The notes under the pieces: model-generated
Database searches by the model: none
The model's input: only the letters and a program-made list of their open reading frames with translations
What the model was told of the DNA's origin: nothing
In this document: piece by piece, positions 1-37,851 of the stretch
Position numbering within the stretch: the first letter of the stretch is position 1
How the letters are laid out: every line of letters starts with the position of its first letter
From: Paracoccaceae bacterium
Lineage (GTDB): Bacteria > Pseudomonadota > Alphaproteobacteria > Rhodobacterales > Rhodobacteraceae
Length of the DNA stretch: 37,851 bases
NCBI GenBank assembly: GCA_027013095.1
Contig: JALUYI010000048.1
Location: 1 to 37,851, forward strand
Direction: 5' to 3'
Program-made: the position numbers and the translations under genes

Positions 1-36
1 GCGCAACCCTTTCACGGTTCTGTGAATTCCAGCCAT
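1..36 (-). CDS. Possible start of divergent merR (partial, off the left edge)
   Basis: An ATG at 36 reading leftwards opens a frame of twelve codons to the window edge (MAGIHRTVKGLR). Its position, just behind a MerR-type promoter and divergent from merT, is where merR is normally found. The stretch is too short to recognise a helix-turn-helix, so the identity rests on position only. Confidence 0.22.
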   Translation of the reverse strand, partial: MAGIHRTVKGLR

Positions 37-46
37 AAAATCCCTC

Positions 47-77
47 TTGAGCCTGTATCAGCTACAGACACTAAACA
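47..77 (+). promoter_or_regulatory. MerR-type mer promoter with 19-bp spacer
   Basis: A -35-like TTGAGC (47-52) and a weak -10-like TAAACA (72-77) are separated by 19 bp. The spacer holds a perfect dyad, CTGTA (53-57) and TACAG (63-67), around a 5-bp centre. An overlong 19-20 bp spacer with an internal dyad is the known hallmark of MerR-family promoters, where metal-bound MerR untwists the DNA. It sits about 35 bp upstream of merT. The -10 match is poor, so the exact boxes are tentative. Confidence 0.5.
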
Positions 78-109
78 CGATGCGAACGAAACTTCAAGGA
101 CACTGAAAC

Positions 110-520
110 ATGATGGAAACCGATTCGGCCGGGCGGGTCTCGGCCCTGCCCTTGGCCCACGAAAAAGACCGCAGCGCGCGCCGCTCGATCTGGCTGATGC
201 TGCTCGGAGCGCTGGCCATGACCTCATGCTGCATTCTGCCGCTGGGCCTTGTCAGCCTCGGCGTGACCGGAGTCTTCATCGGCCGCCTCAGCGCGCTTTA
301 CCAGTTTCACTGGTATTTTCTGGCCTTCGCCAGCGCCAGCCTGATCTATGGCTTCTGGAAGGCCTATAAACCCGTAAGCCCGGAAAGTTGCGCCAGCGGC
401 AGCTGTGCCCGGCCCATGAACCGAACCCTGATGCGCAGTATCGTCTGGCTGTCGCTGCTCATCGTCGTTGGCGCTATTGCGTTCCAATATCTGGCACCGG
501 TTTTCCTTAGCCCCTTCTGA
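110..520 (+). CDS. merT: Mercuric transport protein MerT
   Basis: Inner-membrane protein that carries Hg(II) from periplasmic MerP to cytoplasmic MerA. The 136-residue product has three hydrophobic segments (about 29-55, 63-82 and 107-128). The adjacent cysteine pair Cys40-Cys41 in the first segment (TSCCILP) is the Hg-accepting motif of MerT, and Cys94/Cys99 (CASGSC) in the loop before the third segment match the second cysteine pair of the family. Two ATGs lie in tandem at 110 and 113; AAGGA at 96-100 is well placed for either. It is first in an operon with merP (24 bp to the preferred merP start) and merA. Confidence 0.95.
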   Translation: MMETDSAGRVSALPLAHEKDRSARRSIWLMLLGALAMTSCCILPLGLVSLGVTGVFIGRLSALYQFHWYFLAFASASLIYGFWKAYKPVSPESCASGSCARPMNRTLMRSIVWLSLLIVVGAIAFQYLAPVFLSPF

Positions 521-544
521 TATATGAAACAGGATCGAACACCC

Positions 545-871
545 ATGAAACCCAACATGAAACAATCGCTGTTTGCGCTTGTCGCCACATCTGCCCTGCT
601 GTTCTCCGGCAGCGCATTTGCCGCCCTGAAAACCGTCAAGATCGAAGTGACCGGCCTTTATTGCGCATCCTGCCCCTACATTGCCGCACAGGCCATCCAA
701 TCGATCAAAAGCGCCACGATCACCGACGGGTTTTACGACCAGAAAAACCAGATGGCGCAGTTCGTGGTGCAATATGACGACGCGCAGACAACACTCGACG
801 CGCTGACAAAGGCAACTGTAGAATACGGCTATCCCGCCAAGATCATTCCGACCGGCAACGGCAATTCCTGA
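545..871 (+). CDS. merP: Periplasmic mercury-binding protein MerP
   Basis: Small periplasmic Hg(II) carrier with a heavy-metal-associated (HMA) fold that hands the ion to MerT. An N-terminal signal peptide (hydrophobic core LFALVATSALLF, cleavage near AFA-AL) precedes the HMA domain. The metal-binding motif is GLYCASCPYI with Cys40 and Cys43; the tyrosine and CPY context is a common MerP variant of GMTCxxC. ATGs at 524, 545 and 557 are in frame; 545 is chosen because AGGA (531-534) lies 10 bp upstream and because it gives a normal signal-peptide length. It lies between merT and merA in one operon. Confidence 0.94.
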   Translation: MKPNMKQSLFALVATSALLFSGSAFAALKTVKIEVTGLYCASCPYIAAQAIQSIKSATITDGFYDQKNQMAQFVVQYDDAQTTLDALTKATVEYGYPAKIIPTGNGNS

Positions 872-884
872 AAGATATATTCCA

Positions 885-2315
885 ATGAAAGACTGTTGCG
901 ACAGCGAAAAAAAAGACGGCTCCTATGACCTGATCGTCATTGGCGCCGGCTCGGCCGGGTTTTCGGCCTCGATCACGGCAGCCGATGCGGGAAAACGTGT
1001 CGCCCTGCTTGGGCACGGAACCATCGGGGGAACCTGCGTCAACGTCGGCTGTGTCCCCTCAAAGGCCATGATCCGCGCCGCCGAAGCCGTCCACGCCGCC
1101 GCCGCGGCAAAGCGTTTTCCCGGGCTATCCGGCGCCGTTTCTCTGGACAGCTGGTCCAGACTGCTGCAGGCAAAGGACGATCTGGTTGGCGCTCTCAGGC
1201 AAAAGAAATATGCTGATCTGCTGCCCTCCTACCCGTTGCTCGACTATATCGACGAAGGCCCGGCCCGACTGATCCCCGGCGGCGTTTCGGTGGGATCGCG
1301 CGAACTGAAGGCCCCAAAGATCATCATCGCCACCGGCTCGCGCCCTGTGCTGCCGCCGATTGAGGGCATCGAGACCGTGGTAAGTCTAAACAGCACCGAG
1401 CTCTTGTCCCTCGAAGATTTGCCCAAAAGCCTGATCTTTATCGGCGCCGGTTATATCGGGGTCGAGTTGGCACAGATGATGGCCCGCTTTGGGGTCAGGG
1501 TCACCATCGTTTGCCGCTCACGCCTGCTGCCCGGGGCCGAGCCCGAGGTCTCGGCCGCCCTCAGCGAGGCCTTTACCAGCGAAGGAATCCGGATCGTCAG
1601 CGGGATCAGCTACCAAAATGTCAGCCGCCATGCCGACGGGATCAGGGTCTGCGTCAGCAAGGACGGCGAGCACCTCAATCTTGATGCCGAAAAGCTGGTG
1701 GTCACCAGCGGGCGGCGCGCCAACAGCGACGCACTGGAGCTGGACAGCATGGGGGTTCAAACGAACGCGCGCGGCGCCATCATCGTCGGCCCGGACATGC
1801 AGACCAGTGCCCCCGGAATATACGCCGCCGGCGATGTGACCGACCGCGACCAGTTCGTTTACATGGCCGCCTACGGGGCCAAGCTGGCGGCACGAAACGC
1901 GGTTCTGGAGCAGAGCCTCAGCTATGACAACGCCACCATGCCCTGGGTCGTTTTCAGCGATCCACAAGTTGCCGGTTGCGGCCTCAGCGAAGCCGACGCT
2001 ATCGCTGCGGGGTATAATGTCAAGACCTCGGTCGTGCCGCTGGACCAAGTGCCCCGGGCACTGGCCGCCCGAGACACTCGCGGGGTGATAAAACTGGTCG
2101 CCGACAGCGCCAGCGACCGCCTGCTGGGCGGACAGATCATCGCCCCCGAGGGCTCAGATTCGATTCAGACACTGGCCATGGCGCTGAAGGCCAAGATGAC
2201 GGCCAAGGCGCTGGGAGAAACGATCTTTCCCTATCTGACCACCGTCGAAGGGTTGAAGCTGGCGGCGCAAACCTTTGACATGGATGTGGCCAAGCTGAGC
2301 TGCTGCGCCGGTTAG
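885..2315 (+). CDS. merA: Mercury(II) reductase MerA, core form without NmerA
   Basis: Cytoplasmic flavoprotein that reduces Hg(II) to volatile Hg(0) with NADPH. The 476 residues cover only the disulfide-reductase core: FAD-binding GAGSAG near residue 21, redox-active Cys51-x4-Cys56 (GTCVNVGCVPSK), a second nucleotide-binding GAGYIG near 188, and a dimerisation domain. The C-terminal Cys473-Cys474 pair (SCCAG) is the Hg-shuttling pair that separates MerA from lipoamide dehydrogenase and glutathione reductase. The N-terminal HMA domain of many MerAs is absent, although an extra CC occurs at residues 4-5. It begins 13 bp after merP and is the last mer gene visible. Confidence 0.96.
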   Translation: MKDCCDSEKKDGSYDLIVIGAGSAGFSASITAADAGKRVALLGHGTIGGTCVNVGCVPSKAMIRAAEAVHAAAAAKRFPGLSGAVSLDSWSRLLQAKDDLVGALRQKKYADLLPSYPLLDYIDEGPARLIPGGVSVGSRELKAPKIIIATGSRPVLPPIEGIETVVSLNSTELLSLEDLPKSLIFIGAGYIGVELAQMMARFGVRVTIVCRSRLLPGAEPEVSAALSEAFTSEGIRIVSGISYQNVSRHADGIRVCVSKDGEHLNLDAEKLVVTSGRRANSDALELDSMGVQTNARGAIIVGPDMQTSAPGIYAAGDVTDRDQFVYMAAYGAKLAARNAVLEQSLSYDNATMPWVVFSDPQVAGCGLSEADAIAAGYNVKTSVVPLDQVPRALAARDTRGVIKLVADSASDRLLGGQIIAPEGSDSIQTLAMALKAKMTAKALGETIFPYLTTVEGLKLAAQTFDMDVAKLSCCAG

Positions 2316-2341
2316 CACCTGCAACGTTTCGACAAAATATT

Positions 2342-2378
2342 CTCGTCGCCAAAACCCTGCCGCACTTTTGGCGATGAG
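2342..2378. terminator. Shared stem-loop between convergent merA and phosphate transporter genes
   Basis: Arms 2342-2354 and 2366-2378 form a 13-bp stem with a single G-T mismatch and an 11-nt loop. It lies between two convergent stop codons (2315 and 2406). On the minus strand it is followed by AATATTTTG, a weak U-tract; on the plus strand there is none. It is probably a bidirectional transcription terminator, better on the minus strand. Confidence 0.6.
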
Positions 2379-2405
2379 CATGTCCCAACTATTTATCCAA
2401 ACGCT

Positions 2406-4109
2406 TCAGGAGCCGTTGGCATTGCTGCCCCGCAGCTTGGCCTTGTCGAGGTCATGCACCAGACGGGTCTCCAGCAACTGTCCACTCCTATAGAGGATGG
2501 GGTAGGCTACGGCCGAAATCTGCGAGTTCAGATCGTTCAGGCTGCGCAGGGTCTCCAGATGGATATCGCTGCTCTCAAAGCTCTGCTCCAGCCCCTTGCG
2601 CAACCGGTTGAGGTGTTTCTTGCGACTCTTGCGTTCCTGCAGCTTCATTTCGGCCTTTTCCTCGACCAAAAGGCGGGCACTTTCGATGTCATCGGATACC
2701 AGAACGTTGAAGGCCAGCGTCATGTTGTGCAGAACGCGCTCATGCAGGGATTGCAGTTCAGCCCAACCGTCATCTGACAGTTTGACCCGTTTTGAGCCCT
2801 TCTCACGAGCCAAAGCCATCAGCCGGTGGGCGATGATATCGCCGGCATTTTCAAGGTTGATCGCATATTCCGTCAATTCGCGGATGCGCCGGCTTTCCCC
2901 CTTGCTGGCCCCCTCGCGCGGGATCGACGCAGCATAACGCCGGATCCCCTCCAGTGCAGCGTTAACCTCATCGTCCATATCGGAAATCCGCTTGATCCCG
3001 TCCGGGTCATATCTGGCGAACAGTTCCATCACCGGGCGCGCCATGATCTCAATGATCTGGCTCATCCGCAAGACCTCGCGCTTGAGACTGGCCAGCGCCA
3101 GAGACGGGGTGTTCTGGACGTTGGGGTCAAGGGCCGACAGGGGCTTGAACCGGTCGCTGACGACCTCGGCGCTGGGGCGATCCGGCACCATCAGGCGCAG
3201 CGGAGCTTCGATAAATCCGATCCCCGGCAGCGACACCAACAGCAGCAGGATGTTAAAGCCGAGGTGAACCGAAACCACCTTTTGCGTGTCCGAGACCACG
3301 TCCAGAACGCTCAAGACCGGGGTCAGGTGGACCAGCAACAGGGCAACAACCGCCCCGATTCCGCGCAACACCAGATTGGCCAGCGCGATCCGTTTGGCTT
3401 CAGGGCCCATCCCGCGCCCCAGCCACAACGGTAGCGTGGCACTGCCAAGGTTCGCCCCCAGTACCATCGAGGCCGCCGCCGGCACCGGCAGAACCCCGAC
3501 CGAGACAAAGGTCACCACCATCAGGATTGCCCCGACGCTGGAATGCATCAAAAACGTCACCGCCGCGCCGACAAGGAACGCGGTGACGAAATCATTCGCC
3601 AGATAGGTCGCGATCACCGGCAAAAAGGCGCTCTCGCGGATCGGGTGGACTGCATCGCCGATCAAGCGCAGCGACAGCAGGATCAGGGCAACGCCAATCA
3701 GGATCCGACCGATCTGCTTGAAGGTCCGACGCTCGGTCTTCAGGAAAAGATAGCCGCCCACCAGCAACAGGATCGGAATCAGCCAAGTCAACTTGAATGT
3801 CAGGATCTGAATGACCATGGCCGAGCCGAAATCGGCGCCAAGCACCAGTGACAGCCCGCCCATGAACGAAATCAGACCCGAAACGGCAAAACCGCTGGCC
3901 AAAAGCGCGGCAGCGGTGGCGCTCTGCAGGATGATAGCCAAAAGGACACCGACAAAGGCCATGCTCAGGCGCTTGTCCTCATGGGCGGTGATCAGGCGAC
4001 GAAAACTGGGGCCCATAGCCCGCTCGATCCCGGTGCCCACCATACGCACGGCATAAAGCAGCAGCATCGTCGCCCCGCCCAATCCGACAAGAAAGCTCAG
4101 AACCGGCAT
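2406..4109 (-). CDS. Na/Pi-cotransporter family protein with PhoU-like C-terminus (NptA/YjbB type)
   Basis: 567-residue membrane protein. The N-terminal half (to about residue 310) has eight or nine hydrophobic segments in two inverted repeats, each with the Na/Pi signature: LQSATAA starting near residue 61 and a matching HSSVGA near 195. The C-terminal third (about 330-565) is a helical PhoU-like domain rich in charged residues. E. coli YjbB, of the same build, is known to export phosphate. Start ATG at 4109 has AAGGGA upstream and lies 1 bp after the deoR-like stop, so the two genes are translationally coupled. Next to aminoethylphosphonate genes, a phosphate-efflux role is plausible (inference). 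An upstream in-frame start at 4151 would lie inside the regulator gene and is rejected. Confidence 0.88.
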   Translation of the reverse strand: MPVLSFLVGLGGATMLLLYAVRMVGTGIERAMGPSFRRLITAHEDKRLSMAFVGVLLAIILQSATAAALLASGFAVSGLISFMGGLSLVLGADFGSAMVIQILTFKLTWLIPILLLVGGYLFLKTERRTFKQIGRILIGVALILLSLRLIGDAVHPIRESAFLPVIATYLANDFVTAFLVGAAVTFLMHSSVGAILMVVTFVSVGVLPVPAAASMVLGANLGSATLPLWLGRGMGPEAKRIALANLVLRGIGAVVALLLVHLTPVLSVLDVVSDTQKVVSVHLGFNILLLLVSLPGIGFIEAPLRLMVPDRPSAEVVSDRFKPLSALDPNVQNTPSLALASLKREVLRMSQIIEIMARPVMELFARYDPDGIKRISDMDDEVNAALEGIRRYAASIPREGASKGESRRIRELTEYAINLENAGDIIAHRLMALAREKGSKRVKLSDDGWAELQSLHERVLHNMTLAFNVLVSDDIESARLLVEEKAEMKLQERKSRKKHLNRLRKGLEQSFESSDIHLETLRSLNDLNSQISAVAYPILYRSGQLLETRLVHDLDKAKLRGSNANGS

Positions 4110-4110
4110 G

Positions 4111-4908
4111 TCAGCGATCCCTTGACAGCTGCGGCAGGACCACCTCGACACCCCAGACGTTCATCGCCTGAGTGGCCACAGGGTCCAGCGGTTGATCGGT
4201 AACGAAAATGTCGATCTCGTCAGGAGCGCTAAGCAGAACCGAGGCCTTGCGCCCCATTTTGGTGCGGTCAGCAACCATGATCCGCTGCCGCGCATGGCTG
4301 ACAAAACAGCGGGCCAGCTGGGCCTCGGAGAAATCCTGCAACAAAAAGCCGCGCTGGGGATCCACCGCATCCGCCCCCAGAATCGCGAAATCGGCGTGAA
4401 AGCGGCAGACAAACTCCTGCACGGCGCTGCCGAAACACCCGGCAAGGTCGGCCGCCACTTCGCCGCCGGCCAGAAAGACCTTGTTGCCGTTGCGCCCGGC
4501 CAGTGTCTCGGCCACCACAAGCGAGTTGGTAATGATCTGAAGCCCCGAGCGGCTGCCCAGCGCCTCGGCGACATAGGTGGTTGTGGAGCTGACATCCATA
4601 AACAGCGCCGCCCCGTCCGGCACGATTCCGGCAACGGCGCGCGCCATCTCGCGCTTTTCACTGCGATTCTGGCCGAGGCGTGTGGTCAGGCCGCCGCGAG
4701 TATCGTCTCCGGCCAGAAAAACGCCACCGTGGACCCGCGTGACCAGACCCTCTTTTCCCAGCTTCTTGACCGTGCGCCGAACCGTCTCTTCGGAAACGTC
4801 CAACGCTGCGGCAAGATGGCTGGTGCGCGCCGAGCCCCCAAGGCGGCGCAGGATGTCCAGCAATTCCAATGCCCGATGCGATTTTATGCCCGATTTTTCT
4901 GGCTTCAT
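4111..4908 (-). CDS. DeoR/GlpR-family transcriptional regulator
   Basis: 265 residues with the usual DeoR build: an N-terminal winged helix-turn-helix (about 8-60; recognition region DVSEETVRRTVKKL followed by VHGG) and a DeoR C-terminal sugar-phosphate-sensing domain (about 75-250) with the family motifs MDVSSTT, TNS, GG and DRTK. Members usually repress and are released by a phosphorylated sugar or polyol. The start at 4908 (MKPEKSG) follows a GGGA; an earlier in-frame start at 4944 is less likely. It is coupled to the Na/Pi transporter and divergent from the phosphonate-ester hydrolase, so it probably controls both. Its effector is unknown. Confidence 0.9.
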   Translation of the reverse strand: MKPEKSGIKSHRALELLDILRRLGGSARTSHLAAALDVSEETVRRTVKKLGKEGLVTRVHGGVFLAGDDTRGGLTTRLGQNRSEKREMARAVAGIVPDGAALFMDVSSTTTYVAEALGSRSGLQIITNSLVVAETLAGRNGNKVFLAGGEVAADLAGCFGSAVQEFVCRFHADFAILGADAVDPQRGFLLQDFSEAQLARCFVSHARQRIMVADRTKMGRKASVLLSAPDEIDIFVTDQPLDPVATQAMNVWGVEVVLPQLSRDR

Positions 4909-4936
4909 AGTCCCGTTCCAGTTATTTGACCTTGAA

Positions 4937-5005
4937 AACCACATATAGGGTTAAGAAGCGATTAAAATCGTTATCTATCCCTCACTTTTATGTGTTTATG
5001 TGGGA
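4937..5005. promoter_or_regulatory. Divergent operator region between deoR-like gene and hydrolase gene
   Basis: The 134-bp spacer is markedly AT-rich and holds repeated sequence. TTTATGTG occurs twice in perfect tandem (4989-4996, 4997-5004), and the complement of TATGTGG occurs as CCACATA at 4939-4945. Between them lies a dyad, CGATT (4959-4963) and AATCG (4966-4970). These are candidate operators for the DeoR-type regulator. No strong promoter boxes are evident. Confidence 0.42.
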
Positions 5006-5042
5006 TAACTATGCATTGCCGCACAGGAAAGCAATAAAATCC

Positions 5043-6575
5043 ATGAAAAATCGCAAGATATTATTCATTGTCGTCGATCAACTGCGGGCCGACTGCATTC
5101 ATGGCGCGCTGGCGCAGCATGTCGATCTACCCAATATTGCCGCCTTTCGCCGCGAGGCGGTCAGTTTTCTGAACCATTATTCGGTGACCAACCCATGCGG
5201 GCCGTCGCGGGCTTCGATCCTGACCGGGCTCTATGCGATGAACCACCGCTCGGTGCGCAACGGAACACCGCTGTCCGCAGCGCATCGTAATCTGGCGCTG
5301 GAGTTGCGTAAATCCGGTTATGACCCGCTGCTGTTCGGCTATACCGATACCAGCCACGATCCACGCACCGGGCATCCGCGCGATCCGCGTCTGCTGAGCT
5401 ATGAAGGCGTTCTGCCCGGATTTCACGAAATCGTCGAGATGTGTCTGGACCAAAGCTACCCCTGGCGCGCAAATCTAGCGGCCAAGGGCTATGATCTGCC
5501 GGAATATGCGCATTTTTACGATCCGGTCTCGCCCGATCCGGCGCGCGCGGCGCGAGCGGACGATCCGGCCTTTTATGCCGCCGGGGACAGTGACACCGCC
5601 TTTCTGACCGACGCGTTTCTTGAACAGATGGCGGTGCGCCGGGATCAGGCGTGGTGCGCCTTGCTGACCTATATCCGCCCGCACCCGCCGCTGGTTGCCC
5701 CGGCGCCCTATAACAAATGTGTCGATCCCGACAGCCTGCCGTTTCCGGTGCGTCATGCCTCGATTGCCGAGGAAGAGGGCCAGCACCCCTTCATGGCCGT
5801 CAACCGCACACGCCCGTCCATGGCCTCGTGCGTGCGCGGCACAGCGGTGGATGAAACCGATGACCGCGACGTTCAGATGTTGCGGGCGATCTATCTGGGA
5901 CTGGCTGCCGAGGTGGATCATCACCTTGGCCGGGTGTTTTCCTTTCTGAAGGAAAGCGGCCAATACAATGACACCCTGATCGTTCTGACCGCCGATCATG
6001 GCGAGATGCTGGGGGACCACCACATGTGGGGCAAGGCGCAGGTCTATGAACCCGCCTACCGTGTTCCCCTGATCATCCGCGACCCTTCAGCGCCCGAGGG
6101 GCATGGCCGGACGGTCAATGCCCTGACTGAATCGATCGACGTCGCTCCGACGATCCTTGAATCCTGCGGACAAAACGCGCCGGGGGCCATGGACGGGCGC
6201 GCCCTTGGCCCCTTTCTGCACGGCGTCACACCCGGTGACTGGAAGACCCACATTATGATGGAGCTCGATTTCGGCCAGCCGGACCAGCCGACCGCGATGC
6301 AACTGGCGGCAAAGGCTCCGCTGGAGGCCTCGAATCTGGCGATCCTGCGCAATGAGCGATTCAAGCTGGTGCATTTCAACGCCGGCCTGCCGCCGCTGTT
6401 GTTCGACCTTAAGGAAGACCCCGAGGAAATGAACAACCTTGCGGGCAAACCCGGGTTTCAAAATATCCTCTTGCAAATGACGCAAACCCTTCTCAGCCAC
6501 CGGATGCGCCACGCGGATCAAAGCCTTGCGCGCATGAAAGTCGGCCCTAACGGAGTCCTGAACGGTCCCGATTGA
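5043..6575 (+). CDS. Phosphonate monoester hydrolase-like sulfatase-family enzyme
   Basis: 510 residues of the alkaline phosphatase/arylsulfatase superfamily, close in length and motif order to the Rhizobium and Burkholderia phosphonate monoester hydrolases (about 514). Visible are the metal-binding Asp12 (VVDQLRAD), the formylglycine site Cys52-Gly-Pro-Ser-Arg56 in the context NPCGPSRASILTGLYAMNHR, an RPHPP loop, TADHGEMLGDHH for the second metal-ligand set, and the C-terminal PPLLFDLKEDPEEMNNL block. The nucleophile is formed by oxidation of Cys52. There is no signal peptide, so hydrolysis should be cytoplasmic. Start 5043 matches the family N-terminus and has AGGAAAG upstream; an in-frame start at 4926 would add an unlikely basic extension. 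Aryl- or choline-sulfatase activity cannot be excluded, as these enzymes are promiscuous. Confidence 0.82.
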   Translation: MKNRKILFIVVDQLRADCIHGALAQHVDLPNIAAFRREAVSFLNHYSVTNPCGPSRASILTGLYAMNHRSVRNGTPLSAAHRNLALELRKSGYDPLLFGYTDTSHDPRTGHPRDPRLLSYEGVLPGFHEIVEMCLDQSYPWRANLAAKGYDLPEYAHFYDPVSPDPARAARADDPAFYAAGDSDTAFLTDAFLEQMAVRRDQAWCALLTYIRPHPPLVAPAPYNKCVDPDSLPFPVRHASIAEEEGQHPFMAVNRTRPSMASCVRGTAVDETDDRDVQMLRAIYLGLAAEVDHHLGRVFSFLKESGQYNDTLIVLTADHGEMLGDHHMWGKAQVYEPAYRVPLIIRDPSAPEGHGRTVNALTESIDVAPTILESCGQNAPGAMDGRALGPFLHGVTPGDWKTHIMMELDFGQPDQPTAMQLAAKAPLEASNLAILRNERFKLVHFNAGLPPLLFDLKEDPEEMNNLAGKPGFQNILLQMTQTLLSHRMRHADQSLARMKVGPNGVLNGPD

Positions 6576-6624
6576 GTATTTTTGCAAAAAAGAGGGCAAG
6601 GGGCGCGTCCCCGATCCCGCTCGT

Positions 6625-7635
6625 CTATGCCAAAACCTTTTCGGCCGCCAACTCCTCCCAGCGGTGGCAGGAAACATTGTGTCCCTTGCCGATATGGGCC
6701 AGCTCGGGCTCTTCCTTGCGGCAGCGATCCTGGGCAAAGGGACAACGGGTCTGGAACTTGCATCCGGGCGGCGGGTTGGTTGGCGAGGGGATCTCGCCCA
6801 GCAGTTTCTGACCGCCGCGGCGATCCTCTGGGTCGAGCGAGGGGATGGCCGACAGGAGCGCTTGCGTATAGGGGTGGCGCGGCGCCGAGAACAGCTCGCG
6901 CGTGGGCGCAGTCTCCATCAGGCGTCCCAGATACATCACCGCAACATTGTCGCATATATGGGCGACCACCGACAGGTCGTGACTGATGAACAGAAAGGTC
7001 AGGCCCATTTCCTGCTGGATCGATTTGAGCAAGTTCAGGACATCGGCCTGAATCGACACATCCAGCGCCGCAACGCTTTCGTCGGCAACGACAAACCGCG
7101 GGCGGGAGACCAGCGCGCGAGCGATGGAAATACGTTGGCGCTGGCCGCCCGAAAAGGCATGCGGAAAGCGGCGCAGGTGTTCGAGATTCAGACGGCATTT
7201 GGCGGCGATCTCGCGCACGCGCTCATCGGTTTCCTCGCGCGAGTTGGTAAGCCCCATGACCTCTAGCGGTTCGGCGATAATGTCGCGCACCGTCATCCGC
7301 GGGCTGAGAGCGGCGTAAGGGTCCTGAAAGATCAACTGCGCCCGGCTACGGTATTCCTTGAGCTCCCGCCCCTCCAGTTTCGGCAGATCGTAGCGCACCT
7401 CGCCATCGTCATAGGTCACGTCGCCTCGGGTGATCGGCGCCGCCCTCAGCAAGGCCCGGCCAAAGGTCGTCTTGCCCGAGCCGCTTTCGCCGACCAGACC
7501 GAAAAAGCTGCCGGGGGCGATGTCGATACTGACGTTTTCGACCGCCCGAACCACGGGTTTCGGGCCAATCAGAGTCCCACGCAGCGGATAGTGGACAGAC
7601 AGCCCCTTGGTGGAAATCAGTGGTGTCTCGGTCAT
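6625..7635 (-). CDS. Dipeptide/oligopeptide-type ABC transporter ATP-binding protein (DppF-like)
   Basis: 336-residue nucleotide-binding subunit. Walker A is GESGSGKT, Q-loop FQDPYAAL, signature FSGGQRQR, Walker B RFVVADES and the switch histidine lies in FISHD. The C-terminal oligopeptide_ABC extension follows (HPYTQALLSAIP, then a CxxxxRCPFA cysteine motif). ADES replaces the usual ADEP. Start ATG at 7635 overlaps the stop of the preceding ATPase by ATGA, so the pair is coupled. It is the last gene of the importer operon and converges on the hydrolase gene, whose stop is 49 bp away. An in-frame start at 7722 lies inside the neighbour and is rejected. Confidence 0.93.
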   Translation of the reverse strand: MTETPLISTKGLSVHYPLRGTLIGPKPVVRAVENVSIDIAPGSFFGLVGESGSGKTTFGRALLRAAPITRGDVTYDDGEVRYDLPKLEGRELKEYRSRAQLIFQDPYAALSPRMTVRDIIAEPLEVMGLTNSREETDERVREIAAKCRLNLEHLRRFPHAFSGGQRQRISIARALVSRPRFVVADESVAALDVSIQADVLNLLKSIQQEMGLTFLFISHDLSVVAHICDNVAVMYLGRLMETAPTRELFSAPRHPYTQALLSAIPSLDPEDRRGGQKLLGEIPSPTNPPPGCKFQTRCPFAQDRCRKEEPELAHIGKGHNVSCHRWEELAAEKVLA

Positions 7636-8633
7636 GCGGAAACACTCTCCTTGGTGAACAGATGACAGGCGACGCGGTGCGTTGCGTCGATCTGCGTAAA
7701 GCGGGGCAATTCGCGCTGGCAACGCCCCTCTATCGCCACGCTGCAGCGTGTGTTGAAGACGCAGCCCGTCGGGCGTTCCAGTGGCGACGGGATGTCGCCG
7801 GGAACCGGGATCAGGGGGGCGTCGAGATCGTCGAGATGGGGCAGCGCAGCCAGCAAGCCCTTGGTGTAGGGGTGAGCCGGGGAACGGATGACGTCGCGCA
7901 CCGGGCCCTGCTCGACAATCCGGCCGAGATACATCACGGCAACCTTGTCCGCGGTCTGCGCGATCACGCCGAGGTCATGGGTGATAAAAATGATCCCCAT
8001 GCCGAATTCGGCCACCAGATCTTTCATCAGGTCGATCACCTGCGCCTGAATGGTGACATCAAGGGCGGTCGTGGGTTCATCGGCGATCAGCAGTTTGGGT
8101 TTCGTTGACAGGGCCATGGCGATCATCGCCCTCTGGCGCATCCCGCCGGACAGCTCGAACGCGTATTGGGAAAAGCGTTTGGAGGCATCCGATATCCCCA
8201 CCCGGTCCAGCATTTCAATCGAGACTTCACGGGCCTTTTTCTTGCTCATGTCGGTGTGAATCTGCAGCTGCTCAACCATCTGGTTGCCGATGCTGATTGC
8301 CGGGGCAAAGCTGGCCATCGGCTCCTGAAAGATCATCGAGATGGCGCCTCCTCGCACCACCTGCATGTCGCGAGCACTTTTCAGCCCCATGACATCTATC
8401 GGCCCGCCTTTCAGATGCAGCGTGATCTTTGTCCTTTCGCCGTAGATTGCATTGCCGGCGTTCAGTTTCATCAGCGATTTCGCGGTTACCGATTTCCCCG
8501 AGCCGCTTTCGCCCACCAACCCCATGACTTCGCCCGCCTCAAGTGAGAACGAGACGTCATCAACCGCCGTGATTCGCCCCTCGTCGGTATCAAATTGCAG
8601 AGTCAGGTTTTCAACGTCGATCAGGCGGCTCAT
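7632..8633 (-). CDS. Dipeptide/oligopeptide-type ABC transporter ATP-binding protein (DppD-like)
   Basis: 333-residue ATPase subunit. Walker A GESGSGKS, Q-loop IFQEPMASF, signature ELSGGMRQR, Walker B KLLIADEPT and FITHD are all intact, followed by the oligopeptide-specific tail (HPYTKGLLAALP, PLIPVPGDIPSP, CVFNTRC). The start MSRLIDVENL at 8633 overlaps the upstream permease stop in an ATGA. A much longer frame reaching 9080 exists, but its extra 149 residues are the permease read out of frame. It pairs with the second ATPase to energise the importer. Confidence 0.94.
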   Translation of the reverse strand: MSRLIDVENLTLQFDTDEGRITAVDDVSFSLEAGEVMGLVGESGSGKSVTAKSLMKLNAGNAIYGERTKITLHLKGGPIDVMGLKSARDMQVVRGGAISMIFQEPMASFAPAISIGNQMVEQLQIHTDMSKKKAREVSIEMLDRVGISDASKRFSQYAFELSGGMRQRAMIAMALSTKPKLLIADEPTTALDVTIQAQVIDLMKDLVAEFGMGIIFITHDLGVIAQTADKVAVMYLGRIVEQGPVRDVIRSPAHPYTKGLLAALPHLDDLDAPLIPVPGDIPSPLERPTGCVFNTRCSVAIEGRCQRELPRFTQIDATHRVACHLFTKESVSA

Positions 8634-9790
8634 GTCTTGCTGTCCGAATAGGGGTCCGCCGCGTCCCGCAGCCCGTCTCCGACAAAGACAAAGGCCAGAA
8701 CCAGCGTTATGAAAAAGATGACGGGGATGAAATACCACTGATAGTTCAGCAGCACATCGGCCTTGGTCACGTTTTGCAACATCACCCCAAGGCTGTTGAC
8801 CGGATCCTTCAGCCCCAGCCCGATGAACGACAGGGCCGTTTCGGACAGCACCATATAGGGAAAGGAAATGACCAGATCGACGATGATATAGCTGGTAAAG
8901 CTGGGCAACAGATGCTTGCGGATAATGTGACTTGCGCTGGCGCCGCACAGCTGCGCGGCCAGCACATATTCCTGATTGCGTTCGCTTAAAAGGTGTGTGC
9001 GCACCCGCCGCGCCAGTGTCGGCCAGCCGATAAATCCGAGAATGATCGAGATGAAGAAGAACCGCATCTCGGAGCTCCAAGTGTCGGGGATAAAGGCCGC
9101 CAGCGCCATAAACAGCGGAATTGCCGGCACCGTTCGGATGGCATCGGTGATCATCTGCAGGACCGAGTCGATCCAGCCGCCGTAATAGCCGGACACCCCT
9201 CCTATGATCAGGGCCATGACAAATGCAATCAAGACGCCAATCGTGCCCACGGCCATTGATGTGTTGATGGCGTGAAAGGTGCGCGAAAAGATGTCCTTGC
9301 CGGCAAAATCGGTCCCAAACAGGTGGATTTTCCCCTTGTCCACTCCAAACAAGTGACGGTCGAAATGCAGCCCGAACAGGGTATAGGGGTCGCCATGCGG
9401 CAGAAAGGTCATGAACCGACGTTTCTCGCGATTGATCGTTGTGACCCAGCGGAAATTGGTCTTGATCGAACGCTGGCGCTCTGAGGTGTAAATGAACGGA
9501 ACAATGGAAAAGCCGTTCTCGTCCCAGAATTTCGGGATTTGCGGGGCGCCGTTTTCATAGCCCTTGTCCCGTCCGGCGATAGTCGGGTTATAGGGGGTCA
9601 GGAACGGTGCGAACAGGCCCGAAAGGATCAGGGCCAGCAACACGATTGCACCGGCCATGGCGGATCTGTTCCTTTTGAAACGGGTCCAGATCAGTTGACC
9701 CTGCGAGGCGGTGAAATAGGCTTCTTTCAGCTTTTGATCGACATTCGCGTCGGTCTTATCGGTGGTCTTATCGGTGGACATGTCGCTCAT
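8630..9790 (-). CDS. Dipeptide/oligopeptide-type ABC transporter permease (DppC/YejE-like)
   Basis: 386-residue inner-membrane permease, longer than the usual 300 because of a loop of about 100 residues between the first hydrophobic segment (near 45-67) and the core, as in YejE/OppC-type subunits. The binding-protein-dependent transport domain covers about 170-375; the EAA-loop region reads EYVLAAQLCGASASHIIRKHLLP, which is split here as EYVLAAQLCGA and SASHIIRKHLLP. It contacts the ATPases through this loop. The start at 9790 overlaps the upstream permease stop by ATGA. A repeated TDKTTDKTD stretch near the N-terminus is low-complexity. Confidence 0.92.
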   Translation of the reverse strand: MSDMSTDKTTDKTDANVDQKLKEAYFTASQGQLIWTRFKRNRSAMAGAIVLLALILSGLFAPFLTPYNPTIAGRDKGYENGAPQIPKFWDENGFSIVPFIYTSERQRSIKTNFRWVTTINREKRRFMTFLPHGDPYTLFGLHFDRHLFGVDKGKIHLFGTDFAGKDIFSRTFHAINTSMAVGTIGVLIAFVMALIIGGVSGYYGGWIDSVLQMITDAIRTVPAIPLFMALAAFIPDTWSSEMRFFFISIILGFIGWPTLARRVRTHLLSERNQEYVLAAQLCGASASHIIRKHLLPSFTSYIIVDLVISFPYMVLSETALSFIGLGLKDPVNSLGVMLQNVTKADVLLNYQWYFIPVIFFITLVLAFVFVGDGLRDAADPYSDSKT

Positions 9791-10791
9791 CCCATGATGC
9801 TCCGTCTTACGCGCGGATCGGTCAGCGCCAACAGAATATCGGTGAAAAAGTTGAGCGCAACGATACTGGCGGTCAGCAAGAAGATGATCGCCCCGGCAAG
9901 CTGCTGGTCGTTGGAACGTGCCAGTGCCTCGATCAGCAGGCTGCCCGCCTCGGTCAAGGTCAGGATCAACGCCACCACCGGCAATTCATTGAAAATGCGG
10001 TTCAGGTCAAAGCCGAGGCTGTTGATGATCGGCCCCAGCGCGTGGCGCGCCGGGTATCGCCACAGCAGGCGCCGCCCCGAAACACCGCGGGCCCGTGCGG
10101 CGGTGACGTAAAGTTTGCCGATTTCATCGGACATCAGCGCCCGCACCGTCTGGATGGCAAATGCGGTGGCCGACCAGCCAAGAATAAAGATCGGCAGCCA
10201 GGCATGCGACAGGAAATCGACCCCCCGAGCCCACGACCAGGCGGCATCTCGATATTCTGGTGAAAACAGCCCCGTCAGGGAGTTGCCGAACATGACGGTG
10301 GAAAACAGCATCACCATCAGCGCCAGCAGGAAATTCGGCAGCGCGAGGCCCAGATAGCTGACCAGCCGCAGCGTGTTGTTCAGCGTCTTGTTGTTGGAGG
10401 TCGCCGATATGATCCCCACGGGCAAGGCCACGGCATAAGCCGCCAGCAATGACGTCAAACATATCCCCAGAGAGATCCAGAATTTTTCGCCCAGAAGACG
10501 GCTGATATTCAGACGCAGAATACAGCTTTCGCCAAAGTCTCCCTCAAACGCATGGGTGATCCATTTGACCCAGCGGGTCAAAAACGGCTTGTCCAGCCCC
10601 AGAAGCACCCGCTCGGCCTGAATGTCGGCAACAGTGATCTGACTGCCCTGGGTGTTCTTGAAGGCGACGTAGCGCTCGGCGCAATCACCGGGAACCAGCT
10701 CCATCAACGAGAACACAATAAAGGAAACGATCACCAGTGTGACCATGGCCATCACGGCCCTGACCGCCACAAAGCGCATGAATTGCAACAT
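9787..10791 (-). CDS. Dipeptide/oligopeptide-type ABC transporter permease (DppB-like)
   Basis: 334-residue inner-membrane permease with six hydrophobic segments. The N-terminal segment (VTLVIVSFIVFSLMELVPGD) is the classic DppB/OppB opening. The EAA-type loop is LYVTAARARGVSGRRLLWRYPA. ATG at 10791 (MLQFMRF) is preferred, with GGGGTGG about 7 bp upstream; a GTG at 10812 is in frame but has no evident ribosome site. It is the first of four ATGA-coupled genes and is separated from the binding-protein gene by a stem-loop. Confidence 0.91.
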   Translation of the reverse strand: MLQFMRFVAVRAVMAMVTLVIVSFIVFSLMELVPGDCAERYVAFKNTQGSQITVADIQAERVLLGLDKPFLTRWVKWITHAFEGDFGESCILRLNISRLLGEKFWISLGICLTSLLAAYAVALPVGIISATSNNKTLNNTLRLVSYLGLALPNFLLALMVMLFSTVMFGNSLTGLFSPEYRDAAWSWARGVDFLSHAWLPIFILGWSATAFAIQTVRALMSDEIGKLYVTAARARGVSGRRLLWRYPARHALGPIINSLGFDLNRIFNELPVVALILTLTEAGSLLIEALARSNDQQLAGAIIFLLTASIVALNFFTDILLALTDPRVRRSIMG

Positions 10792-10882
10792 CTCAGTCCA
10801 CCCCGTAATCACCTGAGCCGCCAGTTTTTCAGCGGGCTTTTCTTGGTTATTGCCGGTACATATCCGGTTTGTTCATCGGCAC

Positions 10883-10912
10883 GTTTGCGGGCGACCTGCG
10901 CCGCCCGCAAAC
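10883..10912 (-). promoter_or_regulatory. Intercistronic stem-loop between binding protein and permease genes
   Basis: Perfect 11-bp arms GTTTGCGGGCG (10883-10893) and CGCCCGCAAAC (10902-10912) with an 8-nt loop lie 25 bp after the binding-protein stop. No U-tract follows. Such hairpins commonly cap the binding-protein mRNA and lower readthrough into permease genes, giving excess binding protein; that role is inferred. Confidence 0.6.
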
Positions 10913-10937
10913 AGTTTGGAATTGGCGTCTGCCGACC

Positions 10938-12980
10938 TTATTTGGCCAACCACCACTGAACCGGCCGATACGGGTAGGCTCGATAGTACTCGTAAGACGC
11001 GGTCCGGAACTTGTGGAAGTTCTTCAGCGCATTACGATGGTAGATCGGAGCCGGGGCCTGAACCGTGCCAATGAACATCAGGTGGCCGGTCATCAGCTCA
11101 ACCATCTTTTCACCCAGCTTGGCGGCCTGATCCGAACCCGGAGCCGCCGATTGGAAGGCATCCACCGTATCCGAAAGATCATAGACCCATTTCGGCGGTT
11201 TCACACCCTTGGCGCCCTTGCTGTCGATGTATTCAGCCCACAGCACGCCGGTGCGGTGGCCGAAATAGTTCTCGAACGGAGCTTTCCACAGTTCCGCCGT
11301 GCCCTGAACGATGGCAATCGGCTGGCCCTTGCGCCATGTGCCGATATCCAGCTTGTTGGCCGACTGGTTGGAACGATACTCGTCCGGCGTGACCTCTTTG
11401 ACAGTGGTCTTGATGCCAACGTCAGACCAGTACTGGCCGACCAGTTCGACAACCTGACTGGAAACGCCCTGAGTCGCAAACTGGATGTTCAGCACCAGCT
11501 TGTCGCCATTGGGCATTTCGCGGAAGCCGTCGCCATCGACGTCTTTCATGCCCATCTCGTCCAGCAGCTTCTTGGCGCCGGCCGGATCGTAATTGGCGGC
11601 GAATTTCAGCCATTTCGGGTCGACAAAGCTGGGGGTCGGGGAAAAGCCGATATATTGCTTGGCAACACCCTGACCGAAAAAGGCCGTCTGGTTCATTTCT
11701 TCGCGATTGATTGCAATCGACATCGCCTTGCGGAACCGCAGATCCCCGAACACTTTGCGTTTTTCAAGGTTCTGGTCGGTCACGTTGAACGAGAAGGTTG
11801 GCATCGCGATGGTCGGAGCCAGATCAACGGTAAAGTCACCCTTTTTCTGTTTCTCCAGCAACAGGGGAGCCGAGGGCAGGTCCAACGACTGTGCCTTGTA
11901 GTCCACCTCGCCATTGACCAGTTTCAGCAGGCGAACCTGGCTTTCGTTGGCGAATGTCTCGTCCATCTCGTTGATGTAGGGCAGCTGGTGGCCAGCGGTG
12001 TCTACAGCAAAGAAATAGGGGTTGGCGACCAGATGACGGCCTTCGGTCGTCTGCTTGACCATGATATGCGATTCAAGCGTCGGCACCGTATCCTTGGGCA
12101 GCTTGGCCACCTTGTCGGGGCTATTCAGCATCGGCGTGCCGGTGTCTGTCCAGTCCGAGTTGCCGTAATAGGCCTTGATCAGCGCATAACCGTTCTTGAA
12201 GCCATAGCTCTGCGCCAGCTTGTCGGCATCCGGGTTGATCGCCGGGTGGAACTTGCCAAGGAAATGCTTGGGCTGGAAGGGCTGGGCATAGATCGTGGCA
12301 AATGTTGCCAAGAGGCCCGGCTTGGGCGCCGGCAGCTTGAAGACGACGGTCTGCGGATCCGGCGTTTCGATGGTCATCTTCTTGCCGGCGACAAGGGCGT
12401 AATCCTTGGGCTTGGAGAAGACATTCTTGTCGTACATCAGGTTGTCGTAATAGAACTTGATGTCGGCCGAGGTGAACGGCGCGCCGTCAGACCACTTGTG
12501 ACCCTTGCGCAGATGCATGGTCAGCTGGGTAAAGTCCTTGTTCCACTGCCAGTCCTTGGCAACATAGGGTACGACGGTTTGCAGATCGTCCGAATAGCGT
12601 ACCAGATTGACGTGGCGCACCGACAAAAAATCCGACGTGCCCGCTTCGGATGCGTTCGAGAGCGCATGGAAGGTGCCGCCGTACTGGCCGATCGAATCAT
12701 AAGGCGCAATAACCAGAGGCTCGGACGGCAGACGGTCAGCCAAGGCTGGCAGCGCCGGGTTGCCGCGGATGCGGCCGTTCAACTCGGCAATCGCCGGGTT
12801 CGCAGTTACCTTCAGGGTGCAATTGGCGAGCTTTTGGAACTCGCCCAGTTCATATTGCTCAGGGAAGGCGCCTGCCGCAACCCCTTGGGGGTTGGCGACG
12901 GTGACCGCCGGGCATCCGGCCGCAAAGGCCGTCCCGGTCAGCGCCACCAGCGCAATACCTGATAATAATATGCGTTTCAT
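10938..12980 (-). CDS. Periplasmic solute-binding protein of family 5 (SBP_bac_5)
   Basis: 680 residues with a clear signal peptide (ILLSGIALVALTGTAFA, cleavage near residue 20). The SBP family 5 body starts near residue 110; motifs include WSDGAPFTSADIKFYYD, TMHLRKGHKW, FGDLRFRKAMSIAINR and YDPAGAKKLLDEMG. At 680 residues it is larger than typical DppA/OppA (about 510-540), nearer the YejA/large peptide-binding class, which suggests a bulky ligand. AGAGAGG lies upstream of the ATG. Family 5 proteins bind peptides, nickel, opines, oligosaccharides and other conjugates, so ligand identity cannot be read from the sequence. The neighbours point to a phosphonate conjugate (inference). Confidence 0.92.
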   Translation of the reverse strand: MKRILLSGIALVALTGTAFAAGCPAVTVANPQGVAAGAFPEQYELGEFQKLANCTLKVTANPAIAELNGRIRGNPALPALADRLPSEPLVIAPYDSIGQYGGTFHALSNASEAGTSDFLSVRHVNLVRYSDDLQTVVPYVAKDWQWNKDFTQLTMHLRKGHKWSDGAPFTSADIKFYYDNLMYDKNVFSKPKDYALVAGKKMTIETPDPQTVVFKLPAPKPGLLATFATIYAQPFQPKHFLGKFHPAINPDADKLAQSYGFKNGYALIKAYYGNSDWTDTGTPMLNSPDKVAKLPKDTVPTLESHIMVKQTTEGRHLVANPYFFAVDTAGHQLPYINEMDETFANESQVRLLKLVNGEVDYKAQSLDLPSAPLLLEKQKKGDFTVDLAPTIAMPTFSFNVTDQNLEKRKVFGDLRFRKAMSIAINREEMNQTAFFGQGVAKQYIGFSPTPSFVDPKWLKFAANYDPAGAKKLLDEMGMKDVDGDGFREMPNGDKLVLNIQFATQGVSSQVVELVGQYWSDVGIKTTVKEVTPDEYRSNQSANKLDIGTWRKGQPIAIVQGTAELWKAPFENYFGHRTGVLWAEYIDSKGAKGVKPPKWVYDLSDTVDAFQSAAPGSDQAAKLGEKMVELMTGHLMFIGTVQAPAPIYHRNALKNFHKFRTASYEYYRAYPYRPVQWWLAK

Positions 12981-13173
12981 ATTGGATCCTCTCTTCTGTT
13001 GGTCCGTCGTCCGATATCCGACTCATGCAGAGCCGGCGGATGGGCTGCCTGTCGCACGATTTCTTGACAGTCGTATGACAGCACCTCCCCACGGCGTATT
13101 TTCGAGTTCGCGATACTTGTCGATAAAACAAGCAGACTCCCCCGAACGCATCATCATCCGTTAAATGTGATTC

Positions 13174-13276
13174 TGTCAAATTTTCCGGATCGATTGGCCA
13201 AATTAAACCGCTTGCAATTTTTTCCAACTGCAGGGCGCGGCGAATCCTGTGGGAAAGTGGCCCTGTTTGTGGGAAA
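13174..13276 (-). promoter_or_regulatory. Upstream region of the binding-protein gene: -35 box and two phased direct repeats
   Basis: The gene-free stretch 12981-13326 holds, on the minus strand, a perfect TTGACA (13174-13179) but no good -10 at normal spacing. TGTGGGAAA is repeated at 13248-13256 and 13268-13276, exactly 20 bp apart, about 70-100 bp upstream of that box. Two equal sites two helical turns apart suit a dimeric activator. This would let the importer be transcribed apart from phnW-phnX. Nothing else was seen in the spacer. Confidence 0.35.
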
Positions 13277-13326
13277 ATTCTTGGAATTTCGTCACCTGAA
13301 AGATATTTGCAGCCAAGGCGGGCCAC

Positions 13327-14133
13327 TTAAGAAACCGCGATCACAACGACACCGCCCAGAACCAGAACCGCGGCCCCGAGGCGCCGCCGCCACGGGCGTT
13401 CGTGCAGGAACACCACGCCGATCAGGGCAGCAAACAGGACCGAGCTTTCGCGCAGGCTGGACACCAGCCCCAGCGGTGCCAGCGTTGCGGCAAAGATCAC
13501 CAGACCATAGGCCGAAGCCGAGATCAGCCCGCCACCAAGCCCCACGAGCAGGACCGGCCGGGGCAGGCGATGAATGCGTCGCCCGGTGCGGCCAAAGACA
13601 AAAAGGACAACAAAGATTTCAAACAGAAACAACCACGCAATATAGCCGAGAGGCGCCCCCGAGGCTCTGGCCCCCAGCCCGTCCACCAGCGAATAGGCGC
13701 CAATGGTTGCGCCGGTCCCCAAGGCCGAAACCAAAGCCGGGCGCCCGCCCCGCAGCGGGTTTCCAGCCAGCGCCATGACCCCAAGCGACACCACACCAAC
13801 CCCCACGGTTGCGGGGATCGACAGGCGCTCATGCGCCGCCAACGCCGCCCCGAGGGCAACCAGAACCGGCGCTATACCGCGGGCAATCGGATAAATCAGC
13901 GAAAGATCTCCCAACCGGTATGAGCGGTTCAAAAGGGCGTAATAGGCGAAATGGATCACCGTCGAAGCCCCGATAAACAGCCAGCTAACCGGCGCGGGCC
14001 ACGGCACGAACCCCACCAGCAAAAGCCCCATCACGACATTGCCCAGCGAGATCAGACCCAGCAACGCCACCCGGTCAGCGGACAACTTGACCAACGCATT
14101 CCAGAGTGCATGAAGAAACGCCGCTAGCAACAC
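13327..14133 (-). CDS. EamA/DMT-family permease
   Basis: 268 residues with about ten hydrophobic segments in two EamA repeats (roughly 1-125 and 133-268). The opening LLAAFLHALWNALVK is typical of this family, and the second repeat ends in LHERPWRRRLGAAVLVLGGV. The conservative start is GTG at 14133. The family usually has about eight more residues, and an in-frame CTG at 14157 would supply them (SGPVLAIV) and overlap the phnX stop as CTGA. It follows phnX directly and may move a pathway substrate, product or nitrogen compound; substrate unknown. Confidence 0.86.
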   Translation of the reverse strand: MLLAAFLHALWNALVKLSADRVALLGLISLGNVVMGLLLVGFVPWPAPVSWLFIGASTVIHFAYYALLNRSYRLGDLSLIYPIARGIAPVLVALGAALAAHERLSIPATVGVGVVSLGVMALAGNPLRGGRPALVSALGTGATIGAYSLVDGLGARASGAPLGYIAWLFLFEIFVVLFVFGRTGRRIHRLPRPVLLVGLGGGLISASAYGLVIFAATLAPLGLVSSLRESSVLFAALIGVVFLHERPWRRRLGAAVLVLGGVVVIAVS

Positions 14134-14153
14134 GATGGCAAGGACGGGACCGC

Positions 14154-15002
14154 TCAGGGTTTTTCGCCCCGCGCAAGCCGCGCGTTGATGTCCGCGATCA
14201 CCGCCGGAATTTCAACCAGACTATTGATGACATAATGCGCCCCCGCCTTGACCAGAATTTCACGGGTATGCGCCATGCGGCGGGCGATCTCATCATCGCT
14301 GAGACGCGCAGCCTCTTCCAGCGAGTTGACATTCATGTAGTTGGAATATCGCACCAGCCCCACCCCCCAGCAGCCGGCATTCTGAGCTTCGCCGATCCCC
14401 GAGACGGTATCGTCGCATTTCACCACTGATTTTACATCGCTGATATTCATCAGGTCGAGATTGCGAAACACCATATGCGGATTGGGCCGGGCGCCGTTCA
14501 GAACCTCATCTCCGGCCACCGTGGCATCGGGAGTAAAGCCTTGACGAATACTGTCTTCCAGCAGGATATCAACCATCGAGCGAACAAACCCCGTGCTGGT
14601 TCCGATCTTGATCCCCTGCGCCTGTAACGCGTTCATCGTGTCGGCAATCCCCGGCAGCAGATCGGTATAGTTGCGCAGGCAGTCCAACTGCAGCGGAACG
14701 AAATCGGCAAACATTGCATCGACGTCGTCCTGCGTTGGCCGAGCACCCTTGACCGCCTCCCAGCGGGCGGCAATCTCGGGATCTTCGGTCAGCATCTTGA
14801 TGTGCAGGTCTTTGCGCAAACCCATGGGGCCGCGGGCCTCCTCCATCGATATCTCAACCCCCTGATTCTTGAACACCTCGACAAATACCGAAGCCGGGGC
14901 GATCACATAGGCATCCGCCAAGGTTCCGCTCCAGTCCAGAACCAGCGCCTTGACGCCGCCGCGATAGGTCCGCTCGTAAGTGTAGTCACCGTAAAAATTC
15001 AT
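14154..15002 (-). CDS. phnX: Phosphonoacetaldehyde hydrolase (phosphonatase) PhnX
   Basis: HAD-superfamily enzyme that splits the C-P bond of phosphonoacetaldehyde to acetaldehyde and phosphate. The nucleophile is Asp23 in LDWSGT (DWAGT in many homologues). The cap-domain lysine that forms the Schiff base is Lys64 in MGLRKDLH, the feature that separates PhnX from other HAD phosphatases. TSTGF, ARPNPHM and KCDDTVSGIGEA are the later HAD motifs. 282 residues is close to the family norm of about 270. It lies 46 bp after phnW with GGAAAG before the ATG, consistent with a phnW-phnX operon. Cytoplasmic, Mg-dependent by family knowledge. Confidence 0.95.
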   Translation of the reverse strand: MNFYGDYTYERTYRGGVKALVLDWSGTLADAYVIAPASVFVEVFKNQGVEISMEEARGPMGLRKDLHIKMLTEDPEIAARWEAVKGARPTQDDVDAMFADFVPLQLDCLRNYTDLLPGIADTMNALQAQGIKIGTSTGFVRSMVDILLEDSIRQGFTPDATVAGDEVLNGARPNPHMVFRNLDLMNISDVKSVVKCDDTVSGIGEAQNAGCWGVGLVRYSNYMNVNSLEEAARLSDDEIARRMAHTREILVKAGAHYVINSLVEIPAVIADINARLARGEKP

Positions 15003-15048
15003 CTTTCCTGTCCTTTGGTTGGTGTCCCGGTCTGGGTCTGGTCTGGTT

Positions 15049-16233
15049 TCATTGCGTCAGTTTTTCCCGCTCTGCAAGCGCCGCCGCCGGAGGACGCGCC
15101 GACTGCACGCCCATTTCGCTCAGGCAGTCCTTGGCAGCGCTGACTACGGCGCGCATGACCTCGGTGTCCAGCTGCCCGATACAGCCAAGGCGAAAGCTGT
15201 CCACGACCGTCAATTTTCCGGGGTAGATGATAAAGCCCTTGTCCTTCATCCGGCGGTAAAACTCGGAAAAGGAAAAGGCCGGATCCTCGGGGCAGAAAAA
15301 GGTCACGATGATCGGCGACAGCCAGCGCTGGCCCAGCAGCGTTTCAAAGCCGAGGGCGCGCATTCCGGCCACCAGCTGGTCGCGGTTTCGGGCGTATCTG
15401 GCCCCGCGCCCCACGACCCCTCCCTCGGCGGCATGAAGGCGCAGCGCCTCGAGAAAAGCGGCAACCACATGTGTCGGCGGGGTAAACCGCCACTGCCCGG
15501 TCTTGTTCATGGTTGCCCACTGGGCGTGGATGTCCAGCGATAGGGAATGGGAATTCCCCTCGGCCCGAACCAGCGCCGTTTTGCGGGCAATGACAAAGCC
15601 AAAGCCGGGCACGCCCTCGATACATTTGTTGGCTGACGAGACGAAGGCCTCATAGGTGATTTCACCGGGGTCAAGCGGCAGCGCGCCAAAGGCGCTCATG
15701 CTGTCGATCAACAGACGCCGCCCGGCGGCCTCGACCGCGCGGGCAATTTCGGCAATCGGATTGAGGATGCCGGAACTGGTCTCACAATGGACGACGACGA
15801 CGTCGGTGATCGCCGGATCGGCGGCCAGCGCCGCGGCCACCTCGGGGCCGCGAGGCGGCAGATAATCGCCCTTGTCGATGACCAGATGATCGCGCCCCAG
15901 ATAGGCCAGCGTCTGCACCATCCGCTGCCCGTAGGCGCCATTGGCCAGCACCAGAACCTTACCGTCGCGCGGAATAAACGAGCCCAGCATCGCCTCGACC
16001 GCAAATGTTCCACTGCCCTGTATCGGTACGCAGTCAAAATCTGCATTCCCTCCGATCAGCGCCAACAGCCCTCGGCGCAGGTCTGCAGTCATCGCGCGAA
16101 AATCGTCGTCCCATGAGCCCCAGTCCCGCAACATCGCCTGCTTGACCGACCACGCGGTGCTCAGAGGCCCGGGTGTCAGCAGGTAGGGTTCACCCAGACG
16201 CGGGGCGGGAATGGGAGGGGAATCAGTGGACAT
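15049..16233 (-). CDS. phnW: 2-aminoethylphosphonate--pyruvate transaminase PhnW
   Basis: PLP enzyme that moves the amino group of 2-aminoethylphosphonate to pyruvate, giving phosphonoacetaldehyde and alanine. The 394-residue protein begins its core with YLLTPGPLSTAWSVKQAML and has GSGTFAVEAML for phosphate binding, HCETSSGILNP, DSMSAFGALP with the PLP-ring aspartate, and Lys203 in SSANKCIEGVPGF as the Schiff-base lysine. TPPTHVV and KLTVVDSFRLGCIGQL near the C-terminus are also PhnW-like. An AAAAGG lies before the ATG. First gene of the phnW-phnX-eamA run, divergent from the LysR regulator. Confidence 0.95.
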   Translation of the reverse strand: MSTDSPPIPAPRLGEPYLLTPGPLSTAWSVKQAMLRDWGSWDDDFRAMTADLRRGLLALIGGNADFDCVPIQGSGTFAVEAMLGSFIPRDGKVLVLANGAYGQRMVQTLAYLGRDHLVIDKGDYLPPRGPEVAAALAADPAITDVVVVHCETSSGILNPIAEIARAVEAAGRRLLIDSMSAFGALPLDPGEITYEAFVSSANKCIEGVPGFGFVIARKTALVRAEGNSHSLSLDIHAQWATMNKTGQWRFTPPTHVVAAFLEALRLHAAEGGVVGRGARYARNRDQLVAGMRALGFETLLGQRWLSPIIVTFFCPEDPAFSFSEFYRRMKDKGFIIYPGKLTVVDSFRLGCIGQLDTEVMRAVVSAAKDCLSEMGVQSARPPAAALAEREKLTQ

Positions 16234-16340
16234 GACTTTTGCCTTTTACCTTGTTCATGTCGATGCCTTGACGCAAATCTTTCCATCTGTAAAATTAATA
16301 TTTTATATCATTACATAAATATTATTGATATTATGCCGCC
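16234..16340. promoter_or_regulatory. phnW/lysR divergent control region
   Basis: A 107-bp spacer whose right half (16291-16334) is almost pure A and T in a GC-rich locus. Inverted arms AATATTT (16297-16303) and AAATATT (16317-16323) are centred on 16310. The placement and dyad suit a LysR-type operator (T-N11-A class) acting on both genes. The exact promoter boxes are not clear. Confidence 0.45.
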
Positions 16341-17225
16341 ATGCGATACAGCCAGCTCCGCGCCTTTCACGCCGTTGCCCGTCTTGGCGGTTTTTCCCGC
16401 GCCGCCGCGGCAGTGGGCCTGACCCAGCCAGCGCTGTCCGATCAGGTTCGCAAGCTGGAACAACAATACGACGTCCTGCTGTTTGACCGAAAGCGCAAGC
16501 AGATCCGCCTGACCCCGACCGGCCAACGCCTGTATGATATCCTTGTGCCGATGTTCGAGCAGGAGGCCCGCGCGCATGAATTTCTCAGCGAATCCCGCGT
16601 CCTGATCGAAGGCAAGCTGCGCATTATCGCCGACAGCGCCTATCATGTGACTGAGGTCATTCGCCGCTTTCACAGCCGCTATCGGGCAGTTGAGATCACT
16701 CTGACATCGGGAAATTCTCAGGATGTCATCGCCGCGCTCGGCGCCTACCGCGCCGATATCGGTGTGCTGGGAAACCATACACCGCACAGCGATCTGGAGG
16801 CGGTGTCGTTGGGAAAATCGCGCATCATCGCCTTTGCGCACAAACGCCTGAAAGAGGCGCCCCCCGGCAGCGCCGCCCTTGCCGATTTGATCGGCCTGCC
16901 GCTGATCCTGCGCGAGCCGGGCTCAAAAACCCGCCAGAAGCTGGAAGAGGCGGCCGCCGCCGCAAACCTTGTGTTAAAGCCCACGATCGAGGCCGAAGGG
17001 CGCGAAGCGGTACGCGAACTGGTCGCTGCCCGGGCTGGAATCGGCTTTGTCTCCGAGGCGGAATACGGGCATGACACCCGCCTGCGCCGCATCCCGCTGT
17101 CGGGAACCGCGCTGTTTATGGATGAAACCGTGGTCTGCATCAGGCGGCGGCGCGATTTGCGGGCGATCCGGGCCTTCATGGACATAGCCGCGCAATTGTC
17201 GGGCGCGGCGGGCACGACCTCCTGA
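16341..17225 (+). CDS. LysR-family transcriptional regulator, probably of aminoethylphosphonate genes
   Basis: 294 residues. The N-terminal winged helix (1-60) reads SQLRAFHAVARLGGFSRAAAAVGLTQPALSDQVRKLE when taken in parts (SQLRAFHAVARLGGF, then SRAAAAVGLTQPALS, then DQVRKLE). A linker helix leads to the LysR substrate-binding domain (about 88-290). LysR proteins beside phnW are known activators of aminoethylphosphonate use, and divergence from phnW supports that. ATG at 16341 is the only sensible start. The effector is probably aminoethylphosphonate or a pathway intermediate (inference). Confidence 0.92.
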   Translation: MRYSQLRAFHAVARLGGFSRAAAAVGLTQPALSDQVRKLEQQYDVLLFDRKRKQIRLTPTGQRLYDILVPMFEQEARAHEFLSESRVLIEGKLRIIADSAYHVTEVIRRFHSRYRAVEITLTSGNSQDVIAALGAYRADIGVLGNHTPHSDLEAVSLGKSRIIAFAHKRLKEAPPGSAALADLIGLPLILREPGSKTRQKLEEAAAAANLVLKPTIEAEGREAVRELVAARAGIGFVSEAEYGHDTRLRRIPLSGTALFMDETVVCIRRRRDLRAIRAFMDIAAQLSGAAGTTS

Positions 17226-17290
17226 CGGTTTTTCCGTGGCCAATGGCCAAACCCTCTGGCATAACGCCGAAAACAACGGAGACAACTGCC

Positions 17291-18454
17291 ATGAGCGACA
17301 CCCGGGCCAGCCGGCCAACGTTCGATTTTATTGTCATCGGAGCGGGCATAGCCGGGGCCTCAGTCGCTGCAGAGCTGGCACAATCCGCCCGCGTCGCCCT
17401 GATCGAGATGGAGCGCCAGCCGGGCATGCACACCACCGGACGCTCGGCGGCAATCTTTGCCCCGACCTATGGGCCAGCGGCCATTCGCGCGCTGACCCGC
17501 GCCTCCGAAGGGTTCTATCTGGCCCCCCCCGAGGATTTTGCCACGGCGCCGCTGCTGTCGGCGCGCCAGACCATGATGATCGCCCGCGAGGACCAGATCG
17601 ATAGCCTGAACGCCTTTGTTGCCGAGGTCGGCACCGAGACCGATATCCGGGTGCTGGAGCATCACGAGTTGATGCGCGAGCAACCCTTGTTGCGCGAAAG
17701 CTATGTCAGCGCCGCTGTGCTGGATCCCAGCGGCAGCGACATCGACGTGAACGGCCTGCATCAGGGCTATCTCAGGATGTTTCGCGCCTGTGGCGGGGTG
17801 CTGCACACCAACGCGCCCGTCAGCGGCCTTTTGCCCAACAGCGCCGGATGGCGGGTCGATATCCCCGGCGACAACCTGCAGGCCAAGGTCGTCGTGAACG
17901 CCGCCGGGGCGTGGGCCGACCAGATCGGAGCCCTTGCCGGGGCGGGCCAGATCGGCCTGATACCAAAGCGGCGCACGGCCCTGATTGTCGCCGCCCCCGA
18001 GGGGCGCAATCGTCCCGATGCCCCACTGACGGTGGACATCGACGAACAGTTTTACCTGAAACCCGAATCCGGGCGGCTGCTGATTTCACCGGCCGACGAA
18101 ACGCCCAGCGCACCGTGCGACGCCCAGCCCGAAGAGCTGGATGTTGCAATCTGCATCGACCGGATCCAGCGGGCCTTTGATCTGGACATTCGCCGGATCC
18201 AGACGAAATGGGCCGGGCTGCGCAGTTTCGTGGCCGACAAATCCCCGGTGGCGGGATTTTCGCAGTTTGCCGAAGGGTTTTTCTGGTTGGCCGGTCAGGG
18301 GGGCTATGGCATCCAGACCGCCCCCGCACTGGCCCGCCTTGCCGCCAGCATGGCCGCCAAACGCTCCGTCCCGACCGATATTCTGGCCGAGGGATTGTCG
18401 CTTGAGGATCTGGCCCCGGCACGTGTCGAGCGGCCCCTAGAAGACGCGCGCTGA
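17291..18454 (+). CDS. FAD-dependent D-amino-acid dehydrogenase, DauA (D-arginine dehydrogenase)-like
   Basis: 387-residue DAO-family flavoprotein. The Rossmann motif GAGIAG is near residue 19, followed by HTTGRSAAIFAPTYG, DPSGSDIDVNGLHQGYLR, the VNAAGAWAD block, KRRTALI, DEQFYLKPESG, WAGLRSFVAD and GQGGYGIQTAP. These occur in the same order in Pseudomonas D-arginine dehydrogenase DauA. It would oxidise a D-amino acid or another amine and pass electrons to a quinone or cytochrome. GGAG upstream favours ATG at 17291 over the in-frame ATG at 17243. It sits 65 bp after the LysR gene on the same strand, so a role in amine or N-methyl-aminoethylphosphonate oxidation is possible but unproven. Confidence 0.87.
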   Translation: MSDTRASRPTFDFIVIGAGIAGASVAAELAQSARVALIEMERQPGMHTTGRSAAIFAPTYGPAAIRALTRASEGFYLAPPEDFATAPLLSARQTMMIAREDQIDSLNAFVAEVGTETDIRVLEHHELMREQPLLRESYVSAAVLDPSGSDIDVNGLHQGYLRMFRACGGVLHTNAPVSGLLPNSAGWRVDIPGDNLQAKVVVNAAGAWADQIGALAGAGQIGLIPKRRTALIVAAPEGRNRPDAPLTVDIDEQFYLKPESGRLLISPADETPSAPCDAQPEELDVAICIDRIQRAFDLDIRRIQTKWAGLRSFVADKSPVAGFSQFAEGFFWLAGQGGYGIQTAPALARLAASMAAKRSVPTDILAEGLSLEDLAPARVERPLEDAR

Positions 18455-18600
18455 ATCGCAAAACTCGCAGTTTGACGCCCGCATTTTGACGGTTGACCTT
18501 CCTCCACGTGGAACCCTCACAAACGCGGCGAACGCGCTGAGCGGCCACGGGCCCGAGCGCGCCACCAACGCCAACGTGGCATCAAAGGGGATAAACCGGA

Positions 18601-19056
18601 ATGAAATCCACAACCATCATCGCGCTGGTCGCTTTTGCCGCCATCGGCGTGGGGGCGATCTATCTTAACGCCAGAAAAAGCGAAACCATGGGCCATTCAA
18701 CCGACACCGGCGACCTTTCAAGGCTGAAACCCGGAGACCCGATCGTTTCGGTTCGCGTGCCCGCCGGCCTCAGCCCGCAGGCGCAGCTGGGCAAGCGGGC
18801 CTTTGACGCGATCTGCGCGGCCTGCCACGGCAAGAACGCCGCCGGCGTGATGGGCGCCGGACCCACGTTCATCAACCGAATCTATGTGCCCAACCATCAC
18901 TCGGACTACGCCTTTTGGGCAGCGGTGCAAAACGGCGTTCCGTCACATCACTGGCCCTTTGGCAACATGCCTCCGCAAAAAGGGCTGACGAAGGCCGATG
19001 TTGAAAATATTGTGGCCTATGTGCGCGCGCTGCAAAAAGAAAACGGGATCAAGTGA
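18601..19056 (+). CDS. Membrane-anchored monohaem c-type cytochrome
   Basis: 151 residues. An uncleaved-looking N-terminal hydrophobic segment (5-22) anchors a class I cytochrome c domain facing the periplasm. The haem site is Cys72-Ala-Ala-Cys75-His76, and the likely distal ligand is the Met in GNMPPQKG; the closing helix reads VENIVAYVRALQKE. A GGGG lies 10 bp before the ATG. The 146-bp spacer upstream (18455-18600) holds only a repeated TTTGACG pair near 18472-18492. It could accept electrons from the neighbouring flavoprotein, but no partner is fixed by the sequence. Confidence 0.9.
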   Translation: MKSTTIIALVAFAAIGVGAIYLNARKSETMGHSTDTGDLSRLKPGDPIVSVRVPAGLSPQAQLGKRAFDAICAACHGKNAAGVMGAGPTFINRIYVPNHHSDYAFWAAVQNGVPSHHWPFGNMPPQKGLTKADVENIVAYVRALQKENGIK

Positions 19057-19142
19057 GGGATATCCCCAACACCGGCGCAAATAGATGGTGTCTCAATGGA
19101 TTGTGAGTTCCGAAAATACCGAAACCACAGTAGCGTCCGCAT

Positions 19143-19496
19143 ATGAACCACTTGATGAACAGCGCTTTGGCCCTTTGCGTGCTGCTTTTGCTGTCGGCGT
19201 TCGGCGGCATGACCGTCAAAGCGTCCGAATCCGGCCAACGTCTGAGCCTTCGCAACGCGGCACAAATCAGCGCCGTTCTGATCGAGGCAAGAACGATCAG
19301 GCAGATGCCGGGGCGCGCGTGCCTGCCGAAATCCCGGTGTCTTCCGGAAACCGAGCATCTGTGCAGCACCTGTGCCATCTCGATCCCTTCATTGCGCGCT
19401 CCACAAGTGCCGCGCGCCCGGTATTTTTCGCTGGCCGAGAGCACACCCGTTATGTTCCTGATTGCCAATATGGAACGAAAACCTCCGCGGGGCTGA
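19143..19496 (+). CDS. Small secreted cysteine-containing protein of unknown function
   Basis: 117 residues, not recognised. A hydrophobic N-terminal segment (about 5-24) looks like a signal peptide. The rest has four cysteines in CLPKSRC and CSTC plus a basic, proline-rich C-terminus (ERKPPRG). Third codon positions are strongly G or C, as in the neighbours, which supports real coding. No good ribosome site is seen before 19143 or the in-frame ATG at 19155. It lies 86 bp after the cytochrome gene. A metal-binding or redox role could be guessed from the cysteines only. Confidence 0.55.
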   Translation: MNHLMNSALALCVLLLLSAFGGMTVKASESGQRLSLRNAAQISAVLIEARTIRQMPGRACLPKSRCLPETEHLCSTCAISIPSLRAPQVPRARYFSLAESTPVMFLIANMERKPPRG

Positions 19497-19565
19497 CCGG
19501 AATTTTCGCACCCGGGCGCATCTCGGGCGCGGGTCCTGTCACTTGATTTTCAACGCGAGGTACCA

Positions 19566-21218
19566 ATGTCTTTTTTCTCATCAACACCAGCCGCTGTCCG
19601 GTCCCGGCCTTCGGGCTTTGCCCCGGACCGTTTTGCAATCCCCATCCTGATGGCCTTGGCTATCGGCCTTGTCCATATCCTTGGCAGCGCTCCAGCGCGG
19701 GCGCAATCCACCGCCTTCAAGCTGGCAATCGCCGAGGCGGCCGCCCGTGACAAGGATATCGCCGCCTTTTACAAGGCGCGCGCCTATGCTCCGATCTGGA
19801 CCGGCGGGCGCGACCGGCAGCGTCGCCGCGCCCTGCTTGACGCCCTAAAACACGCCCCGGATCACGGCCTGCCCGAGGGGCGTTATGATTTCACCACCGT
19901 CCGCCAGAGTTTTTCAGGGTTCAAATCGGCCCGGGCGCGCGGGCAACTGGAGGTGAAAACCACACGCCTGTTCCTGCAATACGCGACGGACATCCAGTCC
20001 GGGATCCTCGAGCCGCGCCGAATCGACAAGAACATGACCCTACGTCCGCCCCGGCGCGACCGGCTGCAACTGTTACAGGCCTTTGCCCAGAGCGACCCGC
20101 GGGGATTCATCCGCGCCCTGCCGCCGCAGACCCCGGATTACCGGCGCCTGCTGAAGGAAAAGGCGCGTATGGAACGCATCGTCGGCCGGGGCGGCTGGGG
20201 CCAGATCGTGCGGGCGCGCGCTCTGAAACCCGGCAGCAGCGGCGCCGCCGTCATGGGGTTGCGCCAGCGGTTGGCGGCCATGGGCTATGGCACGCGCCTT
20301 GGCGCGAACAGTTATGATCAGTCCCTCGTCAACGCCGTCGCCCAGTTCCAGCGCGACGCCGGGCTGAACGCCGACGGGATTGCCGGCGCAACCACATTAG
20401 CCGCAATCAACACGCCGGCCAGCACGCGGCTTATGCAGGTGGTGATCGGGCTGGAGCGCCTGCGCTGGTTGAACAAACCCCTTGGCGCGCGACACATCAT
20501 CGTCAACGAAGCCGCCTTCAGCGCCACCATCGTCGATAACGGCAAAACGACCTTTGAGACCCGGGTCGTGGTTGGCCAGCCGGGGCGCTGGCGCACGCCC
20601 GAGTTCGAAAAGAAGATGACCCACATGATCATCAACCCGTCCTGGTATGTGCCGACCTCGATTGCCGGCAAGGAATACCTGCCGCTTTTGAAAAAGAACC
20701 CGAATGCGCTGACCCGTCAGGACATGGTCATGACTGACAGCTCGGGGCAGGAGATCAACCCCACCCAACTGGATTTCAACGCCTATACCGAGACCAACTT
20801 TCCCTTCAGTCTGCGGCAAAAGCCCTCGGGCGGGAACGCCTTGGGCAAGGTCAAATTCCTGTTCCCCAACAAGCATGCGATCTATCTGCACGACACCCCG
20901 TCAAAAAGCCTGTTTGGCCGCGACATACGCACCTTTAGCCATGGCTGCGTGCGGGTGCAGAAGCCGTTCGAGCTGGCCTATGCCCTGTTGTCAAAACAGA
21001 CAGCGCAGCCAAAGAAGCTGTTCAACGACATTCTGGCAACCGGCGAAGAGACCCGCGTCAACCTAAAAACGCCGGTGCCGATCTATCTGGTTTACCGCAC
21101 GGCTTGGGTCTCGGCTGACGGCAGGGCGCATTACCGGGCCGACAGCTACAAGGTGGACAACAAGGTCTATGCCGCCCTGCGCAAGGCGGGCGTGGTCTTG
21201 CGCGGACAGCGCAGCTGA
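19566..21218 (+). CDS. L,D-transpeptidase with peptidoglycan-binding domain (YcbB/LdtD-like)
   Basis: 550-residue envelope enzyme that makes 3-3 peptidoglycan cross-links. A hydrophobic segment near residues 22-45 (ending SAPARA) is a signal or anchor. A scaffold domain follows, then a PG_binding_1 domain (about 222-280: GLRQRLAAMGYG, FQRDAGLNADGIAGATTLAAIN) and the YkuD catalytic domain (about 310-490). The active site is His459-Gly-Cys461 in SHGCVRV, with HDTPSKSLF upstream. Size and order match the YcbB subgroup. GAGG lies before the ATG. It stands between the small secreted protein and an oppositely oriented flavoprotein. Confidence 0.93.
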   Translation: MSFFSSTPAAVRSRPSGFAPDRFAIPILMALAIGLVHILGSAPARAQSTAFKLAIAEAAARDKDIAAFYKARAYAPIWTGGRDRQRRRALLDALKHAPDHGLPEGRYDFTTVRQSFSGFKSARARGQLEVKTTRLFLQYATDIQSGILEPRRIDKNMTLRPPRRDRLQLLQAFAQSDPRGFIRALPPQTPDYRRLLKEKARMERIVGRGGWGQIVRARALKPGSSGAAVMGLRQRLAAMGYGTRLGANSYDQSLVNAVAQFQRDAGLNADGIAGATTLAAINTPASTRLMQVVIGLERLRWLNKPLGARHIIVNEAAFSATIVDNGKTTFETRVVVGQPGRWRTPEFEKKMTHMIINPSWYVPTSIAGKEYLPLLKKNPNALTRQDMVMTDSSGQEINPTQLDFNAYTETNFPFSLRQKPSGGNALGKVKFLFPNKHAIYLHDTPSKSLFGRDIRTFSHGCVRVQKPFELAYALLSKQTAQPKKLFNDILATGEETRVNLKTPVPIYLVYRTAWVSADGRAHYRADSYKVDNKVYAALRKAGVVLRGQRS

Positions 21219-21273
21219 GCGTCGCCCGACACGGGCTGGCGATTGCAGCACAGAAGTTACGGGCAGGCGGCGG

Positions 21274-22500
21274 TCAGATCACCGCCTGCTCGCGAAACCG
21301 CGCCCCGCGGGCGATACGCTCAAACGCAAATTGGCCAAGGTCGATACTGCGGTATCGGCCATAGGCGATCAGCTCGGCCACCCCCCGCCCCATCGCCGGA
21401 GACTGCTGCAGACCGTGGCCCGAGAACCCGTTCAGGAACAGGAAGTTTCCGATCTCGGGATGCGGGCCGACAATGGCGTTCTGATCGAAGGTGTTATAGG
21501 CATAATGCCCAACCCACTCGGTCACCACGCGGATCGCTTCAAACTGCGGGATGCGGTGCGCAATGGTCGGCCACACATACTCCTGCCACAGGGCGTGATC
21601 CATGGTGAAATCATCGACATCCACCGCCAGATCGGGATGGCTGTAAGCGCCGGCAAGGTAGGTTTTCGGGCCGTCCTGACGCATATGCACCCCCGAGGGA
21701 TCAATGGTCAGGGGCAGCGCGCGAGGCAGCAGATCTTGGGCGGTAAAAACCCAGCTGAGACGTTTGCGCGCCTCCACCGGAACGCTGACCCCGACCATCC
21801 CGGCAACCGCGCTGGCGCGGGTGCCAGCGGCATTGACCACATGCCCGCAAGAAATCATCTGACCTGTTTTCAGGGTCACGCTGTCCACCCGCCCGCGATC
21901 CGGGGAAAGGGTGATCGCTACCACCTCGTTGGCGATAAACTCGACCCCCCGGGCGCGGGCCGCGCGGCGCCACCAGTCAAAAACCGTGCCGCTGTCCCAA
22001 TAGCCTTCGTTTCGGGTGTTGATACTACCAAGGCGAATGTCGGACAGGTTGTAAAACGGATATTCACGAGCCAGATCCGCGGGTTCGAGCAGTCGCGTGG
22101 CCGCCCCGGCGCGGGCCTGCACCGCATGGCTTTGGCGCAAGGCGGCCTCGGCCGTTTCGTCGCCCGCCAGATACATGTAACCAAAGCTCTGGATATCGAG
22201 CTGTGGAATGCGGGGATCGCCCCCCATATGGTCGCGGAAATGGGTCACGAAATCGGCGGCGAATTGCGAGATTTCAACATTGATCGGCTGGCTGAATTGC
22301 TGGCGCATGCAGGAATGGCTGAGCGTGGTCGAGCAACGGCTGTAGCCGGGGTCGCGCTCAACCACCAGAATCGAGCCCTGAAAATCGGGGTTATCGCTGA
22401 GAAACCATGCAACCGAGGCCCCCATCATGGCGCCTCCGACGATAACGACGTCGTAGCAGGTTGCCCCGGGCGCGCCGGGCAGGGAGGATACGGTTGCCAT
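21274..22500 (-). CDS. FAD-dependent oxidoreductase of the DAO family (sarcosine/dimethylglycine oxidase-like)
   Basis: 408 residues. The FAD-binding segment reads VVIVGGAMMGASVAWFL, with GGAMMG in place of the usual GxGxxG, followed by VVERD. STTLSHSCMRQQFS, VVNAAGTRASAVA, RKRLSWVF, WVGHYAYNTFDQNAIVG and NGFSGHGLQQSPAMGR are typical of the FOXRED1/sarcosine-oxidase-beta side of the family. Substrate is probably a secondary or tertiary amine (inference). ATG at 22500 (MATVSS) is used; the frame extends to 22572 without support. The Rrf2 gene lies 113 bp upstream on the same strand. Confidence 0.86.
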   Translation of the reverse strand: MATVSSLPGAPGATCYDVVIVGGAMMGASVAWFLSDNPDFQGSILVVERDPGYSRCSTTLSHSCMRQQFSQPINVEISQFAADFVTHFRDHMGGDPRIPQLDIQSFGYMYLAGDETAEAALRQSHAVQARAGAATRLLEPADLAREYPFYNLSDIRLGSINTRNEGYWDSGTVFDWWRRAARARGVEFIANEVVAITLSPDRGRVDSVTLKTGQMISCGHVVNAAGTRASAVAGMVGVSVPVEARKRLSWVFTAQDLLPRALPLTIDPSGVHMRQDGPKTYLAGAYSHPDLAVDVDDFTMDHALWQEYVWPTIAHRIPQFEAIRVVTEWVGHYAYNTFDQNAIVGPHPEIGNFLFLNGFSGHGLQQSPAMGRGVAELIAYGRYRSIDLGQFAFERIARGARFREQAVI

Positions 22501-22613
22501 CGGGGTTCTCTGTTCAGATTGGTCTGATGCCGACAATATCCCTGAAAAGGACAGGCAAGGCAATATCCGCAAACAGGTTGCGGGACCGGCCTGCGGGGCG
22601 AGGGTGGGCGCTC

Positions 22614-23093
22614 TCAGTTTAGCGTTTGCGGATTGGGGTCAGGGGGCGATGCCTCGGCCACGGGGGGCAGGAACAGGGCCTTCAGCGAGGTGTTCCCGTC
22701 CACCAAATCTGCCAGCGCAACCTTGTCGAGCTCACGATAAAAACCTTCCAGAACGTGGCATAGCAGGCCGCGCAGATTACAGGCTCCGGCCAGAGGGCAG
22801 GTGTTTGATTCGGGGCTGAAACACTCGGTAAAGGGAACCTCGTATTCAAATTCTCGAAACACCGAGCCGACGCTGATCTCGGACGCGCTGCGCGCCAGAG
22901 CAATCCCGCCACGACGGCCACGAACCGTGATCAGAAAGCCCTTGACCTCAAGACGATGGACGACCTGCGCGACGTGATGGACCGACGCATTGCAGATCCG
23001 TGCGACGTCTGCCGAGCGGATCTTGTCGGGGGCACATACCGCGCAATGCATCAGAATACGCATGGCCAGATTGGTGCGCATTGTCAGACGCAT
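22614..23093 (-). CDS. Rrf2-family iron-sulfur regulator, NsrR-like
   Basis: 159 residues. An N-terminal winged helix (1-65; NLAMRILMHCAV, HVAQVVHRLEVKGF, RGRRGGIALA) precedes the cluster-binding loop with Cys91, Cys99 and Cys105 in ECFSPESNTCPLAGAC. Three cysteines in this context are the [2Fe-2S]/[4Fe-4S] ligands of NsrR, the nitric-oxide-sensing Rrf2 member. ATGs at 23093 and 23081 both give complete domains. No NO-detoxifying gene is in the window; the downstream flavoprotein gene is the nearest possible target. Confidence 0.9.
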   Translation of the reverse strand: MRLTMRTNLAMRILMHCAVCAPDKIRSADVARICNASVHHVAQVVHRLEVKGFLITVRGRRGGIALARSASEISVGSVFREFEYEVPFTECFSPESNTCPLAGACNLRGLLCHVLEGFYRELDKVALADLVDGNTSLKALFLPPVAEASPPDPNPQTLN

Positions 23094-23252
23094 GCCAAAT
23101 ATCCCGTTTTCGTTCCTGCCATTCTGCCTTTGCTCCTGTTGTCTCGGGCGTTCATAGCGCCAATGGTGGCAAATGGAAATTGACCAGCGTCATCTCCGAT
23201 CAGATTCCGCCCAAACCGTGACTTTTGCGCGCGCCCCGGTGCCGCGTGGGGG

Positions 23253-24476
23253 TCACGCCCCCGCCGACACGCGCGCCTGACGGCGGGCTAGCAGTTGGTC
23301 TGCAAGTTTCAGTATGCCCTTGCGCAGCGGGTTCTTGCGCGCCAACTCGGCCAGCGGCAGGCCGGAATCGCAGGCTTTCAGCACTTGCCCCCCCCCGTCT
23401 GCAAGCATGCTGCAATATTCAAACCCGACGTTCTCGGCCATTCGTTTCAGGCGCCGATGGGCACGAATATCCTTGGCTTTTGGCGCACGGTTCAACAGGA
23501 ACTTGACCTTGTCGAGCGGCAGCTCTTCGCTTTCCAGCATCTCGATGAAACGCATCGTGTTTCGAGATGAGCGCATGTCCGGCCCCAGAACTGCAAGGAT
23601 GACATCCGCCCGGTTGACCAGCGTCTCGGCCCAAGAAACCAGCGTCGAGGGCATGTCGATGATGACAAAATCATAAACGCAACGCGCCAGATCCAGAAGG
23701 CGCTCGATATCTGCGGACTCAAGAATCTCCAGCGGCAGTGATTCCGCGGGGGCGGTAAAGACGTCCAGTTGATCGCCGCACTGCTGCACGGCGGCGCTGA
23801 ACGCATCCCGGTCCATCGCCCCCATGTCCGAGAGCAGTTCGAAAATTGCCTCGCGGCGTTCGAGGTCCAGATAGGTCGAAACCGTGCCAAACTGCAGCTC
23901 AAGATCCAGAACCAGCGTACGAAAGCCGTTTTTCTGGCCCAGCTGGGCCATCTCCCAAGCAAGATTGATCGCGATTGTGGTCGCGCCCACGCCACCGGCA
24001 ACACCATAGACCGGCAGGATCATCCCGTTGCGCGATATCTGTCCGGTCTGGTTGCTGACCACCAGCGTCGGCCCTGACGGGCGGCTGAATTTAGAGACCA
24101 GCTCGCCCAGCGCGCCGTCCGGGATCGGATACGGCAAAAACCCGTCCGCGCCCTGCTGCATCAGCACATGAAGGGTTGCGGTCGAGACCGAGTCAACGAC
24201 CAGAATGATCCGCGTTTTCTGTTTCTTGGCCAAGGCGATAATGCGGGCGATGTTGGGCAATTCCGGCTCGTCGGCGGCGCGGATTGCAAGGGTCAGGAAT
24301 TGCAGCGCCGACCCTTCCGGAGTTTTCAAGAGCGCCAGCGCATCGGCAAAAGAGATCGCCCCCCATTGCAGGCAGACCGAGGCCTCCAGCAAGGGTTGCA
24401 GCCCGGCAAATTTCTGAACGTCCTGCGTGACCACACAGGCTTCGATCTGACCGAGATTCTCCAGTGCCAAACCCAC
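23253..24476 (-). CDS. CpaE/TadZ-like pilus-assembly ATPase (receiver-like domain plus MinD/ParA ATPase)
   Basis: 407 residues from the chosen start. The N-terminal 120 or so residues look like a receiver-type fold without clear phosphorylation residues (IILVVDSVST, QQGADGFLPYP). The C-terminal ATPase has a deviant Walker A (GVAGGVGATTIAINLA), LVLDLELQFGTVSTYL, and FVIIDMPST. This is the CpaE/TadZ arrangement, which places Tad pilus machinery or other proteins at a pole. No other Tad gene is near. Start is uncertain: GTG 24476 follows AGGGGG; ATG 24500 and TTG 24545 are in frame without a good ribosome site. It lies downstream of the histidine kinase on the same strand. Confidence 0.83.
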   Translation of the reverse strand: MGLALENLGQIEACVVTQDVQKFAGLQPLLEASVCLQWGAISFADALALLKTPEGSALQFLTLAIRAADEPELPNIARIIALAKKQKTRIILVVDSVSTATLHVLMQQGADGFLPYPIPDGALGELVSKFSRPSGPTLVVSNQTGQISRNGMILPVYGVAGGVGATTIAINLAWEMAQLGQKNGFRTLVLDLELQFGTVSTYLDLERREAIFELLSDMGAMDRDAFSAAVQQCGDQLDVFTAPAESLPLEILESADIERLLDLARCVYDFVIIDMPSTLVSWAETLVNRADVILAVLGPDMRSSRNTMRFIEMLESEELPLDKVKFLLNRAPKAKDIRAHRRLKRMAENVGFEYCSMLADGGGQVLKACDSGLPLAELARKNPLRKGILKLADQLLARRQARVSAGA

Positions 24477-24536
24477 CGGGCACCCCCTGTTCCTGTCCAT
24501 GCGGGCATTGACCAGCGCTGCCGGGTGCCCCCTGTT
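24476..24536 (-). repeat. 16-bp imperfect direct repeat at the start of the CpaE-like gene
   Basis: The units 24476-24491 and 24521-24536 agree at 14 of 16 positions (plus strand CCGGGCACCCCCTGTT and CCGGGTGCCCCCTGTT) and are 45 bp apart. Each contains an AGGGGG ribosome-site-like core on the minus strand, so the repeat may reflect a duplicated translation start. A regulator site is the alternative. Confidence 0.45.
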
Positions 24537-24550
24537 GGCGTTCAAATAAC

Positions 24551-24618
24551 GGGGAAAGCTTCTCCCCTGCCCGGAAAGATAAAATACAATTATGGCTATA
24601 GTTTGGCATTGTTTCCAA
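24551..24618 (-). promoter_or_regulatory. Putative promoter and leader hairpin of the CpaE-like gene
   Basis: On the minus strand TTGGAA (24613-24618) and CATAAT (24589-24594) are spaced 18 bp, the second matching the -10 consensus at five of six. Between this and the gene is a near-palindrome, 24551-24567, whose GGGGA and TCCCC ends can pair in the leader RNA. This suggests the ATPase gene can be expressed apart from the kinase gene. Confidence 0.4.
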
Positions 24619-24638
24619 TACCTGCGGAAACGCGCGGC

Positions 24639-26081
24639 TCAGGCCGGAACAGCCGCAAAGTCACACCCCTCATCCGGTGTGGGCAATGCAGGTGCCGCAT
24701 CGGGCAGCCGATCAAAGGTGACCACAAAGGTCGTCCCCTCGCCCAGCGTGCTGTCATAGTCGATCGTGCCGCCATGCTTTTCGACGATCTGGCGCGTAAT
24801 ATTCATGCCAAGGCCGGTTCCCCCGACCTTGCGCCGGTCGCTGGAATCGACCTGTGAAAAGCGCCCGAAAACCTTGTCTTTCGCGTTCTCGGGAATGCCA
24901 CTGCCGTGGTCCTCGACGAAAATCCGCGCCTTTTTGTCGTCGGTAACGATACGCACCAGAACCTCACCGCCAGGGTCCGAAAACTTGGCCGCGTTGGACA
25001 AAAGGTTCGACATCACCTGAATCAGGCGGCAATTGTCGCCGATGATCCGGGGGCTGCCCGACACCGGCTCAAGTCGAAAGGTGACGCCAGCCATGTCGCC
25101 ATAGCTTTTGCACGAGGCCAGCGCCTCGGACACCATCGCCGCCAGGTCGATTTCGGTCTTCTCAAAGGACATTTCGCCAGCCTCGATCTTTTGCAGATCC
25201 AGCAGATCGTCGATCATCACCGCCAGACGGTGGCTGTTTTTCTGGGCCGCGTCCAGAACCGGCACCATCTTGTCGGGGATATCGCCAAGAACACCACTGT
25301 TAACGATATCCAGCCCCCCCTTGATCGAGGTCAGAGGGGTGCGCAACTCGTGGCTGACAACCGCCAGAAACTGGGATTTCGCCTCATACGCCTGCTTGGT
25401 TTTCCGATGCTCTTCGCGCAGCGCCTCCAGCGCGTTCAGGTTGCGCCGGTAAAGACGCAAAAAGACCAGCGCGCTGTCAACGATGAAATACAGCACAAAC
25501 AGGGTCGCGGCGAATTGCAGCCACAGATGCGATTGGAGCGTGGCGCCCGAGATCCATAGATCCCGCCCGGGAATATAAATCAGCGTGATCCCGTAAACCA
25601 GCAGGCGAATCACCAGAATCCGCACCAGCTGGTGATTGTACATGCCGGCAAAGATCGCGGCAGAGAATATGAACAAAAGCGGGGTCAGGTGGTAGGCGAT
25701 CCCCTCTTCGCGTGCCACCAGAATCGCAAACAGGCTGATCGTTCCGGCACTGAGCACTGTTGAAAAGGTGATCATCCCCAGAAAATAATGGGCCTTGGCG
25801 CGTGTCGGTGTTTTCCAGCGCAGAACCTGACGGGCGATGACATAGTCCAGGGCCTCCGAAAGCAGCACCAGAATATAGCAAAACAGCGCGACACGCGCGC
25901 TGAAATAATACCCCGCCAACAGGGCCGCGCCGGCAAACATGCTCTGTCGCTGCCAGAACAGGGCGATCCCTCCGGTGATATAATCGGTGATGCGTTTGTG
26001 CATGAGACGCGCATAGGCAAGGTCTCGGCCTCGCGCCTGCTTTTTACTGTCTGTCGTCTGTTGCCTGCTCACCTGGAACAC
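24639..26081 (-). CDS. Membrane sensor histidine kinase
   Basis: 480 residues from the chosen start. About six hydrophobic segments (roughly residues 40-215) form an integral membrane sensor without a large external loop. A coiled-coil linker leads to HisKA (AVVSHELRTPLTSIKGGLDIV) and HATPase_c (N box SNLLSNAAKF, G boxes DHGSGI and GGTGLGMN). The kinase core closely resembles that of the divergent hybrid kinase. GTG at 26081 has AAGG nine bases upstream; TTG at 26090 and ATG at 26003 are alternatives. It may pass phosphate to the receiver and HPt proteins encoded across the divide, as it has no receiver of its own. Confidence 0.88.
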   Translation of the reverse strand: MFQVSRQQTTDSKKQARGRDLAYARLMHKRITDYITGGIALFWQRQSMFAGAALLAGYYFSARVALFCYILVLLSEALDYVIARQVLRWKTPTRAKAHYFLGMITFSTVLSAGTISLFAILVAREEGIAYHLTPLLFIFSAAIFAGMYNHQLVRILVIRLLVYGITLIYIPGRDLWISGATLQSHLWLQFAATLFVLYFIVDSALVFLRLYRRNLNALEALREEHRKTKQAYEAKSQFLAVVSHELRTPLTSIKGGLDIVNSGVLGDIPDKMVPVLDAAQKNSHRLAVMIDDLLDLQKIEAGEMSFEKTEIDLAAMVSEALASCKSYGDMAGVTFRLEPVSGSPRIIGDNCRLIQVMSNLLSNAAKFSDPGGEVLVRIVTDDKKARIFVEDHGSGIPENAKDKVFGRFSQVDSSDRRKVGGTGLGMNITRQIVEKHGGTIDYDSTLGEGTTFVVTFDRLPDAAPALPTPDEGCDFAAVPA

Positions 26082-26090
26082 CCGTTTCAA

Positions 26091-26470
26091 CCTTGTTCTT
26101 GTCTGCCGGGGTCATTCCCCTTGGCAGGCCCCTCGTTCAGTCTTGTGGCGATTGTCCCGATGCGGCGAAAGAGCTGGAGGCTGGTGCCGCACCGGGAAAA
26201 CAATCTTTTGCCACCGGTCATATCTGACATGAAATCTTGACAAGAATAAGGCGCGAAAAACGCCATTTAACAAACCATATCGCCGGACACCCCCGCGCTT
26301 GGAGGGGGGGCCGGCCCTCAACGTCAAAAACCGCGATCCCTCCGTTTCCGGGCCATATTTTTTGGGGTCTGACGCCACAATGCCGCCACTTTTCTGTGTA
26401 TTGTTTCAGGAATATTCGACGAAGACCGCGAGAAATCGCAACGCAAACGTGGGTTTCAGGAGTGAACGGA
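26091..26470. other. Divergent intergenic region without a recognisable gene
   Basis: 380 bp between the two kinase genes. A perfect TTGACA occurs at 26237-26242 on the plus strand but without a matching -10. The frame of the hybrid kinase stays open back to 26237; that extension has no ribosome site and no recognisable domain, so I treat it as non-coding leader. A GGAGGGGGGGCCGGCCCTC patch near 26302-26321 is GC-palindromic. No RNA gene was recognised. Confidence 0.5.
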
Positions 26471-29400
26471 ATGAACATCAGACCCAATACCAGCCTCGGG
26501 TCGCAGATCCTGATGCTCCCGTTCGTTGCCCTGCTTGGCTTTATCGCGATCCTGCTGATTTACTATTCCAGTGTTGAGGGCCTGCAAAAACATAACGCGC
26601 AGGTAGTCCGCATGTCGCACCGGTTGGGCCTGATCCGCGAGGTGCAGGTGCAGATGAACTCGGCCCGCATCGCCGAAAAGCAATATCTGCTGCGCCAGAA
26701 CATCACCGATCTGAAAGGCGCCATCACGGCGATTGACAAGGCCATCGCCAACCTTACGGTTCTGGCGAATGAGGCCCAAAGCCCCTCGTTTCACCACGAT
26801 GTCGGCGTCTGGCTGCATGGTTTGCAAAACTACAAGACCCGTTTTCTGGATATGACCGCCGAACTGTCAACCATCGGCATGAACGAAAATTTCGGCCTGC
26901 GCAAAACCCTCAGCGAGTCATGGCATGCAGTTCAGGACCGGCTGGAGCTATCCGACCCTTATCTGATCGACCTGTCGTTCCAGATGCGTCGCGCCCAACA
27001 ATCCTATATCGCTGGCGGCAGCTTGAGAGACATCCTGACATGGGAGCGGACCCTCAAGGCCCTGCGCCTGCGCCTGAAACGGGCCGACATGTCCGCCGTT
27101 AACCGGATCGTCACCAACAGCAGCCTCGGCCTCTATGAAAATGGCTTCAGGCGGCTGGTCAAGCAGAACGAACACCTGAAAAAGGACGAAGAATTCGTCA
27201 ACAAGAGTTCGGCCAAACTGGTGGCCACCTTTTCAAACCAGCTGCGCAAGATATCTCGCGCGGTCCTGCACGAAACCCGAAACGGGCTGGCCCAGACGCA
27301 ACAGACCTTCATGTCGGTGATTGCCCTGATGGTCATTGTCGCCGCGCTGGTGTTCGCCATCGGGCGCTGGATCGCCAACGGCATCTGCGGCCCCCTGACC
27401 CGTATCAGCAACACCATGAAAGAGATGGCCGATGGCAATCTCGACGCCTCGATTCCGGCCACCGACTATACCAACCAGATCGGCGAAATGGCCGCCGCGC
27501 TGCAGAAATTCCGCGAATCCGGGATCGAGCGGCGGCGCGTGCGCCTGCAACTGCGCGAGGCCAACCGACAAACGCAGAACGTGTTCCGCTCGATGAACGA
27601 AGCGCTGTTTGAAATCGACAAGAGCGGCAAGGTCATCATGGCCAACCCGGCCGCCGAGGCGATGGTCGGCACCGGCCCCGGCGGTCTGGTCGGGCGCGAC
27701 TTTGCCCAGTTTCTGCCCGTCAACCGCAAGGAAACCCGGGAAACACGGCTAGAGCTGCTGAAATCCGGCATCGAAGACCTGTTTGAAAACGACCCCGAGG
27801 CCTATAGCGAGGCGGTGGAAACGGCCCCGCTGGCCCTTGTCGGGGCGACCCGTGACGGCACCATTGTATGCGCCAACAAAAAGGCGGCCGAGGTCTTTGG
27901 CTATGCGCAGGACACCTTGGTTGGCAGATCGATCATGACGCTGGTTCCCGAAGAAACACGCGACATGCACGCCCACTATCTGGCGGATCCGGCAAACCAG
28001 AAAAACGTGCGCATGATTTTGGGCGGCGAGGGCCTGCCGGTTCTGCACAAGGATGGTTCGACCTTCAAAAGCCGGATCGGGATCGTACCCCTGAACCTTG
28101 ACACCGAAGAGCTGTTCCTCTGCGTCCTGCAACGGGTCGGCGTCGATCCCCTGATCAGCGAGATCGCGGATACGCCCTTTGGTCGGCTGATGACCGGCGA
28201 TGACGTGGATGTGTCGATCCTGAACATCGCCGCTCCGTCGAAGGACAACCAGAGCGACAAATCCGGCGTCCTGACCCGCATGGACGGGCGCGAGATCATC
28301 GTCAACTACTCAGGGGCACTGATGCGTGACCGCAACAACAGCGTCAGCGGCGCCATCTGTGTCGTCACCGACATCACCGAACGACGCAAGGCCGAGACCG
28401 AGATCATGCGCTTCAAATCGACCTTGGACAGCACCTCGGATGCGGTGTTCATGTTCCACCCAGACGATCTGAGATTCATCTATCTGAACGAAGAAGCGAT
28501 GCGCCAGACCGGCTGGCGCGATGGCGAATACCAGCAGAAAACACCGGTAGACATGAACCCCGTCTTTGACGAAAAACGTTTTCGCATGCTGACCAAACCG
28601 CTGGTTTTCGGCACCCAGAAAGTCATATCTCTGACCACCTGTGGTCTGGAGGGCAACGAGGTCGAGCTGACGGTGGAACTGTTTGATCCCTATAACAACG
28701 AGCCATGGTTCGTGGTGACAACGCGGGACATTTCAAAACGCGTCCAAGCCGAGCGCGAAAGCAGACAGTTGCGCAGGACTCTGGATCAGATCAAGGACGA
28801 GGTCTATATGTTCACGCCCGACACGCTGACCTTTATCTACCAGAACAAGGCGGCGCGGGCGCTGTCCGGCTGGAGCAGCTCGCAATACCTGACCAAAACC
28901 CTGATGGACAACAACCCGGACTTTGACCGCGATGAATTCATGGAGCTGGCCCAACCGCTGTTTGACGGCACCCAGAGCCAGATCATCTATCGCAAGACCG
29001 GCAAGGCGGGCCGCCCCATCGAGGTATCGTTGCAACTGGTCAAGCCCGAGGGCGGCACCCCGCGCTTTGTCGCGATCACCCGCGACATTTCCGAACAACT
29101 GGCCGCCGAGCAGGCCAAGACCAACTTTATCTCGACCGTCAGCCATGAGTTGCGCACGCCCCTGACCTCGATCAAGGGGGCGCTGGGGATCCTCGAAGCC
29201 GGCGCCGCCGGCGAACTGGCCCCCAAGGCCAAATCGCTGATATCGATCGCCTCGACCAACAGCAACCGCCTGATTCGCCTGATCAACGATATTCTGGACG
29301 TGGAAAAGCTGGCCGCGGGCAAGATGGACATGAAAATGGCACCGATGGACCTGTGCGATCTGGTGCGCGAGGCGGTCGAGGCCAACGACGGTTACGGAGC

Positions 29401-30604
29401 GACCTGTGGCGTGCATTTCGAGACCCGCGGGCTGGAGGCGCCGGTCATGGTCTCGGGCGACCGCGACCGACTGATGCAGGTGATGTCGAACCTGATGTCC
29501 AACGCCGCCAAGTTCTCGACCAAGGGTCAGGCGGTGGTGGTTTCGGTCGAAACGATCGACGGGGTCGCGCGGGTCTCGGTCAAGGATACGGGCAGCGGGA
29601 TTCCAAAAGAGTCACAGGCCACCATTTTTGACAGGTTCACGCAGGCCGACTCATCGGATCAACGCAAGAAGGGCGGCACCGGCCTCGGCCTGAATATCGT
29701 CAAGCAGATGATCAAGGCCCATGGCGGCAAGATCGATTTCGTCAGCCAGGAGGGCAAGGGAACAACGTTCTTCTTTGAACTGGACTTGCTGGAGCAGAAT
29801 GACGCCAGTGCCACCGACCCACAATTTTCCCCGGCTTCGGCAACGCGCCTTCTGGTCTGCGAAGACGACGAGAACATGGCCGATCTGATGAAGACAATGC
29901 TGGAAAACGAAGGCTATGAGGTGGATACTGCCGACTCGATCCACAGCGCAAAAACCCTGCTGTCGGCCCGCAACTACGCCGGCATGACGCTGGATCTGAG
30001 GCTGCCCGATGGCAACGGGCTGGACCTGCTGAAAGACATGCGCAAAAGCACGGAATTGGCCAGCCTGCCGGTGTTCATCGTCTCGGCCCATATCACCGAG
30101 GACACCCGAAAAGAGATCGCCGCCGGAGGCGTCGGGGTGGTGGACTGGCTGTCCAAACCCGTTGATCGCAGTCGCCTGATTTCCAGCGTTCAGCAGGCAC
30201 TGACGCAGCTGCGCCCCGACCTGCCCGAGATCCTGCATGTCGAGGACGACCGGCATATCCGTGACATCGTGAAAACGATCATCGGCAGCAAGGCCCGGGT
30301 CTATGCGGCCAGTTCGCTTGCGATGGCGCGAAAAAAACTTGCCATGAAGCGGTTCGATCTGGTTATACTGGACCTGAGTTTACCGGACGGTGACGGGCAG
30401 GAGCTGTTGCCCCACCTGAATGAGGCCCCGCAGCAGAATACGCCAGTGGTGGTCTTTTCTGCGGACGCCAGCCCCGAGGATGCAGCGGCCAAGGTTCAGG
30501 CCGTTCTGGTAAAATCAAAGTCAACGAACGAAGAGTTTCTGACCATGATCGGCAATGTCCTGAAACGCGCCGCGGAAAATGCCAACCAGATCGCGGCCGA
30601 GTAG
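26471..30604 (+). CDS. Large hybrid sensor histidine kinase with PAS repeats and two receivers
   Basis: 1377 residues. Order: transmembrane segment (13-34); periplasmic helical sensor (about 35-278); second transmembrane segment (279-300); HAMP (about 300-355); PAS-type domains starting near 364, 451, 647 and 764, with a partial one between 560 and 640; HisKA with His892 (SHELRTPLTSIKG); HATPase_c (LMSNAAKFS, DTGSGIP, GGTGLGLN); receiver 1 (about 1124-1240, Asp1175 in LDLRLPDG); receiver 2 (about 1255-1370, Asp1301 in LDLSLPDG). Receiver 2 has VKSKST where KP is usual. ATG 26471 follows AGGAG by 8 bp. It heads a run of receiver and HPt genes, so a multistep relay is likely. Confidence 0.93.
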   Translation: MNIRPNTSLGSQILMLPFVALLGFIAILLIYYSSVEGLQKHNAQVVRMSHRLGLIREVQVQMNSARIAEKQYLLRQNITDLKGAITAIDKAIANLTVLANEAQSPSFHHDVGVWLHGLQNYKTRFLDMTAELSTIGMNENFGLRKTLSESWHAVQDRLELSDPYLIDLSFQMRRAQQSYIAGGSLRDILTWERTLKALRLRLKRADMSAVNRIVTNSSLGLYENGFRRLVKQNEHLKKDEEFVNKSSAKLVATFSNQLRKISRAVLHETRNGLAQTQQTFMSVIALMVIVAALVFAIGRWIANGICGPLTRISNTMKEMADGNLDASIPATDYTNQIGEMAAALQKFRESGIERRRVRLQLREANRQTQNVFRSMNEALFEIDKSGKVIMANPAAEAMVGTGPGGLVGRDFAQFLPVNRKETRETRLELLKSGIEDLFENDPEAYSEAVETAPLALVGATRDGTIVCANKKAAEVFGYAQDTLVGRSIMTLVPEETRDMHAHYLADPANQKNVRMILGGEGLPVLHKDGSTFKSRIGIVPLNLDTEELFLCVLQRVGVDPLISEIADTPFGRLMTGDDVDVSILNIAAPSKDNQSDKSGVLTRMDGREIIVNYSGALMRDRNNSVSGAICVVTDITERRKAETEIMRFKSTLDSTSDAVFMFHPDDLRFIYLNEEAMRQTGWRDGEYQQKTPVDMNPVFDEKRFRMLTKPLVFGTQKVISLTTCGLEGNEVELTVELFDPYNNEPWFVVTTRDISKRVQAERESRQLRRTLDQIKDEVYMFTPDTLTFIYQNKAARALSGWSSSQYLTKTLMDNNPDFDRDEFMELAQPLFDGTQSQIIYRKTGKAGRPIEVSLQLVKPEGGTPRFVAITRDISEQLAAEQAKTNFISTVSHELRTPLTSIKGALGILEAGAAGELAPKAKSLISIASTNSNRLIRLINDILDVEKLAAGKMDMKMAPMDLCDLVREAVEANDGYGATCGVHFETRGLEAPVMVSGDRDRLMQVMSNLMSNAAKFSTKGQAVVVSVETIDGVARVSVKDTGSGIPKESQATIFDRFTQADSSDQRKKGGTGLGLNIVKQMIKAHGGKIDFVSQEGKGTTFFFELDLLEQNDASATDPQFSPASATRLLVCEDDENMADLMKTMLENEGYEVDTADSIHSAKTLLSARNYAGMTLDLRLPDGNGLDLLKDMRKSTELASLPVFIVSAHITEDTRKEIAAGGVGVVDWLSKPVDRSRLISSVQQALTQLRPDLPEILHVEDDRHIRDIVKTIIGSKARVYAASSLAMARKKLAMKRFDLVILDLSLPDGDGQELLPHLNEAPQQNTPVVVFSADASPEDAAAKVQAVLVKSKSTNEEFLTMIGNVLKRAAENANQIAAE

Positions 30605-30643
30605 GGACAAGACGACAAACAGGGCGAAAGGGCGGGCAGTCCG

Positions 30644-31015
30644 ATGGAAATAAAAAAGATATTGCATGTCGAGGACGACGAGGACATTCAGGCCATCGCC
30701 TTGATCGCGCTGGAAACGATGGGCGGGTTCGAGGTCATGCAATGCAGCTCGGGGCGCGATGCGGTTGACAAGGCACCGGCGTTCCAGCCCGACCTCTACC
30801 TGCTGGACGCGATGATGCCGGGCATGACCGGACTGGAAACGCTGGCCGAACTGCGCAAGAACGGCTCACTTGGCGACGTGCCGGCCATCTTCATGACCGC
30901 CAAGGCGCAATCCAGCGAGGTATCGGAGTTCCTTGACAGTGGCGCTCTGGGGGTGATCACAAAGCCCTTCGATCCGATGACTTTGGCCGATCAGATTCGC
31001 GACATCTGCGCCTGA
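30644..31015 (+). CDS. Single-domain response regulator
   Basis: 123 residues, a receiver domain and nothing else. The acidic pocket is Glu10-Asp11-Asp12, the phosphoacceptor Asp55 (LLDAMMPGMTG), the threonine lies in MTAKA and the lysine in TKPFDP. The opening ILHVEDDEDI is close to that of the second receiver of the hybrid kinase (ILHVEDDRHI), which suggests duplication. With no output domain it would act as a phosphate shuttle or by protein contact. It starts 39 bp after the hybrid kinase on the same strand. Confidence 0.93.
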   Translation: MEIKKILHVEDDEDIQAIALIALETMGGFEVMQCSSGRDAVDKAPAFQPDLYLLDAMMPGMTGLETLAELRKNGSLGDVPAIFMTAKAQSSEVSEFLDSGALGVITKPFDPMTLADQIRDICA

Positions 31016-31024
31016 TTTCCCCAG

Positions 31025-31088
31025 CCCCGCACACGCGGGGCGCGCGCGCGGTCACGCCAACGTCACGTATTTTAAATAAAATATTAAC
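31025..31088 (+). promoter_or_regulatory. GC hairpin followed by an AT-rich patch with a CtrA-like site
   Basis: A CCCCGC/GCGGGG hairpin with a 4-nt loop (31025-31040) follows the single-domain receiver gene; without a U-tract it is at best a weak terminator. Then an AT-rich patch (31069-31093) contains TAAA-N7-TTAAC (31073-31088), one base from the CtrA consensus TTAA-N7-TTAAC. It lies about 160 bp before the next gene, which may therefore have its own promoter. Confidence 0.33.
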
Positions 31089-31245
31089 AATTTAGGGGAG
31101 AATGCCCCACTGTCGCCATAATCACGGTCTATATTTATCCCATGCGGCATGGTGAAGTCCGCTTGAAACAAGCAGCTAAACCACCGAGACGCCGCAAAAG
31201 TTAATGTGTTGAACAATGCGGAGCGACATCCGGGGCGGGAACGAA

Positions 31246-32268
31246 ATGAAAATTCTGGCGGTTGACGACGACGGGTTTATTCTGGAACTTCTCGAAGGGG
31301 CCATGGAGGCTGTTGGATATCCCAATATCCAGACAGCCGGTGACGCCGAGATTGCCCTTGGGGTCATCAGCGCCGCGACGCAGCCATTTGAATGTTTTCT
31401 GTTGGATATCCAGATGCCGGTTATCGACGGGATCGAGCTGTGCAGCCGAATCCGCGCCATGCCCCAGTATCAGAAAACGCCGATCATCATGCTGACCGCG
31501 ATGTCGGAGCGGGGCTATATCGATCGCGCTTTTGCCGCCGGGGCCACCGATTACGTCACCAAACCCTTTGATGTTCTGGAACTGGGCACCCGGGTCAAGA
31601 TGGCCGAGCGGCTGAACGCCGAAATCCGCCAGAATGCACAGAGCTACCGGACGCTGGACTCGCTGACCGAGAAGCTGATCGAGGACCGCCGGATCGACCT
31701 CGACGACCTTGTGGATGTGCGCGATGTGGATGGTTTCCTGAATTATCAGGCGTTTGAAAACTATGTCGCCCTTCTGGGGCGCGGCAGCTATTATTCATCC
31801 AGCCTGATCTCGCTGAAGATCGAGAACATCAAGATCATCCACAAATATTGCACTGCCACCGAATTCGAATACGCCATCACAGATTTTGCCGAGGCGATAT
31901 CGGACAATCTGACAATGCACAGCGGCTTTTTCACCTATGCGGGAAACGGCATCTACGTCTGCGTTTACAACCGGGTCAAGGACGCCATCTCGGAAGAATT
32001 CGCGCTGCAGGTTCAGGACAGCATCGCGCAAATGAATCTGGTTTATAACGGCGGGCAAAAGCTGGAGGCCATCGTGCGCGCCGGCCCGATCGTCAACCCG
32101 GGCCTGTTCTCCAAGCCCGGCAGCACCAGCGTGATTGAACAGGCCATCAAGGGATTGGAAAATGTTCCGCATCCCGAGGGCGCAACCGCGCTGCCATCTC
32201 TGGCAACAGATTTTGGCAAGCGCTCCAAGAGATGGCCGCGACTGGCCGGAATAAAACGGGGGATCTGA
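31246..32268 (+). CDS. Response regulator with degenerate GGDEF-like output domain
   Basis: 340 residues. The receiver (1-122) has Asp7-Asp8-Asp9, phosphoacceptor Asp54 (LLDIQMPVIDG), LTAMS and TKPFD. A short helical linker leads to a C-terminal domain (about 165-300) whose layout follows GGDEF: FLNYQAFENYV in place of LTGLPNRRAF, ISLKIENIKIIHKY in place of the DxxxFKxxND strand-helix, and GNGIYVCVY in place of GGDEFxxLL. None of the metal or catalytic residues is kept, so it should not make c-di-GMP. ATG 31246 (MKILAVDD) is preferred over an in-frame ATG at 31216. It may bind a partner or nucleotide. Confidence 0.85.
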   Translation: MKILAVDDDGFILELLEGAMEAVGYPNIQTAGDAEIALGVISAATQPFECFLLDIQMPVIDGIELCSRIRAMPQYQKTPIIMLTAMSERGYIDRAFAAGATDYVTKPFDVLELGTRVKMAERLNAEIRQNAQSYRTLDSLTEKLIEDRRIDLDDLVDVRDVDGFLNYQAFENYVALLGRGSYYSSSLISLKIENIKIIHKYCTATEFEYAITDFAEAISDNLTMHSGFFTYAGNGIYVCVYNRVKDAISEEFALQVQDSIAQMNLVYNGGQKLEAIVRAGPIVNPGLFSKPGSTSVIEQAIKGLENVPHPEGATALPSLATDFGKRSKRWPRLAGIKRGI

Positions 32269-32272
32269 ATTC

Positions 32273-32644
32273 ATGGCACTGCAGGCGCAATCGGCGAATC
32301 TTGGACCGTCTCCCGAGCAGGAATTCCAGAAAAAAGTGGCAGAGGTGGGGCGCAGATTCTCCCGCTCGCTGCCCGAACAGCTGGTCGAAATGGGTGCGCT
32401 CTTTACCCGAATTCAGGAGGGGCGCGAGGCCGCCGACGCCCTTGCCGGCATCCGCGGCATGGCTCATAAGATCAGGGGTATCGCCCCGACCCTCGGGTTC
32501 GGCGACCTCGGCACGGCAGCGGCCAGACTGGAGGACACGATTTTCGCCTTCAGCACCCCGGACACGGATTACGGCGACATGGCGCAGAAATTTGTCCGCC
32601 ATTATCAGGCTCTGGCAGATGAAATGAGCCGCGCCGCGTCATAA
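32273..32644 (+). CDS. Histidine phosphotransfer (HPt) protein
   Basis: 123 residues, all helical. His65 in MAHKIRGIAPTLGFGDLG matches the HPt motif AHxLKGxAxxxG, and AARLED forms the following helix. Such proteins pass phosphate from a hybrid kinase receiver to a final response regulator. The start codon is 4 bp after the preceding regulator stop, so the two genes are coupled. Its stop is 2 bp from that of the oppositely oriented ribonuclease gene, leaving no room for a terminator between them. Confidence 0.88.
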   Translation: MALQAQSANLGPSPEQEFQKKVAEVGRRFSRSLPEQLVEMGALFTRIQEGREAADALAGIRGMAHKIRGIAPTLGFGDLGTAAARLEDTIFAFSTPDTDYGDMAQKFVRHYQALADEMSRAAS

Positions 32645-32646
32645 CG

Positions 32647-33705
32647 TTACTCGCCCCGGGCCAGCACCTCGGCCAGCGGGGCACGCTCGCGCTTGCGCTG
32701 CAGTTCGAGATGGCCAAGCGGCGTCCAGCCCACGCGCACGGTCTCGACAGGATCCTGACGCAGCGCCCGGGACAGGGCCTGCTCAACCTGCCGACGGTCC
32801 TTTTTCCCCACTGGCGCAAAATCGATCACAATCTGCCCGCCCAGACCGCGCAGGCGCAGTTGCCGGGGCAGATCCTGCGCCGCGGCCAGATTCGCCTTGA
32901 GCCCGGCGCTATAAGAGAAATCCCCGCCGGTATTCACATCAACCGCAACCAAGGCACGAGTTTGCTCAACGAACATGTGACCCCATGTGCCCAGCGAAAC
33001 GCGGGATGAGCCAAGCGCGTCGATCATATCCAGAACCCCGTGATTCTGGAACGCATCAGGACCCTCATCGACAAGATCGGGGGCTGGAATGCTCCAGTCC
33101 CGCCAAGCCAGATAATGCGCCGAGGGGGCCGCCATCAACTGCCCCGGGGCGCCATCCGTGGGCTCGGTCAGGATATCGTCGCAGAGCGCGCGCAATTCGC
33201 CGATCTCGTCCACAAGATCGGCGGGATCGGCGATTTCCGCCGCCGAACGCAGGATCAGACCCAACCCGTCGGGCGCGTCCTGCAACGTCTCATGGGCGAT
33301 CTCCAGCAAGGTGACGCGCCGCTCTTCGTCGCGGATCGCCCGGGACAGGTTTATCCCCCGCGCGCCCGGTGTCAGGATCACGTTCCGCCCCTTGAACAAC
33401 AGGCGCGATGTCGCCGGGGCGGCCTTGTTCTCGCCAGCCTCCGAGACAATCTGCACCAAGAGCCCCTGCCCCGGTGCAATCCCTTTGGCATTGCGCAACA
33501 ACCCCGTCGCCCCATCGCCAAGATCGACGATCATTCCGTTCTGCCCCTTCAGGGGGCGCACCGCTCTGGCCCGGTAAATCGCGCCGGGATGGGGGCGGGT
33601 TTCATCGACGGGATCGATCAGAAGGTCGGAAAGCCGGCCATCCACCAAAAGGGCCGCAGCCTTGCTGGCACCCCAGTGTCCCAAGGCAATAACGCGGCCC
33701 TTCAT
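32647..33705 (-). CDS. Ribonuclease E/G-family protein, short form
   Basis: 352 residues, much shorter than E. coli RNase E (1061) or G (489). It keeps an S1-like region ([17 protein letters not shown]), the RNase-H-like part and the DNase-I-like catalytic core with [12 protein letters not shown] and GGQIVIDFA, whose aspartates match the metal ligands of RNase E. It ends with [11 protein letters not shown] and lacks the CPxxC zinc link and scaffold. This short form is usual beside maf and infA in Rhodobacterales. ATG 33705 overlaps the maf stop as ATGA; the frame continues to 33945 inside maf. No yacG follows, although it commonly does in relatives. Confidence 0.9.
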
Positions 33706-34283
33706 CGCGGCACCCCGGGGGCGGACAGATACCCAGCCGCCTGCAACAATCCGGCGGTTTCGGCCAAAGGCAGGCCCACCACCCCGGTAAACGAGCCGGT
33801 GATCCACGGGATAAAGGCGGCGGCCGGGCCCTGAATGGCATAGGCCCCCGCCTTGCCACGCCAATCCTCGGTCGCCAGATAACCAGACAGCTCGGCATCT
33901 GACAGGCGCTTTACCTGAACCGAGGTCACGACGTCCCGCAGCCACAGCCTAGGCCCAAGGCGCAGCGCCACCGCCGTGATCACCTTGTGCCGACGCCCGG
34001 ACAACAGCCGCAGCATCCGCCCGGCCTCGGCCGCATCCCGTGGCTTGCCCAAAATGCGCCGACCCAGCGCCACGGTGGTATCGGCGCACAGCACCAGATC
34101 ACCGGAATCGGCGGGAACGGCCTGCACCTTGTCCCGGGCAATGCGGCAACAATAGGCGCGCGGCAGCTCGGCCCGGGCAGTAGATTCGTCGATATGTGGA
34201 GGGCAAATCTCGTCCGGCACGACGCCGATCTGCGCCAGCAAGTCCAGTCGGCGCGGGCTACCTGACCCTAGAACAAGGCGCAC
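33702..34283 (-). CDS. maf: Maf-family nucleoside triphosphate pyrophosphatase
   Basis: 193 residues. Maf enzymes hydrolyse non-canonical or pyrimidine nucleotides to monophosphates, removing modified nucleotides. [16 protein letters not shown] is the substrate loop, [16 protein letters not shown] carries the catalytic aspartate, [14 protein letters not shown] and [31 protein letters not shown] in pieces ([21 protein letters not shown]) complete the family signature. The start is a GTG at 34283, three bases after the infA stop, consistent with translational coupling. It overlaps the ribonuclease gene by 4 bp. Confidence 0.94.
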
Positions 34284-34286
34284 AGG

Positions 34287-34505
34287 TTACTTGTAGCGAT
34301 AGTTGATCCGACCCTTGGTCAAATCATAGGGGGTCATTTCGACCTGAACCTTGTCACCCGCCAGAACACGGATGCGATTCTTGCGCATCTTGCCTGCGGT
34401 GTGGGCAATGATCTCGTGGCCGTTCTCAAGCTCCACCCGAAACGTCGCGTTGGGCAAAAGCTCGGTCACGACACCGGGAAATTCGAGAAGCTCTTCCTTG
34501 GCCAT
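34287..34505 (-). CDS. infA: Translation initiation factor IF-1
   Basis: 72 residues, the exact family length, one S1/OB-fold domain: [36 protein letters not shown] and [12 protein letters not shown]-1 binds the ribosomal A site during initiation and is essential. GGAGAAAAC precedes the ATG. A possible promoter on the minus strand is TTGATA (34579-34584) and CAAATA (34556-34561) with a 17-bp gap; the -10 is poor. First gene of infA-maf-ribonuclease. The DNA upstream is foreign beyond about 34.71 kb. Confidence 0.97.
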
Positions 34506-34712
34506 GTTTTCTCCGATCTGGTTTCCGATATGCGCGGCATAACTCGCGCGCCGGCTATTTGCGCCTGTTTTGCTGAAATATCAAGGTATAACCCAAGATT
34601 TTTCCCGAACGTGACCGGCGCGCCGCTGGCCTGCGCCAACCGTCACCTGCAAGCCGTTGCGTGTTGCGTCGGCAGGATCTGGCATTGCGTGGCCAAGGTG
34701 CGAGGAACCCGG

Positions 34713-34756
34713 TGCCGCAGGGGAGGATTGAGTTCCCGACCTCACCCTTACCAAGG
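34713..34756 (-). pseudogene. Decayed 3' half of tRNA-Thr (GGT)
   Basis: Read on the minus strand, the sequence runs from the anticodon loop (TTGGTAA, anticodon GGT) through the T arm to the acceptor strand CTGCGGC and discriminator A. The 5' half is missing: the homology stops exactly at the IS21-type tip at 34757. The T arm is damaged (stem GGGAA against CTCCC, loop CTCAATC), so both the G53-C61 pair and T54, nearly invariant in tRNAs, are lost. CCA is not encoded (CCG). Non-functional remnant, either an interrupted tRNA gene or an old attachment site. Confidence 0.72.
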
Positions 34757-35022
34757 TGTCAATGAGCGTTTAAAACTGACCCGGTTTCGGCATTTAAATT
34801 TGACCCGCCCTTTGTGGCGCAAAGCCCCCAGTCGGGCCGCCTTCATGTAGCGAGTCCGTCTGGGGGCTTTGCTTGCGGAACGGCTCGTTTTTTCTACGGC
34901 GTTTGCTCTGGGCGAACCGGTATGAGGTATTGCCGGTTTCGATGATATTACAGTGATGTGTGACGCGATCCAGAAGGGCGGTTGTCATCTTGGCATCCCC
35001 GAAGACCGAGACCCCTTCACCG
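34757..35022 (-). mobile_element. IS21-family element remnant, istB-side end
   Basis: The tip TGTCAAT (34757) is followed by two terminal-repeat units, TTTAAAACTGACCCGG (34769-34784) and TTTAAATTTGACCCGC (34793-34808), 24 bp apart; multiple terminal repeats are an IS21 trait. Inside is the last part of an istB-like gene on the minus strand. A perfect 13-bp inverted repeat (34819-34831 with 34860-34872, 28-nt loop) lies 62 bp from the tip. Only about 266 bp remain; istA and most of istB are gone, replaced by IS3 sequence. Confidence 0.75.
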
Positions 35023-35429
35023 AAGTCATGGTTACTGTCGGTTGTTACCCTGAACTTCTTGGTTCTTTTCACCGCAATGCCGTTCTCACGCATCAGACGG
35101 CCGACGCGGCGGTGCCCCACATCCAGCCCCAGCTCCTTCAGTTCCTCGGTCATGCGCGGCCGGCCATAGCTTCCCAGCGACAGTCGAAACTGTTCCCGGA
35201 TATGGGCAAGAACGACCAGGTCATGGCGCTGGCGACGGCTTATGGGGCGGCGACGCCAGGCGCGGTAACCCCGGGGACTGACATCCATGATCCGACACAG
35301 GCGACTGACGGGCATCCGGTTGCGGTGTTCTTCCACAAAGGCAAATCTCATTTGCTTCTCTCCGCGAAGAACACCGTGGCGTTCGTCGGGGAAACGCCCC
35401 AACTGGGGCCTTTCCTTTTTCCTCCTCAC
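34794..35429 (-). pseudogene. Chimeric frame: IS3 orfB N-terminus fused in frame to IstB C-terminus
   Basis: 211 residues. The first 135 or so are a typical IS3-family orfB opening ([67 protein letters not shown]), containing the helix-turn-helix but stopping before the DDE catalytic domain. From about 35022 the frame runs on as the IstB tail ([28 protein letters not shown]). It begins with GTG overlapping the orfA stop. No catalytic transposase remains; the join is a deletion or transposition scar. Confidence 0.8.
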
Positions 35430-35725
35430 TTTAGAATGTCCCTCTCCTCCCGGAGCAGGCGGTTTTCCTTGCGAAGCCGGGCCACCTCACGTTCAAGCTC
35501 AGACTGGGCGGCCGGTTTCTCAGGATTGCGCCGGTCCTGCTGGATCCAGCGGCTCAGCGTGGAAAAGCCGATACCAAGATCGGCCGCATCCTGTCTGCGG
35601 CTCAAGCCGCTTGTAAGTGCGATACGAACCGCCTCAGACCGAAATTCCGGGGTTGGTTTCTGTGCCATGATGTCTCTCCTTTGTCGCAAAATACCAAGTC
35701 AAAGGAGCGGAACAATGCCGTGACA
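35023..35725 (-). mobile_element. Truncated IS3-family insertion sequence
   Basis: Contains complete orfA and the first part of orfB. The orfA-side end is taken at 35725, where the minus strand starts TGTCACGGCATTGTTCCG, matching the TG start of IS3 termini, and where integrase coding sequence begins on the other side. The orfB-side end and any target duplication are lost at the join with the IS21 remnant. A small GCCCC/GGGGC hairpin lies just after the orfA/orfB overlap, where frameshift signals occur in this family. Confidence 0.78.
35426..35689 (-). CDS. IS3-family transposase OrfA
   Basis: 87 residues. A helix-turn-helix of the HTH_Tnp_1 type ([30 protein letters not shown]) is followed by a leucine-zipper-like coiled coil ([23 protein letters not shown], seen in heptads). 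This binds the IS ends and pairs with OrfB. GGAGAG lies upstream of the ATG. It overlaps orfB by 4 bp (GTGA). The element cannot move by itself because orfB lacks the catalytic domain. Confidence 0.88.
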
Positions 35726-35978
35726 GGTCCATGATGCTCGGGGCACGGCGGCGACACGTTTGTTGAATGCTGGTCTCTCGCTTGCAGAAATTGCCAATCA
35801 TATGGGCTGGAGCGTTCGATATGCCGCGAACATGATCGAGCGTTATGCCCGGGTTTCCCCCGATGAAACCGACGCTGTTATGGTGAAATTGGAGACGGCC
35901 AAAAAGGGGGAGAACATGAACAAAACTGTAAACGCACCTGTAAACGGTGTAGGCCGCGTAATCTCGGAAAACTCGTAA
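35726..35978 (+). pseudogene. C-terminal fragment of a tyrosine recombinase (integrase), cut by the IS3 end
   Basis: From the first base after the IS3 end the frame reads VHDARGTAATRLLNAGLS, LAEIANHMGWSVRYAANMIERYARVS, taken in parts. This is the box II region of a phage/island integrase: HxxRG(T)AA with catalytic His and Arg, then HMGW and the likely nucleophile Tyr in IERYARVS. About 80 residues remain; the core-binding domain, box I arginine and any start codon are missing. It stops 15 bp before a tRNA-Cys half, where an island integrase is expected. Confidence 0.85.
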
Positions 35979-36132
35979 GTCATTGAAAACAAATGGAGGC
36001 GAGTACCGGAATCGAACCGGTGTACACGGATTTGCAATCCCTCTGAGTCACCTGAATCTAAAGGATAAAATTGTAAATACCCCCGTTTCTCACCCGTTGG
36101 GCCGTCAAACACTTATACCGAGACTGTAAACG
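35926..36132 (+). repeat. Three CTGTAAACG copies flanking the attachment site
   Basis: The 9-mer occurs at 35926-35934, 35938-35946 (12 bp apart, inside the integrase 3' end) and 36124-36132, about 84 bp beyond the tRNA half. Short repeated sites around a core site are typical of arm-type integrase or excisionase binding sites. The assignment is inferred. Confidence 0.4.
35994..36040 (-). other. Attachment-site remnant: 3' half of tRNA-Cys (GCA)
   Basis: On the minus strand the 47 nt run from GGATTGCAAATCC (anticodon GCA) through an intact T arm (CCGGTTCGATTCCGG) to the acceptor strand and encoded CCA. The 5' half is absent: to the right, the sequence is unrelated. A perfect tRNA 3' half beside an integrase is the classic att copy left by a tRNA-targeting island. 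Because the 5' side faces right, the DNA to the right should itself be inserted material. Confidence 0.82.
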
Positions 36133-36378
36133 TCAGAGACACCTATGCGCATGACGCCGACCCAGGACATTGGCGGCAACAGCCGCATTTAAGGCCGATT
36201 GGAAAAACTCTGCCCTCTGAGGCCGGAGAAAACCACTATGCATATAACACTGGCTTGGATATGATTGCCTGAAACGAAGTAAGAAGTAATATGCCTTCGG
36301 GAAATTCAGTGCTGTGCAGGTCGCAGCAGCTAGACGACCCTGTGCCTTGCGGGTTGTTGTCAGATTTGCATATGCGCA
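36041..36378. other. Gene-free stretch between att site and mcrB-like gene
   Basis: 338 bp with no convincing coding frame on either strand; stops are frequent and no domain is recognised. It holds one CTGTAAACG copy (36124-36132) and is more AT-rich than the sequence left of 34.7 kb. It presumably carries the promoter of the restriction gene, but no clear boxes were seen. Confidence 0.5.
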
Positions 36379-37743
36379 ATGCAGGACAGTGCTTTGACGT
36401 TTGACTTGGTAAATGAAGTATTAAAGTTCTTGAGGGGGCGCCCTTCAGAAACGTTCAGTGCAAATGAGATCGCTGAGTACATTTATCAATCTTTCCCAGA
36501 ATATATCGAGGAGAGAACGAAAAAGTCTGCACAACGGAATAACAGCCGTGATCTAACAACAAAAGCTGGATGGATCTCCCAACTGTCTGCTGAGATCGGT
36601 GCAAAGAACCCGTCATTTCGTCGCCACCCTCAAATTGACATTATCGAGGTTCGCCCAAAAAAATATTTTTTTACCAACAAGAAGAGTGAAAACTCGATCA
36701 ATCAACCGCTTTCAGCGACAAGAGAATTCTCGGAAAAGCTGAGCTTCTTTCTCAAAGCTTTTGGGGATCGTCGAGAGGGGCCTTTTTCCTATGACGAACT
36801 TCTTACTAATGCGATGAATGAGCTAAAAAAATGGCTTGAGAGCGCACAAGCAGTTTCTTCAAGGTCGAACCTCAAGGTCAAGATTAGTGTCGGAGCAGGG
36901 AATTGGACGAAGACGCCTTGGATCGCGATTATGGATAGTGAAGTGACGAATACGACGCAAAAAGGGATCTACGTTGTCTTCCTTGTCGCAGAAGATTTGT
37001 CGACCACCTATTTGACGCTTAACCGAGGTATGACTGAATTAAGCAAAACTCTTGGAGACGCATCCGCAATAGAAGAGATGAGGCGAATTGCCGCTACAGT
37101 TCGCCGCCAGATTGAAGATATCTCTGAGGAAGGATTTACGCTCGATGAAGGTATCGATCTAAAGTCACAAACTGCCGCGGCCCGAAAGTATGAAGCAGGG
37201 ACAATTGCGCATCTGGCTCTGCCTAGTGACGATCTTCCCGATGATGAGACAATCGAGCACTACCTGGACGTGGTGCTACGGGCGTACGAGAAGTCTAAGC
37301 ATATAGACACTTCGGTACCTGCAGAAGCTTTGGATGCCGGCAACGCTGATCAAACCGTAGCCGAGTTCTCTATGGAAGACGCTCTCGATGAACTCTTTCT
37401 TGAGCGCGGAGATATCGAACGATACCTCGATATCTGGCGCGACAAGAAGAACTTGATCCTGACCGGTGCTCCAGGCGTCGGAAAATCGTTTATTGCACTA
37501 AGGCTTGCCTATGCCCTTATCGGTTTCAAAGACGACAGAAAGGTTCAGGCGGTCCAGTTCCACCAATCCTATAGCTATGAGGACTTCGTGCAGGGTTACC
37601 GACCCAACGGTAATCAAGGTTTTGAACGGAAGAACGGGGCCTTCTACGAATTTCGTGATCGAGCACTGAGAGACCTAAACGGCACCTATGTCTTTATCAT
37701 TGACGAAATTAACCGGGGCAATCTTTTGTCAATCCCGGAGTAA
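36379..37743 (+). pseudogene. McrB-like restriction ATPase/GTPase, interrupted by an insertion sequence
   Basis: 454 residues, of which about 449 are native. An N-terminal wing-helix-like domain (1-100, FSANEIAEYIYQSFPEYIEE) is followed by an MrcB/DUF3578-type domain (about 115-290) and the start of an AAA+ domain. Walker A is GAPGVGKS (363-370), then VQFHQSYSYEDFVQGYRP, a McrB hallmark, and Walker B VFIIDEINRGN. After NL the protein should continue with the sensor region, but the sequence switches to an IS21-type tip at 37727 and stops. Codon use is AT-richer than in the rest of the window. No good ribosome site precedes 36379. McrC, if any, lies beyond the window. Confidence 0.85.
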
Positions 37744-37851
37744 AAAGGGGCCAAATCGCGGTGTAAAACTGGGCCAGTCGGTGTGATTTCGTCCAGCCCC
37801 TTGGAACGCGAGGCCATTCAAAGAGCAAGCGCGTTCCAGGGGGCGTTGGCC
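37727..37851. mobile_element. End of a second IS21-family element
   Basis: Starts with TGTCAAT, the same tip as the element at 34757, and has two repeat units, GTAAAAAGGGGCCA (37740-37753) and GTAAAACTGGGCCA (37763-37776), 23 bp apart. A long stem-loop pairs 37797-37810 with 37830-37843 (14 bp, one G-T) 70 bp from the tip. The element continues past the window, so istA/istB cannot be seen and family assignment rests on the end structure. Confidence 0.62.

Follow-up and report, generated by a model that had tools for sequence, protein, structure and literature searches.

The window, as we call the whole stretch of 37,851 nucleotides analysed here, carries between positions 2406 and 17225 genes for a Na/Pi-PhoU protein, a DeoR/GlpR-type regulator, a phosphonate monoester hydrolase (PMH), an SBP5/OppBCDF importer with its substrate-binding protein (SBP), an EamA-family transporter, PhnX, PhnW and a phn-type LysR regulator (Table 1). 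The linkage of the PMH and the importer to 2-aminoethylphosphonate (AEP) catabolism is strongly supported; the genes, their families and the conserved active-site residues are in place, and the genomic linkage recurs. The locus is probably a scavenging system for esters of AEP. The importer would take up a small, hydroxyl-rich AEP conjugate intact, for which our best guess is glyceryl-AEP, the deacylated headgroup of a phosphonolipid and an isostere of glycerophosphoethanolamine, and the next best a sugar ester of AEP. The cytoplasmic, formylglycine-type PMH would split the P-O-C ester into AEP and an alcohol. PhnW would convert AEP to phosphonoacetaldehyde, and PhnX would cleave the C-P bond to yield acetaldehyde and phosphate, with PhnY and PhnA in the place of PhnX in other genomes. 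Surplus phosphate would leave through the Na/Pi-PhoU protein. Of the two regulators, LysR would sense the AEP branch and the GlpR-type protein perhaps the alcohol branch. The chemistry of PhnW/PhnX and of PhnW/PhnY/PhnA is established; we infer that the importer binds an ester, that the PMH cleaves the same ester and that phosphate is exported, as well as the identity of the alcohol and the signals to which the regulators respond.

Table 1. Features of the AEP-linked locus and the gene that follows it (window positions).
Feature	Position	Strand	Model matches and remarks
Na/Pi-cotransporter family protein with PhoU domain, candidate phosphate exporter	2406..4151	-	PF02690 E 1.7e-36, PF01895 E 9e-12; NF037997 Na_Pi_symport 105 bits, cut-off 50
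DeoR/GlpR-type regulator	4111..4908	-	PF00455 E 2e-40, PF08220; divergent from PMH gene; start taken as ATG at codon 13 of ORF 4111-4944
PMH, PehA-like phosphonate monoester hydrolase/phosphodiesterase, 510 aa	5043..6575	+	NF045661 E 5e-146; cytoplasmic by sequence
OppF/DppF-type ABC ATPase	6625..7635	-	PF00005, PF08352; ORF 6625-7722, start inferred at internal ATG
OppD/DppD-type ABC ATPase	7632..8633	-	PF00005, PF08352; start inferred at ATG within ORF 7632-9080
OppC-type permease	8630..9790	-	PF00528, PF12911
OppB-type permease	9787..10812	-	PF00528, PF19300
SBP family 5 binding protein, 680 aa	10938..12980	-	PF00496 E 5e-57; Sec-type leader by inspection
EamA-family transporter	13327..14133	-	PF00892 E 7e-12
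PhnX, phosphonoacetaldehyde hydrolase	14154..15002	-	TIGR01422 292.7 bits, cut-off 220
PhnW, 2-aminoethylphosphonate--pyruvate transaminase	15049..16233	-	TIGR02326 475.5 bits, cut-off 400.8
LysR-type regulator, AEP-catabolism subfamily	16341..17225	+	TIGR03339 phn_lysR E 2e-92, 309 bits, cut-off 341; divergent from phnW
FAD-dependent oxidoreductase (DAO family)	17243..18454	+	PF01266 E 1e-53; directly 3' of LysR gene

Domain and NCBIfam matches agree with the gene layout of the original prediction, including the convergence of the PMH gene on the importer operon, where the two stops (6575 and 6625) are separated by 49 bases. PhnW and PhnX are adjacent and both exceed their curated cut-offs. 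The Na/Pi-PhoU protein has Na_Pi_cotrans and PhoU domains, which make it a candidate phosphate exporter; the direction of transport is presumably outward. The FAD-dependent oxidoreductase, for which no NCBIfam equivalog over cut-off was found, could possibly act on N-methyl-AEP. A promoter and terminator scan placed one promoter-like site at 13179-13150 on the minus strand, in the gap before the SBP gene; 8 such sites were counted, where shuffled sequences average 5.2, and the site was therefore given no weight.

It is established that characterised PMHs act on phosphonate monoesters as well as on phosphodiesters. The window PMH has the formylglycine sulfatase fold (PF00884), and its best NCBIfam model is HdlasePehA (E 5e-146, 487 bits); it scores below the model cut-off of 900, as does the Ruegeria pomeroyi enzyme deposited as a PMH (443 bits). 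Among solved structures it matches PDB 4upk with 562 bits and 2vqr with 385 bits, and it shares family and length with RlPMH (2VQR), BcPMH (2W8S) and the R. pomeroyi PMH (4UPK, WP_011242167), which falls inside the window PMH clade in the tree. The predicted Cys-Gly-Pro-Ser-Arg formylglycine site is found as C52-G-P-S-R56, of the CxPxR form, together with the family's metal ligands; the active-site set common to the window PMH and the PehA/PMH enzymes comprises D12, Q13, C52, R56, N73, Y100, H214, D318, H319 and K331 (window PMH numbering). C52, P54 and R56 are present in 142 of 144 alignment rows, the other two having gaps there, and D318 and H319 in all 144. The start is better placed at ATG 5043 than at TTG 4926, and the Asp of the DQ motif, which we take to be a metal ligand of the family, is then residue 12. 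This leaves no space for a signal peptide, as had been predicted.

The column of Asp102 is presumably, by alignment, that of RlPMH Thr107. It holds Asp in 141 of the 144 rows, with Thr only in L117, L118 and L092, and 4UPK also has Asp there; Thr at this nucleophile-flanking position is called a signature residue of PMHs in the accessible part of PMC5488252. Glu407 was considered as the counterpart of choline sulfatase Glu386, to which the available text of PMC5870055 assigns ammonium recognition, and was rejected, as the two positions do not coincide by count in the alignment. The intact catalytic residues count in favour of the AEP-ester pathway. Counting against it, no convincing formylglycine-generating enzyme was found by a PF03781 scan of the window's own genome, where two matches over the Pfam cut-off are both weak and one has an internal stop.

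The importer is a complete dipeptide-type ABC system, as predicted, with an SBP_bac_5 protein, two permeases and two oligo_HPY ATPases. The label 'peptide-type' holds for the transporter family and is doubtful for the SBP. None of the peptide-importer NCBIfam equivalogs listed reached its cut-off with window proteins. The nearest solved relative of the SBP by sequence is 7ver, and by sequence and fold (Foldseek on a predicted model with pLDDT 90.4) the nearest solved proteins mostly bind galacturonate, melibiose/raffinose/galactinol or chitooligosaccharides; peptide binders mostly rank below them, although 5ipw is named OppA. The pectin-binding protein SPH1118 and MelB, with galacturonate and galactosides as ligands, are among the nearest at 21-26% identity. 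On this likeness, a glyceryl or sugar ester of AEP seems likelier as the imported conjugate than a phosphonopeptide, and the binding of sugars and polyols by the nearest relatives was counted for the AEP-ester pathway. So was the state of the own genome: neither PhnJ nor a PhnS2 over cut-off was found in it, and the single Phosphonate-bd protein that passes its Pfam threshold falls short of the PhnD cut-off.

The genomic association was measured in 394 genomes that sample the host family at close to one per genus. Of these, 68 have the PMH clade, 61 the window SBP clade and 71 PhnW, at identities of at least 41%, 45% and 64%, respectively; three PhnW matches at 41-51% were left out, and contig-end fragments and the truncated SBP of one genome (G269) were kept. 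All three occur together in 42 genomes, and the recurrent linkage anticipated by the original prediction thus exists. The grouping is more than chance: conditional (CMH) odds ratios are 22 for PMH-SBP given PhnW (p 9e-14), 14.5 for SBP-PhnW given PMH (p 3e-10) and 7 for PMH-PhnW given SBP (p 5e-6). Of the 49 genomes having both PMH and SBP, 37 carry them within 25 kb of each other on a single contig; the figure is 24/48 for PMH-PhnW and likewise for SBP-PhnW. This co-occurrence was counted for the AEP-ester pathway; the 12 of 61 SBP genomes without a PMH of the window clade and the 19 of 68 PMH genomes without the SBP speak against a strict ester pathway.

The neighbourhoods of PMH genes were compared in 141 loci, obtained by merging 155 PMH sequences at 98% identity to 145 and leaving out L113, L116, L117 and L118. 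As read, these four lack phn genes; L113 has no peptide-type importer, L116 has another ABC type, and L117 and L118 have an SBP with ATPase and permease genes directly after the PMH. An importer was scored as present with at least two of its five genes, and the features of L114 and L115 come from their annotations. Neighbour counts are lower bounds, since many loci are truncated near 9-10 kb or by the end of a contig, and the genome-contig scan was seeded with phn-linked PMHs and hence biased. In the 26 loci with PMH, importer and phn genes, the three modules take seven arrangements. SBP-OppBCDF-PhnW-PhnX-PMH lie on one strand in five loci and on plasmid pSC52_2 of Rhodobacteraceae bacterium SC52, whose PhnW and PhnX are annotated and confirmed by model. 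In six others PMH-SBP-Opp diverge from PhnW-PhnA, which indicates that both C-P cleavage branches are in use. On the PMH tree (144 rows of at least 380 aa, with the four loci left out above scored as lacking both traits), the phn label changes at least 23 times; in an independent-pairs test phn and importer vary the same way in 5.0 and the other way in 1.8 pairs (mean, 17 pairs; median p 0.45). As a control, 13 loci around more distant hydrolases (31-37% identity) were read, and none shows the SBP clade or PhnW. The gene for 4UPK has neither phn genes nor an Opp-type importer in the 29.5 kb read, and 34 of 127 PMH loci had no importer of either type, no phn genes and no Na/Pi in the stretch (a first, cruder count); both were counted against the AEP-ester pathway. 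Around the RlPMH gene, phn genes are absent from the 21.5 kb read; directly behind that gene come those of an ABC importer, two for ATPases and two for permeases.

The best-surviving alternative, which we judge unlikely, is that the locus joins two neighbouring functions in one nutrient programme: the importer, perhaps carrying glycerophosphodiesters too, would bring free AEP to PhnW/PhnX, the PMH would be a glycerophosphoethanolamine-type phosphodiesterase, and no AEP ester would be cleaved. Six genomes have the SBP and PhnW without a window-clade PMH; in five the SBP is full-length and PhnW lies outside the stretch read, which suggests that the importer may work, and in some carriers may be used, without the PMH. 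No common substitute hydrolase was found beside importers lacking a nearby PMH (Pfam scan of 20 flanking ORFs, some of them probably wrong-strand frames, at 17 of 20 loci). In the sixth genome (L211), the sole case among 20 loci read where importer and phn genes stand side by side with the PMH absent, the SBP is truncated: its match begins no earlier than residue 251 and runs up against that of LysR. This looks like a decayed locus, as if a deletion had removed the site that the PMH occupies in relatives; the truncation disqualifies it as proof that the importer serves phnW without the PMH, slightly lowers the two-function explanation and slightly raises the AEP-ester one. Phosphate diesters are suggested by an ethanolamine module in 15 of the 141 loci and by an IMPase that accompanies Na/Pi (12 of 15 IMPase loci, p 1e-7). 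Characterised PMHs also act on phosphodiesters, according to the part of PMC5649143 available. Against two separate functions stand the PMH-PhnW association that persists given the SBP and the position of the PMH directly after PhnX on one strand, a hydrolase being needless for free AEP.

In a sub-case of the AEP-ester explanation that we regard as rather improbable, the imported conjugate is a sugar ester rather than a glyceryl ester, freed from glycans or exopolysaccharides decorated with AEP, and the other steps are unchanged. It draws on the ligands of the nearest solved SBPs and on alkylphosphonate esters of marine high-molecular-weight polysaccharides, for which the text seen of PMC5649143 mentions a PMH in a case concerning methyl- and hydroxyethylphosphonate with C-P lyase. 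It is opposed by the lack of a sugar kinase or glycosidase among the recurrent gene clusters with scanned representatives (part of all clusters), and by the GlpR-type regulator and ethanolamine module, which point to glycerol and headgroups. That the SBP binds a peptide with AEP or phosphonoalanine is very improbable despite the Opp/Dpp-like transporter family, and was dropped as the leading idea, given the sugar-binder-like SBP and the lack of a peptidase among the recurrent neighbours scanned; PMHs, moreover, cut esters, not amides. Equally far-fetched is a sulfatase with incidental phn linkage, which has on its side the fold and an annotated sulfate exporter in SC52, 1.7 kb upstream of the SBP gene with two other genes between, and is disfavoured by the PehA/PMH model, the nearest structure being named a PMH, Na/Pi transporters in 28 of the 141 loci and the strong association with PhnW.

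The AEP-ester pathway may be part of something wider. It had been expected that phn loci would tend not to carry IMPase or the ethanolamine module; both occur there at rates like those elsewhere (4/35 against 11/106, p = 1, and 3/35 against 12/106, p = 0.76), which argues against a clean split between phospho- and phosphono-substrates. The ethanolamine module in some PMH loci suggests glycero-phospho/phosphono-ethanolamine as a shared substrate class. Tentatively, the importer and the formylglycine phosphodiesterase family might be a marine alphaproteobacterial headgroup scavenger for intact glyceryl-AEP and glycero-phosphoethanolamine with catabolic cassettes swapped to suit the substrate: the phosphonate would be handled by PhnW/PhnX or PhnW/PhnY/PhnA, and the phosphate by the gamma-glutamyl ethanolamine module with a phosphatase. 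If true, this would give PMHs a natural role and provide a direct route from phosphonolipid to phosphate without C-P lyase.

Natural AEP is largely bound in lipids and glycans, and PMHs serve widely as models of enzyme promiscuity. The linkage may show what an enzyme well studied in the laboratory does in nature, and a conserved tie to AEP catabolism and to a dedicated importer would offer a class of natural substrates that can be tested. It suggests that Roseobacter-related marine bacteria feed on phosphonate conjugates taken up whole, lipid headgroups for example; a way to use bound AEP without C-P lyase would extend models of the marine phosphorus redox cycle. The literature, in the parts consulted, gives no natural pathway for PMHs save the polysaccharide phosphonate-ester suggestion (PMC5649143).

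Some relatives have, next to their PMH, IMPase, DeoR and Na/Pi genes, the ethanolamine module, which is absent from the window. It corresponds to the ethanolamine gamma-glutamylation module of Phaeobacter MED193, with RpiR, an amidohydrolase, a GS-like enzyme, and an aldehyde and an alcohol dehydrogenase; the match is one of gene content and order with the account in the available text of PMC10132767, rather than of sequence. The PhnWX/PhnWYA clusters with PbfA share with PMH loci PhnW, PhnX or PhnY/PhnA, and LysR, and some PMH loci have PbfA as well; keyword searches in PMC12366243, PMC10590968, PMC8154272 and PMC9381506 turned up no monoester hydrolase, sulfatase or peptide/dipeptide transporter. 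Described AEP transporters take up AEP itself and, in agreement with the original prediction, are of other types, as far as the text seen of PMC10574752 and PMC8316502 goes. PhnCDE, PhnSTUV, AepXVW, AepP and AepSTU thus differ in family from the SBP5/OppBCDF importer of the window, which would share with them the role of bringing phosphonate to PhnW.

The genes of the cluster were found where the original prediction had placed them, by gene calls and profile matches. The window is one complete contig (C48) out of the 59 that make up a genome of 2,914,818 bases. PhnW and PhnX, the transaminase and phosphonoacetaldehyde hydrolase for 2-aminoethylphosphonate (AEP), both score above curated cut-offs; PehA is the top NCBIfam model for the phosphonate monoester hydrolase (PMH), with a score under that model's strict cut-off. 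The importer is complete as claimed, with an SBP family 5 binding protein (SBP), two permeases and two oligo_HPY ATPases, and by inspection the SBP has a Sec-type leader. The best start for the hydrolase appears to be the ATG at 5043, which places the Asp of the DQ motif at residue 12; this leaves no room for a signal peptide, in line with the prediction, so the enzyme should be cytoplasmic.

Features discussed in the text, with coordinates in the window or in the fetched locus
Feature	Location	Coordinates	Strand	Remark
PehA-like PMH	window	5043-6575	+	
FAD-dependent DAO-family oxidoreductase	window	17243-18454	+	directly after phn-type LysR gene
Cytochrome c, YkuD L,D-transpeptidase with scaffold domain, Rrf2 regulator	window	18601-23093		beyond cluster, outside the finding
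LysR-SBP junction	L211 (G269)	8546-10623		
PehA (2VQR) and ABC importer, R. johnstonii	L117	10001-17213		
PehA and ABC importer, Pseudoroseomonas cervicalis	L118	7995-14984		
Phosphonate-bd protein, histidine kinase, sigma-54 response regulator	L228 (own genome, C17)	7751-11321		

The linkage of PMH, importer and phn genes is solid. We searched 394 genomes of the family, about one per genus, with PMH, SBP and PhnW as queries (identity thresholds of ≥41% for the PMH clade, ≥45% for the SBP clade and ≥64% for PhnW), and found 68, 61 and 71 carriers, respectively. Of the 394 genomes, 42 carry all three genes, 19 carry just two, 36 a single one and 297 none. Every pair is associated (Fisher tests, p ≤4e-28), and remains so once presence of the third gene is used for stratification, with common odds ratios of 22 for PMH-SBP (p 9e-14), 7 for PMH-PhnW (p 5e-6) and 14.5 for SBP-PhnW (p 3e-10). 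These statistics assume independent genomes, and sampling by genus reduces shared ancestry without abolishing it. The genes are also close: PMH and SBP lie within 25 kb on one contig in 37 of the 49 genomes having both, as do PMH and PhnW in 24 of 48 and SBP and PhnW in 24 of 48. In one genome (G184, contig C1) each gene occurs twice with identical scores near both contig ends, probably an assembly overlap.

The neighbourhoods, together with this test, bear out the recurrent linkage that had been predicted. Window and recurrent genes were mapped by tblastn onto the surroundings of hydrolase matches, in stretches of 20 kb at most, and onto 80 named loci from Rhodobacteraceae and other Alphaproteobacteria, with a few from Gammaproteobacteria. 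The importer is found at 77 of the 141 distinct PMH loci and phn genes at 35, the two coinciding at 27 (Fisher p 0.003). The 141 loci are a non-random set, as 80 of the unmerged loci stem from a scan whose seed was an alignment of 16 phn-linked PMHs, a bias of which the 394-genome test is free. Loci with PMH, importer and phn genes (26) show seven arrangements. The string SBP-OppB-C-D-F-PhnW-PhnX-PMH runs on a single strand in five loci (L085, L086, L093, L095, L099) and on plasmid pSC52_2 of Rhodobacteraceae bacterium SC52, where PhnW and PhnX are model-confirmed. In six loci phnW-phnA diverges from PMH-SBP-Opp; models confirmed the alternative cleavage enzymes PhnA (L054) and PhnY (L082). 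The (R)-HAEP ammonia-lyase PbfA is model-confirmed at L066, and the cluster to which this gene belongs is represented at 8 of 36 phn loci. Mapped onto a quick tree of 144 PMHs, the phn and importer labels require a minimum of 23 changes each, so the linkage has been made or lost many times. At the 13 loci that carry more distant hydrolases (L100-L112), tblastn mapping found neither the SBP clade nor PhnW. At five other loci (L055, L059, L060, L061, L200) a glycerate 2-kinase-like gene and a PLP decarboxylase follow PMH; an ABC transporter of spermidine/putrescine type is present at four of them, the Opp importer at none.

The SBP clade occurs in 29 of 195 genomes of the order sample and in 5 of 398 sampled across the phylum, three of the five (the window's own included) being in the family; the two outside it (L214, L215) have the importer, with PMH and PhnW absent from the stretch covered. 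PMH and importer occur together in a named Oceanospirillaceae MAG (L152), and a named Granulosicoccus MAG (L194) carries PhnA-aldehyde dehydrogenase-SBP-Opp-PMH on a single strand.

The importer also occurs without the hydrolase: among the 61 genomes with SBP, 12 have no PMH of this clade, and PhnW is present in six of these 12. One such locus (L211) looks decayed. There phnW, phnA and an aldehyde dehydrogenase gene adjoin LysR and the importer, and the LysR match (residues 1-267) runs straight into an SBP match starting only at residue 251, at the point where relatives of the same arrangement carry PMH; from sequence, a deletion at L211 seems to have removed PMH together with part of SBP. At five others (L203, L206, L209, L212, L213) SBP is full-length, and PMH, PhnW, PhnX and PhnA are all absent from the stretch covered. 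No substitute hydrolase common to the PMH-less loci was seen among the flanking ORFs scanned.

A structure model of SBP built from 33 sequences (mean pLDDT 90.4) has as top Foldseek matches in the PDB the pectin/galacturonate binder SPH1118 (TM 0.79 by query length for 7veu), 5ipw (named OppA), and MelB with melibiose, raffinose or galactinol; chitooligosaccharide binders follow, and most peptide binders rank lower still. Across the first 21 rows identity lies at 16-27%, and sequence search agrees with this ranking. These matches favour, short of proof, a ligand with a hydroxyl-rich part. The direction of the original prediction is well supported, with import of an intact conjugate and its intracellular cleavage as proposed steps; its peptide option is weakened, since the closest folds are mostly sugar binders. 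For the exact substrate, glyceryl-AEP or a sugar ester of AEP is a proposal.

Transporters of AEP are known (PMC10574752 and PMC8316502). In the window's genome we surveyed PhnJ, PhnS2 and PhnD/Phosphonate-bd models. PhnJ had no match and PhnS2 nothing above cut-off; the sole strong Phosphonate-bd match (L228) is below cut-off for PhnD models, and with its two-component neighbours is probably a sensor and not an importer. The SBP5/OppBCDF system is therefore the best AEP-linked transporter found in this genome, although there may be others. The oxidoreductase next to the cluster is of a family (PF01266) whose members in AEP clusters go by the names PbfB/C/D in PMC10590968; at two other loci (L153, L156) a DAO-family gene, 38-40% identical to that of the window, lies upstream of PMH on the same strand.

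Searched against the PDB, the hydrolase matches 4UPK best (562 bits). The sequence of 4UPK is that of WP_011242167, encoded on the megaplasmid of R. pomeroyi DSS-3, and this protein lies within the PMH clade. The catalytic residues are conserved in a 144-row alignment. At the position aligned to Thr107 of RlPMH (2VQR), however, where Thr is termed a PMH signature (PMC5488252), the window enzyme has Asp102, and Asp stands in 141 of the 144 rows. No convincing candidate for a formylglycine-generating enzyme was found in the window's genome. The protein that RlPMH matches is encoded on pRL9 of R. johnstonii 3841; directly 3' of its gene lies an ABC importer with SBP, two ATPases and two permeases; P. 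cervicalis PehA is similarly followed by its own ABC importer. Phn genes are absent from the stretch covered at both, so the pairing of PMH with an importer extends past AEP clusters and suggests other imported diesters.

Within the open-licence PMC literature exclusive of preprints, as far as its texts were available, we found no description of PMH combined with an Opp-type importer and PhnW; AEP clusters are treated there in PMC12366243, PMC8154272, PMC9381506 and PMC10590968, and PMHs and sulfatases in PMC5488252, PMC5870055, PMC10667639, PMC5066984 and PMC6189696. The nearest prior idea is in PMC5649143, which reports that 7 of 8 Sulfitobacter isolates have a PMH and puts forward APase-like enzymes as the agents that release phosphonates from polysaccharide esters. 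Some PMH loci have no phn genes in the stretch covered, such as that of Ruegeria conchae (L114), where GS-like, amidohydrolase, aldehyde dehydrogenase and alcohol dehydrogenase genes lie beside IMPase, DeoR, importer and PMH. Two or more of the module's genes occur in 15 of 141 PMH loci, and IMPase in 15 of 141; the mutual avoidance expected between either and phn genes was not seen among these loci. Compared by description, the module is alike in kind and order to the ethanolamine gamma-glutamylation genes of Phaeobacter MED193 (PMC10132767). We infer that such loci may be a glycerophosphoethanolamine version of the same importer-PMH device, of which glyceryl-AEP would be the phosphonate counterpart.
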